This document shows, one piece after another, positions 1 through 50,147 of a stretch of 50,147 nt of DNA. The position numbers and the translations under genes were made by a program. The first letter of the stretch is position 1, and the number at the start of each line of letters is the position of its first letter. The notes under the pieces were generated by a model that worked only from the letters and a program-made list of their open reading frames with translations, made no database searches and was not told where the DNA came from. The stretch lies in NCBI GenBank assembly GCA_946406435.1, contig CAMJKP010000020.1, positions 1-50,147 of the forward strand, in the 5' to 3' direction. The stretch is from an uncultured Prevotellaceae bacterium. GTDB taxonomy: Bacteria; Bacteroidota; Bacteroidia; Bacteroidales; Bacteroidaceae.

Positions 1-3000
1 CAGGAACAGAGAAACGCTCGAAGTAACCTGACATATTGCCGTTACCCTGTGATGATTCTGGGTCGAAGTTTGGCATCTTAGCCCAGATGAGGATGTTACG
101 TGCAAAGCCATAGACAGATGCGTTGATGCCGAGGAACTTAGGAAGGTCGTAGGTAATGGTGAGGTCACGGAGCTTGAAGAAGCTTGTGTCGTAGATACCA
201 GCCTCGGTTACGTCATAGTAGGCAGCATAGTAGTCCTGCTTGCTAACCTCAATGGTGTTCTTCTGACCTGTAGCAACATCAATACCTTCAGCAACCATTG
301 TACCCTCGTGGTAAGGGAGAGATTCCTCTGTCGCACCGAAGTAGTTCATTGTCATGTTTGTACCATGATACATCTTGCCGCCTTTCTGCCAGCTCCATGT
401 TGTGTCGAGAGAAATACGCTTCCAACGAGCAGAGAAGTTAAGACCCATAGTCCAGTCTGGTGCACAGTTTCCTAGATTTACACTTTCCAATGTAGCCTGT
501 GGCAGTCCATCGAGAAGTTTCAATTGACCGTCTTCTGTGCGATCGAAAGCATAACCATAAATGTTAGGGTATGTACAACCTGCCTGAGCACGAACCTGTG
601 GCTCTACGAAACCGCCGAGCATGATTGACTCTACGCCATCTGCGAGTTCTACAACCTTATTATCTACTGATGTCCAGTTAATGCCGAGGTTTACATTCCA
701 GTCCTTTGTCTGAACCACAGTAGCATTAAGAGTGAGCTCATGAGAGTTGGTCCTCATGCAACCTGCGTTTGTCATCATATACTGATAACCACATGAAGGA
801 TCGCAAGGCACCTTGAAAATCTGATCTACGATGTCTTGATAGCTATATGTATAGCTGAACTTGATGCGTCCGTTCCAGAAAGCAAGATCCAAACCTGTCT
901 CCCAGTTCGTGGTGTTCTGAGGCTTGAGGCCTTTATTGTATAGAACGTAATAAGGGGCATAAGCTGATGTGCCGCTTGGGAGTGGATAGCTTACTGGAGT
1001 GTAAGAATAGAAACCACCGCCATAGCTTGGAGCATAGTAGTAGCGGTCATAGTATTCACCAGCCTGACCTACCTGAGCGTATGATGCACGGAGCTTACCA
1101 TATGAAAGAATGTTCTGATTTGCAAATGCAGAGAGTTTTGTAAATTCCCAGCCGAGAGATACAGATGGGTAGAAGAAACTGCGGTTTCCACGTGGCATCG
1201 TTGAAACATAGTCGTTACGACCTGTTACTGTGAGGAATACCTGACTGTCCCAATCAACTGCTATGCTGCCAAAGAAACCTACGTTGCGTTCTTCGCGTGG
1301 GTATTCTTCTGCAGTATATGAAATCGCGTTACTGATAACAGGGAAACCATAGAAATTGAAGTTAGTACCAACATAGTCCCATGTGCGGATGTTTTCTTCG
1401 TTAATCTCGTTACCGAGAATAAGGTTCAGTCCCCACTTGTCGTTTGTACCAAAACGACCATCAAGGTTTGCAGTAAATGTATTGTTGAATACATTGTGCT
1501 GTGAGCCGTAGTTCTCAATCTCACCCTTGTTGTTGTATGCAGAACCTACCTCTGCTCCAGTCTTGTAGTCGGATGACCACATGTCAAGACCTGCCTGTTC
1601 GCGGAACTTGAGAGTGAAGCCGTCAAGACCGATGTTTGGTGAATATTCAAAGTATACGTTACCGAAGAAACGGTTGGTGTGCTGACCGAATTCATCATTG
1701 GCTGACCACCAGTAAGGGTTGTTGAAGTTTGTGCTACGGAAGAGAATCTGCTTGGTTGGATCATCTGGATCGCAATATGGGATGCCCTTGAGATTATACT
1801 CTGCAGGACAAGAATAGAGCACGTTCATGATACCGTTGTTGGCACCAGGAGCACTTGTGATTTCGCTTGAAGAGTAGTTGGCAGAGAAACCGGTCTTCCA
1901 CTCCTTGTTAATAGTCCAGTCAACAACGCCACGACCACCCCAACGGTCCATACCTGTAGAAGGAATGATACCGTCCTGATGTGAGTTGCTGATAGAGAAT
2001 GAGTAGTTGAGGTTGTTGATAGCCTGAGAGATGCTCAGGTTTGTATTCTCTGTGCAACCTGTCTGGAGGTAGTCATAGAGGTTGTCGTATGTCTCAGGAG
2101 TAGTCCATCCGTCGAGACCTGCTGCTGCACGTTTTGGGTTGTAGTACATACCCTGGTGCTTGCCGCTTGCCTGAGTATATGTGTTGTCTGTGTTGCCACC
2201 ATAATTTGGGTCATTTGCAAGGTCTGCAATCTTTGGACCCCAAGACTGGGAAGATGTTGGGTCATAGCCTTTTTCTATGCTGCTTCCCTGAGCATAAACC
2301 TGCTGATGCTTGAACTCACGAGACATAGACTGAGCTGAGATATTGGTGTTGAGCACAATCTGTGGCTTGCTCTGACCCACCTTTCCGCGCTTTGTGGTGA
2401 TGACAATCACACCATTAGAAGCACGAATACCATAGAGGGCTGAAGCTGCCTGACCTTTAAGTACGTTGATGCTCTCAATATCGTCTGGGTTAATATCTAT
2501 AGAACGGTCGGAAAGATTAGCTCCTGTTACAGAGTCACCTGTGTCGAAGTCGGCCTTTGTTGTAATTGGCATACCGTCAACTACATAGAGAGGCTGGTTG
2601 TTGCCGTCGAATGAACGTGCACCACGGATAACGATCTGTGAAGAAGCACCAGGAGCACCAGAAGACTGACGGATATCTACACCTGTGAGCTTACCCTGAA
2701 TAGCATTGGCAAGTGAACTTGTTCCTGATGTGCTGAGCTCACCTTCCTTAAGATCCTGAGACGCATAGCCTAGAGACTTCTTTGAACGGGTGATACCCAT
2801 AGCCGTTACAACAACTTCGTCAAGGACTTTGTCGTCTGCGTCAAGTGTAACTGTCATGCCATTTTTTGCGGTAGCTTCCTTTGTCTGCATACCTACATAA
2901 GAGAACACAAGAGTCTTGCCTGCCTCAACATTGATAGTGAACTTACCGTCAATGTTGGTTACAACACCCTGAGTTTCACCTTTTACTTTTACGGCTGCAC

Positions 3001-3115
3001 CGATGACAGGTTCGCCGTCCTGAGCAGAAATGACTGTACCGCTGATTGCTGACTGTGCGAGGGCAGTCACTGCCGTCATCATGCACAGAAGCATCATTGT
3101 TAGTTTTCTTTTCAT
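1..3115 (-). CDS. SusC/RagA-family TonB-dependent outer membrane receptor (partial, 3' end outside window)
   Basis: This is an outer-membrane TonB-dependent transporter of the SusC/RagA type, which imports glycans or peptides with a SusD partner. Reading from the ATG at 3113-3115, about 1038 codons are open to the window edge. It has a signal peptide (residues 1-21, ending ALAQ), a carboxypeptidase-D-like regulatory domain (about 23-100), the DEVVVTAMGI junction typical of SusC, and a plug domain ending near residue 240 with SALYGIRASNGVIVITTK. The barrel follows, with many aromatic beta-strand segments such as RNDYVSTMPRGNRSFFYPS. The C-terminus and the expected susD lie beyond position 1. 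The substrate cannot be read from this sequence. The nearest gene upstream is divergent (HAD, plus strand). Family assignment is firm. Confidence 0.96.
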   Translation of the reverse strand, partial: MKRKLTMMLLCMMTAVTALAQSAISGTVISAQDGEPVIGAAVKVKGETQGVVTNIDGKFTINVEAGKTLVFSYVGMQTKEATAKNGMTVTLDADDKVLDEVVVTAMGITRSKKSLGYASQDLKEGELSTSGTSSLANAIQGKLTGVDIRQSSGAPGASSQIVIRGARSFDGNNQPLYVVDGMPITTKADFDTGDSVTGANLSDRSIDINPDDIESINVLKGQAASALYGIRASNGVIVITTKRGKVGQSKPQIVLNTNISAQSMSREFKHQQVYAQGSSIEKGYDPTSSQSWGPKIADLANDPNYGGNTDNTYTQASGKHQGMYYNPKRAAAGLDGWTTPETYDNLYDYLQTGCTENTNLSISQAINNLNYSFSISNSHQDGIIPSTGMDRWGGRGVVDWTINKEWKTGFSANYSSSEITSAPGANNGIMNVLYSCPAEYNLKGIPYCDPDDPTKQILFRSTNFNNPYWWSANDEFGQHTNRFFGNVYFEYSPNIGLDGFTLKFREQAGLDMWSSDYKTGAEVGSAYNNKGEIENYGSQHNVFNNTFTANLDGRFGTNDKWGLNLILGNEINEENIRTWDYVGTNFNFYGFPVISNAISYTAEEYPREERNVGFFGSIAVDWDSQVFLTVTGRNDYVSTMPRGNRSFFYPSVSLGWEFTKLSAFANQNILSYGKLRASYAQVGQAGEYYDRYYYAPSYGGGFYSYTPVSYPLPSGTSAYAPYYVLYNKGLKPQNTTNWETGLDLAFWNGRIKFSYTYSYQDIVDQIFKVPCDPSCGYQYMMTNAGCMRTNSHELTLNATVVQTKDWNVNLGINWTSVDNKVVELADGVESIMLGGFVEPQVRAQAGCTYPNIYGYAFDRTEDGQLKLLDGLPQATLESVNLGNCAPDWTMGLNFSARWKRISLDTTWSWQKGGKMYHGTNMTMNYFGATEESLPYHEGTMVAEGIDVATGQKNTIEVSKQDYYAAYYDVTEAGIYDTSFFKLRDLTITYDLPKFLGINASVYGFARNILIWAKMPNFDPESSQGNGNMSGYFERFSVP

Positions 3116-3467
3116 AAATACTCTTACTTGATTAGTTTATACATTTTTATACTAAAATCTTTTTACCTGTTTCATTTTGTCGGCAAAATTAATATTTTTT
3201 CTACAAAAATTGCAGATTTTATGCAGAAAAATGCATATTTTGTTACTTGGGCTGTCAAAAGGGAACAAATCTCTGGAAAAAAGTAACATTTTTGATTATT
3301 CCTTTGCTTAAAAAAGATAATTTTATACTTCCCAAAAACAATTGAAAATTGCTTTGGCGAATGATTTTTAATTAAGATTTTACTTTTACTTGCTAAATTT
3401 AGCGGATAACTTGCATTTTGCTTGGTGAGCTTGCTAACAATTCGTAATTATTTGTTACCTTTGTGGC
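3116..3467. promoter_or_regulatory. Divergent promoter region between susC and the HAD gene
   Basis: This AT-rich 352-bp gap holds promoters for both flanking genes. For the plus-strand HAD gene, TACCTTTG (3456-3463) fits the Bacteroidetes -7 box, with a TTG at 3431-3433 spaced 22 bp upstream. For susC, the complement of CAAAATTA (3184-3191) gives TAATTTTG, leaving a 5' UTR of about 60 nt. The -33 side for susC is weak. TTTGCTTGGTGAGCTTGCTAACAATTCG-like sequence (about 3417-3443) resembles a short repeat seen near 9669, 18504 and 37943. Confidence 0.6.
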
Positions 3468-4175
3468 ATGAAAACTTACAAAGACATATTTATTGATTTT
3501 GATGATACCCTTTATGATACGAGGGGTAATGCTATAATCGCTCTTGCTGAGACCTTCGATTTCTTCTCACTTGGCAGGTATTTTGATAATCCACAGGACT
3601 TTTATGATAGTTATTGGAAGACTAACCTCGCCCTATGGACTCAGTATAATAAAGGTGAGATTGACAGGCAGTATCTCATCGTGGAGAGATTCCGTTGTCC
3701 GTTGAGCGAGGGTAGGGGACTTGAGAATGTTACGGAGGAATTTTGTCTTGAGGTAAGTGATAAGTTCCTTGATTTCTGCTCTAATAAGCCCGGTACGGTC
3801 AAGGGCGCAATGGAGTTGGTGAAGTATCTGAAGGGCTTGGGATGCCATTTACATATCTGTAGTAATGGTTTTCATGAGATTCAGTACAAGAAACTCCGTG
3901 CCTGCGGACTCTATGACTATTTTGATACCGTTATCCTCAGCGAGGATGCCGGGGCTAACAAGCCATCGAAGAAATTCTTCGACTATGCCTTTGAAAAGAG
4001 TGGTGCAAAGGTTGAGACCACGCTGATGATAGGCGATAACTACATTGCCGATATCGAGGGCGCCATGGATGCCGGTTTGGACACAATATTATATAATAGA
4101 TGGGATGCAAGCTTTGTGCCTCCAAGAAAGCCAACCTATATTGTTAATGAATTGGCTGAAATCATGAAATTGTAA
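3468..4175 (+). CDS. HAD-superfamily nucleotidase, YjjG-like
   Basis: This is a predicted cytosolic HAD phosphatase of 235 residues, most like the YjjG group of 5'-nucleotidases that remove non-canonical pyrimidine nucleotides. Motif I is DFDDTLYD (nucleophile D10, acid/base D12). Motif II is the serine in HICSNGF near residue 131, motif III is the lysine of GANKPSKKFF, and motif IV is MIGDNYIADIEGAMDAG. An alpha-helical cap lies between motifs I and II. It starts 5 bp after a clear TACCTTTG promoter box and is followed after 7 bp by the PrsW-like gene, so the two are probably co-transcribed. The exact substrate is an inference from family membership. Confidence 0.9.
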   Translation: MKTYKDIFIDFDDTLYDTRGNAIIALAETFDFFSLGRYFDNPQDFYDSYWKTNLALWTQYNKGEIDRQYLIVERFRCPLSEGRGLENVTEEFCLEVSDKFLDFCSNKPGTVKGAMELVKYLKGLGCHLHICSNGFHEIQYKKLRACGLYDYFDTVILSEDAGANKPSKKFFDYAFEKSGAKVETTLMIGDNYIADIEGAMDAGLDTILYNRWDASFVPPRKPTYIVNELAEIMKL

Positions 4176-4182
4176 TAGTACT

Positions 4183-4902
4183 ATGCTTAGTAATAATACA
4201 TTGATATTCGTAGCGGCTTTGTTGCCGGTGCTTATAGCGATATATATAATATACCGCAAGGACAAGAATAATCCGGAGCCGACATGGCAGTTGGTGAAGG
4301 CTTTGTTCTATGGCGTACTTTCCGCTCCGTTATCGTTTCTGCTTTCCGTTCCTTTTAAGGAGATAGGTCTGTATAGTGAGGAAAGCACGACGATAGCGGG
4401 ACAGTTGGCATTGGCTTTCTTCGGGGCTGCTATTCCCGAGGAGTGTTTCAAATTCCTAATGCTTTGGCTTGTGGTGAGGAACAACAAGTATTTTGACGAG
4501 CATTTCGATGGAATTGTATATGCCGTATGCATAGGAATGGGATTTGCCGGAATCGAGAATGTATTGTATTTGTTTGAAAACTATGATAATTGGCTGGGTG
4601 TCGGTATCATGCGCGCTTTGTTCGCCATACCTGGGCATTTCTTCTTTGCCATTATCATGGGTTATTTCTATTCCTTGGCGCATTTCGCAAGTAATGTTGG
4701 TAAGAAACCGATGTATTTGATGCTTGCTATCGGAATTCCTATATTGGCTCACGGACTTTATGACGGTTTCCTAATGGTGCAGTCTGTGCTTCCTGATATT
4801 GCGTGTCTGCTGAGTATTGCTGTTTTGATTCTGCTTAACCGTTTGCGTAAGGTTTCAAACAAGCATATAGCTAATCTTCTTAAGAAGGATGGAGTGGCTT
4901 GA
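4183..4902 (+). CDS. PrsW-family intramembrane metalloprotease
   Basis: This is a polytopic membrane protein of 239 residues with the PrsW/CPBP-type protease motifs. The EE-x-x-K motif is in AAIPEECFKFLML, a second glutamate is in GFAGIENVLYLF, a histidine is in FAIPGHFFFAIIMG, and the last H/D pair is in LAHGLYDGF. These residues form the presumed metal site within the membrane. About seven to eight hydrophobic segments can be seen. PrsW in Bacillus cleaves an anti-sigma factor; no anti-sigma gene is adjacent here, so the target is unknown. It lies 7 bp after the HAD gene and is followed by a lipoprotein gene. Confidence 0.87.
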   Translation: MLSNNTLIFVAALLPVLIAIYIIYRKDKNNPEPTWQLVKALFYGVLSAPLSFLLSVPFKEIGLYSEESTTIAGQLALAFFGAAIPEECFKFLMLWLVVRNNKYFDEHFDGIVYAVCIGMGFAGIENVLYLFENYDNWLGVGIMRALFAIPGHFFFAIIMGYFYSLAHFASNVGKKPMYLMLAIGIPILAHGLYDGFLMVQSVLPDIACLLSIAVLILLNRLRKVSNKHIANLLKKDGVA

Positions 4903-4957
4903 ATTTGGAGGTTAGTGGTTAGTGTTTAGAGGTTAGAGAATAAAAAAATAAAAGCTT

Positions 4958-5764
4958 ATGAAAAGAATTGTTTGTAATGTATTGATGTTTGCATCGGTTG
5001 TTGCGATGCTATTGTCTTGTGAATCAAATGTGGCGAAGAAAACGCTGCTGAAGATGGAGGTTGACAAGATACAAAAGGAATTGCCTATCAAATTGGGCAG
5101 TATGGGAGATTTGTCGGCTGTTACCTATGAGGATGATGTGGTGACACTAACATATCTCGTGAATGAGACTCTGAGCGATATTGACGGATTGGTAAGAGAT
5201 TCTAATTTGGTAAAGGAGAATTATCAATGTATGGTGGCTCGAAATAATGCTATGCAGAAAATGGTGAAGGAGATTGCTGCTGCGGATGCATCCTTGGTTT
5301 TGCAATACAAGGGAAATACTTCGGGTAAAGTGGCATCTGTGACGATTTCTAAGGATGAATTGGCTAATACCGACAAATTCATTCTTACTGGTACTGCGGC
5401 TGCAGAGAAACTTGTTGAGAATATCACACGCTTGGAACGTAATAGAATGCCTACAGATGTGGGTAACGGCATAAAACTCGTTGATGCATTCTGGGAGGGT
5501 GATAATTATATATATCTGGCTAACCTTGACAAGAGTATATATACTATCGAAGGGTTAAAGATGGCGAATAAAAACGATATGAAGCAGGGCGTTATTGCAG
5601 CTTTGTCAAATGATCCAAGTTCACGCACCTTTATCGAGGCTATGATAACCTTGCGCAAGAATATCGGTTATAGATACCAGGTAGAGGATTCCAAAGATCA
5701 TGTAGATATAATCGTTTCTTATTCTGATCTTAAAAGAATATTAGGTGCTTTCGGAAAGAAATAA
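4958..5764 (+). CDS. Uncharacterised lipoprotein
   Basis: This protein of 268 residues starts with a lipoprotein signal peptide, MKRIVCNVLMFASVVAMLLSC, with the lipobox LLSC and acceptor Cys21. It is therefore probably anchored to the inner or outer membrane after processing. The mature part is mixed alpha/beta with no motif I recognise; there are short repeats of charged and hydrophobic residues and a C-terminal VDIIVSYSDLKRIL. The gap to the PrsW-like gene (4903-4957) carries GGTTAG/GTTTAGA repeats. The gene is probably in the same transcription unit as the upstream genes. I do not recognise a function. Confidence 0.8.
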   Translation: MKRIVCNVLMFASVVAMLLSCESNVAKKTLLKMEVDKIQKELPIKLGSMGDLSAVTYEDDVVTLTYLVNETLSDIDGLVRDSNLVKENYQCMVARNNAMQKMVKEIAAADASLVLQYKGNTSGKVASVTISKDELANTDKFILTGTAAAEKLVENITRLERNRMPTDVGNGIKLVDAFWEGDNYIYLANLDKSIYTIEGLKMANKNDMKQGVIAALSNDPSSRTFIEAMITLRKNIGYRYQVEDSKDHVDIIVSYSDLKRILGAFGKK

Positions 5765-5771
5765 TTGGTTC

Positions 5772-5905
5772 AACTTTTCGCAAAGCTCAAGTTGCAGGTT
5801 TTAAGGTTTATAGGTTTTAGGTTCTCTGGTCGGAACGCTTATAGCGATGCTGACCTCTGACCTTCTAACCTTTTAACCTCTGAAGTAGAGCTTGCGAAAC
5901 TTCAG
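5772..5905. repeat. Nested inverted repeat between lipoprotein and comF-like genes
   Basis: The outer arms are AACTTTTCGCAAAGCTC (about 5774-5790) and GAGCTTGCGAAACTT (about 5888-5902). Inside lie GGTTTTAAGGTTTATAGG (about 5798-5815) and the opposite-strand series CTTCTAACCTTTTAACCTC (about 5863-5881). The whole gap can fold back on itself. The inner part resembles the GGTTAG-type repeats at 4908-4940 and 7290-7402. It leaves the comF-like start 16 bp downstream. Confidence 0.55.
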
Positions 5906-5920
5906 AAAGAAATTGGTATC

Positions 5921-6637
5921 ATGCTCGCTTCCCTTCTCGATTTCTTTTTCCCGAGGATGTGCCCCGTATGTGGCAAGCGTCTTGAGCTTGACGAGCGTCC
6001 TTTATGTCTGCGATGCAACGTGGACATACCGAGGACTATGTTCTGGGAGCATCCTTACGATAATCCATTGGCGAGGATGTATTGGGGAAAGATTCCTGTA
6101 GAGAAGGTGGCGGCCTATTTCTATTTCACTCCTCAGTCTGCTCAGGCACGAATGGTGTATGGCGCGAAATATCATGGACGTGCCAATATCGCCCTCGAAC
6201 TTGGAGAGATGCTTGCAGACGAGATGACTGGATTCTTTGATGATATTGACTGCATTATCCCATTACCTGTAAGTATCAAAAGAAGGATGATACGTGGCTA
6301 TAACCAGAGTGAAATGATAGCGCGTGGTATTAGTAAGGTTATGGGAATACCGATAGAGAGACATGCCGTTATAAGACGGTATTTTGACAAGAGTCAGACG
6401 CATCTGACGAGAGAGGAACGACGTGATAATGTTGATGATGTCTTTGTGCTGAAAGATGCGGATGCAATAAAAGATAAGCACGTGCTTATAGTGGATGATG
6501 TAATAACTACTGGTGCAACCACAATCTCCTGTGCAAATGAGATTCTGAAAGCGGAAAACGTTAAGGTAAGCATCCTTGCTCTAGGATTTGCAAGCAAGGC
6601 AAAGGCGCAGGAAGTGCATCAACCGATTATGATATAA
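5921..6637 (+). CDS. ComF-family phosphoribosyltransferase-like protein
   Basis: This protein of 238 residues has the ComF layout: an N-terminal four-cysteine zinc ribbon (C14, C17, C29, C32 in CPVCGK and CLRC) followed by a type I phosphoribosyltransferase fold. The PRPP-binding loop is VLIVDDVITTGAT (about residues 188-200). The family takes part in DNA uptake during natural transformation and in replication-fork processing in other bacteria. The length is typical. It is convergent with recX, and a 193-bp palindromic element fills the gap between the two stop codons. Confidence 0.92.
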   Translation: MLASLLDFFFPRMCPVCGKRLELDERPLCLRCNVDIPRTMFWEHPYDNPLARMYWGKIPVEKVAAYFYFTPQSAQARMVYGAKYHGRANIALELGEMLADEMTGFFDDIDCIIPLPVSIKRRMIRGYNQSEMIARGISKVMGIPIERHAVIRRYFDKSQTHLTREERRDNVDDVFVLKDADAIKDKHVLIVDDVITTGATTISCANEILKAENVKVSILALGFASKAKAQEVHQPIMI

Positions 6638-6642
6638 GAGCG

Positions 6643-6835
6643 ACCCCTTTCCCGCCCTTCGGGTACCCTTTCCCCGTGGAGGGGCAAGGGGATAGTAATG
6701 CTCCCTCAAAGGAATCCCTATAGCGAATAAAGGATAATAATATACCGTCAACGGAATTTCCTTAAGCGACAATTGGTAACTTCTCTCCCTTGCCCCTTCA
6801 CGGGGAAAGGGTGTCCGAAGGGCGGGAAAGGGGTT
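6643..6835. repeat. Palindromic element family B, copy between comF-like gene and recX
   Basis: The left arm (6643-6692) starts ACCCCTTTCCCGCCCTTCGG and the right arm (6783-6835) ends CCGAAGGGCGGGAAAGGGGT. The two arms are inverted repeats of about 50 bp with some 46 matches. A 90-bp AT-richer spacer lies between them. The element starts 6 bp after the comF-like stop codon and ends 3 bp before the recX stop codon, so it fills the intergenic space. It could serve as a bidirectional terminator-like structure. Related copies lie at 17085-17260 and 22324-22466. Confidence 0.85.
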
Positions 6836-6837
6836 GC

Positions 6838-7281
6838 TTAATCCAGTATTTTCAGTATCTCATCCATCTCAAACCCTCGTGAGAGTGCGAAGCGAATGAG
6901 TTTGCCTCTGATTTCGTATTCAGATTTCCCCGTTACGGTCTTGCGCTTAGTCTCAAGTAGCGGACGAAGTATCTCCTCATAGTTCTTTTCATCCACTTCA
7001 TCCAGAATCGGATTATAGATGCTGCTTGGGATTCGTTTCATGTAGAGAGCTTGCTCTACCTTCTTGCGTCCCCAACCATTGAACTTTATCTTTTCCTCAA
7101 CAAAACAACGTGTGTATCTCTCCTCGTCGATGAATTTCTCCTTTAGAAGATATTCCATTATACGAGCCTGAACACTTTCGTCTATTTCCCAACGACGCAT
7201 CTTGTCGAGCATTTCCTGTTGGCAATGCTCTCCACGTGCACATAATGTCGTGAGTTTGTTGAGTACTTGTTCTTCGGTCAT
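6838..7281 (-). CDS. recX: RecX-family regulatory protein
   Basis: This 147-residue helical protein matches RecX, which binds RecA filaments and limits recombinase activity. Typical segments are MEYLLKEKFIDEERYTRCFVE and the KIKFNGWGRKKVEQAL helix that follows, then FALSRGFEMDEILKIL at the C-terminus, which match the three-repeat, three-helix layout of the family. It starts at ATG 7279-7281. recA is not in the window. Its 3' end abuts the family B palindrome. Upstream, GTTTAGA-type repeats separate it from the MFS transporter gene. Confidence 0.93.
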   Translation of the reverse strand: MTEEQVLNKLTTLCARGEHCQQEMLDKMRRWEIDESVQARIMEYLLKEKFIDEERYTRCFVEEKIKFNGWGRKKVEQALYMKRIPSSIYNPILDEVDEKNYEEILRPLLETKRKTVTGKSEYEIRGKLIRFALSRGFEMDEILKILD

Positions 7282-7289
7282 TTTTTTAG

Positions 7290-7402
7290 AGGTTAGGGGT
7301 TAGGGTTTAGTGTTTAGAGTTTAGTGTTTAGAGTTTAGTGTTTAGAGTTTAGAGGTTAGAGGAGGCACATTACACACTAATCTCTAAACACTAAACACTA
7401 AA
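7290..7402. repeat. GTTTAGA/GTTTAGTG repeat tract with inverted continuation
   Basis: Between recX and the MFS gene the plus strand has repeated GTTTAGTGTTTAGA units (period about 15) from about 7290 to 7356. The complementary form TCTAAACACTAAACACTAAAC follows at about 7382-7402. The tract can therefore form a long fold-back between two genes on the same strand. Shorter relatives lie at 4908-4940 and 42553-42580. Confidence 0.7.
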
Positions 7403-7404
7403 CT

Positions 7405-8835
7405 TTATTCGACTATAGGCTTATACTTCGGTACAAGCATCTTCATCAATGTCCAGGCGATGAGGTAGGCAACAGCACAATAGCAGAAGATAATCATGTA
7501 GCCGGCTGGTTTGCCTGTTACTCCAAAGAATGTGAAGGCATCACCCTGACCTTCTGCGTATGTGAAGAGCTTACCAGACCCCTTATTGATAAGGAATGAG
7601 CCAAGTCCACCGAACATAGTACCGATACCTGTGATAGTCGCAATGGCACTCTTAGGGAACATATCTCCGATAGTAGAGTAGAGGTTGGCACTCCATGCCT
7701 GATGACCTGCACCTGCAAGACCGATTATGATACATGGCAACCAAACACTTACACCTGCAAGTGGCTGGGCAAACATTGCGAAGATAGGGAGGAATGCAAA
7801 GATAAGCATAGCACGCATACGACCTGCGTATGGGTTCATTCCCTTGTTCTCAACGAATAGTTTTGGAAGATAGCCACCATATATTGAGAGTACTGTTACG
7901 ATGAGGTAGAGTACGAAGATAAGCATCTGACCTGTGAATGTATTTGAAGGATAGCCAAGCTCTGAGAAATAAGCAGGAGCCCAGAAAAGGAAGAACCACC
8001 AAACGCCGTCCGTTAGAGCCTTACCAACGATGAATGCCCAAGTCTGACGATATGTAAAGCATTGGCCAAATGTGAGTTGCAAGCCCTCGTCTTCTGAAGT
8101 AGTAGATTCTTCTTCCTGCTTTTCGTCAGAGTTGATGTATGCAAGCTCAGCCTCATTCACGTTATTGCTCTCGTGTGGGTGCTCATACATGAATGCCCAT
8201 GCTGCTGCCCAGATAAAACCGATAGCACCAATGATTATAAATGACATCTCCCAACCCATTGCTGCTGCAAGGATAGGAATGGTGAGAGGAGCTGCAAGTG
8301 CTCCAACGCTTGAACCTGCGTTGAACATACTTGTAGCGTATGCTCGGTCTTTCTTAGGGAAGTATTCTGCTGTTACCTTGATGGCTGCAGGGAAGTTGCC
8401 AGCCTCTCCCATGGCAAGTACGATACGGCATGCGAGGAAGAGATATACGGAAATGGATGTAAACATCAATGTGCCCTTTACCACATTCTCACCGAACCAA
8501 CCTGTATCGGCAAGGTGGAATGTAGCCCATCCGCATGCTGCGTGGAGACACGCACCAAGACTCCAGATTACAATCGCCCAGATGTATCCCTTCTTTGTGC
8601 CCATCCAGTCGATGAACTTACCTGCAAAGAGCGAGATGAAAGCGTAGAAAATAGAGAATACGGCTGTGATTGTACCATAGTCGTCATCAGTCCAATGGAA
8701 GTCCTTCGAGATGAAGTCTTTCCAAGTGAGCGACAGAACCTGACGGTCCATGTAATTTACTGTTGTGGCGAAGAAAAGCATCGCGCACATCACCCAACGC
8801 CAGTTGGTCATTTTGTTTGTTTGTATAGAACTCAT
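7405..8835 (-). CDS. MFS transporter, hexuronate (ExuT)-like, anion:cation symporter family
   Basis: This is an inner-membrane transporter of 476 residues with about 12 membrane segments. WRWVMCAMLFFATTVNYMDR at the N-terminus, GEAGNFPAAIKVTAEYFP in the fifth segment and the split with a charged central loop (EEESTTSEDEG) match the ACS family members that carry galacturonate or glucuronate. I chose the ATG at 8833-8835 (MSSIQTNKM); the frame runs on to 9000, but that part crosses repeat sequence and looks like leader. A second ATG at 8809-8811 is possible. A tandem leader repeat and a promoter lie upstream. The GH105 and GH2 genes nearby fit pectin breakdown, which would supply hexuronates; this link is an inference. 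Confidence 0.88.
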   Translation of the reverse strand: MSSIQTNKMTNWRWVMCAMLFFATTVNYMDRQVLSLTWKDFISKDFHWTDDDYGTITAVFSIFYAFISLFAGKFIDWMGTKKGYIWAIVIWSLGACLHAACGWATFHLADTGWFGENVVKGTLMFTSISVYLFLACRIVLAMGEAGNFPAAIKVTAEYFPKKDRAYATSMFNAGSSVGALAAPLTIPILAAAMGWEMSFIIIGAIGFIWAAAWAFMYEHPHESNNVNEAELAYINSDEKQEEESTTSEDEGLQLTFGQCFTYRQTWAFIVGKALTDGVWWFFLFWAPAYFSELGYPSNTFTGQMLIFVLYLIVTVLSIYGGYLPKLFVENKGMNPYAGRMRAMLIFAFLPIFAMFAQPLAGVSVWLPCIIIGLAGAGHQAWSANLYSTIGDMFPKSAIATITGIGTMFGGLGSFLINKGSGKLFTYAEGQGDAFTFFGVTGKPAGYMIIFCYCAVAYLIAWTLMKMLVPKYKPIVE

Positions 8836-8850
8836 AGTTTTAGTTAGGAA

Positions 8851-8930
8851 GACCCCTTCTCCGCTTCCCCGTGATGGGAAGAGCCGCTTCGCGATAGGAA
8901 GTCCCCCTATGCAGGGGAATTTAGAGGGTC
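8851..8930. repeat. Inverted repeat in the leader of the hexuronate-type transporter
   Basis: The sequence runs from GACCCCTTCTCCGCTTCCCC to ATTTAGAGGGTC, with GACCC/GGGTC ends and inner palindromes GGGAAGAGCCGCTTC and CCCCCTATGCAGGGG. It lies 15 bp upstream of the chosen start codon, so it should be part of the 5' UTR. It looks like another member of the dispersed palindrome sets in this genome, but it does not match families A or B closely. Confidence 0.55.
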
Positions 8931-8969
8931 GATTTAAGAATCTATGTTTATAGTTAATTTTGTTGATGT

Positions 8970-9135
8970 CAACGTGTGAAACATCCTCGCATGAAGTCAA
9001 AAGTGCGTGTCAGTCTTTAAAGACTGGCGCACGTTCTTTGATTTGACGAGTGCAACGTGTGAAACATCCTCGCACGAAGTCAAAAGTGCGTGTCAGCCCT
9101 CAAAGGCTGGCGCACGTTCTTTGATTTGACGAGTG
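8970..9135 (-). promoter_or_regulatory. Tandem 83-bp leader repeat with covarying hairpin, upstream of hexuronate-type transporter
   Basis: Two adjacent 83-bp units (8970-9052 and 9053-9135) are nearly identical. Each contains GTGCGTGTCAG (plus sense), a loop and CTGGCGCAC, giving a hairpin. The inner stem reads CAGTC/GACTG in one copy and CAGCC/GGCTG in the other, a compensatory base-pair change. On the minus strand the outer unit begins directly after the promoter box TATCTTTG (9136-9143), so both hairpins should lie in the 5' UTR of the transporter. A third unit lies upstream of the radical SAM gene at 23281-23359. Confidence 0.8.
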
Positions 9136-9162
9136 CAAAGATACATATTTTTTCTGAAATAC
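9136..9162 (-). promoter_or_regulatory. Promoter of the hexuronate-type transporter
   Basis: The complement of CAAAGATA at 9136-9143 is TATCTTTG, a good -7 box of the Bacteroidetes type. A TTG complement lies at about 9162-9164 (spacing about 18). The predicted transcript starts inside the tandem leader repeat and has a 5' UTR of about 300 nt. Confidence 0.65.
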
Positions 9163-9283
9163 AAGCAAGTATTAATAAAAAAAGAAATATTCAATCAATA
9201 AAAAATACTAAGAATAAGAAAGATTTGTCGAAGCTCTTCTGACCATAGGGAAGAAATTATTATTCAAGATAATTTTTTTATTT

Positions 9284-9450
9284 ATCAAGAATTAGAGAAT
9301 TAGCGATTCTTTTCTTTTTTGAATTTCTATAGAATTTGAGAAAAAGTCGCTTGCGCTTCTGCCAATCACGACAATTCCAAATGCTACGCTAGTAGCAGAT
9401 CTTCTCTCTTTCGCATTAATTCAAATTTCTCAAATTCTCTAATTCTTGAT
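9284..9450. mobile_element. MITE-like element, copy 1 (18-bp perfect terminal inverted repeats)
   Basis: The ends are ATCAAGAATTAGAGAATT (9284-9301) and its exact complement AATTCTCTAATTCTTGAT (9433-9450). The 167-bp interior has further inverted pairs (GAATTTGAGAAA and TTTCTCAAATTC) and the core GCTTGCGCTTCTGCC. A second copy with the same ends lies at 18309-18470. No coding capacity is seen, so this would be a non-autonomous element or a large structured repeat. Target duplications are not obvious. Confidence 0.75.
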
Positions 9451-9479
9451 TAAATTTAAAGAAAAAAGTTACCTCCCTT

Positions 9480-9588
9480 CTGCCTCCTATGTAAGTCCGT
9501 TGCAAGTCCCATGTAAGTCCCATTCACCTCCCATTCTAAGGAACGGTTTAGAAGCGAAGGAAAAGCGAAGGAGAAACGGACCAGAAGT
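9480..9588. repeat. Composite repeat with GGACTTAC units, copy 1 (reverse orientation)
   Basis: On the complement this reads TCCGTTTCTCCTTCGC, TTCGCTTCT, then ATGGGACTTACATGGGACTT and ACGGACTTACAT. The same blocks occur in the same order on the plus strand at 29899-30038. A degenerate version with ACGGACTT units lies at 36030-36092. No open frame is conserved between copies. Confidence 0.65.
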
Positions 9589-9859
9589 AAGTGAATAGTG
9601 AAAAGTGAAAAATGTAACCACAGATATTCGGGATTATAGAGATGTTAATCACGAGCGTAAGCGAAACACTTGCGTAGCTTGTTGAGCCTTGCGAAAAATC
9701 CCTTTAATCTTTGAAATCTGTGTTCGGAAAAAATTAATGTTAGAATTAACGTTATAATTTGTGTATAATTTTCAGGAAAGCCCCAAGCACCGTAAGGTGC
9801 GACTTCCGTTCCTTCCGTGTTTTTCGTGGTCAAGATAATTTTTTGAGAAAGATTTTGAC

Positions 9860-10400
9860 CAAGGGGTTTCACCTGTATGGTTTTGTGGGTATAACGAATT
9901 GATAATCAGATAATAAAGAAGGGTGAAACCCTCTATAAAAACAAGGTGTATTTTTGGAGGGGTTTCACCCTGTGTAAATAGTTGATTATCAACATGTATA
10001 AGCCGAAAAATCGCAAAGGTGAAACCCTCATGTCTAAAAACTTTTGATTTTTTTACTTTCACCACTATACCAACGCTTTTTCTGCCGTTCAAAACTTGGT
10101 GTAATACTCTTTGTAAGTAAAAAAATAAAAAGTTTTTGAGGTGTGGTATTACACCTTTGTTTGAATGAGCAAGTGTTTTGGCTGATTATCAATACGTTAA
10201 GCGTGGTGTAATACTCATGAAAGTATTACACCAATTCTGTGGATTTGGTGTAATAGTGGTGTAATACTTTCGGGGGATATTACACCAAGGATAAGATGTT
10301 GTTAGTCAAGGTTATAATACACTCAAAACGGCAAAGGTGTAATACTATGCGTTGAAAACTTTTTTCTTTTTTAATTCTGGGGGTATTACACTAGTCAAAA
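9860..10400. repeat. Palindrome array of GGTGAAACCC and GGTGTAATA motifs
   Basis: About fourteen copies of a 9-10 bp motif lie here in both orientations. From 9864 to 10027 the form is GGGTTTCACC/GGTGAAACCC. From 10098 to 10390 it is GGTGTAATA/TATTACACC. Between them TGATTATCAA-type sequences recur (about 9897, 9980, 10181). The tract from 9979 on parallels that from 10292 on, each with a GCAAAGGTG core followed by a T-rich stretch, which suggests diverged units. No ORF in this gap looks like a gene. The rest of 9591-10632 holds only repeat fragments and AT-rich sequence. Confidence 0.7.
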
Positions 10401-10610
10401 TGAATAGCAAAAAGGGCATCCTCTACAAACTTTTTGCAATACAATAAGAATTTCATCAAAAGGTAACGCTTTTACTTTATATGCAGAAGCAAAGAATGAA
10501 AGCTCAATACAACCATTATATAGAAAAAATTGTAAAGCAGACATTGCAAAATGTATTTGTTATACAACGTTTTTGTCTTAAAAAATATTAAATGTCGTCG
10601 TTGTATATGA

Positions 10611-10640
10611 TTGTTAAATCAAATAAAATAAGTACTTTTG
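10611..10640 (+). promoter_or_regulatory. Promoter upstream of the tolC-emrA-MFS operon
   Basis: TTG at 10611-10613 and TACTTTTG at 10633-10640 are spaced by 19 bp and fit the Bacteroidetes promoter. The first start codon is at 10976, so the leader would be about 330 nt. It contains the strong hairpin at 10767-10810. Confidence 0.65.
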
Positions 10641-10766
10641 TAATCGGTTAGAAGCTAATTCTGAAAAAATTTAAGAAAACAATAATTCTTTATGTATTGT
10701 ATCTGAAGGTTAAACTCACCTTCATTGATAACGAGAAAATGATATGAAAGAAGTTTTATTACATGT

Positions 10767-10810
10767 GATACCTACTTCCCCAAAAACTTATCTTTGGGGA
10801 AGTAGGTGTC
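10767..10810 (+). promoter_or_regulatory. 18-bp leader hairpin upstream of tolC-like gene
   Basis: CCTACTTCCCCAAA (10771-10784) is perfectly complementary to TTTGGGGAAGTAGG (10793-10806), and the stem extends to about 18 bp with one wobble pair. The loop is 8 nt. The run after it is CTTTCTATCC rather than U only, so this may be a weak terminator, an attenuator or an mRNA-stabilising structure in the efflux operon leader. It could also terminate a short transcript from 10640. Confidence 0.6.
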
Positions 10811-10975
10811 CTTTCTATCCTATCATTTAAATCACTTATTCCAGATTCTTTTTCATCGTGGGCTTGTCTCGCAAAAGGCACAGCCAGAGGACGTGTGTCA
10901 TTTATTTTCTCCACATAAAGATTGTATGATATCATAAGCATAAAGACATCATTCAAAAGATAACATAAAAATAAC

Positions 10976-12340
10976 ATGAAACAAAAAACAAAGGTTGTAT
11001 TATTCCTTTTATCTTTATCAACTTTTTTCAATCCACTCAAGGCTCAATCTCTCCAACAACTCTATGATTTGGCTGATCAATATAATCAGCAGATAGTAGT
11101 TAGTCAAACGGGACTTCGAGCTGCATCTGAGGCTGTTATGGCTGCAAAGAATGCCATGCTGCCAAATGTGGAACTGAGTGCCAGCGGCAGTTATATTGGA
11201 GATGCCACGTTAATGAGCCGAGGATTCTCTACAAATGGAACGACAGACGTAATTATTGCAGGAATCGGGCCTCAGAAAGTAAGGAATGGGCGTCAGGAAA
11301 CACCTCATTGGAGTAACTCTTTCACAGCACAGGTTACACAGGTGATTTATGCAGGTGGGGCTATCCGTGCAGGTATTCGCATCACAGAATTGGGAGAACA
11401 GATGGCTACACTCGATGTTGAGAAAAACCGTCAGGAAGTACGTTTTCTCATAACGGGTTACTACCTTGACCTCTACAAACTTCAAAATCAACAGATGGTT
11501 ATTGACCGTAACATCCAACTCACAGAGAAGGTAATAAAAGACATGGAGGCTCGATGTCAGCAGGGAATGGTTCTGAAGAATGACATCACGCGCTATGAGC
11601 TGCAATTAATGACATTACAACTGACAAAAGAAAAGCTAAAGGATGCACAGAGTATCATTAATTATCAGCTCTGTACTACGCTACACATGGCTGACAAAAA
11701 AGTTATTGTCGTAGATACCACAATGCTAAACCAGGAAATAGCATCGCTAAAAACTATTGCCAATGAGCATAATTGGCAGCAAATGGCTTTTGAAAACAAC
11801 ATAGGAATCAGACAGGCTAATGTCGCTATTCAGTTGGCGGAGCAAAAGATAAAGACGACAAATGCGGCATCACTACCATCATTAGCACTTATCGCCGAGG
11901 ATAATCTATTCGGCCCTTATACTAACGATCTTATTCCTGTCAATGCTAATGTCAATGCTTGGTTCGTTGGTATCGGATTAAAATACGATCTTGGAAGTAT
12001 ATGGAAGAACAAGCATACCATAAGTCATGCGCGTATTCATCATCAACAGTCGAAAGAACAGCTTGTGCTGGCACGCGAGAATGTAGAGAAAAACGTTCAG
12101 GTTGGATATGTGAATTTCCTTACGTCATTCAAGGAGGTGGAAACCCAAAGAAAACAGGTAGAGCTTGCCACGCAAAATTATGATGTGGTACAGAACCGCT
12201 ATCAAAACCAACTTGCTTTGCTTACTGATATGCTTGATGCTTCGAGCATGAAACTATCAGCCGACATGGCATTGGTCAATGCACAAATCTCATTACTTTA
12301 CAACTATTATAAACTCAAATACATCAGCAATACATTATAA
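10976..12340 (+). CDS. TolC-family outer membrane efflux protein
   Basis: This 454-residue protein has a signal peptide (MKQKTKVVLFLLSLSTFFNPLKAQ) and the two long helical hairpin repeats of TolC-type outer-membrane channels. Typical features are LQQLYDLADQYNQQIVVSQTGLRAASE, an ELSASGSY beta strand, FTAQVTQVIYAGG and the repeat VGIGLKYDLGSIWKNKHTIS. It forms the outer-membrane exit of a tripartite pump. The stop overlaps the ATG of the periplasmic adaptor gene by one base (TAATG), so the operon is translationally linked. Substrate is unknown. Confidence 0.93.
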   Translation: MKQKTKVVLFLLSLSTFFNPLKAQSLQQLYDLADQYNQQIVVSQTGLRAASEAVMAAKNAMLPNVELSASGSYIGDATLMSRGFSTNGTTDVIIAGIGPQKVRNGRQETPHWSNSFTAQVTQVIYAGGAIRAGIRITELGEQMATLDVEKNRQEVRFLITGYYLDLYKLQNQQMVIDRNIQLTEKVIKDMEARCQQGMVLKNDITRYELQLMTLQLTKEKLKDAQSIINYQLCTTLHMADKKVIVVDTTMLNQEIASLKTIANEHNWQQMAFENNIGIRQANVAIQLAEQKIKTTNAASLPSLALIAEDNLFGPYTNDLIPVNANVNAWFVGIGLKYDLGSIWKNKHTISHARIHHQQSKEQLVLARENVEKNVQVGYVNFLTSFKEVETQRKQVELATQNYDVVQNRYQNQLALLTDMLDASSMKLSADMALVNAQISLLYNYYKLKYISNTL

Positions 12341-13374
12341 TGGAAAAAAGAATCGTTTATCGTTGGACATACAACGTCATAGTTATCATCTTACTTATCA
12401 TTGGGGCCACGGTTGTTATTTTGAACTTCGCACATTTTGGAAATGTGGAGTGGACTGATAATGCTCACGTGCAACAGCATATAACACCAGTAAATGCCCG
12501 TGTCGGCGGATTTATCAAGGAAATCAGATTCAATGAGTTTCAGACCGTACACAAAGGCGATACGCTGGTTATCATTGAAGATGCAGAATTTCGTCTTGCT
12601 TTAGCTCAGGCAGAGGCAGGCTTGGCACAGACTCAGGCTGGAAGTCGCGCAACCAATACAGGCATGGAAACTACACAGAGCAATATTGATGTGACAGATG
12701 CCAACATAGAGGAATTGCGTGCTACTATGGAAAATGCACAGCGTGAAGATGCACGTTTCCAGAAACTGCTTGAACAGCAGAGTGCCACCCAGCAACAAGC
12801 CGACAACGTTCATACTGCCTACCTTACGGCTCGTGCACGTTACGAGGCTGCAAATCATCGTCGTCATTCTATGACATTGGTAAAAAGCGAGCAAGGACAT
12901 CATATACAACAGAGTCAGGCTGCTATTGACGTAGCTCGTGCACAAGTCAAACTGGCACGCTTGAACCTATCATATACCGTTATTGTTGCTACCGCTGACG
13001 GAGTGCTTGGGCGAAAGAATATCCATGAAGGGCAATTGATACAGCCTGGGAAGACAATGGTTGATATTGTTGACAGCAAGGATCTTTGGATCGTAGCTAA
13101 CTATCGTGAGACTCAATTGCCACACATAAAAGTAGGTGCAAAGGTTAAAATCAAGGCTGATGCTGTGCCTGAAATGGAATATGAAGGAGTTGTAGAACGT
13201 ATCTCAGATGCTACTGGTAGTGCCTACAGCCTTATTCCACAAGATAATGCAACAGGCAACTTCGTAAAAGTGGAACAACGTGTGCCTGTACGCATCAGCC
13301 TCGAAAGAAACAAGCCTCAGGACTTACAGAAATTACGTGCAGGGCTGAATGTTGAATGTGAAATAAGGTATTGA
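12340..13374 (+). CDS. HlyD/EmrA-family periplasmic adaptor
   Basis: This 344-residue membrane fusion protein has one N-terminal membrane helix (about residues 9-29), a lipoyl-like half (WTDNAHVQQHITPVNARVGG and its partner ATADGVLGRKNIHEGQLIQPG), a long alpha-hairpin with AQAEAGLAQTQAG-type heptads and a beta-barrel domain at the end. It should bridge the MFS pump in the inner membrane and the TolC-like channel. The DNAHV motif is characteristic of EmrA-like proteins. It is followed after one base by the MFS gene. Confidence 0.93.
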   Translation: MEKRIVYRWTYNVIVIILLIIGATVVILNFAHFGNVEWTDNAHVQQHITPVNARVGGFIKEIRFNEFQTVHKGDTLVIIEDAEFRLALAQAEAGLAQTQAGSRATNTGMETTQSNIDVTDANIEELRATMENAQREDARFQKLLEQQSATQQQADNVHTAYLTARARYEAANHRRHSMTLVKSEQGHHIQQSQAAIDVARAQVKLARLNLSYTVIVATADGVLGRKNIHEGQLIQPGKTMVDIVDSKDLWIVANYRETQLPHIKVGAKVKIKADAVPEMEYEGVVERISDATGSAYSLIPQDNATGNFVKVEQRVPVRISLERNKPQDLQKLRAGLNVECEIRY

Positions 13375-13375
13375 T

Positions 13376-14980
13376 ATGAGTCAGCATCCTACACCTCCTC
13401 CGTTTGCTATGCCCATGTTTCGCGACTTCGTACCTAAGTGGTTGCGACCATGGATATACGTCGTGCAAGCATTCTGCTTCCAACTGGCTGGTTGTGTATA
13501 TCTGGGAGCTTTGAATGAGATGGTAGGCGAACGTGCTATCATGCGCGAGGATATCACTATGTGCCTTTACAGCAACCTTGCGGGTATGGCTATTTACTTC
13601 CCCGTGCTTTTCCGTATGAAGTTCAGATTTTCCAACCGCTTGCTACTTATCACCTCTGCATTGGTGCTTGCCGTTTGTAACTGGTTTTTCACGCAGACAA
13701 CATTCCTTCCATTAATGTGGGTGTTGTGTTTCATAGCTGGTATGGCGAAGATTCAGGGTACGTTCGAGAATATGTCAAACATCCAGTTATGGATGACACC
13801 AACACGTGATATGGGAGTGTTCTTTCCATGTCTGCACATAGTACTATTGACGAGCATCGAGATACAGGCCTGGTATAGTGCTTTCTTCGGTCACACGCTG
13901 CATTGGCACGCTTACCATTGGTTTGTTATTGCTCTCATGATGTTTGTCGTTACTATTCAGCTATTCTTGACACGTCCGTGGTGTCCTATGCCACAGCGAG
14001 TACCACTCAAAGGCATAGACTGGTTGGGAGCAGCATTCTGGAGCTTATTGGGATTACAGATAGCCTACATCTTCAATTATGGTGACTGGCTCGATTGGTG
14101 GCATTCACCAACGATACGCACGCTTACAGGTACTTCGCTTATTACCCTTGGCGGTTGCCTCCATCGTATGTGGACTAAGCAACGACCTTACTACGAGCCT
14201 CGAATGTGGACTTACCGCCACCTCATGCCGATAATTCTGCTTATAGCCGTGGTAGAAGGGCTGTTAGCATCAGAGCATGTGCTTGAAGAGGTATTCTACG
14301 AAGAGGTGATGAACTACGAAATGCTCACCTCATGCGAACTGGCATTATGGTCATTGCCTGGTATCTGGGCTGGTTGCCTCGTTTCATGGCTTTGGCTAAA
14401 AGTGTGGCGATTCAATGTCTATAAGCTTATAGCTATCGGACTTCTTGCCGTGACACTCTATGCTTCTGGCTTCTACTTCCTCGTAGCCGACCATATCAAC
14501 ATAGAACTATTACGTCTGCCAATTACATTTCGCGGTTTTGGCTATGCCACTTTGAGCATCGCCTTTATGTGGAGCTTGCATGAAGTAATGACCTTCGAGC
14601 ACTTCTTCCAGTCGCTATCTGTGTTCAACTTCATGCACATGTACATTGGTGGTGTCATCGGTTCTGCGCTTTATGCCTGGGGATTGCGATATTATATGGC
14701 AGACAATATTTTGCGCTACACGGCTTATCTTGATATGCCAACATATACCTCCGCGCCTTTCGACATTGGCACATGGATGAATGGTTTCATACCATCTATG
14801 ATGGCTGTCACCATCAAGCAACTCTACGGCTGGGTACTCTATATTGCAGCCTTTCTCTCGCTTGCATTCCTGCTTTGGGATATTCCGACAGTACGTCATA
14901 CTGCACGTCGTTTCCCTACATGGCCAGTCATGGGAGCAAGATTGCTGGCACAACGTATCAAAAGAAATAAAAACGCGTAA
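13376..14980 (+). CDS. MFS-type efflux transporter, EmrB/DHA2-like (Bacteroidetes type)
   Basis: This 534-residue inner-membrane protein has about 12-14 hydrophobic segments. Its place directly after TolC and EmrA homologues points to the pump component of a tripartite efflux system. The sequence is diverged from classic EmrB: it is rich in tryptophan and histidine, and a cytosolic or periplasmic segment EHVLEEVFYEEVMNYEMLTSCE separates two halves. The starting MSQHPTPPPFAMPMF is proline-rich. Assignment as drug exporter rests on context and general MFS likeness; the substrate is not known. Confidence 0.8.
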   Translation: MSQHPTPPPFAMPMFRDFVPKWLRPWIYVVQAFCFQLAGCVYLGALNEMVGERAIMREDITMCLYSNLAGMAIYFPVLFRMKFRFSNRLLLITSALVLAVCNWFFTQTTFLPLMWVLCFIAGMAKIQGTFENMSNIQLWMTPTRDMGVFFPCLHIVLLTSIEIQAWYSAFFGHTLHWHAYHWFVIALMMFVVTIQLFLTRPWCPMPQRVPLKGIDWLGAAFWSLLGLQIAYIFNYGDWLDWWHSPTIRTLTGTSLITLGGCLHRMWTKQRPYYEPRMWTYRHLMPIILLIAVVEGLLASEHVLEEVFYEEVMNYEMLTSCELALWSLPGIWAGCLVSWLWLKVWRFNVYKLIAIGLLAVTLYASGFYFLVADHINIELLRLPITFRGFGYATLSIAFMWSLHEVMTFEHFFQSLSVFNFMHMYIGGVIGSALYAWGLRYYMADNILRYTAYLDMPTYTSAPFDIGTWMNGFIPSMMAVTIKQLYGWVLYIAAFLSLAFLLWDIPTVRHTARRFPTWPVMGARLLAQRIKRNKNA

Positions 14981-15031
14981 GGGCAGGCTACGCCCCAATA
15001 GTAGCTTCGTTTAACATAATAACAAAAAACT

Positions 15032-15340
15032 ATGACAAAGACAATTGAAATGCAAATTGACAAGAGTCGAAGCCTGATTCAAGGCTTACGCAAACACCTT
15101 AGTGAGACAGGTAGTGGTGCAACCTTGCAGGAATTGGCTGCTATGGAACAGTCCATCGCAGCTTTGGTTTCTGCTAGTGAGGAATGTGATCGTATTCGCG
15201 CTGAACTTGCTCCTAAGATGCAGCACTTGAATGTGCTTCTTGACAAGGTTAGAACCGATTACGTTGAACACAAGTTAATCATCAAGAACAACTATCCAAA
15301 AGAACGTTGGATAGTATACGGTTTGCTTGACAAGCGGTAA
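15032..15340 (+). CDS. Small helical hypothetical protein
   Basis: This protein of 102 residues is predicted to be almost all helix, with coiled-coil-like heptads (MQIDKSRSLIQGLRKHLSE, LAAMEQSIAALVSASEECDRIRAEL). It ends with the conserved-looking NNYPKERWIVYGLLDKR. It has no signal peptide or membrane segment. It lies 51 bp after the MFS gene and is followed by a strong terminator, so it may be the last gene of the efflux operon or have its own unit. I do not recognise a family; a structural or adaptor role is only a guess. Confidence 0.72.
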   Translation: MTKTIEMQIDKSRSLIQGLRKHLSETGSGATLQELAAMEQSIAALVSASEECDRIRAELAPKMQHLNVLLDKVRTDYVEHKLIIKNNYPKERWIVYGLLDKR

Positions 15341-15347
15341 TTTCACA

Positions 15348-15406
15348 TCCCACATCTCCTATAAATTCTAGCGAATTAACTGGAGGTGTGGGATTCTGGT
15401 TTTTTA
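15348..15406 (+). terminator. Rho-independent terminator after the efflux operon
   Basis: TCCCACATCTCC (15348-15359) pairs with GGAGGTGTGGGA (15382-15393) with one wobble. A GGTTTTTT run follows (15398-15405). It sits 8 bp after the stop of the small helical protein, and murF-alr converges from the other side. Confidence 0.8.
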
Positions 15407-15432
15407 TTGGTAATATTACTATTTTAATCTCG

Positions 15433-18081
15433 TTAGTCTTGGAAATACACTCGCTTTACTCGGTTGCTGATGCCTGTCAGTACCTCGTAAGGGATAGTGT
15501 CGAGGGTATCGGACAATACGGTTACGGGGAGGTGGTCGCCGAAGATCTCCACGCTATCACCCTCCTGACATGGGATGTCGGTCACGTCTATCATACAGAC
15601 ATCCATGCAGATGTTACCGACATATTCCGCTTTCTTGCCGTTTACGAGACAATAGCAATGGCGATTGCCGAGATGACGGTTGAGACCGTCAGCATATCCG
15701 ATAGGTATAGCAGCAATGATGCTATCCTTCTCGAGAATGGTGCGACGGCTGTAACCGATACTCTCTCCTGCTGGTACCTTGCGAATCTGCAGAATGGTGG
15801 TCTTCAATGTGCTGACATTAGACAATACCTCGTTGTTTCGGGGGTTTATGCCATAGAGACCGAGACCTAAACGACACATATCCATCTGACGCTCAGGGAA
15901 ATGCTCTATGCCTGCCGTGTTGCAGATATGACGGAGAATCTTATGCTCAAAAGCATCCTGTAGAGCCTTGCTTCCCTTTTGGTAGAGATCAAACTGATAG
16001 TCGGAGAACTCATCGAAGTTGTCTCCGTCAGAACCTACGAAATGTGAGAATACAGAGCGCGGAATAAGCGCATTCTGATTGTTCAGATACTCTATGAGCT
16101 TTGGCATATCGTCGATAGGGTGGAAGCCCAGACGATGCATACCAGTATCAAGTTTGATATGTATAGGATATCCTGTGATACCCTCTTTCCTTGCTGCATG
16201 ACGAAGCGCATCGAGAAGACGGAAGGAATATACCTCTGGCTCAAGTTCATAGTCGAACATGGTCTTGAATGCCGTCATCTCAGGATTCATAATCATGATG
16301 TTTGCTGTGATGCCAGCCCTTCTCAGCTCAACGCCCTCATCGGCAACGGCAACAGCAAGATAGTCAACACGATGATCCTGGAGTGTCTTTGCTATTTCCA
16401 CAGCTCCGGCACCATAGCCGTCAGCCTTAATCATGCAGACGAGCTTTGTCTCTGGCTTCATGAAAGAGCGATAGTGGTTGAGGTTGTCCACAAGTGCGTT
16501 GAGATTAACCTCAAGCGTGGTTTCGTGAACCTTCTCTACAAGCAGGTCGGTGATACGGTCAAAGCCGAAACTACGTGCGCCCTTGATGAGGATAACCTCA
16601 TCGTGAAGTGATGAGAACTCCGAACTTGCAATAAACTCTTCGGTTGTCTTGAAGAAGGATTTCTCTTCTGTCTTTATTACGTCGGCACAGTTTTTCAAAG
16701 CCTTGCCTATGCCAATGAATTTCTCCACTCCACGGCTTGCAACAAGTTCTGATACCTCTTTGTATAGCTCTGCATCATTCACCCCCGACTGGTATATGTC
16801 GCTGAGAATCAGCGTGCGCTTACGGCCTTTATGGTCAGGGCGGCGTTGCATGAAGTCAAGGGCGATGTCGAGAGATGCAAGGTCGGAGTTATAGGAGTCG
16901 TTGATAAGCGTACAGCCTCTTTGTCCGTCCTTCACCTCAAGTCGCATGGCAACAGGCTCAAGGGTAAGCATACGCTCCTCAAGCTGCTCTGGAGTTATTC
17001 CAAGATGAAGAGCCACAACAGCTGCAGCTATTGAGTCCTCAACAAAAGCCTCGCTGATGAATGGGATGGTGAAAGAAGAATTACAACCCCTTTCCTGCCC
17101 TTCGGGCATCCTTTGGCTTTCCCTTCGGCCGCCGACCTCTTCGACGTTCCCCGTAAGGGGCAAGGAGGAAGTTACATTTGTTTCGCTTAGAGGCGCGTGA
17201 TTTGCTCCCCCTTCCCCATTCACGGGGGAAGGGGCGGGGTTAGGGGCGGGGTTAGGGGTTGTATATGTATAATATATCTTGGTCTCATTCTCTTCCTGCT
17301 CTACCTTATTAATATAAAATGCAGCTGAGGAATCTGTGAACGACCAGCCAAGTTTCTTGCCCTTGAAATCACATTTCCTAAGTTCACGGAAAACGATGTC
17401 GTTATCCTGAGGATATACCAATACGTCACAGTCGTTGAAAAGCAGGAATTTCTCATGGCATTTCTCTTCGAGAGTGTGGAAATTCTCCTGATGAGCCTGT
17501 CCCAGCGTGGTGAATACGCCGATGGTAGGCTGTATGATATCCGCAAGGCGCTGCATCTCGCCCATCTGGCTTATTCCGGCCTCGAAGATACCCACGGCAC
17601 TTCTCTCATGCAGTTTCCATACAGAGAGAGGCACACCAATCTGAGAGTTGTAAGAGCGAGGAGAACGGGTGACGTGCATAGAAGGCATAAGCAACTGGTA
17701 AAGCCATTCCTTAACAACTGTCTTGCCATTGCTGCCCGTGATACCTACGATAGGAATATCAAACTCGTCACGATGACGCTCTGCAAGTCTCTGGAGGGCT
17801 GCGAGGGTAGAGGGAACGACAAGGAAATTGGTATCTTCCCACTCCTTGTTTGTAGGGATAGGGTAGGTGTTGCTTACACAGAAGTTCCTCACACCCCTGT
17901 GGTGCAGGTCATCTATATAGTTGTGTCCATCATTACGCTCTGATTGGAGGGCGAAGAAAAGAGTCTCTTCCGGAAAAGACAAAGAACGGCTATCTGTAAG
18001 CAGGAAAGCGATGTTGCTATCCTTCTCACCATAGCGACGCGCGCCTAAAAGCGTGGTGATTTTCTCTATACTATATACCAT
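15433..18081 (-). CDS. murF-alr: Bifunctional MurF ligase / alanine racemase with in-frame palindromic element
   Basis: This 882-residue fusion makes two steps of peptidoglycan precursor synthesis: MurF adds D-Ala-D-Ala to UDP-MurNAc-tripeptide and Alr makes D-alanine. The fusion is known in Bacteroidetes. The MurF part has the ATP loop GITGSNGKTVVKEW (about residues 111-124). The Alr part has the PLP site CMIKADGYGAG (lysine near residue 551) and the C-terminal SIGYSRR and NICMDVCMIDVT motifs. I chose ATG 18079-18081 (MVYSIEKI). Residues about 274-333 are encoded by a family B palindrome in frame, inserted between strands of the MurF central domain; this stretch is Pro/Gly/Asn-rich and unlike the rest. 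Confidence 0.95.
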   Translation of the reverse strand: MVYSIEKITTLLGARRYGEKDSNIAFLLTDSRSLSFPEETLFFALQSERNDGHNYIDDLHHRGVRNFCVSNTYPIPTNKEWEDTNFLVVPSTLAALQRLAERHRDEFDIPIVGITGSNGKTVVKEWLYQLLMPSMHVTRSPRSYNSQIGVPLSVWKLHERSAVGIFEAGISQMGEMQRLADIIQPTIGVFTTLGQAHQENFHTLEEKCHEKFLLFNDCDVLVYPQDNDIVFRELRKCDFKGKKLGWSFTDSSAAFYINKVEQEENETKIYYTYTTPNPAPNPAPSPVNGEGGANHAPLSETNVTSSLPLTGNVEEVGGRRESQRMPEGQERGCNSSFTIPFISEAFVEDSIAAAVVALHLGITPEQLEERMLTLEPVAMRLEVKDGQRGCTLINDSYNSDLASLDIALDFMQRRPDHKGRKRTLILSDIYQSGVNDAELYKEVSELVASRGVEKFIGIGKALKNCADVIKTEEKSFFKTTEEFIASSEFSSLHDEVILIKGARSFGFDRITDLLVEKVHETTLEVNLNALVDNLNHYRSFMKPETKLVCMIKADGYGAGAVEIAKTLQDHRVDYLAVAVADEGVELRRAGITANIMIMNPEMTAFKTMFDYELEPEVYSFRLLDALRHAARKEGITGYPIHIKLDTGMHRLGFHPIDDMPKLIEYLNNQNALIPRSVFSHFVGSDGDNFDEFSDYQFDLYQKGSKALQDAFEHKILRHICNTAGIEHFPERQMDMCRLGLGLYGINPRNNEVLSNVSTLKTTILQIRKVPAGESIGYSRRTILEKDSIIAAIPIGYADGLNRHLGNRHCYCLVNGKKAEYVGNICMDVCMIDVTDIPCQEGDSVEIFGDHLPVTVLSDTLDTIPYEVLTGISNRVKRVYFQD
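17085..17260. repeat. Palindromic element family B inside murF-alr
   Basis: The left part starts AACCCCTTTCCTGCCCTTCGG (17085) and the right part ends GCGGGGTTAGGGGTT (17260), with CCCCGTAAGGGGCAAGGAGG and CCCCATTCACGGGGGAAGGG as inner arms. The centre carries GTTACATTT and TTAGAGGCGCGTGATT, also seen in the copy at 22324-22466. The gene stays open through it and it encodes peptides such as NPAPSPVNGEGGANHAPL. An extra 37-bp part (TTTGGCTTTCCCTTCGGCC) is absent from the other copies. Confidence 0.85.
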
Positions 18082-18121
18082 TGTTTCATTAATTAATGAT
18101 GCCAAATGCCAAATGACGGTA

Positions 18122-18152
18122 CAAAATTAGAGAAAAAAAATGAAACAGCAAA
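18122..18152 (-). promoter_or_regulatory. Promoter of murF-alr
   Basis: On the minus strand, TTTG (18149-18152) and TAATTTTG (18122-18129) are spaced by 19 bp, a close match to the Bacteroidetes promoter. The start codon is 40 bp downstream. Confidence 0.75.
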
Positions 18153-18308
18153 AAAGTAAGGTCAAAAAATGGTAGAGGGGTAAAGATTAGAAAAAGGTGA
18201 AGGGATTATAGAAAAAAGAAACGGATGTATATTTATCTGATTTTCGTTAATCATGACTTTACTGCTCCAGCTTCAGATAAATCATATACATGTGTTTCAA
18301 TAAATTTT

Positions 18309-18470
18309 ATCAAGAATTAGAGAATTTGCGAATTTCTTTTTTGAATTTATACGAATTTGAGAAAGGTCGCTTACGCTTCTGCCCATCACGCCCATTCCCT
18401 ATGCTACGCAAGTAGCAAATCATCTCTTTTTCGCTTTAATTCAAATATCTCTAATTCTCTAATTCTTGAT
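18309..18470. mobile_element. MITE-like element, copy 2
   Basis: The ends ATCAAGAATTAGAGAATT (18309-18326) and AATTCTCTAATTCTTGAT (18453-18470) are the same 18-bp inverted repeats as at 9284-9450, and the core (TCGCTTACGCTTCTGCCCATCACG) also matches. The length is 162 bp against 167. It lies in the gap between the murF-alr promoter and the 3' end of the GH2 gene. The remainder of 18153-18597 has a short repeat at 18504-18531 and otherwise no feature I can support. Confidence 0.75.
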
Positions 18471-18597
18471 ATTTATATTGTTTTAAGATTGCGCAGATTG
18501 GGAACTTGCGTAGCTTGGTGAGCTATTGCGAACAATTATTGTCAGTTAAAGCATCAAAGGTGCGAATTCGTATTAAATTCTTCGGACTTTACGCGAT

Positions 18598-21135
18598 TTA
18601 CTTTGTCTGTAGTTTGATTTTTGCCGACTTCATTCCTTCACATTCTGCGGTGAGGGTGACTTGGGAAGGTGTTAGACCAGAGCGGAGGATTGCGAGGCAT
18701 GAGCCGTTGAAAAGGGACTGGCGGTCGGTAACGGCAAGTTCGTCGGAGGAGATATTACCATTGCTCATAGCTGCTATGGTGGCATCGCCTGTAATCTTTA
18801 TCTTAACCTCTCCAGGAGCCGTTGCAACACGACGGCCTTTGCTGTCAAGGGCAATGATGCGGAGATGTTGAAGATCCATGCCGTCAGCCTTCCAATTTTG
18901 ATTGTCGCTCTCGATGACGAGTTTGACTGGCTTACCTGTCGTCTCAATCCTGTGCCGTGCGACTATCTTTCCGTTGGTTCTTGCAATAGCTTCGCAATAT
19001 CCAGGCTGATATTCTATGTCCTTCCAGCGAATTTGATTCATCATCTTCGCGCTCTTTCTGTCATTCTTCTTCGTGCCGTAGCTCTTGCCGTTGACTATAA
19101 GCTCCACCTCTTCGGCATTGGTATAGGTGGTGATGGCAAGTTTCTTGCCTGGAGTACGGTTCCAATGGTCGCTCATACCGTCGTTGCCTGTCTGAATGCC
19201 ATTCCACATGGCATCGTCCTTGGTATCTGTAACGGCGATATGCACGAGAGGCTCGTTATCCTTGAAGAACGATTTCATATAGTATGCTTTCGGCTTTGGC
19301 TCAAGTGAGAGATCGAAAACGCCTTGCGCCCAACCTTTCTTCGGCCACCCCTGACTCTCTCCGAGATAGTCTATTGCACCCCAATAGGCGAGTCCGATAA
19401 CCTTGTCAAGATTCATGGCGAAATAGTTCTCACCCATGGCCGCAACGGATGCCTCCGACTGATAGAAGGTCATCCAAGGGAATCGCTTGCTGTCACCGGG
19501 AAAATACATATAACGATAGTTATACGACTGGAAATCTGTGACCATAGCAAGGTCGCAAGGAAGAGAATCTGTTTCCCAGTTGCGATAGCGAGGGTGCATA
19601 GCTACAGTTACCTTGCGGGAGTCGTCATAACGTTGAAGAAGAGTCTTCTGTAACTTGAACTGAGTGACGCCGAAGTCGTTGAATGGCATATCGTTATACG
19701 ACTGGAGCTCGTTTCCGAGTGACCAAGCCACCACGCAAGGGTGATTCCTGTCACGAGTGATAAACTCCTTTATGTGCCCTTGCCAGATATCCTGATAATG
19801 AGCACGTCCCGCACCTACGTACTGGTCATTCCACTTGTCGTAAAGTTCATCGAGTACGAGTATTCCGTGCTTGTCGCAAAGGTCGAGGAATGACTTAGAG
19901 TATGGGTTGTGCGATGTGCGTATATGATTGATACCGAACGACTTCATCTGCTCTATACGCTTCTCCATAGCACGAGGATATGCAGCCGCACCAAGAGCAC
20001 CAAGGCTATGGTGGTTGGCATAACCCTTGAGAAGAACCTTCTTGCCGTTAAGGCGCAGACCGAAGTCGGGACCAATCTCAACCGTACGTATTCCGAATGT
20101 CTCGGTTATCTCGTCGGCTACAGTTCCGTCTTCTCTAAGAAGCTGAACCTTTGCAGAATAGAGGTTGGGATGCTCGCAATCCCAAAGTTGCGGATTGTCT
20201 ATTGTTATGGTCGGAATCCTTAGCTCCTGACTGTATTTATAGTTCCTTACACGCTTGATGTCGTATTTGTCATTTTTAATCTCTGAACCATTAGGTGCAA
20301 TGATGCTAACTTGCATTGTGAGAGTAGGTTGCTTGATGTTACATTGCACATTAGCCGTAATGTTCACCTCGCGGTTATCCTTCGTGGTGATATAAAGAGG
20401 ATGGCGGTTGAAGTACATCTGGGCATCTGTATAGATGATATGTACGTCGCGGAAGAGTCCGCCACCTGTGTACCAACGTGAAAAGTTCGGTTTGCCTGTG
20501 TCACAATGTACGGCTATAGTGTTAGGCTTGCCATATTTCAGCATATCCGTAACATCGACCTCGAAACCTAAATATCCGTAATCGGTTCCTCCTACTTTAT
20601 TGCCATTGAGATAGACATCCCCCACGTACATTATTCCTTCGAAATCGAGTAGGGCACGACGTCCTTTCTCTCCCGCTGAGGGGGTGAATGTGCGGACATA
20701 CCAGCCTTCGCCCATTTCCTTGAAACCACGTGCAGAGAGACGGCTTCGGATATTGGCACCTGCATCGCTATTGTCGGCTTTCTCGTCAGCTGCTGGAGCT
20801 ACCCAAGGTTGCTCTATCTGAAAATCGTGAGGAGCGTTTATTGTCTTCCAACCCTCGCTTTCTGCCTGTGAAACGGTTATGGATGGTGAGGCTGCCCCAA
20901 GATGAAACAGCCATCCACGATTAAGTCTTATCACCTCTCGCGGATTTTGGGCAAGGGCAAAAGGGGAAACGGAAAAGAATAAAAATAAGAATAAGAAGTA
21001 CAAGGAGTGCCGCTCCTTCGTCGCTTTAGAAGTACAAGACGATAGTGAATGCGTCATGTGGTTGTAAACGGCAAATGCTATTGTCTTGTACTCCTTGAAC
21101 TCCTTATACTTCTTAAATATCTTCATTTTTACCAT
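18598..21135 (-). CDS. Glycoside hydrolase family 2 (beta-galactosidase-like), secreted
   Basis: This is a GH2 enzyme of up to 845 residues. It has the sandwich domain (GWLFHLG, APHDFQIEQPW, YVRTF, GIMYVGDVYLNG), a TIM barrel with the acid/base pair in VAWSLGNE (E about 476) and a nucleophile candidate in FYQSEAS (E about 561), then C-terminal beta domains (EVELIVNGKSYG). A signal peptide, SLYFLFLFLFFSVSPFALAQ, starts about 44 residues in. The N-terminal stretch before it is coded by an inverted repeat (20990-21116), so the start is uncertain; ATG 21055-21057 is an alternative. It follows the GH105 gene and probably removes a sugar from pectin-type side chains; specificity is not readable. 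Confidence 0.9.
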   Translation of the reverse strand: MVKMKIFKKYKEFKEYKTIAFAVYNHMTHSLSSCTSKATKERHSLYFLFLFLFFSVSPFALAQNPREVIRLNRGWLFHLGAASPSITVSQAESEGWKTINAPHDFQIEQPWVAPAADEKADNSDAGANIRSRLSARGFKEMGEGWYVRTFTPSAGEKGRRALLDFEGIMYVGDVYLNGNKVGGTDYGYLGFEVDVTDMLKYGKPNTIAVHCDTGKPNFSRWYTGGGLFRDVHIIYTDAQMYFNRHPLYITTKDNREVNITANVQCNIKQPTLTMQVSIIAPNGSEIKNDKYDIKRVRNYKYSQELRIPTITIDNPQLWDCEHPNLYSAKVQLLREDGTVADEITETFGIRTVEIGPDFGLRLNGKKVLLKGYANHHSLGALGAAAYPRAMEKRIEQMKSFGINHIRTSHNPYSKSFLDLCDKHGILVLDELYDKWNDQYVGAGRAHYQDIWQGHIKEFITRDRNHPCVVAWSLGNELQSYNDMPFNDFGVTQFKLQKTLLQRYDDSRKVTVAMHPRYRNWETDSLPCDLAMVTDFQSYNYRYMYFPGDSKRFPWMTFYQSEASVAAMGENYFAMNLDKVIGLAYWGAIDYLGESQGWPKKGWAQGVFDLSLEPKPKAYYMKSFFKDNEPLVHIAVTDTKDDAMWNGIQTGNDGMSDHWNRTPGKKLAITTYTNAEEVELIVNGKSYGTKKNDRKSAKMMNQIRWKDIEYQPGYCEAIARTNGKIVARHRIETTGKPVKLVIESDNQNWKADGMDLQHLRIIALDSKGRRVATAPGEVKIKITGDATIAAMSNGNISSDELAVTDRQSLFNGSCLAILRSGLTPSQVTLTAECEGMKSAKIKLQTK
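20990..21116. repeat. Inverted repeat at the N-terminus of the GH2 gene
   Basis: AGAAGTACAAGGAG (about 20995) and TACAAGACGATAG (about 21033) recur in inverted form as CTATTGTCTTGTA and CTCCTTGAACTCCTTATACTTCT (about 21073-21116). The reading frame of GH2 passes through it and gives a Lys/Tyr-rich peptide (KKYKEFKEYKT) ahead of the signal peptide. This suggests the element pushed the original start away or that translation starts after it. Confidence 0.55.
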
Positions 21136-21156
21136 TTCAGTAGTTTTCGCCTTCCA

Positions 21157-21192
21157 GCTCCCTCCCTACGGGGGAGGACGGGGGGAGAGGCC
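21157..21192. repeat. Palindromic element family A, single arm between GH105 and GH2
   Basis: GCTCCCTCCCTACGGGGGAG (from 21157) through GGGGGGAGAGGCC (to 21192) matches the 39-bp arm of family A with one change. It ends one base before the GH105 stop codon (21194-21196 on the minus strand). No second arm is near. Confidence 0.75.
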
Positions 21193-21193
21193 T

Positions 21194-22303
21194 CTATTCT
21201 AGCATCTTACAATACTCGGATGCCCCCATAAGGAAGAGACCGAGGGCATAGTCGTCGAAGTCTGGCTCGCGGTTATAGTCGATAGGCTGTGAGGATGCAG
21301 GACGGTCGCCTGAACCTTGTACGTAGCCGATGAAACCATCCTTGTGTATGCTTGACTTCAGAGCCTTCCAAGCCTTGTCAACGGCCGGCCTATACGTTTT
21401 CTTGTTGAGCACACCCTTATTCACACCCCATGCAAGACCATAGAAGAACTGGGCTGTGCCTGAGAACTCAGGACCTGCAAAATCCTGTGATACAAGACTC
21501 GGATTCCAGAAGCCGTCCTCACGCTGTACTGCGATAAGCGCCTTTGCCATATGCTTGTAGTCGTCAAGAAGTTGGCTATAGTATTTGTCCGTAGGCTGGA
21601 GATAGTTCATTACACGGCATAGGGCTGTGAAAACCCATCCGTTGCCACGACTCCAATAGCAGTTCTTTCCGTCGCTTTCCTTGTATGGGGCAACGAAATT
21701 CTTGTCGCGCCACCAAAGTCCATCATCCTCGTTGAAAAGACCATTTCCTCCACAGGTATCGCGTGTCCAGATATATGATTTCATCGCAAAGTTGAGGTAT
21801 TTGCGGTTGCCTGTTGCCATTGTCATCATGGCATAGCCTGGCATAGCCATCTGTATGGCGTCAATCCACGTCCACGCTTTATGGCGGTTGTTCGCAATCT
21901 GGTTGTTGAACACCTTCTGTATGTTCTTGTACTTGTTTTCCTTACCGTCGAGGAAATACCTTTGGCAATACACCTGACCGCAACACATATAATCGGCATC
22001 CTGTGTATCATAATCGTTCTTGTAGGGCCCCCATTTGTGGAAGTTGCCCCATTTATCGAGATACGCCAAGTATTTTTCCTGTGGATCTATATCGTATAGG
22101 TCGAGAAGTCCCTCGTAATAAACAGAACGTGTCCAGAGGTTGCTTTCATGGCCGGTTACAAAGTCAACGGAATCTGTCGGGTCATTCCATTTGCTCATGA
22201 AGTAATCGTTAGCCCTGTGTGCCAGTTCGAGTACTTCATCCTTTGTCTGAGCGTTAGCACCCAGAGACAGTATAGAAAGGATTAGTAGGAATAATTTCTT
22301 CAT
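21194..22303 (-). CDS. Glycoside hydrolase family 105/88 (unsaturated rhamnogalacturonyl hydrolase-like), secreted
   Basis: This protein of 369 residues has a signal peptide (MKKLFLLILSILSLGANAQ) and an (alpha/alpha)6 barrel like YteR/GH105. Characteristic parts are KAWTWIDAIQMAMPG (holding the candidate catalytic aspartate), DGLWWRDKNFV, NCYWSRGNGWVFTALCRVM and EFSGTAQFFYGLAWGVN. Such enzymes release the unsaturated galacturonyl residue left by rhamnogalacturonan or pectin lyases. It sits between the radical SAM gene and GH2 on the same strand; family B and A palindromes fill the two gaps. The secretion signal suggests a periplasmic location. Confidence 0.92.
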   Translation of the reverse strand: MKKLFLLILSILSLGANAQTKDEVLELAHRANDYFMSKWNDPTDSVDFVTGHESNLWTRSVYYEGLLDLYDIDPQEKYLAYLDKWGNFHKWGPYKNDYDTQDADYMCCGQVYCQRYFLDGKENKYKNIQKVFNNQIANNRHKAWTWIDAIQMAMPGYAMMTMATGNRKYLNFAMKSYIWTRDTCGGNGLFNEDDGLWWRDKNFVAPYKESDGKNCYWSRGNGWVFTALCRVMNYLQPTDKYYSQLLDDYKHMAKALIAVQREDGFWNPSLVSQDFAGPEFSGTAQFFYGLAWGVNKGVLNKKTYRPAVDKAWKALKSSIHKDGFIGYVQGSGDRPASSQPIDYNREPDFDDYALGLFLMGASEYCKMLE

Positions 22304-22323
22304 AAGGGAAATAATAGATTAAC

Positions 22324-22466
22324 AGCCCCTTACCCCATCCCTTTCCCCGCTCGGGGCAAGGGAGTAGTTACGCTTTATTGCTAAAAGCTTTTATGGTAGA
22401 GGCGTGATTAGAATTTCTATCTTGTCCCCCTTGCCCCGAGCGGGGAAAGGGACGGGGTTAGGGGCT
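22324..22466. repeat. Palindromic element family B between radical SAM and GH105 genes
   Basis: The left arm AGCCCCTTACCCCATCCC (from 22324) and the right arm ending GGGTTAGGGGCT (22466) are inverted repeats of about 40 bp with some 37 matches, around CCCCGCTCGGGGCAAGG. The 60-bp spacer has GTTACGCTTT and GAGGCGTGATTAG as in the murF-alr copy. The element ends 3 bp from the radical SAM stop codon and begins 20 bp upstream of the GH105 start. Confidence 0.85.
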
Positions 22467-22469
22467 TCC

Positions 22470-23249
22470 TTAATAGCTTGCCGAGCACTTTATCCCAATC
22501 TCTTCAACTCTTGCCTTGATAGCGTCAAGAGTCTCGTGAGATGCTTTTCTGAGGTCGTGGTCAGGTGTTTCTCGGTCTATGGTATAGATCATCACCATTT
22601 CAGGAGCAATCTCCTTTACAGCCTCAAGCCAAGGGGCAACGAAGTCCTCGCCTGTGTTGTCAACGTTCTTGCCTTGCGTTGTGCCTGTCATGAACATGGT
22701 CTGTATGATGCAATGACCATTGAATTTCTTCATGTTCTCTATGACATTCCTCACATCGTACGAAGGCTGTGTAGGGCGGTCAACGAGCTTGATGTACTCC
22801 GCATCTATTGTGTCGAGCTTCAGGATATTGTTGTCAACCTTCATCAGAGCCTTGCGGACATTCTCCTTGCCTATCATCGTGGCATTACTGAGGACTGATA
22901 CCTTCGCATTAGGGAAGTGCTTGTCGCGGATTCTGATTGTGTCCTCTATGATATTGAGGAAATCGGGATGGGCGGTAGGCTCGCCGTTGCCTGCAAAGGT
23001 CAGAACATCGGGCGTAACGCCTTCCTTTTTCATCTCCAATAGCTTGTTGTCAAGAGCCTCTGCCACAGCCTGACGTGAAGGGCGAGGGGTATGAGGACGG
23101 AAATCCGCATTAAATCCGCACTCGCAATATATACAGTCGAATGTGCAGCTCTTGCCATCACCAGGCTGTAGGTTAACGCCAAGCGAGACGCCAAGGCGAC
23201 GGCTGTGTATTGGTCCAAAAATTGGAGAAGGGTAGATTATTGTGCTCAT
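22470..23249 (-). CDS. Radical SAM protein (COG0731-like)
   Basis: This 259-residue protein has the 4Fe-4S motif CTFDCIYC (C35, C39, C42) and the SAM-binding segment LTFAGNGEPTAHPDF. The start FGPIHSRRLGVSLGVNL is typical of radical SAM proteins related to the TYW1/wyosine group (COG0731). The substrate is not evident. It is first in a minus-strand group with GH105 and GH2 although its function need not be connected. A promoter and one copy of the leader repeat lie upstream. Confidence 0.88.
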   Translation of the reverse strand: MSTIIYPSPIFGPIHSRRLGVSLGVNLQPGDGKSCTFDCIYCECGFNADFRPHTPRPSRQAVAEALDNKLLEMKKEGVTPDVLTFAGNGEPTAHPDFLNIIEDTIRIRDKHFPNAKVSVLSNATMIGKENVRKALMKVDNNILKLDTIDAEYIKLVDRPTQPSYDVRNVIENMKKFNGHCIIQTMFMTGTTQGKNVDNTGEDFVAPWLEAVKEIAPEMVMIYTIDRETPDHDLRKASHETLDAIKARVEEIGIKCSASY

Positions 23250-23280
23250 TGTTCCGATTTCTATGAATATCTACGATTTA

Positions 23281-23359
23281 GATGAGTGCTTTCTCGCACG
23301 AAAGAAAAGTGCATGTCAGCCCCAAAAGGCTGGCGCACGTTTTTGAAATTTGATGAGTG
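23281..23359 (-). promoter_or_regulatory. Leader repeat (third unit) upstream of the radical SAM gene
   Basis: This 79-bp unit matches the 83-bp units at 8970-9135: GATGAGTGC ends, CTCGCACGAAAG, the hairpin GTGCATGTCAGCC / GGCTGGCGCAC (23310-23338) and TTTGATGAGTG. On the minus strand it starts right after TACCTTTG, so it should form the 5' end of the mRNA. Confidence 0.75.
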
Positions 23360-23391
23360 CAAAGGTATAGAAAATAAATGTAAATTCCAAA
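23360..23391 (-). promoter_or_regulatory. Promoter of the radical SAM/GH105/GH2 group
   Basis: On the minus strand, TTTG (23388-23391) and TACCTTTG (23360-23367) are spaced by 20 bp, the best form of the Bacteroidetes promoter. The start codon is 110 bp downstream, after the leader repeat. Confidence 0.78.
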
Positions 23392-23502
23392 TTATTTGCC
23401 CGAAAAACTCAGAATTGCCCGATATTCCCATTTTTCGTCTCGTCACATATAGTTTTCCTTGCCGTTGTGATGTCTCAAAATAAGGATCTTCTTCCTAAGC
23501 TG

Positions 23503-23580
23503 CTCCATCGCTTGTCCATCGCTGCTCCATCGTTTCGATGGACTATCGATGGAGTAACGATGGAGTATCTTCGGACTTAG
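23503..23580. repeat. GATGGA fold-back repeat, copy 1
   Basis: Three CCATCG units (CTCCATCG, GTCCATCG, CTCCATCG) are followed by three inverted CGATGGA units, giving a long hairpin centred on CCATCGTTTCGATGG. The end TCTTCGGACTTAG also appears in similar form at the second copy (45956-46049). It lies in the 500-bp gap 23250-23750, whose remaining content is the leader repeat, promoter and a terminator. Confidence 0.7.
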
Positions 23581-23660
23581 AAGGGTATTGCTTGGGAGGA
23601 ACAAAGGCTTTGCTTATATCTTGCTTTTTATCATAAGCGTTCAGGACTGGGCAAGAAAAA

Positions 23661-23698
23661 TCCCACACGACCAAGGAAAAAAACTTGGTGGTGTGGGA
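23661..23698. terminator. Terminator hairpin downstream of the 175-residue secreted protein
   Basis: TCCCACACGACCAAG (23661-23675) pairs with CTTGGTGGTGTGGGA (23684-23698) with one mismatch. On the minus strand it is followed by TTTTTCTTGCCC, suited to ending the transcript of the gene at 23751-24278. Confidence 0.7.
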
Positions 23699-23750
23699 AA
23701 ACACAAGTTATGGATAGGGAGACATTTCTGTTATTGTTTCTTCGATATGG

Positions 23751-24278
23751 CTATTTCGAATCTGTTGGCCATAATTTTTTCAGTTTTAACTTTTTTATTT
23801 CCTTCTTCGTTAGTAGTCCTCTTATCCCCTCAGATGTGTCTAATGAGAAATTGTAATTTTTGCCTTCTAATGGATAGTACAGTTTTTTATATTTTTTATC
23901 GTCTAAATTGTATATTTTTATAACCACAAATGAAGCTTCAAACAGTTTTTTTTCAAATGGATCAAATGGTATGTCATAAAAATAATGTCGAGTCCCACCA
24001 TTCGTGTGTTTGTACCAACCGAAATGTAGTTCGATTTTCCCAGCAAATGTTTTTAGCTTGTTATAATCATCCATGTCTAATGACAGACATCCAGGATGAT
24101 AAAAGAACTTTATGTTTTCTGTTTCACCATTGTCTTTTTTTAGACTGATGTGTGATGGAGCTGAGATACCTCCAAACTCGTCATCTACAACGATGACGAA
24201 ATCGAAATCCTTTCTTTCTTGGGCAATAGCAATTATTACAGAAGAAAAGAAGAGTAATAACAAAGATAGTCTTTTCAT
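23751..24278 (-). CDS. Secreted hypothetical protein
   Basis: This protein of 175 residues has a signal peptide (MKRLSLLLLFFSSVIIAIAQ) and a mature part of about 155 residues rich in aromatic and charged residues (FHYPG, HFGWYKHTNGGTRHYFYDIPFDPF). No known motif is visible. The C-terminus is lysine-rich (LLTKKEIKKLKLKKLW). A TACTTTTG box (minus, 24316-24323) lies 37 bp upstream. It stands alone between divergent ftsX and the radical SAM promoter. Function is unknown; a beta-rich periplasmic or surface protein is plausible. Confidence 0.72.
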   Translation of the reverse strand: MKRLSLLLLFFSSVIIAIAQERKDFDFVIVVDDEFGGISAPSHISLKKDNGETENIKFFYHPGCLSLDMDDYNKLKTFAGKIELHFGWYKHTNGGTRHYFYDIPFDPFEKKLFEASFVVIKIYNLDDKKYKKLYYPLEGKNYNFSLDTSEGIRGLLTKKEIKKLKLKKLWPTDSK

Positions 24279-24394
24279 TGGTCTGCTCTATATATGATGT
24301 TGTTCTTTCTTTTGGCAAAAGTAACCAAAAATCCCGACAATACTATTTTACCTCAAGAACAAAAATAAATTTAATGTTAATAAGGCTTAAATAC

Positions 24395-24425
24395 TTGTAA
24401 GATTGGAGAATTTTTAGTTACTTTG
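24395..24425 (+). promoter_or_regulatory. Promoter of the ftsX operon
   Basis: TTG (24395-24397) and TTACTTTG (24418-24425) are spaced by 20 bp. The -7 box differs from TAnnTTTG at one position. The ftsX start is 62 bp downstream. Confidence 0.55.
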
Positions 24426-24487
24426 CACCGAAATTTGGTGTATTGTGTACCTATGCGCTGGATTTGATATTTATTTTAATAAAAATA

Positions 24488-25369
24488 ATGAAGAAGAAAA
24501 AGAAGTCAGGAGAAAAAAACAGAATAGGTCTTCAGGTGGTGACGCTCTGTATTAGTACGGCTCTTGTGCTGATACTCCTCGGAATGGTAGTGTTCACCGG
24601 TCTGACGGCTAATAATCTCTCCAATTATGTTAAGGAAAACCTCACCGTAACCGTTATGTTTGCAGACAATGTGTCTGACCAACAGGCAAAGGCTGCGTGT
24701 AAAAAGATAAAGAAGAAACATTATGTGCATCGTCTGGACTATATCAGTAAGGAGCAGGCTCTTAAAGAGCAGACTGCGGCTCTTGGGGCAAATCCGGCTG
24801 AGTTCCTTGGCGAGAATCCATTCACTCCTTCTGCTGAAATTCACCTTATCCCAGAATGTGCTAATGCTGATTCCATGAAGTGGATAGCAAAGCAGTTGAA
24901 GGCCGACAAGCAGGTTTCTGAGGTGACATACGAGAAGGACCTTATGAACAAAGTGAACAAGAGCCTGCGTAAGATAATGCTTGTGATGATTGTCATCGCT
25001 GTGCTTTTGTCGTTTGTCTCCTATACCCTTATCAGCAATACCGTTAGACTTGGCATCTACGCCCGTCGTTTCACCATACATACTATGAAACTCGTGGGCG
25101 CTTCGTGGTCTTTCATCCGTGCTCCGTTCCTCAAGATGGGTGCTTTACAGGGATTGCTTGCGGCCTTGATTGCCGATGCTGCCCTTGGCGGATGTATTGC
25201 GTGGCTGTATAAGTTTGAACCGGATATAACGGAGGTCGTAACTGTTGAGACTCTTGTCATCACGGGTGTCTCTGTTATTCTCTTCGGACTTATCATCACT
25301 ACTTTCTGCGTCTATCTCTCCTTGAATCATTTCTTGAAGATGAAGGCGAAAGACCTTTATAAGGTCTAA
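24488..25369 (+). CDS. ftsX: Cell division protein FtsX
   Basis: FtsX, with FtsE, forms the ABC-type complex that activates peptidoglycan hydrolases at the septum. This 293-residue form has an N-terminal membrane helix (about residues 17-40), an extracytoplasmic domain with TVTVMFADNVSDQQA and HRLDYISKEQAL, and three C-terminal membrane helices with the SYTLISNTVRLGIYARRFTIHTMKLVGAS junction. I chose ATG 24488-24490 (MKKKKKSG) because the upstream part of the frame is hydrophobic leader. ftsE is not adjacent, as is common in Bacteroidetes. A family A palindrome starts 6 bp after the stop. Confidence 0.95.
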   Translation: MKKKKKSGEKNRIGLQVVTLCISTALVLILLGMVVFTGLTANNLSNYVKENLTVTVMFADNVSDQQAKAACKKIKKKHYVHRLDYISKEQALKEQTAALGANPAEFLGENPFTPSAEIHLIPECANADSMKWIAKQLKADKQVSEVTYEKDLMNKVNKSLRKIMLVMIVIAVLLSFVSYTLISNTVRLGIYARRFTIHTMKLVGASWSFIRAPFLKMGALQGLLAALIADAALGGCIAWLYKFEPDITEVVTVETLVITGVSVILFGLIITTFCVYLSLNHFLKMKAKDLYKV

Positions 25370-25374
25370 AGGGA

Positions 25375-25522
25375 GGCCTCTCCCCCCGCCCTCCCCCGTA
25401 GGGAGGGAGCCGGAAGGCAAAAGGTGTTCGTTGAATAAAAATTTACAATATAGATAATTGGCTGATGTCCCCGTTGGCGAATCGGCTCCCTCCCTACGGG
25501 GGGAGGGCGGGGGGAGAGGCCG
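25375..25522. repeat. Palindromic element family A between ftsX and DUF3098 gene
   Basis: The left arm GGCCTCTCCCCCCGCCCTCC (25375-25413) and the right arm CGGCTCCCTCCC to GAGAGGCCG (25483-25522) are almost exact inverted repeats of 39 bp, around a 69-bp AT-rich spacer. It begins 6 bp after the ftsX stop and ends 11 bp before the next ATG, in the middle of an operon. Confidence 0.88.
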
Positions 25523-25532
25523 CTATTCTTTT

Positions 25533-25760
25533 ATGGAAAAGAAAAATTTAGCCTTAGGCAAAATTAATTTCATCATGCTTGCTATAAGCATGGTGATTGT
25601 GGTAATTGGTTTTGTAATGATGAGTGGTGCAAGTTCTGATACCACCCAGTACAATCCTGAGATCTTTAGTGCGATGCGCATCAAGGTAGCTCCTGTTGTC
25701 TGCTTCGTTGGTTTTGTTTCAATCATCGTCGGTATAATGTACCGCCCAAAGCAGAAGTAA
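25533..25760 (+). CDS. DUF3098 small membrane protein
   Basis: This protein of 75 residues matches the DUF3098 family, found between ftsX and uppP in Bacteroidetes. It has two membrane helices (about 14-33 and 52-70) and the conserved [13 protein letters not shown] start and [15 protein letters not shown] centre. The frame is open further upstream, but that part is the palindromic arm, so I chose ATG 25533-25535. The function is unknown; its constant neighbourhood suggests a role in the cell envelope. Confidence 0.9.
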
Positions 25761-25764
25761 ACGG

Positions 25765-26598
25765 ATGGATTGGTTACAGGCATTAATCCTTGGTCTTGTC
25801 CAGGGTTTTACAGAGTATCTTCCAGTTAGCTCAAGCGGTCATCTGGAGTTGGGTAAGATTATTCTCGGTCCAGAGGCAGAGGCTGGCGGACTTACATTCG
25901 ATATTGTAGTTCACGTTGCTACGGTTCTAAGTACTCTCGTTATCTTGTGGAGAGAGGTGATTTGGATATTCGCAGGTCTGTTCCGTCGTGACAATCGTGT
26001 GAACGATGAACAGAAGTATGTCATCAATATCCTTATCTCTATGATTCCTGTCGGAATTGTCGGACTCTTCTTCAAGGATTATATTGAGTCTCTCTATGCA
26101 AATAATGTGATTGTGGTTGTTGGATACTGTCTGCTCGTGACCGCATTCCTTCTTGCCCTCACTCATTTCTACACACCAAGAGAGAAGGATAAGATTTCTC
26201 CTCTGCATGCATTTATCATCGGTATTGCTCAGGCTTGTGCCGTTCTTCCTGGACTTTCACGTTCTGGCTCTACAATTGCCACCGGACTTCTCCTTGGCAA
26301 CAGCCGCAAGAACCTCGCACAGTTCTCATTTCTGATGGTTATCCCACCTATTCTTGGTGAGGCTCTCTTGGACTTCAAGCATATCTTCGCTCCTTCTGCA
26401 GAATATCTTGCAGAACATGGTGGTGAGGCAGCTGCAGTTCCTGCAAGTTCACTTATCGTAGGTTTTATTGCTGCCTTCATCAGCGGATGTATCGCTTGTA
26501 AGTGGATGATTGCCCTTGTGAAGAAGTGCAAGCTCATATACTTTGCTATCTACTGTGCAATTGTTGGTGCTATCGCGCTGTATTGCAGCACACTTTAA
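25765..26598 (+). CDS. uppP: Undecaprenyl-diphosphatase UppP (BacA)
   Basis: UppP removes a phosphate from undecaprenyl diphosphate, recycling the lipid carrier for peptidoglycan and surface polysaccharides. The 277-residue integral membrane protein carries both family motifs: [20 protein letters not shown] (residues 10-29; with the key glutamate E17) and the [17 protein letters not shown] loop with the catalytic arginine near residue 165. It follows DUF3098 after 4 bp and precedes truB by 11 bp, so the four genes form one operon. Confidence 0.96.
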
Positions 26599-26609
26599 AA
26601 CAATTGTAA

Positions 26610-27440
26610 ATGGTAAATTGTACATCCAAAAGATGTCTGGATTTCCAGCAAGGAGAATTTATCTACTTCAACAAACCTTACGGAATGTCGAGCTTCGGGG
26701 CACTTGCCTTTGTGCGTACTCGCATTTCACAAAGGGTGGATGTGAAAAGAGTGAAGACCGGTCATGCCGGAACTCTCGACCCTCTTGCAACTGGTGTGCT
26801 GATTCTTTGTACAGGTAAGGCTACAAAGCAGATAGAGTCGCTTCAGCTTAACGACAAGGAATATACCGCCACCTTGCAGTTTGGTGCTACTACTCCGAGC
26901 TTTGACATGGAATATACGGTTGACCACACCTATCCTAAGCGTCATATCACCCGTGAGAAAGTGGAGGAGGCTCTAAAGCAGTTTGTCGGCGATATAATGC
27001 AGGTGCCACCTGTATTTTCTGCTTGCAACGTGAACGGAAAGCGTGCCTACGAGCTTGCAAGAAAGGATAAGGAGGTTGAGCTTCAGCCAAAGCAGGTAAG
27101 AGTGGATGAGATAGAGCTTCTTGACTTTAACGACGAACTCAAGCAGGCGAGAATAAGGGTGGTGTGCGGAAAAGGCACTTATATCCGTTCTCTTGCACGA
27201 GACATAGGCGAGGCTCTGGATAGTGGTGCTTATCTCACGGCTCTTTGCAGAACCCGTCTCGGAGATGTGAGAATAGAAGATTGCCATACCATAGACAACT
27301 TTCAGGAATGGCTTGATGCTCAAGAGGTTGCTCCATACGTTGAGTGCGTTCAGAATCCTCCGGGAACAGGTAAAAAGAAGAATAAAAAGAAGAGGAAGAG
27401 ACCTCTCCCCCCGTCCTCTCCCATAGAGAGGGAAGTCTGA
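26610..27440 (+). CDS. truB: tRNA pseudouridine(55) synthase TruB with element-encoded C-terminus
   Basis: TruB converts U55 of tRNA to pseudouridine. The 276-residue protein has the catalytic motif KTGHAGTLDPLATGVL with the nucleophile D57, plus GKATKQIESLQLNDKEYTA and the C-terminal CGKGTYIRSLARDIG. The last residues after the basic linker GKKKNKKKRKR are PLPPSSPIEREV, and these and the stop codon come from the left arm of a family A palindrome (27399 on). Loss or replacement of the native tail is likely; it is not part of the catalytic core. It precedes queA by 147 bp of palindrome sequence. Confidence 0.95.
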   Translation: MVNCTSKRCLDFQQGEFIYFNKPYGMSSFGALAFVRTRISQRVDVKRVKTGHAGTLDPLATGVLILCTGKATKQIESLQLNDKEYTATLQFGATTPSFDMEYTVDHTYPKRHITREKVEEALKQFVGDIMQVPPVFSACNVNGKRAYELARKDKEVELQPKQVRVDEIELLDFNDELKQARIRVVCGKGTYIRSLARDIGEALDSGAYLTALCRTRLGDVRIEDCHTIDNFQEWLDAQEVAPYVECVQNPPGTGKKKNKKKRKRPLPPSSPIEREV

Positions 27441-27568
27441 TATTAATAACATCGGAGTATGTGCCAGCCGTAAGGCGAAAAAAATAGCAATAAGAATGAA
27501 ATAATACAACCGATCCTCCATTGTCGAATCGGCTCCCTCCCTACGGGGGAGGGCGGGGGGAGAGGCCG
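27399..27568. repeat. Palindromic element family A at the truB/queA junction
   Basis: The left arm AGACCTCTCCCCCCGTCC carries the 33-bp insertion type (ATTAATAACATCGGAGTATGTG) and the right arm (27530-27568) is the 39-bp CGGCTCC to GAGAGGCCG form. The element supplies the last codons and stop of truB and ends 20 bp before the queA ATG. Confidence 0.86.
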
Positions 27569-27587
27569 TTTTTTTATTTATATATAG

Positions 27588-28784
27588 ATGAAACTTTCTA
27601 ATTTCAAATTCAAACTCCCTGAGAGTCAGATAGCTATCTATCCGCACTCTATAGAGCGTACTGTAACTAATTCAGCAGGCGAGACTACTACTTTTCAGCT
27701 CAAGCGTCCGGACGAGGCAAGACTGATGGTGCTTCACAAGAAGTCACAAAAGATCGAGATGTACAAGACGGACGAAAAGGGCAAGCCTATCCTTGATGCT
27801 GATGGCAAGAAGCAGTTCATCATGTGTAAGGATATTGTGAATTACTTCACAGAGGGTGATACGTTCATCTTCAACGATACCAAGGTGTTCCCTGCTCGTC
27901 TTTGGGGTACTAAGGAGAAGACTGATGCCAAGATTGAGGTGTTCCTTCTTCGTGAACTCAATGCCGAGATGCGCCTTTGGGATGTCCTTGTTGAACCTGC
28001 AAGAAAGATTCGTATAGGCAATAAGCTTTTCTTTGACGACACTAACACTATGGTTGCCGAGGTTATCGACAACACGACAAGCCGTGGTCGTACCCTCCGT
28101 TTCCTCTATGAGTGTCCTCATGACGAGTTCAAGCGCGAGCTTTATAGCTTGGGCGAGGCTCCACTTCCTCGATATATTTTAGAGCATAAGGGAGCTGATG
28201 GTAAGAGAGACCGTGTGGCAACAGAGGAGGATCACGAGGATTTCCAGTGTATCTTTGCTAAGAACGAAGGTGCTGTAACAGCTCCTGCAACTGGTCTTCA
28301 CTTCTCTCGTGAGATGATGAAGAGAATGGAGATTATCGGTATCAATTCTGCATTTATTACTCTGCATTGTGGTCTTGGCAACTTCCATGAGATTGAGGTT
28401 GAGGACCTTACAAAGCACAAGATGGACTCTGAGGAGATGTTTGTTTCTGCAGAGGCTTGTAAGCTCGTAAACGAGACAAAGCTTGCAGGTCATCATGTTT
28501 GTGCTATCGGTACAAGCGTTGTGAAGGCAACTGAGAGTGCCGTTGGTACTGACGGTATGATGAAGGAGTTTGAGGGCTGGACAAATAAGTTCATCTTCCC
28601 TCCATACGACTTCGGACTTGCTGACTGTATGATGGCTAATTTCTATCAGTCAGAGTCTCCTATGGTTATGGAGATTGCGGCATTCGGTGGCTATGACCTC
28701 GTGATGAAGGGCTATAAGCTTGCTGTCGATAACGGCTATAAATTTGGCTGTTTCGGTGATGCGATGCTGATTATAAACGACTAG
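27588..28784 (+). CDS. queA: S-adenosylmethionine:tRNA ribosyltransferase-isomerase QueA
   Basis: QueA makes epoxyqueuosine from preQ1-modified tRNA using the ribosyl group of SAM. The 398-residue protein shows LSNFKFKLPESQIAIYP at the start, FNDTKVFPARLWGTKEKT, VEVFLLREL-type strands, the GEAPLPRYI motif, the APATGLHFS segment and LHCGLGNFHEIEVEDL. The length exceeds the E. coli form by about 40 residues, with an inserted N-terminal segment common in the phylum. No preQ1-type leader is visible; the upstream gap is palindromic element. Confidence 0.96.
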   Translation: MKLSNFKFKLPESQIAIYPHSIERTVTNSAGETTTFQLKRPDEARLMVLHKKSQKIEMYKTDEKGKPILDADGKKQFIMCKDIVNYFTEGDTFIFNDTKVFPARLWGTKEKTDAKIEVFLLRELNAEMRLWDVLVEPARKIRIGNKLFFDDTNTMVAEVIDNTTSRGRTLRFLYECPHDEFKRELYSLGEAPLPRYILEHKGADGKRDRVATEEDHEDFQCIFAKNEGAVTAPATGLHFSREMMKRMEIIGINSAFITLHCGLGNFHEIEVEDLTKHKMDSEEMFVSAEACKLVNETKLAGHHVCAIGTSVVKATESAVGTDGMMKEFEGWTNKFIFPPYDFGLADCMMANFYQSESPMVMEIAAFGGYDLVMKGYKLAVDNGYKFGCFGDAMLIIND

Positions 28785-28824
28785 ACCCCTATCTCGTCAA
28801 GGGAGAAGAGAGATTCCAATAGAT

Positions 28825-29337
28825 ATGCAAATCATCATTTATGGTAGTCTGTATGGCTCTACAAAGCGATATGCCGAGCACTTGTCGGAGATTACGGGGA
28901 TAGAAGCCGTTTCCTTCAAGGATGCAAAGGATATTGCGAAGTATGACAGGATTATCTATATGGGTGCTCTTTTTGCCGGGAGTGTCTTGGGATTAAGGAA
29001 AACAGCCAGTAGGATGTCTGTCGGACAAAAGCTGACAATCATTACTGTTGGTATGGTTGATCCTGCTGATCCAGAGAATATTGAGTATATTCGTCGTTCT
29101 ATAAAGGACAGAGTTCCGTCGCATCTCTATGACGAAACGCAGATATACCATCTCCGTGGTGCTATTGATTACAGTAATCTCACCCTAAAACATAGGATGA
29201 TGCTATCTGTAATCCATTGGAAAATCTCGAAGATGCCAGAGGAAAAGCTTAATGTCGAGTCAAAGACTATTCTTTCTATCTACGGCAAAAAACTTGACTG
29301 TGTTGATTTCAAATCATTGGATAAGATAGATTTATGA
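28825..29337 (+). CDS. Flavodoxin-domain protein
   Basis: This 170-residue protein has a flavodoxin-like fold: the FMN phosphate loop is YGSLYGSTKRYAEHLSE, followed by DRIIYMGALFAGSVLGLRKTA and the strand KLTIITVGMVDP. The architecture is like HemG-type or other flavodoxin-domain proteins that lack a membrane anchor. The C-terminal half (LKHRMMLSVIHWKISKMPEEKLN) is similar to the HemG-like families. The substrate is not readable. Its stop overlaps the folK start by four bases (ATGA). Confidence 0.83.
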   Translation: MQIIIYGSLYGSTKRYAEHLSEITGIEAVSFKDAKDIAKYDRIIYMGALFAGSVLGLRKTASRMSVGQKLTIITVGMVDPADPENIEYIRRSIKDRVPSHLYDETQIYHLRGAIDYSNLTLKHRMMLSVIHWKISKMPEEKLNVESKTILSIYGKKLDCVDFKSLDKIDL

Positions 29338-29837
29338 GTATAGAGCAGAATAGCAGCGAAAATGTGAATGAGGTCTTTGGGCATTCCGGCTCCCTCCCTA
29401 CGGGGGAGGGCGGGGGGAGAGGCCTTCATACTGTCTATTTCTCTCTTGGCTCAAATCTTGGCAACAAGCGCGAGAACTTAAACAAAGCTATAAAACTAAT
29501 GGAAGAGCAGATTGGCGTGTTAGTACGTCAGTCTGCTTTTCTCGCTACAGAGCCTTGGGGCTTTCAGTCGGATAACTCATTTGTAAATGCCGCTATCTGT
29601 ATGGAGACAGAGCTTGATCCGTTTGAGGTTCTTGAAAGAACTCAGAAGATAGAGCGTGAGATGGGTAGAACTATGAAATCCACCAATGGAGAATATCACG
29701 ACAGAATTATTGATATTGATATTCTTCTCTTTGACGACCTGAAGATAAACACTCCTCGTCTCACTATCCCCCATCCGCTAATGTCACAAAGGGATTTTGT
29801 CATGATTCCGTTGAGGGAGATACTTCTTTCCGAATAG
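29334..29837 (+). CDS. folK: HPPK (FolK) with an element-encoded N-terminal insertion
   Basis: FolK pyrophosphorylates 6-hydroxymethyl-dihydropterin in folate synthesis. The core starts at VYFSLGSNLGNKRENL (about residue 34) and holds RQSAFLATEPWG, NAAICMETELDP and the active-site DRIIDIDILLFDD. Typical HPPK proteins begin almost at the SLGSNLG strand, so the first 33 residues are extra. Residues about 18-31 (SGSLPTGEGGGRG) come from a 39-bp family A arm in frame. The start ATG overlaps the flavodoxin-like gene; an element-free start would not be available within this frame until the core. Confidence 0.94.
   Translation: MSIEQNSSENVNEVFGHSGSLPTGEGGGRGLHTVYFSLGSNLGNKRENLNKAIKLMEEQIGVLVRQSAFLATEPWGFQSDNSFVNAAICMETELDPFEVLERTQKIEREMGRTMKSTNGEYHDRIIDIDILLFDDLKINTPRLTIPHPLMSQRDFVMIPLREILLSE
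29386..29424. repeat. Palindromic element family A, single 39-bp arm inside folK
   Basis: CGGCTCCCTCCCTACGGGGG to GAGAGGCC is almost identical to the right arms at 25483 and 33495. It adds 13 codons and keeps the frame. Confidence 0.85.
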
Positions 29838-29898
29838 TTCTGCGTTGCGTGTATAAAAACTTTTTTTGAAACTGACTTCGATATCTTGTAGAAGTACC

Positions 29899-30038
29899 TC
29901 CGTTTCTCCTTCGCTCTTCTTTCGCTTCTCCTCCGTTCATTCTCTAGTTAATAAGCGAAGGCAGAGGGGAAGCATAAGGGCGGAAAATGGGACTTACATG
30001 GGACTTACTACGGACTTACTTGGGAGCTACATGGGAGT
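29899..30038 (+). repeat. Composite repeat with GGACTTAC units, copy 2
   Basis: TCCGTTTCTCCTTCGC at 29899 and ATGGGACTTACATGGGACTT near 29985-30005 match the complement of 9480-9588 in order. It sits between the stop codons of the convergent folK and the 294-residue secreted protein gene. Confidence 0.65.
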
Positions 30039-30045
30039 AGCAAGT

Positions 30046-30930
30046 TCAATAGTTCAAGATGAAATTCTCTTCTTTTAGATTAATAATCACTTTGCGACCT
30101 TTATTGTCTGATAAACTTATAATTGAGATTGGTTGAAGTGATTGGTCTTTCAGCTCATGTAATTTATCGTCAATTAGAGCATAGGTTCTGTTTTTGCCGT
30201 TTAGCGTGTAACTATACATTTTTATACTGCCAGATATTTTTGCAATTTGATGTTTGCTACTTGGCTCTTTAATGTTAGAGACATACAGAGTCTTTGAAAG
30301 AAAATCCTCAGAGTTTTGGGTGTAGTAAATATTGCCAGATTGATCCATAGAAAAGTCTGGACAATCCTTAATGAATCTTGTCAAAGTCTTTCTCTTTTTA
30401 TCAAAAACATACAAGTCATATTGTACGGAGATAAGATAAAAATCCTCAAATGAGAATATTGTTGAAATTTGCCACTCCATTTCCTCTGGATGACAAGGGG
30501 CCGTTTGACGGAAAGCAATCTTACCGTCAACGTAATACATTATATTGACCTTTTCGTAAGAAGAATCAATCTCTGCTACAATAATATCATTATCTCCAAT
30601 ATAGAAATTATCAATATTAAATTTTGTTCTAAGGAGAATAGAATCTTTATTGTTTCCTTTGGAAAGATGTATTTTCTTTATTGTATTCTTGTCGCAATAG
30701 TATAGGACATCGTTCAAAACTTTTGCTTCAATAGAGAAAAGTGAATCTGTTTGATTTGTTTGGGAATTCCAGAAATACACATTCTTTTCTTTCTCCTCAC
30801 TATCTGTATGAGTAGAATATATTACACAAGGTGAGTTTGATGACATAAATTCACCTTTGAAAGTCTTTGTATTTTGGGCAACTGATGGAATTGCAAATAG
30901 CATCAGTAATAATGTGATGATTGTCTTCAT
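30046..30930 (-). CDS. Secreted hypothetical protein, possibly beta-propeller-like
   Basis: This 294-residue protein has a signal peptide (MKTIITLLLMLFAIPSVAQ). The mature part alternates beta strands and turns with recurrent aromatic and charged pairs (NVYFWNSQTNQ, YYCDKNTIKKI, YDLYVFDKKRK, GNIYYTQNSED), which suggests a repeated beta architecture. No known motif is recognised. A promoter (TTTG and TATCTTTG on the minus strand, 30983-30986 and 30956-30963, spacing 19) lies 25 bp upstream. Function unknown. Confidence 0.76.
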   Translation of the reverse strand: MKTIITLLLMLFAIPSVAQNTKTFKGEFMSSNSPCVIYSTHTDSEEKEKNVYFWNSQTNQTDSLFSIEAKVLNDVLYYCDKNTIKKIHLSKGNNKDSILLRTKFNIDNFYIGDNDIIVAEIDSSYEKVNIMYYVDGKIAFRQTAPCHPEEMEWQISTIFSFEDFYLISVQYDLYVFDKKRKTLTRFIKDCPDFSMDQSGNIYYTQNSEDFLSKTLYVSNIKEPSSKHQIAKISGSIKMYSYTLNGKNRTYALIDDKLHELKDQSLQPISIISLSDNKGRKVIINLKEENFILNY

Positions 30931-30955
30931 TTGGCATGAAAAAGAAAAACTGTGG

Positions 30956-31043
30956 CAAAGATATAAACTTTTCTTTATATCACAAAGAGAATGGTGTTTT
31001 TTATGGATTTATTTTGCTGTATGGGGATTTTTGTTTACTTTTG
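30956..31043. promoter_or_regulatory. Divergent promoters between the secreted protein and YcxB-like genes
   Basis: On the minus strand TTTG (30983-30986) and TATCTTTG (30956-30963) are 19 bp apart. On the plus strand TTTG (31013-31016) and TACTTTTG (31036-31043) are also 19 bp apart. Each points at its own flanking gene. Confidence 0.72.
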
Positions 31044-31075
31044 TACTCGGTTTTTATATTATTGATATTTAAGTT

Positions 31076-31567
31076 ATGCAAGAAACTCCATTATTTACGA
31101 TTAGATACTATAATAGTGTTGAACTGATGTTCGACTATACGAAACTGTTGCCTGCTTATAAGCGGACAATAAGGAACTATCGCATTGTGAGTATTTTTTG
31201 TGTGATAATGCTTGTGCTGAATTTCCTTCTTAATGGGAGCGATGTGGATTGGGTAATGCAGGGCTTTTGGCTGTTGTTTTCTGGGTATGTTTTTGTTGTT
31301 CCTTTATTGGTTAAGAACCGTGTTGGGAGACAATTCAAAAAAGACCCTACTCATGCAAATGAAAATGTGATGACGATATTTGAAGATCGTATTGAAATTG
31401 ATAATAAGGTTTCTCATGCTTCAATGGCGTATGAGGGGATTCTTCGTATTGCAGAGACATCTATTGGAGTTCATTTGTTTTTCTCTGACGTAAAGGCTCT
31501 GTGCATTCCGCAAGAGGCTATTCCTGAGCAGGCAATAGAGTTTTTGAGGAAGAAAATCGCGATATAA
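31076..31567 (+). CDS. YcxB-like membrane protein
   Basis: This 163-residue protein has two membrane helices (about residues 41-58 and 68-83) followed by a cytoplasmic PH-like domain (ENVMTIFEDRIEIDNKV, MAYEGILRIAETSIGVHLFF, ALCIPQEAI). This layout fits the YcxB-like family. The role of that family is unknown. It has its own promoter, and rpsO follows with a separate promoter. Confidence 0.8.
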   Translation: MQETPLFTIRYYNSVELMFDYTKLLPAYKRTIRNYRIVSIFCVIMLVLNFLLNGSDVDWVMQGFWLLFSGYVFVVPLLVKNRVGRQFKKDPTHANENVMTIFEDRIEIDNKVSHASMAYEGILRIAETSIGVHLFFSDVKALCIPQEAIPEQAIEFLRKKIAI

Positions 31568-31646
31568 GATGACTCGTTAAATGTTAAAATTGCGTATTTA
31601 CAAGCAAAATATCAAGTCTTTATTCTTTATTCTTGAGAAAAATTGC

Positions 31647-31775
31647 TAACTTTGCACCCGCAAATGAAAATTTGCTGCATTCGATGATGGCAAACCGCGT
31701 CAGTGATTAGACGTAATGCATCAGAAGGATGTAATAAAAATTTATTATTAATCACATTAATTTTTCTTTTACATT
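31647..31775 (+). promoter_or_regulatory. rpsO promoter box and structured leader
   Basis: TAACTTTG (31647-31654) fits the -7 box; a -33 box is not clear. The leader of about 110 nt can form two short hairpins: GCGTC/GACGT (31698-31714) and GCATC AGAAG GATGT (31718-31732). S15 controls its own mRNA through leader structures in several phyla, so an autoregulatory site is possible here. Confidence 0.5.
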
Positions 31776-32045
31776 ATGTATTTGGATTCAGCCAAGAAGA
31801 CTGAGATCTTCGGTCAGTACGGTAAGTCAGCTACTGACACAGGTTCTGCAGAGAGCCAGATCGCTCTCTTCACATTCCGTATCAAGCACCTTACAGAGCA
31901 CCTTAAGGAGAACCATAAGGATTACAAGACTGCTCGTAGTCTTACAATGCTCGTAGGTAAGCGTCGCGCTCTCCTCGACTACCTCAAGGATCGTGACATC
32001 AACCGCTACCGTACTATCATCAAGGCTCTCGGTCTGCGTAAGTAA
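31776..32045 (+). CDS. rpsO: 30S ribosomal protein S15
   Basis: S15 binds 16S rRNA early in assembly of the small-subunit platform. The 89-residue protein matches the family over its length: TGSAESQIALFTFRIKHLTEHLKEN, the conserved HKDYKTARSLTMLVGKRRALLDYL and the C-terminal RYRTIIKALGLRK. It has its own promoter and a terminator directly downstream, so it is a single-gene unit. Codon use is strongly biased, as expected of a highly expressed gene. Confidence 0.98.
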   Translation: MYLDSAKKTEIFGQYGKSATDTGSAESQIALFTFRIKHLTEHLKENHKDYKTARSLTMLVGKRRALLDYLKDRDINRYRTIIKALGLRK

Positions 32046-32069
32046 TCTCTTACAAGCGCAAAAGGATGG

Positions 32070-32118
32070 ATCTCCAGCAAGGCATCACTCAAAAAGGATG
32101 TCATGTTGGAGATTTTTT
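32070..32118 (+). terminator. rpsO terminator
   Basis: ATCTCCAGCA (32070-32079) pairs with TGTTGGAGAT (32104-32113) with one wobble, and an inner CATC/GATG extends it. A run of six T follows. The fkp ATG lies 22 bp further on. Confidence 0.75.
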
Positions 32119-32139
32119 ATTAAACAGGCCATATCTATT

Positions 32140-35013
32140 ATGAAAAAACTACTATCTCTCCCACCTAATCTGGTGGATTGTTTTCACGATATCACAGGAT
32201 TGTCTCGCGAGGAATGGTTCTGTACCAACGACCCTGTTGGTGCAAAGCTCGGTTCTGGCGGTGGCACCACATGGCTCATGCAGGAGTATGAGAAGTCGGA
32301 ATACTATGATAATCAGTCAACTGAAGGAAAACCAGAAAAACGTCTTATCCTTCATGCTGGCGGTCAGAGCCGTCGCCTTCCTGCGTATGCTCCTTCGGGA
32401 AAAATCCTTACTCCTATCCCTGTGTTTCGTTGGGAGAGAGGTCAGCGTTTGTCGCAGGATCTCCTTTCGCTTCAGGTGCCTTTGTATGAGAAGATAATGT
32501 CGGTTGCTCCTGACGGTCTTCGCACTATGATTGTGAGTGGCGATGTGTATATCCGTGCTACTCAGCCTATTGGCGAGATTCCAGATGCGGATGTGGTGTG
32601 CTATGGTCTTTGGCTCGGTCCAGAGATTGCTTGCGATCACGGCATCTTCGTTTCTTCGCATGAGAAGCCAGGAATCTTGAAGTGCATGATGCAAAAGCCA
32701 TCTGTCCAGACACTCTCTCAGCTCCTTGAAAATCATTACTACCTTACGGACATCGGCATCTGGCTGCTATCAGATAAGGCGATGCAAGTGCTTAGGAATA
32801 AGTCGCTTAATGCAGACGGAAGCATAAGGGAATACGACCTTTATTCGGAGTTCGGTTGTGGATTGGGTACTGATCCTACTACCCCTGATGATGAGGTTAG
32901 CCAACTCTCGGTTGCTATCCTTCCGTTGCCTGGTGGTGAGTTCTATCACTATGGCACAACTCACGAGATTCTGTCCTCTACCCTTGCCGTTCAGAATATC
33001 GTAAATGATCAGCGAGAGATAATGCACCATTCCAGAAGGCCGCATCCTTCCATGTTTGTGCAGAATTCTGAGATGAAGATAAAACTGACAGACAAAAATC
33101 AGAATATCTGGATAGAAAACTCATGGATAGGCGAGAAATGGTCGCTTACGAGGGATAATGTCATTACTGGCGTTCCTGAGAATGATTGGGAGATTAGTCT
33201 TCAGCCTGGGCAATGCGTTGATATTGTGCCGATTGGCGAAAAGGGTTATGCCGTCCGTACCTACGGCTTTAATGATAAGTTTGCAGGGAAGTTGCAGTTC
33301 ACGCCGTTGTTCCCTGTTGTAGAGAATATTGAGGAAATGGGACGCGTACTGAAAGAGATGCTGCGGCCTCTCCCCCCGCTTTGCACATACTCCGATGTTA
33401 TAAACATCGAACTTCCCTCCGTAGGGAGGGAGCCGGAGTGCTCAAATCCAGAAGAGTCCAAACTTTCCTTAAATGAATCTTTTGAAGGCGTTAGCGGCTC
33501 CCTCCCTACGGGGGAGGGCGGGGGGAGAGGCCGAGTTTCTGCCGAGCAAATCTCATCTCAAGCTAACCTCCGTCGCTTGACGGCTCAGAGAAAGCGTTTC
33601 CGTGCGCTTTGTTGGCCTTCTATTGCCGAAAATTATCGTCATAGCGTGTTCTTCCAGACGGATCTTGGCGATGCAGCACAGGACTTTGCTGCTAACAATA
33701 TCACTATTCCACAGCCTATCAGCGAGGATAATCCGCTACTCACACGAGTGCACGATAATATGTTCCGTGCTGAGGTGAAACGACTTCGTGGTGAGGACGA
33801 TACGGCTGATGCTCAGGAGGCTTTCAGACTTCTTCGTCAAGGACTTACCGAGACCGTAAAGGCTGAGATTGAGAATCAGAAATCACCTCGTATGTCGGTG
33901 TATGGTGATCAGATTGTGTGGGGCAGGTCGCCTGTTCGTATCGACATAGCCGGTGGCTGGACAGACACCCCTCCTTACTGTCTGATGGAGGGTGGAAATG
34001 TTATCAATCTTGCCATTGAACTGAACGGTCAGCCACCTCTTCAGGCATACGTTAAGCCTTGCAAGGAGCATCACATCATTCTCCGAAGCATTGACCTTGG
34101 CGCGTCAGAGGTCGTTAAGACCTACGAGGAACTTGCTGATTTCTACCACGTTGGCTCTCCGTTCTCAATTCCGAAGGCTGCCCTCGTACTTGCAGGTTTC
34201 CAGCCAGGCTTCTGCATCGAGAAGTTCGATTCATTGGAAAAGCAGTTGGAGGCATTCGGCTGTGGCATAGAACTCACCATGCTTTCGGCTATTCCCGCAG
34301 GCTCAGGACTTGGCACGAGCAGCATCCTTGCAAGTACCGTGCTTGGCGCGTTGAATGATTTCTGCGGACTGGCATGGGATAAGCAGGAGATAGGTCGTCG
34401 TACGCTTGTTCTCGAACAACTCCTTACTACTGGCGGCGGTTGGCAGGATCAGTTTGGCGGTTTGCTTCAGGGCATCAAGCTCCTCCAGACAAAGCGAGGC
34501 TTCGACCAGAGCCCTACGGTTCATTGGCTGCCTTCAGAGCTTTACACCCAACCAGAGTATCGTCAATGCCACCTTCTCTATTACACAGGCATCACTCGCA
34601 CGGCAAAGACCTTGTTGGCTGAGATTGTCCGTAGGATGTTCCTGAACAACCACGATGAGATTGCTCTCTTGCGTGATATGAAGGAGCACACGCTTAATCT
34701 CTATGAAACGATTCAGAGGAATGACTTCGTGGGCTTGGGTAAGGCTATCCGCAAGACTTGGGCGCAGAATCAGGCTATTGACGGAGGTACGAATCCTGCA
34801 GGTGTCAAGGCCATAAGTGATATGGTTGATGACCTCTGTCTCGGCTACAAGCTCCCTGGCGCTGGCGGTGGCGGCTATCTCTACATGGTGGCAAAAGATC
34901 CAGATGCCGCTGCTCGTATCAGACAGATTCTCAACGCTAATCCTCAGAATGCGAATGCCCGTTTCGTGGAGATGACATTGAGCGAGAAGGGGTTGCAGGT
35001 GAGCCGGAGCTAA
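32140..35013 (+). CDS. fkp: Bifunctional L-fucokinase / GDP-L-fucose pyrophosphorylase with in-frame palindromic element
   Basis: Fkp phosphorylates L-fucose and converts the product to GDP-fucose for decoration of surface glycans; it is known in Bacteroides. The N-terminal half is the pyrophosphorylase (LHAGGQSRRLPAYAPSGKIL). The C-terminal half is a GHMP kinase (GRSPVRIDIAGGWTDTPPYC, AIPAGSGLGTSSILA, PGAGGGGYLYMVAKD). I chose ATG 32140-32142 (MKKLLSLPPNL), giving 957 residues; the open frame runs further upstream across rpsO and its terminator. Residues about 409-465, between the two catalytic halves, come from a complete family A element (RPLPPLCTYSDVINIE... SGSLPTGEGGGRG). The spot seems to be a tolerant linker. 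Confidence 0.95.
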   Translation: MKKLLSLPPNLVDCFHDITGLSREEWFCTNDPVGAKLGSGGGTTWLMQEYEKSEYYDNQSTEGKPEKRLILHAGGQSRRLPAYAPSGKILTPIPVFRWERGQRLSQDLLSLQVPLYEKIMSVAPDGLRTMIVSGDVYIRATQPIGEIPDADVVCYGLWLGPEIACDHGIFVSSHEKPGILKCMMQKPSVQTLSQLLENHYYLTDIGIWLLSDKAMQVLRNKSLNADGSIREYDLYSEFGCGLGTDPTTPDDEVSQLSVAILPLPGGEFYHYGTTHEILSSTLAVQNIVNDQREIMHHSRRPHPSMFVQNSEMKIKLTDKNQNIWIENSWIGEKWSLTRDNVITGVPENDWEISLQPGQCVDIVPIGEKGYAVRTYGFNDKFAGKLQFTPLFPVVENIEEMGRVLKEMLRPLPPLCTYSDVINIELPSVGREPECSNPEESKLSLNESFEGVSGSLPTGEGGGRGRVSAEQISSQANLRRLTAQRKRFRALCWPSIAENYRHSVFFQTDLGDAAQDFAANNITIPQPISEDNPLLTRVHDNMFRAEVKRLRGEDDTADAQEAFRLLRQGLTETVKAEIENQKSPRMSVYGDQIVWGRSPVRIDIAGGWTDTPPYCLMEGGNVINLAIELNGQPPLQAYVKPCKEHHIILRSIDLGASEVVKTYEELADFYHVGSPFSIPKAALVLAGFQPGFCIEKFDSLEKQLEAFGCGIELTMLSAIPAGSGLGTSSILASTVLGALNDFCGLAWDKQEIGRRTLVLEQLLTTGGGWQDQFGGLLQGIKLLQTKRGFDQSPTVHWLPSELYTQPEYRQCHLLYYTGITRTAKTLLAEIVRRMFLNNHDEIALLRDMKEHTLNLYETIQRNDFVGLGKAIRKTWAQNQAIDGGTNPAGVKAISDMVDDLCLGYKLPGAGGGGYLYMVAKDPDAAARIRQILNANPQNANARFVEMTLSEKGLQVSRS
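33364..33533. repeat. Palindromic element family A, complete copy inside fkp
   Basis: The left arm is the 72-bp form (33364-33435), with its inner ACTCCGATGTTATAAACATCG hairpin, and the right arm is the 39-bp form (33495-33533). The two are inverted to each other around a 59-bp spacer. The fkp frame stays open across the full 170 bp. Confidence 0.88.
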
Positions 35014-35086
35014 AGACCCACCCCCTTGCCCCCTGACACATACTCCGATGTTATCAACATCGGACTTCCCATAAAGGGAGGGGAGT
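35014..35086. repeat. Palindromic element family A-like copy between fkp and the GSCFA gene
   Basis: It begins directly after the fkp stop with AGACCCACCCCCTTGCC, has the family A inner palindrome CCGATGTTATCAACATCGG (35045-35063), then ACTTCCCATAAAGGGAGGGG. It ends 17 bp before the next ATG. Confidence 0.75.
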
Positions 35087-35103
35087 AGATAGAATTTAAA
35101 GTT

Positions 35104-35988
35104 ATGGAGTTTCGAACAAAGATAGAGTTAGAAAAATCATCTTTTAAGATTAATCCGACGGACAAACTTCTGTTCGTTGGCTCATGCTTTGCGGAGAACA
35201 TCGGACGGCGATTCGTCGATAATCAGTTTGATGCTATCGTCAATCCGTATGGCACGATGTATAATCCTGCGAGTGTGTACCATTCGGTAAAGAGAGCCTT
35301 GGAGGGCGTTAGCGGCTCCATCCCTACGGAGGGAAGTCCGATGTTGATAACATCGGAGTATGTGCAAAGCGGGGGGAGAGGCCGCTTCGATGTTGCCATC
35401 TTCACCCTCGGCACTAACCACATCTACATCCTGAAGGAGACGGGTGAGATAGTGGATAACTGCATGAAGCGTCCGCAAAGGTTGTTTCGTGAAGAGCAAC
35501 TGAGCGTGGATGAGTGTGCTGATTATCTCTCAAAGGCGGTTGGACTTCTGAAGGAGCGTAACCCAGAGGTGAAGGTGGTGTTTACGGTAAGCCCGATAAG
35601 ATATGCGAAGTACGGTTTCCACGGCTCTCAGCTATCCAAGGCAACGCTCTTGCTGGCTGTTGACAAACTCGTCACCGCATCGCCTGAGACCATCAGTTAT
35701 TTCCCTGCCTACGAGATTATGAACGATGAACTTCGCGACTATCGTTTCTATCAGCCCGATATGCTTCACCCTTCGGAGCAGGCGGTGGATTATATCTACG
35801 AGCGGTTTGCCGAAACGTATTTCTCGGAAGAGGCAAATGCAATGGTTGCTGAATGGGAACCCATCAAGGCGGCACTCGCACATCGTCCGTTCAATCCCGA
35901 TAGCGAAGAGCATAAAGCCTTTCTCGCCAAGGTCACAGCCAAGAAGGAAGCCTTTCTTGCGAAGTGGAAATGTTCAATTAACAATTAA
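35104..35988 (+). CDS. GSCFA-domain protein with element replacing a native segment
   Basis: This 294-residue protein belongs to the GSCFA family, named for the GSCFAENIG motif seen here at about residues 26-34, and related to SGNH-type hydrolases. Other conserved parts are NPYGTMYNPASVYHSVKRAL, FTLGTNHIYILKETGEIVDNC, VVFTVSPIRYAKYGFHGSQLSKATL and MLHPSEQAVDYIYERF with the His near the C-terminus. Residues 70-94 (SGSIPTEGSPMLITSEYVQ...) come from a 72-bp family A arm. From memory of the family, about 40-50 native residues normally found between RAL and the FTLGT strand are missing, so this is a replacement rather than a pure insertion. Activity may be altered. Confidence 0.9.
   Translation: MEFRTKIELEKSSFKINPTDKLLFVGSCFAENIGRRFVDNQFDAIVNPYGTMYNPASVYHSVKRALEGVSGSIPTEGSPMLITSEYVQSGGRGRFDVAIFTLGTNHIYILKETGEIVDNCMKRPQRLFREEQLSVDECADYLSKAVGLLKERNPEVKVVFTVSPIRYAKYGFHGSQLSKATLLLAVDKLVTASPETISYFPAYEIMNDELRDYRFYQPDMLHPSEQAVDYIYERFAETYFSEEANAMVAEWEPIKAALAHRPFNPDSEEHKAFLAKVTAKKEAFLAKWKCSINN
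35313..35384. repeat. Palindromic element family A, 72-bp arm inside the GSCFA gene
   Basis: CGGCTCCATCCCTACGGAGG at the start, AAGTCCGATGTTGATAACATCGG inside (split stem) and GGGGGGAGAGGCCG at the end. It is the inverted counterpart of 33364-33435 in fkp and is exactly 24 codons long. Confidence 0.87.
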
Positions 35989-36810
35989 CATGTGTCCTCG
36001 CGGATAGTACTATCAAGCTCCCTTCTCAGGGATGGGATTTGGAACGGATTTACAACGGACTTATAACGGTATTACAACGGACTTGGAACCTATCACCCCA
36101 ACACGCATCACCTAACTTTCGAGTGCAAAGTTACTACATTTTTCGCGAATGTCCCAACTAACAACAGAAAAATATATGAGACTTTCCAAGAAAAAATGTT
36201 TTGTACTTGTAATACATTGATATACAAGCGAATATTTTCGGAGACTGTAGGGCGCATAGATAAACTATCATAATATCAGATAGTTTTATCACACACCCCC
36301 TATGTCGGTGAATTTTACCCCAAAATATAATATATAATAATATTATATATTATATTTTGAAGTATTTTTTGAAGAGAGAAATATCATACTGTCCCTGTTT
36401 AAACTATCAGATATTATGATAGTTTCTGTTTCTTGTTGTTTACATCAGATATATATGATAGTTTTCAATGAAGATTGAATGATGTGCATAACTTGTTGAT
36501 ATATAAGAAGAGATTGTCCTGTAAGAGCAGCAAATAGATAGAAACTATCATAATATCAGTTATTTTTTTAAGACACCCCCTGACACTATATTTCATCCGA
36601 TGTTATGATATAAGTTTATGTTCGAATCGTGTTGAAGTGGGGAAAATGTGGGAAGTGTAGGTCATTTTCCTTGTTTTTCTATGAATGACGCTGTGTTTTT
36701 CAATCCACACCGTCTCTTTTCTTTGTGCGTTGTTGATAAAACTAACATATATCAGTTAGGAAAAACAGGGAGAGTGTGAGATTGTGGATATGTTTTTTTA
36801 ACGATTAATA
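35989..36810. repeat. Gene-free gap with palindrome array (AACTATCATAATATC)
   Basis: This gap has no credible gene. Near 36030-36092 ACGGACTT units recur (see 9480 and 29899). At 36126-36133 the complement is TAACTTTG, an orphan promoter box pointing left. AAACTATCATAATATCAGATAGTTT-type palindromes occur at 36262-36288, 36409-36435, 36453-36475 and 36541-36563, two of them followed by an ACACCCCCT block. An AT-rich palindrome lies at 36325-36358. At 36741-36776 CTAACATATATCAGTTAGG and ACAGGGAGAG form the first of two direct repeats. Confidence 0.65.
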
Positions 36811-36842
36811 TTTGCGTGGCTGACGAAAATATAGTACCTTTG
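36811..36842 (+). promoter_or_regulatory. Promoter of the 221-residue secreted protein gene
   Basis: TTTG (36811-36814) and TACCTTTG (36835-36842) are spaced by exactly 20 bp. The leader is about 80 nt. Confidence 0.8.
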
Positions 36843-36927
36843 TGCCGCATTAATGCAAAAACGATACATACAACATGTTTTTCAAACTAATCATTCAAAG
36901 CTAATATTAAAAACTTCAATTTGAAAG

Positions 36928-37593
36928 ATGAAAAGATTATTATCTATTATCGCAATCATAATGATGGTTGCAAGTATTGCTGTGGCAAAGGATAAAGAGG
37001 CGGTAAAGTGTACCCTGACATTGCTTGACGGTAAAACTGTTACGGGCTACATGGTTGATTACAAGACAAAGACCAATACCTACGGAGCTGATAAGGTCTT
37101 GACAATCAGTAAGGTATTTATTGCAGAGAAACCAGGCGAGGCAGGCACGGAGTATTCAGCAAACGACTCGAAAAAGATTGTATTCACCGTGGATGGCAAA
37201 GAGATTGAATGTCTCTCAATGTATATTCTGAGGAACAACACAAGGCCTATCAATTTGAAGCATGGCAGCGAGAAAGGCTTTATGAATGTTGTTTACAAGA
37301 AAGACGGTATCATTGGCTTTGCGTCAAATGCGAAGGAGGTTATCTGGTCTTCTACTCCTCCTGTGATGGAGCTTCCTACATACGTTGTGAGCTATTGTGT
37401 GGAGGGTGATGAAGTGGCAGTACCTTACTGGATTCCGTCAGATGCCAATTCTATAGGTGCAAAGACGGGCCTTCGTTATTGCTTTGAGCGTTTTCCGAAG
37501 GTTGCGGAATACATCAAGGGCAAAGAGTTCAAAATGAAGGATTTGAAGAACGCTCCGTTGAGCATTCTTGATAAGGTGGTAGAGCTTAAGTAA
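36928..37593 (+). CDS. Secreted hypothetical protein
   Basis: This 221-residue protein has a signal peptide (MKRLLSIIAIIMMVASIAVA) and a mature beta-rich part starting KCTLTLLDGKTVTGYMVDYKTKTNTYGADK. The first 60 residues look like a domain with a typical LxDGKxVxGY start, seen in many Bacteroidetes secreted proteins. No catalytic motif is visible. It is flanked on both sides by a direct repeat (36741 and 37737), about 1 kb apart. Function unknown. Confidence 0.76.
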   Translation: MKRLLSIIAIIMMVASIAVAKDKEAVKCTLTLLDGKTVTGYMVDYKTKTNTYGADKVLTISKVFIAEKPGEAGTEYSANDSKKIVFTVDGKEIECLSMYILRNNTRPINLKHGSEKGFMNVVYKKDGIIGFASNAKEVIWSSTPPVMELPTYVVSYCVEGDEVAVPYWIPSDANSIGAKTGLRYCFERFPKVAEYIKGKEFKMKDLKNAPLSILDKVVELK

Positions 37594-37681
37594 TCTCTGT
37601 TTGATGTATGTATCATTTGTAAACAGACGATTTGCGATGCTATCATAATCAGATATTTTTCACAGACACTAAGCATACGAG

Positions 37682-37709
37682 GGGGTGAACGGTTCGTTCA
37701 CCCCTTTTT
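37682..37709 (+). terminator. Terminator after the 221-residue secreted protein gene
   Basis: GGGGTGAACG (37682-37691) and CGTTCACCCC (37695-37704) form a perfect 10-bp stem with a three-base loop, followed by TTTTT. GAACGA/TCGTTC pieces recur at about 37788-37802 and 38049-38066. Confidence 0.85.
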
Positions 37710-37736
37710 GTCATTATTCTCGACAATGTGTGGATC

Positions 37737-38183
37737 TAACATATAACTGTTAGGAAAACAGGGAGAGGGAGTAACACAATACCGACGCTGAACGATTCGT
37801 TCGCCGTCGGTTTCGGAACTGCGAGAAAGAAAAATCCCTGAGTAAAATCTAACACGAGAAGATAAAACCACATTCGTGATTTACTAATCTGGTTTCAAAA
37901 AATTACATAAACGAGGAATGTTGGATTAACGTCAGTTCGTCGACTTGCTTTAGCTTGTTGAGCCTTAGCGAAAAATTCACGTTCTTTAGAAACAAAAGCT
38001 TATGTCCGAAATGGACACAAGCTTTTTTGGGGGGATTATAGGGGCTGGGTGAACGAATCGTTCTGTCAGGTGCTTATACTTGGTACATTTTCATGATATA
38101 GAAGAAAACAAGGAGATGGCAAAACGCCACCTCCTTGGATAAATTTTTATCTCTAAATATCTAAAACATAGCCCCAAAGCGTA
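37737..38183. other. Gene-free gap: direct repeat and hairpins
   Basis: CTAACATATAACTGTTAGG with ACAGGGAGAG (37737-37768) is the second of the direct repeats flanking the 221-residue secreted protein gene. A short ACTTGCTTTAGCTTGTTGAGCC repeat lies at 37943-37975. A strong hairpin with T run lies at 37994-38028 (AAAAGCTTATGTCC / GGACACAAGCTTTT). A hairpin at 38109-38137 (CAAGGAGATGGC / GCCACCTCCTTG) followed by T residues on the minus strand suits the end of the lipoprotein transcript. No gene is seen. Confidence 0.65.
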
Positions 38184-38948
38184 TTAATCATTTAATATGC
38201 TATCGAAGCTATGATTATCTTCTACTTCTATCATTTTTCCATCAACAAGTCTGACGATTGGGGTCTTTGCATAGATGTGGCCTTCTGTGTTTTTTATTAC
38301 AGCCATATAACATTTATTTTCAATTGGGAAATCATGCTGCCAAACTCCATCTTCTGAATATTTTATTGAGCATATGCTGATGTTATCACTGTCTTCATTA
38401 TAAAAAGCACTATAGAGTGCTACTTGCAAATTAGATGGCACATCCCACTCCTCTATTCCGGAAGTCTTAAAACGCAATGCATAATCGGACCAGTTCCCCA
38501 TAGGAATGGTTGCTGGTTCTGTGAACTGAATGCTTACGTCATTAGTAGTCGTGAAGGACTTGTATTGCTTGGAAAAAACAGGATCTTTACTATTGTATGG
38601 GTAATACACAATCTTGTAATAATATGTATGCTCTGGCTTTAAACCTCTAATAAATATACCGCTTTCACCATGCTTCAACTGAGCTATAGCGAAAATGACA
38701 GTTCCTGTTATTCCGGGTAACTCGGAAATGTACTTTTCTATTCCATAATATATAAAAACGTCACCTTTGATGTCGCTTGTATTGATAGGGATGAAAGCCG
38801 TTGTAGCCTTGATGTTTTCCGCAGAAGGAAGATTCTCGATAAATTCTGGTGTGGCTTCAATGTCTTCGTCGTCATCTCCACATGATACGAATGTTAGGCT
38901 CAAAAGAGCCAATGATGAAATGAAAAAGCCTTTGAAAATGTTGCTCAT
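38184..38948 (-). CDS. Lipoprotein with FN3-like domain, hypothetical
   Basis: This 254-residue protein has a lipoprotein signal peptide (MSNIFKGFFISSLALLSLTFVSC) and an acidic tether GDDDEDIE after the cysteine, a feature linked to surface export of lipoproteins in Bacteroidetes. The segment FIRGLKPEHTYYYKIVYYPYN, then KSFTT, resembles a fibronectin type III strand pattern. The rest is beta-rich. A good promoter lies upstream (39005-39036). Function unknown. Confidence 0.8.
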   Translation of the reverse strand: MSNIFKGFFISSLALLSLTFVSCGDDDEDIEATPEFIENLPSAENIKATTAFIPINTSDIKGDVFIYYGIEKYISELPGITGTVIFAIAQLKHGESGIFIRGLKPEHTYYYKIVYYPYNSKDPVFSKQYKSFTTTNDVSIQFTEPATIPMGNWSDYALRFKTSGIEEWDVPSNLQVALYSAFYNEDSDNISICSIKYSEDGVWQHDFPIENKCYMAVIKNTEGHIYAKTPIVRLVDGKMIEVEDNHSFDSILND

Positions 38949-39004
38949 TTTGTTGTTTTTGTAATTTAGTTTTTGTTTTCAGAACTATTTCTGAATTTCG
39001 AGTG

Positions 39005-39036
39005 CAAAGGTACAAAAATAATCTTATAACCTCAAA
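39005..39036 (-). promoter_or_regulatory. Promoter of the 254-residue lipoprotein gene
   Basis: On the minus strand TTTG (39033-39036) and TACCTTTG (39005-39012) are spaced by 20 bp. The sequence after the box, CACTCGAAATTC, resembles the start of the leader repeats and of the rrn transcript. Confidence 0.78.
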
Positions 39037-39098
39037 CTATTGTTTGATTTTTTCAGTTTAGTGATTAAGTTGTGAAGAGGTTAGAGTATGAATTTAAC

Positions 39099-39253
39099 AA
39101 GGGGGTAGCGAAACGCCCCCCCCTTGGATAAGGTTATTGTAAGTGATGATATTAAACCAGCTGAATTTTCAGCCCGTTAACTTTCTTTCAAACGCGAAGA
39201 CGCAAAGACGCAAAGTTTATAAAACTCTGTGTCTCTGCGCCTTTGCGTTTTTA
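39099..39253. terminator. Hairpins downstream of GH97
   Basis: CAAGGGGG/CCCCCTTG (about 39099-39127) is a hairpin similar in sequence to the one at 38109-38137. Next to GH97, AAACGCGAAGACGCAAAGACG (about 39191) and CTCTGCGCCTTTGCGTTT (about 39233-39250) are inverted repeats. Both may end the minus-strand transcript. The gap 38949-39266 holds no gene. Confidence 0.55.
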
Positions 39254-39266
39254 TGAGATAAATCCC

Positions 39267-41249
39267 TTAATCTTTCAATATCACTCCGCCCATTGGCTGA
39301 ATTGTGACCTTGTAGTTGCCGTTCTTGTCAGCCTTGATTTTCTTCATAACGGAAGAGGCAACGGTTTCGCCCTTTTTCTTTACGTTGTCGGTGTAGATAG
39401 TGATTTCTTTACCACCAAACTGAGGCAAAGAGAGGGTTGTGGTGATTGGCTTGTCGGTGGCGTTGAGACCAGCAACATACCATTTGTCGCCACTTCTGCG
39501 GGCAAGGATGACCTCCTTTGTTGGGTAGCCCTCAATGAATCTTGTCTCATCCCATGCGGTTGGGATAGCCTTCAGAATGTCAAGCTCGAACTGTGGAAGC
39601 TCGGTGAGGTTATTTGGCTGAATAGCAATACATTGAACGCTTGTCTGGTTGATTATTGCAGAAGCAATCTCGAACACGTCGGTAGTGTAGCGCTGATGAC
39701 GGCTCTTGTTGTCCTTGCTGATGTAACGGTTCATGATTGTACCGCCCCAATCCATTGATGCAACGGCATTTCTACAGAAAGGATGAAGCGTAAGCTCGAA
39801 ACCCTCCTGCTTTGCGTGATGCTCAGAGAAGAACACGTTTTCAGAGGCGAGAACAGCCTCTGAAGCCACGAAGTTAGGGTACATACGCTCCCATCCGCGA
39901 GGTAGCGTACAGCCGTGGAATACCACTTGTAAGCCGTGACGGTTGGCATCTGAAAGAAGGTCTTCGTATTGCTGCATGGTCTCTTGCTTGTCACCTGCGA
40001 AGAAATCAACCTTGATACCTTTGACACCGATGCTCTCAAGCCAAGACATTTCTTTTTCGCGCTGAACGCTTGTCTTCATGCAGTCGCGTGGACCTTGTGG
40101 AGCATCATTGGCGTAGCCATTACTATTATACCAGAGAAGCAGTTTCACGTTCTTGCTCTGTGCGTATTTGCTGAGTTCTGCGATGCGCTCACGACCGATG
40201 TTCGTGTCCCAGTAATTATCTACAAGGCAATACTCATAACCCATCTCGGAAGCAGTATCAATAAACTTCACCTGATCGTCGTAATTGATAGAATTATCCT
40301 GCCAAACAAGCCAACTCCAAGTGTAGCGTCCCGGCTTGTAGTCAGTCTTGGGCTCATAGAGAGGCTTTACTACGTCGTAGCTAATGGTTGTCTCAACGAT
40401 AGGCTTGAGGTCAGAGCCGATAGTGATAGTTCTCCAAGGGGTCTCGTTAGGAAGACTCATAGCCGGAACAGCAGAGCCTAATCCGTGAAATTCCTCTGGA
40501 GAAGGATAGGCCACAGTATAGCCAGTTTGTGGATTGTAGTCGCTCAGATGACTACCGCAATAGTTACTTCCAACTCCTGTTTCTGATACGAGAACCCAAC
40601 CATCTTCGCCTACGTGAAAGAGGCAAGGGAAGGTGTAGCCGTGTCCGAAAGCCGATTTCTCGGTCATCTGTGCATCAGCCTTGTATTCCTCTTCATAACT
40701 TGGCTTTGTGCTCATCCAACCGAAGTGCTTGCCGCCTGTCTGCGGACAGATGAATGTGGTGGTCTTGTCGGGGAAACGGAAAGAGGAGGCCTCATTGAGA
40801 ATCGTCACACGGCGAGGCTCGTCCTTATCGGTAGTGTGAGAGCCACCGAGAGCGTATTTGTATGCAATATCATTATTGCTCACCTGCATGGTGAATGTCA
40901 TAGGGTAGGGCGCTTTCTCTGCCGTCATTTCAATAGAAATGGTGTTGGCGATGTAATGAGCAGAAGAAGCCTTTGTGCGGCTCATTGTGTATTTCTCATC
41001 CACCTTACCCTCAGTGTGGTTCTTGAGGGTGAGATTGTGGGTGTAGTCGCCCATATCCGTGTTTAGGCCAAGAGTTGAAGGCCCTATCATTTTCTTTCCG
41101 TTGTAAATAACCTCGTATGTCAGCTTACCTCCATCAGTAGAGATGTTTACGAGCATACGACCGTCAGGCGACGAAACTTTGAATACTTCTGCGTGCGCAC
41201 CGATGGCTGCAAGCAGTAGAGATACCGTTATAGTTGTTAGTTTTTTCAT
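39267..41249 (-). CDS. Glycoside hydrolase family 97 (alpha-glucosidase/alpha-galactosidase type)
   Basis: This 660-residue enzyme has a signal peptide (MKKLTTITVSLLLAAIGAHA), the N-terminal super-sandwich domain of GH97 (SPDGRMLVNISTDGGKLTYEV), a TIM barrel (GRYTWSWLVWQDNSINYDDQ, SKNVKLLLWYNSNGYAND, GIKVDFFAGDKQETMQQYEDLL) and a C-terminal beta domain. The aspartate of KVDFF is at the position where retaining members carry a nucleophile, so a retaining enzyme is more likely than the inverting SusB type; this is an inference. I chose ATG 41247-41249 because it starts the signal peptide; the frame extends 8 codons upstream, into the aminopeptidase gene. Confidence 0.93.
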   Translation of the reverse strand: MKKLTTITVSLLLAAIGAHAEVFKVSSPDGRMLVNISTDGGKLTYEVIYNGKKMIGPSTLGLNTDMGDYTHNLTLKNHTEGKVDEKYTMSRTKASSAHYIANTISIEMTAEKAPYPMTFTMQVSNNDIAYKYALGGSHTTDKDEPRRVTILNEASSFRFPDKTTTFICPQTGGKHFGWMSTKPSYEEEYKADAQMTEKSAFGHGYTFPCLFHVGEDGWVLVSETGVGSNYCGSHLSDYNPQTGYTVAYPSPEEFHGLGSAVPAMSLPNETPWRTITIGSDLKPIVETTISYDVVKPLYEPKTDYKPGRYTWSWLVWQDNSINYDDQVKFIDTASEMGYEYCLVDNYWDTNIGRERIAELSKYAQSKNVKLLLWYNSNGYANDAPQGPRDCMKTSVQREKEMSWLESIGVKGIKVDFFAGDKQETMQQYEDLLSDANRHGLQVVFHGCTLPRGWERMYPNFVASEAVLASENVFFSEHHAKQEGFELTLHPFCRNAVASMDWGGTIMNRYISKDNKSRHQRYTTDVFEIASAIINQTSVQCIAIQPNNLTELPQFELDILKAIPTAWDETRFIEGYPTKEVILARRSGDKWYVAGLNATDKPITTTLSLPQFGGKEITIYTDNVKKKGETVASSVMKKIKADKNGNYKVTIQPMGGVILKD

Positions 41250-41250
41250 T

Positions 41251-42552
41251 TTATTGTTTGTAGAATTCTTCAAACGCTTTTATACAATATTCCTGATCAA
41301 TAGCTGCACCTGTTTCGCGAACGCTGTGCATCCCGAGGATCGGGTTGCCCATATCCACACCCTTCAAAGGAAGTGAGGAAGCGAGAATGTTGCCGAGGGT
41401 ACTTCCACCTGCAATGTCGCTATGGTTTACGAACCTCTGGTAAGGAACGCCGGCCTTTTCGCAGATTCCTGCAAAGATAGCGGCAGAAACAGCATCAGAG
41501 GCGTATTTCTGAGCAGCATTGAACTTGATTACAGGACCGCCACCAAGCATAGGATGATTGGTTGGGTCATATTTCTCTGGATAGTTAGGATGCCAAGCGT
41601 GGGCATTGTCGGCACTTATCATAAATGCCTTCTCTATGGCTCTGTGATAGTCGTCGAGAGTCTCGCCTTGTGCAAGGACGATTCTCTGGATGATAGAGGC
41701 TAGGAATGGAGAACCTGCGCCCTGCTTTGTCTGCGAACCAGTCTCTTCGTTGTCGAAGATACCGAGAACCTTTGTTGTCTCAGGAACGGTCTCTGTATCA
41801 GCGAGTAAGGCTGAGAGACCAGCGTGAACCATACTGAGGTCGTCAATCCTTCCAGCAGAAATGAATTCGTTATGAGCACCTACATGACAAGCAGGTGTGG
41901 TGTCGTAGAGATAGAGGTCGAAATCGAGAATGTCAGTACTCTTTATTCCGAGTTCCTCGGTGATGATATTGATAAGGAGATTGCCCCTTTCGAGTTCGCT
42001 GCTTACAATACCGAGAATAGGCAACATATCCTTCTGCTTGCTGAGAGCCACACCATCGTTCACCTGACGATTGAAGTGGATTGCAAGATTAGGGATGATG
42101 AGGATAGGCCGCTTGATACACAGAAGTTTAGTTTCTGGATTCATCACGTCATTGCTCCTTACAATCACCCTTCCTGCGATGCTTAGAGAACGGTCGAACC
42201 AAGTGCTGAGGATAGCTCCGCCATAGACCTCGGTGTTGAGCTTTGTGATGCCTTCCTCGCAGGTCATTTCCGCATTAGGCTTGATGCGGAATGTAGGGGA
42301 GTCGGAATGAGCACAGATGATATGAAAACCGCCCTCGCCGAGAGTTTTCTTGCCAATATGGAAAGCGTAGATTGAAGAGTCGTTCTTTGTGAAATAGAAC
42401 TTATCGCCGGTCTTTACGTTGGTTATCCTATCCTCTGCATTAAGATGCTTATATCCTTTAGCCTCAAGTCGTTTTGCTGTTTCCTTGACAGCAAGGAAAT
42501 TAACGGGAGAGGCATCAAGAAAATCTAATAAATCCTTTGAATATTTGTTCAT
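41251..42552 (-). CDS. M18-family aminopeptidase
   Basis: This 433-residue cytosolic zinc aminopeptidase matches the M18 family (aspartyl aminopeptidase/ApeB). Metal-binding segments are HIICAHSDSPTFRIKPN, the D in GRIDDLSMVHAGL, GIFDNEETGSQTKQGAGS and the late H in FVNHSDIAGGSTLGNI. The GGGPVIKFNAAQKYASDA stretch is typical. The stop is one base before the GH97 start, so the two are an operon. The promoter is at 42642-42672 (minus). Confidence 0.95.
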   Translation of the reverse strand: MNKYSKDLLDFLDASPVNFLAVKETAKRLEAKGYKHLNAEDRITNVKTGDKFYFTKNDSSIYAFHIGKKTLGEGGFHIICAHSDSPTFRIKPNAEMTCEEGITKLNTEVYGGAILSTWFDRSLSIAGRVIVRSNDVMNPETKLLCIKRPILIIPNLAIHFNRQVNDGVALSKQKDMLPILGIVSSELERGNLLINIITEELGIKSTDILDFDLYLYDTTPACHVGAHNEFISAGRIDDLSMVHAGLSALLADTETVPETTKVLGIFDNEETGSQTKQGAGSPFLASIIQRIVLAQGETLDDYHRAIEKAFMISADNAHAWHPNYPEKYDPTNHPMLGGGPVIKFNAAQKYASDAVSAAIFAGICEKAGVPYQRFVNHSDIAGGSTLGNILASSLPLKGVDMGNPILGMHSVRETGAAIDQEYCIKAFEEFYKQ

Positions 42553-42641
42553 TTGGGGCTTAGTGTTTAGAGGCTAAAGGCAAAAGTCTAAAGTCGAAAG
42601 TCCTTTGCCTTTTGCCATTTGTCTTTTGACTTTTGATGTTG
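42553..42641. repeat. Fold-back repeat in the leader of the M18 gene
   Basis: AGTGTTTAGAGGCTAAAGGC and AAAAGTCTAAAGTCGAAAGTC are followed by the inverted CTTTGCCTTTTGCC and GTCTTTTGACTTTTGATG. It would form a long imperfect hairpin in the 5' UTR. The first part matches the GTTTAGA tract at 7290-7402. Confidence 0.55.
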
Positions 42642-42720
42642 CAAAGGTAACAATTTCTACGAAAATGGCAAAGAAAACTAACAAAATCTTTGGTAGTTTG
42701 GGATTTTTGCTTTAATTTTG
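42642..42720. promoter_or_regulatory. Divergent promoters of the M18 and Lrp-like genes
   Basis: For the M18 gene, TTTG (42669-42672) and TACCTTTG (42642-42649), both on the minus strand, are spaced by 19 bp. For the Lrp-like gene, TTTG (42689-42692) and TAATTTTG (42713-42720) are spaced by 20 bp on the plus strand. The two -33 boxes are 17 bp apart. Confidence 0.78.
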
Positions 42721-42744
42721 CAAGCAATAAAAGCATTTAGAACC

Positions 42745-43230
42745 ATGGCTCATAGATTAGACGCATTAGATAGAAAAATCCTTGAACTCGTCATTGCTGA
42801 TGCACGAGTTCCGTTTCTTGAGGTGGCTCGCGCATGTAATGTCAGTGGAGCTGCGATTCATCAGCGCATACAGAAACTTACTACTCTCGGCATCCTCAAG
42901 GGAAGCCAGTTTAATATCGACCCTGAGAAAATAGGCTACGAGACTTGTGCCTATATTGGACTGTTCCTCAAGGACCCAGAGAGGTTTGATGAGGTCGTAG
43001 AGGAACTCCGTAAGATTCCTGAGGTTGTGGAGTGCCATTACACGACTGGCGGTTTTGATATGTTTATCAAGATCTATGCGTATAACAACCACCACCTTCT
43101 CAATGTGATTCATGATAAATTACAGCCTCTGGGCCTGTCTCGTAGCGAGACTATCATTTCTTTTAACGAGGCTATTCATCGTCCAATCTCAATCATTGAA
43201 CCAGAAGATGACGGGGAGGAAGAAGAATAA
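42745..43230 (+). CDS. Lrp/AsnC-family transcriptional regulator
   Basis: This 161-residue protein has the Lrp layout: an N-terminal helix-turn-helix (LDALDRKILELVIADARVPFLEVARACNVSGAAIHQRIQKLTTLGIL) and a C-terminal RAM effector domain (YIGLFLKDPERFDEVVEELRKIPEVVECHYTTGGFDMFIKI). It ends with an acidic tail. I chose ATG 42745-42747 (MAHRLDALD); a TTG 27 bp upstream lies in the promoter. The stop directly touches the thyA start, which suggests co-transcription with thyA and folA. The effector is unknown. Confidence 0.93.
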   Translation: MAHRLDALDRKILELVIADARVPFLEVARACNVSGAAIHQRIQKLTTLGILKGSQFNIDPEKIGYETCAYIGLFLKDPERFDEVVEELRKIPEVVECHYTTGGFDMFIKIYAYNNHHLLNVIHDKLQPLGLSRSETIISFNEAIHRPISIIEPEDDGEEEE

Positions 43231-44037
43231 ATGAAACAGTATCTTGATTTGCTTAATAGAATCCTGACCGAGGGTACTGTGAAGACTGACCGTACAGGTA
43301 CAGGAACGAAGAGCGTGTTTGGACATCAGATGCGCTTCAATATGGCTGACGGCTTTCCTTTGCTCACGACAAAGAAACTGCATCTGAAGTCTATCATTTA
43401 TGAGCTTTTGTGGTTTCTGAATGGAGATACTAACGTGAAGTACCTTCAGGAACACGGTGTTCGTATCTGGAATGAGTGGGCAGATGAGAACGGTGAGCTC
43501 GGGCCTGTCTATGGCAAGCAATGGCGTGCTTTCGAGACTTTGGATAAGGACGGCAATCGTGTGGTTGTTGACCAGATAAAGGATGTGCTTAATCAGATAA
43601 AGACGAATCCTGATAGCCGAAGGATGCTTGTATGTGCTTGGCATCCAGGACAGACCGATTATATGGCTCTGCCTCCTTGCCACACAATGTTCCAGTTCTA
43701 TGTGGCTGACGGAAAGCTCTCGCTCCAGCTCTACCAGCGTTCGGCTGATACCTTTCTCGGAGTGCCTTTCAATATTGCGAGCTATGCCCTTCTGCTTCAG
43801 ATGATGGCACAGGTTACAGGGCTTCAATGTGGTGAGTTCGTCCACACAACAGGCGACACGCATCTTTATCTCAACCATATAGAGCAGGCTCAGTTGCAGC
43901 TTACGCGCACCCCTCGTCCGTTGCCTAAGATGAAGATAAATCCAGATGTAAAGGATTTGTTCTCTTTCAAATATGAGGATTTTGAATTGGAGGGTTATGA
44001 TCCGTGGCCACACATCAAAGCGGAGGTGAGCGTATGA
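43231..44037 (+). CDS. thyA: Thymidylate synthase
   Basis: ThyA makes dTMP from dUMP with 5,10-methylene-tetrahydrofolate, which becomes dihydrofolate. The 268-residue protein has all motifs: [24 protein letters not shown], the catalytic cysteine C150 in [32 protein letters not shown] and HLYLNHIEQ. The length is that of the E. coli type. Its stop overlaps the folA start (ATGA), consistent with the joint need for folate reduction. Confidence 0.98.
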
Positions 44038-44510
44038 TAAATGTGATAGCTGCCGTTGCAAAGAATCGTGCAATAGGTAATGAGAATAAGCTTCTCTACT
44101 GGTTGCCTAACGACTTGAAGCGTTTCAAGGCTCTTACCACAGGACATACAATCATCATGGGTCGAAATACGTTCGACTCTCTCCCAAAGGGGGCTCTGCC
44201 TAATCGCCGTAACGTGGTTCTCTCACGTTCGGTTAAGGAATTGCCCGGATGTGATGTCTATCCGTCGCTTGATGAGGCTCTTGCCCATTGTGCTCCCGAT
44301 GAGGATGTTTATATAATAGGAGGTGCTTCTGTATATAATCAATGTATGGACAAGGCTGATCGCCTTTGCCTTACCGAGGTTGATGATACCCCATCTTCTG
44401 CCGATGCTTTCTTCCCAAAGTATGATGGTTGGAAGGAAGTCTCCCGTGAGAATCACGAAACTGACGAGAAGCACGCATTCCGCTATTCCTTCGTGGATTA
44501 TGTGAGATGA
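44034..44510 (+). CDS. folA: Dihydrofolate reductase
   Basis: DHFR reduces the dihydrofolate that ThyA forms. The 158-residue protein has [21 protein letters not shown], the active-site acid D27 in [23 protein letters not shown], and [18 protein letters not shown] for NADPH and substrate. I chose ATG 44034-44036 ([10 protein letters not shown]); the frame is open ten codons upstream inside thyA but that part is not conserved. Confidence 0.97.
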
Positions 44511-44549
44511 ACCTATTTGATTTAGATTATGCAACTAAAACCAAATTAT

Positions 44550-45950
44550 ATGAAGAAAATTTACCTAACGATTATTGCACTAATAACTACACTTGCTGTT
44601 AGTGCACAGGTGCCAGTAACTCAAATGGAATATGTTGACCTTGATCTTCCAAGTGGAACGCTCTGGGCAACATGTAATGTAGGAGCTGATTCTCCTGAAC
44701 AAATAGGGACTTTCTTTGCATGGGGAGAGACTGAGCCAAAAGACGAATATGAATTGGGCAACTACAAGTGGATGACAAAAGCCCCAGCATCAGAATTCCA
44801 GTATGAGAAGTATACATGTGCTGATGGTCGGACATCTGCATCTTGGTATTTTGGCAACTCTTTCATAGGGGACGGCAAAACAGAACTCGAACTTGAGGAT
44901 GATGCCGCTACAGCCAACTGTGGACGTGGCTGGTGTGCGCCAAGCTATGAGCAAATACGAGAACTAACCAGTTCTTTCAATACTACCAGCGAATGGACAA
45001 CCTTGAATGACGTGAAAGGTTGGAAAATAACCAGCAAATCGAACGGGAAATCAATTTTTATTCCTGCTAACCTTGCGCTTAGCCAGAATGATGACCCACA
45101 CGGTTTCTACTGGTCTCGTTCGCTAAATACGGAGAACTCTACTCAGGCATGGTACATGTTCTTTAATTCAAGCAACATTGGTGCTTGGCATGAAGGTGTT
45201 CGCTATTCTGGGTTTTGTGTCCGTCCTGTCCGTACGTACACTCTTCGTCCGGTAGAAGCTATTGATCTCGGTCTTCCAAGCGGAACACTTTGGGCTAACT
45301 GTAATGTAGGTGCTAATGCACCAGAGGAATATGGAGACTACTTTGCGTGGGGTGAGACAAAGCCGAAGAGTACATTCAATTGGGCTAATTACAAGTGGTG
45401 TGATTCAGAAAAAGCCAAATTAGAATTGACAAAGTATTGTAACAATGAACGTTATGGTACGGTTGACAATAAGACAGAACTTGACCCAGATGACGATGCA
45501 GCTACTGTAAACTGGGGCAGTAACTGGCGTATGCCATCATCAGAACAAATGAAGGAACTGTTAGAATATACCACCTACGAATGGGTAACACAGAATGGCG
45601 TTTATGGTAATCTTATGACAAGTAAGATAAATGGTAATTCTATCTTCTTGCCGACGAGAGACTGGAGCAATGGAGATATCTATTCTTATTTCTGGTCTCG
45701 TTCGCTCGACACGGATAACTCGCAAAATGCTTGCATCCTGTATTCATTCTGGGGACTTATGAATCGTGAAAACCATCCACGCTATTGTGGGTATAATGTA
45801 CGCCCAGTTTGTTTAAAGGCTACAACATCCATAAATAGCGTAACTGCTAATCAAAAGGCGACAAAGAGAGGAAAATACATTTCAGGTGGTAATCTTGTTA
45901 TCGAGAAAGATGGCAAGCAGTATAATGTCATTGGAATAAAGGTAAAATAA
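44550..45950 (+). CDS. Secreted protein with two tandem VDLGLPSGTLWA-type domains
   Basis: This 466-residue protein has a signal peptide (MKKIYLTIIALITTLAVSAQ) and two homologous domains. Each begins VDLDLPSGTLWATCNVGA (about residue 29) or IDLGLPSGTLWANCNVGA (about residue 239) and contains YFAWGETKPK, NYKW, DDDAATVNWG and FYWSRSL...NSQNA. These are like the paralogous-domain proteins frequent in Bacteroidetes and Fibrobacter, often on the surface. The end KRGKYISGGNLVIEKDGKQYNVIGIKVK resembles a sorting-type C-terminus. The duplication is clear. Function unknown, probably surface-exposed or binding. Confidence 0.83.
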   Translation: MKKIYLTIIALITTLAVSAQVPVTQMEYVDLDLPSGTLWATCNVGADSPEQIGTFFAWGETEPKDEYELGNYKWMTKAPASEFQYEKYTCADGRTSASWYFGNSFIGDGKTELELEDDAATANCGRGWCAPSYEQIRELTSSFNTTSEWTTLNDVKGWKITSKSNGKSIFIPANLALSQNDDPHGFYWSRSLNTENSTQAWYMFFNSSNIGAWHEGVRYSGFCVRPVRTYTLRPVEAIDLGLPSGTLWANCNVGANAPEEYGDYFAWGETKPKSTFNWANYKWCDSEKAKLELTKYCNNERYGTVDNKTELDPDDDAATVNWGSNWRMPSSEQMKELLEYTTYEWVTQNGVYGNLMTSKINGNSIFLPTRDWSNGDIYSYFWSRSLDTDNSQNACILYSFWGLMNRENHPRYCGYNVRPVCLKATTSINSVTANQKATKRGKYISGGNLVIEKDGKQYNVIGIKVK

Positions 45951-45955
45951 ATAAT

Positions 45956-46049
45956 CTCCATTGTTGGTCCATCGTTTCTTCATCAGTACTCCATCGAAAC
46001 GATGGACCATCGATGGACTATCGATGGAGTATCGATGGAGGATCTGCGA
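45956..46049. repeat. GATGGA fold-back repeat, copy 2
   Basis: TCCATTGTTGGTCCATCG, CTCCATCGAAACGATGGACC and ATCGATGGACTATCGATGG give inverted CCATCG/CGATGG units like those at 23503-23580. The end GGATCTGCGAACTTA also parallels that copy. It lies between convergent genes. Confidence 0.7.
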
Positions 46050-46054
46050 ACTTA

Positions 46055-47068
46055 TTACCTTTTTCCCTTCTTGTAAAGTTGGTAGGAATTTACAAGGTTG
46101 TGCCAGATGCTATAGAAACCGCCGACAACGGAGGTGACAGGATTAAGGAATACCAATCCCATCCAGATGATGAAGACGGTGTTCTTCTGGCCGAATGCCT
46201 GACCAGCCGTTATTGCCGAACGCTCTATTGGGGCAATATACTCACCCTTGTTCTTGCATTCTGACTGAGGTTTGGTGGGCTGTTGCCAACGTTTGCCGAT
46301 TGCTCGTCCGAGAGAGAACTGTATTATGCAGCATACGGCACTTATGGCTGCAAGTCCGAGGAGGATGCCAAGTGCAATGTTGCTTTCTACGATAGTCCTT
46401 ACCGTAACTGTGATGGCAAGGGCGAGGGCTACAAGCCATAGGTAGAAAGCAAGGTCCTTTATCTGGAGCATCCTATCCTTGAGCTTTGGTGCGTAGTGCC
46501 TTACGATAAGGGCAACAAACAGAGGGCAGAGCAATAGGGGGAATACCTTACCCATTATCATGAAGAACTCGGTGAGGAAATCCAAGCCAGAGTGCGGTTC
46601 TACAAGGGTGAGGAAGCCAGGAGCAAGTGCCGAAACGAGTAGGTTGCAAAGCACGATGTAGGTTACATCACCAGAGAGAGAACCTCCTAATTTCTGTACG
46701 ATGACGGCAGAAGCTGTGGCTGTTGGGCAGATGAAACAAAGCATGGCTCCTTCCCAGAGAATCTTTCCGTTGATTGTTTCTGGAAGATACATAGCTGCAA
46801 GTGAGCATAATACGAAGAGACTTCCTTGCGTCAAAAGTAAAATCCCGTGCCAACGGTGAGGCTTCAGGTTCTTTGGCTCAACTTTCAGAAATGATAGAAA
46901 CAGCATACTGAAGATGAGAGTAGGCTGGAAGATGTGGGAGATGGTGTAGTAGAAATCGTTCTCGCTGTCCTGTGGAACGATAGCCCCGAAAATATAATAG
47001 AGCAGTACTCCCGTAAGCATAGCCACGGGAAGTTTCCATGTTCTTATGAATGTGAAAATCTTGTTCAT
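46055..47068 (-). CDS. Bile acid:sodium symporter (BASS/SBF-like) family transporter
   Basis: This 337-residue inner-membrane protein has about nine to ten hydrophobic segments and matches the SBF-like/BASS family: MLTGVLLYYIFGAIVP, MLCFICPTATASAVIVQKLGG in the cross-over region, TYIVLCNLLVSALAPGFLTLV and GKVFPLLLCPLFVALIVR. I chose ATG 47066-47068 (MNKIFTFIRTW). The substrate is uncertain; family members carry organic acids or steroids with sodium. A TATTTTTG box (minus, 47087-47094) lies 19 bp upstream of the ATG. Confidence 0.87.
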   Translation of the reverse strand: MNKIFTFIRTWKLPVAMLTGVLLYYIFGAIVPQDSENDFYYTISHIFQPTLIFSMLFLSFLKVEPKNLKPHRWHGILLLTQGSLFVLCSLAAMYLPETINGKILWEGAMLCFICPTATASAVIVQKLGGSLSGDVTYIVLCNLLVSALAPGFLTLVEPHSGLDFLTEFFMIMGKVFPLLLCPLFVALIVRHYAPKLKDRMLQIKDLAFYLWLVALALAITVTVRTIVESNIALGILLGLAAISAVCCIIQFSLGRAIGKRWQQPTKPQSECKNKGEYIAPIERSAITAGQAFGQKNTVFIIWMGLVFLNPVTSVVGGFYSIWHNLVNSYQLYKKGKR

Positions 47069-47166
47069 TATCTTCTTTTTGAGGTGCAAAAATAGTAAAA
47101 ATCTGGCATTTAGTGCAATTATTTTCGTTTTATTTAGCTTTCTGACCGTTTTTCTTGCTCATAAGG

Positions 47167-47198
47167 TTTGGCTTATTGGGAATAAATACGTACTTTTG
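47167..47198 (+). promoter_or_regulatory. Promoter of the exbB operon
   Basis: TTTG (47167-47170) and TACTTTTG (47191-47198) are spaced by 20 bp. The leader is very short (about 5-15 nt), which favours the second ATG as start. Confidence 0.8.
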
Positions 47199-47217
47199 CA
47201 TTCGAAAAATGAATAAG

Positions 47218-48099
47218 ATGAAAAATATAAAAACATATATTTGTGCCCTTTCTGTTTTTGTGGCACTATCATGTGGTGATGCTTTTGCCCAGCAGAAGGG
47301 TGGGGCAGATACTATTGCAAAGGTTGAGGCGAGTGTCGATACAGCCGTTTCTGTTGATGAAACAATCAAGGGAACGGAGATTGATGATGCCTTGCTTGGC
47401 GATGGTGAAGAGTCTGCTTTGGATTCTGCTCTTGTTGCAGATGCTAATGCCGGGGCATATACTCAGTTGAAGAAGAAGTTCATAGAGGGTGGTGCCGGCT
47501 TTATGTCGCTTGTAGCCCTTGCTCTTGTTCTCGGACTTGCCATTTGCATAGAGCGCATAATCTATCTCTCTATGTCAGAGATTGATGCAAAGAAGTTCAT
47601 GGCTGAGCTTGAGAAAAAACTCAACGAAGAGGGTGTCGAGGCTGCGAAATCGCTTTGTCGTGATACTCGTGGGCCTGTTGCAAGCATTTGCTATCAGGGA
47701 CTTCTCCGCATTCGTGAGACTAAGGCTGCAATAGAGCGAAGTGTAGAATCATACGCTCAGGTGCAGATTGGAAATATGGAAAAGGGCTGTTCTTGGATTA
47801 CCCTTCTTATTGCTATGGCACCTTCTCTCGGTTTCCTCGGAACTGTGATAGGTATGGTTATGGCATTCGACAAGATACAGATGGCAGGTGATATTCGTCC
47901 GGATGTGGTTGCGTCTGGTATGAAGGTAGCTCTTATCACGACTATCTTCGGTATCATCACGGCTCTTATCCTTCAGTTGTTCTATAATTATGTGCTCTCA
48001 AAGATTGACCATCTTACGGCACAGATGGAGGAGTCGGCCATTACTCTTATGGATATCCTCACTTCGTTGGATGAAGAAAAATCGAAGGTAAATGAGTAG
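47218..48099 (+). CDS. exbB: ExbB/TolQ/MotA-family proton channel subunit
   Basis: This subunit works with ExbD to energise TonB using the proton gradient. It has a signal-peptide-like start (MKNIKTYICALSVFVALSC...AFAQ), an acidic periplasmic linker and three membrane helices, the second and third in KGCSWITLLIAMAPSLGFLGTVIGMVMAF and the GMKVALITTIFGIITALILQLFYNYV segment. The length is 293 residues from ATG 47218-47220; ATG 47209-47211 adds three residues. It would drive SusC-type receptors such as the one at the window start. Its stop overlaps the next ATG by eight bases. Confidence 0.93.
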   Translation: MKNIKTYICALSVFVALSCGDAFAQQKGGADTIAKVEASVDTAVSVDETIKGTEIDDALLGDGEESALDSALVADANAGAYTQLKKKFIEGGAGFMSLVALALVLGLAICIERIIYLSMSEIDAKKFMAELEKKLNEEGVEAAKSLCRDTRGPVASICYQGLLRIRETKAAIERSVESYAQVQIGNMEKGCSWITLLIAMAPSLGFLGTVIGMVMAFDKIQMAGDIRPDVVASGMKVALITTIFGIITALILQLFYNYVLSKIDHLTAQMEESAITLMDILTSLDEEKSKVNE

Positions 48100-48610
48100 G
48101 CTCTCTTTGAAAATAGGAAAGTTGGCGGACGTTAGGAAGTGGTCTTCTGAACGAATCTCGCATGTGGTGCTGTATTCGCTTACGGCTATCATAGCACTTG
48201 TGTTCCTGCTTTTCTATTTCGTGGGATATGATATGCCAGCCATGTGGGATGAGCGTTATAACTCGCCACTTCTCACGGATCTCGTTATGGGACTTGTGTT
48301 CCTTCTTCTCGTTGGGGCTTTTGTCGTGGCTTGTTTGGCTAAATGGCATTCTGTTCGCAAGAACCAAGCTCCGGCTATAGTGAATGGTATTCATGGAAAG
48401 CGAATAACGCTTGGCGTAACCATCGGGACTATTGTCCTGTTGGCATTTCTTTTTGCTTTGCCTTCTTCAAGCATCTATGTAAATGGTGATTTGTTTGAAG
48501 AGAAGGTATGGCTGCGTGCTGCCAACATGTTTGTTGTAGCGAGTATCCTCCTTATTATAATAGGTATAGGCGCAATTTTGTTCGGAATCATCAGAAATCG
48601 CAGGAAATGA
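48092..48610 (+). CDS. Membrane protein of unknown function in exbB-exbD operon
   Basis: This 172-residue protein has four predicted membrane helices (about 23-44, 65-85, 107-126 and 145-166) and no known motif; HSVRKNQAPAIVNGI lies in a loop. The ATG overlaps the exbB stop and its own stop overlaps the exbD ATG (ATGA), so it is tightly coupled. Its placement suggests a part of a TonB-energising complex or of its assembly. I do not recognise a family. Confidence 0.82.
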   Translation: MSRLSLKIGKLADVRKWSSERISHVVLYSLTAIIALVFLLFYFVGYDMPAMWDERYNSPLLTDLVMGLVFLLLVGAFVVACLAKWHSVRKNQAPAIVNGIHGKRITLGVTIGTIVLLAFLFALPSSSIYVNGDLFEEKVWLRAANMFVVASILLIIIGIGAILFGIIRNRRK

Positions 48611-49107
48611 TCTTTAGAAGGAAGCGTCGTGAGGTTCCGGGATTGAACACGACCTCTACGGCAGACATATCGTTCATGCTCTTGGTCTTCTTCCTTGTCA
48701 CCACATCAATGGATGTTGACAAGGGAATGAATCGTCAGCTTCCTCCCAAGCAGGATGAGAAGCAGGAGATGATGGATATGGATAGGTCGAAGGTTATGTC
48801 GCTTGCGCTTTCTGAGGAAGGATTGCTTACAATAGATGAGAAGCCGGCAGATATAGATAAGATTCGTCGTCAGCTAAAGGAGTTTATTGTCAGCACAGGT
48901 TCTTCTCATATCATAGAACTCAAGACTGATAGGAAATGTGACTATGACACATACTTCCATCTTCAGAATGAGATTGTAAGAAGTTATCGTGAGATTCGTG
49001 ATGCTGCTTCCAAACAGCTATTTGGTAAACCATATTCCAAGTGTAGTGTTGAGCAACGTGAACAATTGCTGGAGAAATATCCGCAGAGGGTTCAGGAAGT
49101 TTATTGA
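48607..49107 (+). CDS. exbD: ExbD/TolR-family protein
   Basis: This 166-residue protein has an N-terminal membrane helix with the proton-binding aspartate in STADISFMLLVFFLVTTSM, a preceding basic RRKRREVPGLNT and a periplasmic domain. The C-terminal part includes SSHIIELKTDRKCDYDTYFHLQNEIV. I chose ATG 48607-48609 (MIFRRKRRE). The frame is open upstream but overlaps the previous gene. It is the first of two ExbD homologues in this operon. Confidence 0.94.
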   Translation: MIFRRKRREVPGLNTTSTADISFMLLVFFLVTTSMDVDKGMNRQLPPKQDEKQEMMDMDRSKVMSLALSEEGLLTIDEKPADIDKIRRQLKEFIVSTGSSHIIELKTDRKCDYDTYFHLQNEIVRSYREIRDAASKQLFGKPYSKCSVEQREQLLEKYPQRVQEVY

Positions 49108-49115
49108 TATTTATA

Positions 49116-49156
49116 CCACCAACACCCAACACCCATCACCTAACACCTATCACCCA
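49116..49156 (+). repeat. CAACACC/CACCTAACACC tandem tract between the two exbD genes
   Basis: CCAACACCCAACACCCATC and ACCTAACACCTATCACCC are repeats of an 8-9 bp unit. A related piece, TATCACCCCAACACGCATCACC, lies at 36090-36111. It has no evident structure. Confidence 0.5.
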
Positions 49157-49161
49157 ATAAA

Positions 49162-49617
49162 GTGCAGATTCGCAGAAAGAAACATCGTTCGGTTCCGGGT
49201 CTTAATATGGCGAGTATGCCTGACCTTATTTTTACAGTTTTGTTTTTCTTCATGATTGTAACTCACATGAGAAACGAAACTGTAAAGGTTAAGTTGCAGG
49301 TTCCACAAGGCACAGAGGTTACTAAATCTTCGAATAAGTTCTCTACCATTAATATATATATAGGTAGGAATAATTATGGCGATACCCAAATTCAGGTGAA
49401 CGATCGTATGTGTTCTTTGGGACAAGTCGGGGCGTTGGTTCAGAATTTCAAAGCCAATCTTTCCGAAGAAAGTCAGGAGAATTTAATAATCAACCTTCGT
49501 GCGGATCGTAACACGGATATGGGAATAGTGAATGATCTCAAGAAGGAACTCCGTAATGTTGGTGCTCTTACAATCCGTTATTCCGCAACGGAGAAGTCGC
49601 CCAGCGCTTCAAAATAG
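49162..49617 (+). CDS. exbD: Second ExbD-family protein (GTG start)
   Basis: This 151-residue ExbD homologue has the aspartate in MASMPDLIFTVLFFFMIVTHM and a periplasmic part. It starts with GTG (49162-49164) giving MQIRRKKHRSVPGLNM, needed because the basic segment before the helix is conserved and no ATG precedes it. Two ExbD proteins after one ExbB are common in Bacteroidetes. The gap to the first exbD carries a CACCTAACACC-like tandem tract (about 49116-49156). A terminator follows. Confidence 0.92.
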   Translation: MQIRRKKHRSVPGLNMASMPDLIFTVLFFFMIVTHMRNETVKVKLQVPQGTEVTKSSNKFSTINIYIGRNNYGDTQIQVNDRMCSLGQVGALVQNFKANLSEESQENLIINLRADRNTDMGIVNDLKKELRNVGALTIRYSATEKSPSASK

Positions 49618-49633
49618 TTTTTCCCCCTTTTTT

Positions 49634-49692
49634 CGAGCCGTCCTTGGCTCGCTTTTTTCATACTTTGTTCTATCGAGCCGTGTTCGGCTTGC
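49634..49692 (+). terminator. Terminator after the exbB operon
   Basis: CGAGCC (49634-49639) and GGCTCG (49646-49651) form a hairpin followed by six T. A second hairpin, CGAGCCG/CGGCTTG (about 49675-49692), follows. This separates the operon from the rrn promoter. Confidence 0.7.
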
Positions 49693-49820
49693 CTCCCATT
49701 CCCTTTCCTCTCATTTTTTCAAACATCCGCTCATATTCCCCGAACATCTCCGATTTTCCTTGATTTCGGTCATCCAAACCGTAAAAATGCATCTTTTTCA
49801 GAAAATATTCCGAGAAAAAT

Positions 49821-49851
49821 TTTGCCAGTTCGGGAAAATGTAGTACCTTTG
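49821..49851 (+). promoter_or_regulatory. rrn operon promoter
   Basis: TTTG (49821-49824) and TACCTTTG (49844-49851) are spaced by 19 bp. The following CACTCGCTTTCGG resembles other transcript starts in the window. The leader to the 16S gene is about 250 nt. Confidence 0.8.
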
Positions 49852-50110
49852 CACTCGCTTTCGGAAAAACGGTGGCTGACACCGATGGAAAGAGAGCAAA
49901 AGGAAAGAGTTCTTTGACAAGATTTACATAAACAGGAAGTAGTAGTACAAGAAGCAAGTGAGAAATCACTTGGGTAATAAACGAACCGATCAATTCTCCT
50001 CCTTAACAGGAGGAAAAGAGAAAAGACTTCTTAATAAATAAAAGGATAGTCGTCCCGAGCAAGACAACGGAATCCGTGAGTAATCACGGATTACATTATA
50101 AAGAGATTTT
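49852..50110 (+). promoter_or_regulatory. rrn leader with boxA-like sequence
   Basis: GTTCTTTGACA (49909-49919) fits the Bacteroidetes rrn boxA region. Hairpins form from CAAGTGAGAAATCACTTG (49954-49971), CTCCTCCTTAACAGGAGGA (about 49997-50014) and AATCCGTGAGTAATCACGGATT (50071-50092), which would take part in processing of the precursor. No gene lies here. Confidence 0.75.

Positions 50111-50147
<37 letters not shown>

What the first reader, a model, noticed from the sequence alone, without database searches (positions are those of the whole stretch)
21157..35384. Family A: a palindromic element with 39- and 72-bp arms spread over 14 kb, inside and between genes
At least eight sites carry an arm CGGCTCC...GAGAGGCCG: 21157-21192, 25375-25522, 27399-27568, 29386-29424, 33364-33533 (both arms), 35014-35086 (diverged) and 35313-35384. 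The arm is 39 bp or, with an inserted inner hairpin (CCGATGTT..AACATCGG), 72 bp. Both are multiples of three. By hand translation five of the six frames of the 39-bp arm have no stop. Such a design lets it enter genes without breaking them. This is like Rickettsia palindromic elements in principle, but the sequence is unrelated as far as I can see, and no transposase is near.
Basis: partly seen in the sequence, partly recalled or inferred. Interest (0 to 1): 0.93.

Follow-up and report, generated by a model that had tools for sequence, protein, structure and literature searches.

The report
Hairpin elements swapping inside bacterial genes
Prevotella-type bacteria carry dozens of copies of a short hairpin-forming DNA element that sits snugly between neighbouring genes and, in frame, inside core genes; sister species in several cases hold a different hairpin at the very same spot, so the elements are likely mobile and apparently replace one another.

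Summary
The repeat is real and genome-wide: 84 copies of the 38-nt arm (up to 3 mismatches, control 0), and exact arms in seven named Bacteroidales/Prevotella MAGs. Arms form inverted pairs (outer ends GGCC, variable spacer) or stand singly. Of 71 pairs placed between genes, 68 lie between tandem genes. In the own or sister genomes arms lie in frame inside folK, fkp, GSCFA, tilS, tsaD, uvrD, murB, ftsZ, a CCA-type transferase and a P-type ATPase (four in one species). At in-gene sites 36 of 39 length differences are multiples of three, against 40 of 84 elsewhere. The 33-nt piece behind the 72-bp arm is a separate nested element: 46 of 48 copies lie directly 5' of TCCC/ACCC, inside at least four families. 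Site 35014-35086 is that piece in another family. Closest known kinds: REPINs and Rickettsia RPEs, but there is no GTAG/CGTC end and no Y1 transposase in this 81%-complete assembly. Two other palindrome groups of sister genomes do flank Y1 genes. The mechanism (Y1-type mobilisation in trans plus in-place replacement) is inferred.

The parts
21155..21192 (+). single family-A arm, between genes; no arm at this place in G135
25375..25521 (.). family-A pair (arm - 70 nt spacer - arm) filling the gap between an ftsX-like gene (stop 25369) and a DUF3098 gene
   Evidence: occupied also in G135; in G146 an A pair with unrelated spacer
27399..27568 (.). family-A pair; truB reads into the left arm and ends at 27440; beside the left arm a copy of piece B (27434-27466, - strand)
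29387..29424 (+). single arm in frame near the N terminus of HPPK (folK, 29334-29837): ..GHSGSLPTGEGGGRGL..; A in G135, other palindrome arms at the same place in G144 and G146
33364..33533 (.). A pair (72-nt arm, 59-nt spacer, 38-nt arm) in frame in the linker between the two domains of Fkp (32140-35013); a pair of another family (D) there in G135
33381..33413 (+). 33-nt nested piece B in the left arm of the fkp insert
35313..35384 (+). 72-nt arm (A plus B) in frame in a loop of a GSCFA protein (35104-35988); family D pair in G135, A arm plus another hairpin in G095
32127..32130 (.). GGCC just upstream of fkp: exact empty site (or scar) of a 194-bp A pair present in G144 with matching flanks
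22324..22466 (.). pair of another palindrome family (F4); the same place holds an A pair in G135, G095 and G144

Best explanation
Family A is a short palindromic element (arm - spacer - arm, outer ends GGCC) with many copies in the genomes of a group of Prevotella-type bacteria, likely a non-autonomous mobile element that would be moved as folded single-stranded DNA by a Y1-type (IS200/RAYT-like) transposase acting in trans. Shown: the same ends in many contexts, filled and empty sites (two of them exact, without a target duplication unless one GGCC counts as such), copies between tandem genes and in frame inside core genes, and different palindrome families at the same site in sister species. 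Inferred: the enzyme; that insertion is into single-stranded DNA; that an existing element is replaced in place (by ectopic conversion between A copies, and by loss and re-entry or a hairpin-templated switch between families). The 33-nt piece B is inferred to be a second, nested element that enters the foot of other palindromes next to GGGA (TCCC on the other strand). In genes the arm likely survives because it adds whole codons and is open in five of six frames.
For: 84 copies against 0 in control. Strict pairing: of 167 neighbouring arms less than 300 bp apart, 154 are -/+, 7 ++, 6 --, none +/- (set partly redundant). Clean site pairs: 194-bp pair against GGCC, and a pair against nothing at a poly-A site; a 143-bp pair against an uninterrupted site, with 13-15 further nt in the filled copy. 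Spacers are shared in 5 of 33 element pairs of one 20-kb stretch (3 of 10 within 2.5 kb) against 20 of 1289 pairs of different stretches, p=3e-4. A-against-A at the same site: spacer clearly homologous in 17 and unrelated in 7 of the 24 comparisons the script could read, i.e. discrete replacement. Family exchange: sister gaps without A hold another inverted repeat in 24 of 37 against 45 of 147 length-matched gaps, p=2e-4; with a stricter score 15 of 38 against 32 of 199, p=0.003. Five in-gene sites. Frame: 36 of 39 against 40 of 84, p=9e-7. Piece B: 46 of 48 directly before TCCC/ACCC. Y1 genes of sister genomes are flanked by two other palindrome groups.
Against: No Y1 domain in this assembly (81% complete) nor in G148. 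Of the 11 Y1 matches in the six other A-bearing genomes seven loci were examined: they are of at least three kinds and none has family-A ends. The G135 RAYT-like protein has no match in six A-bearing genomes (no positive control in that call). No ORF recurs between widely spaced arms except two cases read as the same or orthologous host genes. Most spacers are not shared between copies, unlike a recent MITE. Of nine sister sites with 60 nt or less in place of an A pair only one holds GGCC and only two are exact; others keep 5-30 nt of other sequence, so no target motif is shown for A. The local-copying signal and the AT-rich families would also fit replication template switching.
Confidence: 0.5

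Rival explanations
1. No dedicated enzyme: replication-fork template switching at hairpins copies arms and whole elements from nearby palindromes into sites that already hold one, so families overwrite one another.
For: Local sharing of spacers; exchange at occupied sites is above background; composite arms, such as A with B and A preceded by another hairpin; at ATPase site 3 the exchanged families share their outer letters (CCGG..GGCC); AT-rich inverted-repeat families made of short tandem words; template switching is described as homogenising inverted-repeat arms (PMC8604942, start of abstract seen in the listing).
Against: Element and B boundaries are the same in many different contexts, which points to enzyme-defined ends; no clear spacer inversion, a mark named in that abstract, in 24 comparisons.
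Confidence: 0.27
2. The differences between species come from ordinary homologous recombination and gene flow: gene segments carrying different ancient elements are exchanged between species.
For: Several sister genomes share the families; flanks of differing sites are often 85-98% alike.
Against: At ATPase site 3 the left flank of G135 is nearly that of G144 while the element differs, and does not resemble that of G095, the other A holder; empty and filled sites with matching flanks.
Confidence: 0.1
3. The elements are kept for an RNA function between genes of operons (stem-loop that protects or separates cistrons), and any palindrome family will do; in-gene copies are tolerated by-products.
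For: 68 of 71 A pairs placed between genes lie between tandem genes, against 354 of 462 background gaps; 53 of 74 neighbouring gene 3' ends are 0-20 nt from the element; a pair folds at -111 kcal/mol as RNA, z -10.
Against: Empty sites exist at orthologous junctions; in-gene sites exchange families as well; no expression data.
Confidence: 0.1
4. Assembly artefact or a conserved protein motif.
For: The seven named genomes are titled MAG and the own genome is a 127-contig draft.
Against: Same family in MAG sets of several projects; frame kept in 36 of 39; absent from distant homologues read.
Confidence: 0.03

Closest known systems
REPINs / REP doublets with RAYT (PMC3116915, passages read)
   Same: two inverted short palindromes with a less conserved spacer, predicted to fold as one hairpin; doublets plus singlets; defined ends
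   Different: no RAYT found in this assembly; many in-frame genic copies; different families at one site in sister species; nested 33-nt element
Rickettsia palindromic elements (RPE; described in PMC3733652, section 15 read)
   Same: short palindromic inserts translated in frame inside core genes
   Different: different phylum; mainly intercistronic pairs; RPE sequences were not compared here
GTAG/CGTC REP families, some intragenic (PMC3733652, passages and section 15)
   Same: palindromes inside ORFs; the paper notes different REPs at about the same site in recB of X. campestris and X. oryzae, a precedent for the exchange seen here
   Different: A ends in CGGC/GGCC, not GTAG or CGTC
IS200/IS605 elements and palindrome-associated derivatives (PATE; papers seen only in the listing, features recalled)
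   Same: piece B: hairpin element directly 3' of a fixed tetranucleotide (GGGA), no target duplication; Y1 genes of sister genomes flanked by palindromes matching F16/F41 or F43 and F45-F48
   Different: no parent IS found for A or B

Membership tests
REPIN/RAYT | inverted REP doublet with spacer | tested here: met
   154 of 167 neighbouring arms <300 bp apart are -/+, none +/-
REPIN/RAYT | matching RAYT (Y1) gene in the genome | tested here: not met
   PF01797: 0 in G000, 81% complete; seven of the 11 Y1 matches of other A-bearing genomes examined, none with A ends beside it
REPIN/RAYT | singlets more diverged than doublets | tested here: inconclusive
   36/38 or better: paired arms 154 of 159, genic singles 28 of 35 (p=0.001), other singles 30 of 30; all singles 58 of 65 (p=0.04; rank test p=0.20). 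Only arms of exactly 38 nt counted: 159 of 178 paired, 65 of 76 single
GTAG/CGTC REP superfamilies | GTAG or CGTC at one end | tested here: not met
   ends are CGGC and GGCC; GTAG lies only at the hairpin loop
Rickettsia palindromic element | in-frame palindromic insert in protein genes | tested here: met
   39 of 76 singles and 9 of 89 pairs lie in ORFs of 150 aa or more (a few of these ORFs look spurious); frame kept 36 of 39
Rickettsia palindromic element | sequence homology to an RPE family | not tested
   no Rickettsia sequence was fetched
DDE-type MITE | target site duplication | tested here: not met
   two exact empty sites: one with a single GGCC (a 4-bp duplication of GGCC cannot be excluded there), one with none and no duplication
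IS200/IS605-derived (for piece B) | fixed flanking tetranucleotide, no duplication, subterminal hairpin | tested here: met
   46 of 48 before TCCC/ACCC; hairpin in the fold of the 72-nt arms
IS200/IS605-derived (for piece B) | parent IS with the same ends | tested here: inconclusive
   B hairpin absent from seven Y1 gene loci; not searched genome-wide

The most novel reading that the evidence does not exclude
In these bacteria certain points in genes and operons are exchangeable hairpin slots: different palindromic elements replace one another in place, in frame, so that core proteins (folate enzyme, fucose enzyme, ATPase, cobalamin enzyme) carry swappable peptide inserts that differ between sister species, with a 33-nt second-order element nesting inside the palindromes themselves.
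Probability: 0.5. Interest if true: 0.85.

Novelty: new variant of a known kind. Interest (0 to 1): 0.74.

Why it matters
Translated palindromic inserts have been described from Rickettsia and several other genomes (PMC3733652). Here, in Bacteroidota, they reach ftsZ, murB, tilS, tsaD, uvrD and a four-insert ATPase (own and sister genomes together), and sister species with different elements at the same codon position make the open question of how such elements enter and leave genes testable by comparison. It also warns that annotated Gly- or Pro-rich stretches (GSLPTGEGGGRG, APSLRGRAGGEA, RPLPPPSPVGREP) in proteins of these bacteria are element-derived.

Tried and rejected
Conserved protein motif: rejected, distant homologues that were read lack it. 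Phage or plasmid origin: 170-bp fkp insert, no match in plasmids or phages; exact 33-mer, 0 in viral contigs. Known RNA family: five hits, all below gathering score, two at E below 1e-3 (microRNA models matching a long hairpin), taken as chance. Autonomous copy with a gene between A arms: 10 -/+ spans with an ORF; two matches among them (100% and 92% identical), read as the same or orthologous host genes. Spacer inversion by template switching: none clear in 24. First inverted-repeat finder (self-BLAST) missed most pairs and was replaced (its control shuffles single bases in 200-bp blocks). Failed scripts: one search timed out; one search stopped after printing the frame counts, the rest was redone. 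A first count of 3 of 7 near neighbours was made on a cut list; the full count is 3 of 10.

Full report
Observation. In the own genome (G000, 3.37 Mb, 127 contigs, 81% complete) the 38-nt core has 84 matches with up to 3 mismatches against 0 for the reversed pattern. Of 59 relatives drawn, 4 have 30-mers with 2-3 mismatches. One title names buffalo rumen; that RUG stands for rumen genomes is recalled.

Anatomy. In the fetched G000 loci arms form 36 inverted pairs and 29 singles; 28 of the 36 spacers are 48-103 nt, the longest 364. In a larger, partly redundant set, neighbouring arms less than 300 bp apart are -/+ in 154, ++ in 7, -- in 6 and never +/-. Of 154 spacers 110 have some other hit, often the same or an orthologous place or AT-rich words. 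Filled and empty sites show arm-spacer-arm to be the unit: 194 bp in G144 against GGCC in the window at 32127-32130, and an insertion at a poly-A site with no duplication; seven further short sister sites are less exact. The 39-nt arm folds no better than shuffles (z -0.8); the 72-nt arms do (z -3.7, -2.7), and a whole pair as RNA strongly so (z -10).

Piece B. The 33 nt that turn the 39-nt arm into 72 nt occur elsewhere (26 of 50 rows). Of 48 distinct copies in fetched DNA 42 are directly followed by TCCC and 4 by ACCC, inside A arms on either side and inside F2, F13-like, D and other palindromes. Several look like clean 33-nt additions.

Where it sits. Of 89 A pairs in G000, G135 and G095 sequence, 68 lie between tandem genes, 3 between convergent, none between divergent, 7 inside an ORF, 11 unplaced; background gaps are 354/55/53 (p=2e-5). 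Of 74 gene 3' ends next to pairs, 53 lie 0-20 nt from the element, 17 run into it, 4 are further off; of 68 starts, 36 lie within 20 nt and 23 overlap. Single arms are inside ORFs of 150 aa or more in 39 of 76 cases, pairs in 9 of 89. Inside genes 33 of 38 singles run sense. Hosts checked with Pfam: HPPK, Fkp, GSCFA and TruB; FtsZ, MurB, a PP-loop protein read as TilS, TsaD, UvrD, CCA/poly(A) polymerase family, P-type ATPase, RsmF-type methyltransferase, CobB/CbiA and a CbiG fusion. In the P-type ATPase G135 has four arms. Across six species the sites show 38-nt and 72-nt forms, empty and decayed states, and at the third site A (G135, G095), another family with the same outer letters (G144, G145, G000) and a third (G146).

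Exchange. G135 carries a family D pair at the fkp and GSCFA sites where the window has A; G095 has A plus another hairpin in GSCFA. At folK, G144 and G146 have other palindrome arms; at CobB, G147 has another pair. Inverted-repeat sites compared in both directions gave 33 same family, 26 different, 41 without a recognised pair, of 100. Sister gaps lacking A hold another inverted repeat in 24 of 37 against 45 of 147 length-matched gaps. One case has at least 98% flank identity (G135 A against a TTTACCAT-type repeat in G144). When both hold A, spacers are homologous in 17 and unrelated in 7 of 24 (one of the 7 shares both ends). Spacers are shared in 5 of 33 pairs of one stretch, 3 of 10 within 2.5 kb, against 20 of 1289; in G135 one such copy sits where G000 has family F4.

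Frame. At in-gene sites 36 of 39 non-zero length differences are multiples of three, elsewhere 40 of 84. Two of the three exceptions are in ORFs that look spurious; the third is the GSCFA-G135 comparison with uneven trimming.

Mechanism. Constant ends in varied contexts, no clear target duplication, the inverted hairpin pair and the fixed tetranucleotide beside B resemble Y1-type single-strand transposition (features of that type recalled). G000 has no Y1 domain; 6 of 8 A-bearing genomes have one, of different kinds, none of the seven examined with A ends beside it. However Y1 genes in G095 and G145 are flanked by palindromes matching F16/F41, and those of G144, G146 and G147 by palindromes matching F43 and F45-F48, most of them single in the clustering; an F16 element sits at the place of window 35032-35089 in G095. 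So palindromes paired with Y1 genes share these slots; the enzyme for A remains unknown, and template switching is the main rival.

Literature. Passages of PMC3116915 and passages plus section 15 of PMC3733652 were read; other papers only as search listings. Among the papers listed none was seen on such elements in Prevotella; only this library was searched.

Noticed in passing
G135 L203 10219-12948: One P-type ATPase gene with four in-frame family-A arms; sister species have different subsets.
   Followed up: yes
L348, L359 (G095, G145); L356-L358 (G146, G147, G144): Y1 transposase genes flanked by palindromes that match dispersed inverted repeats F16/F41 and F43, F45-F48.
   Followed up: partly
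L346 (G135:C159) 2424-3218: 265-residue RAYT-like ORF flanked by its own palindromes (GTACACAAAAGGGACGG..); no match in six A-bearing genomes.
   Followed up: partly
G000, G135, G095 stretches: 24 inverted-repeat clusters of two or more and 27 single ones, some AT-rich and built of short tandem words, 215 repeats in about 1.0 Mb of sampled sequence, 0 in 0.16 Mb shuffled.
   Followed up: partly
family-A pairs: Inner ends come in classes (..TC..GAAT); GAAT-type/GAAT-type pairs are absent among 138 elements while mixed TC/GAAT pairs number 44.
   Followed up: no
window 36262-36425: AT-rich inverted repeat pair around a TATA-rich palindrome.
   Followed up: no
G095 L225 17091-18401: 72-nt arm in frame in the C-terminal part of FtsZ, after the Pfam domains.
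   Followed up: partly
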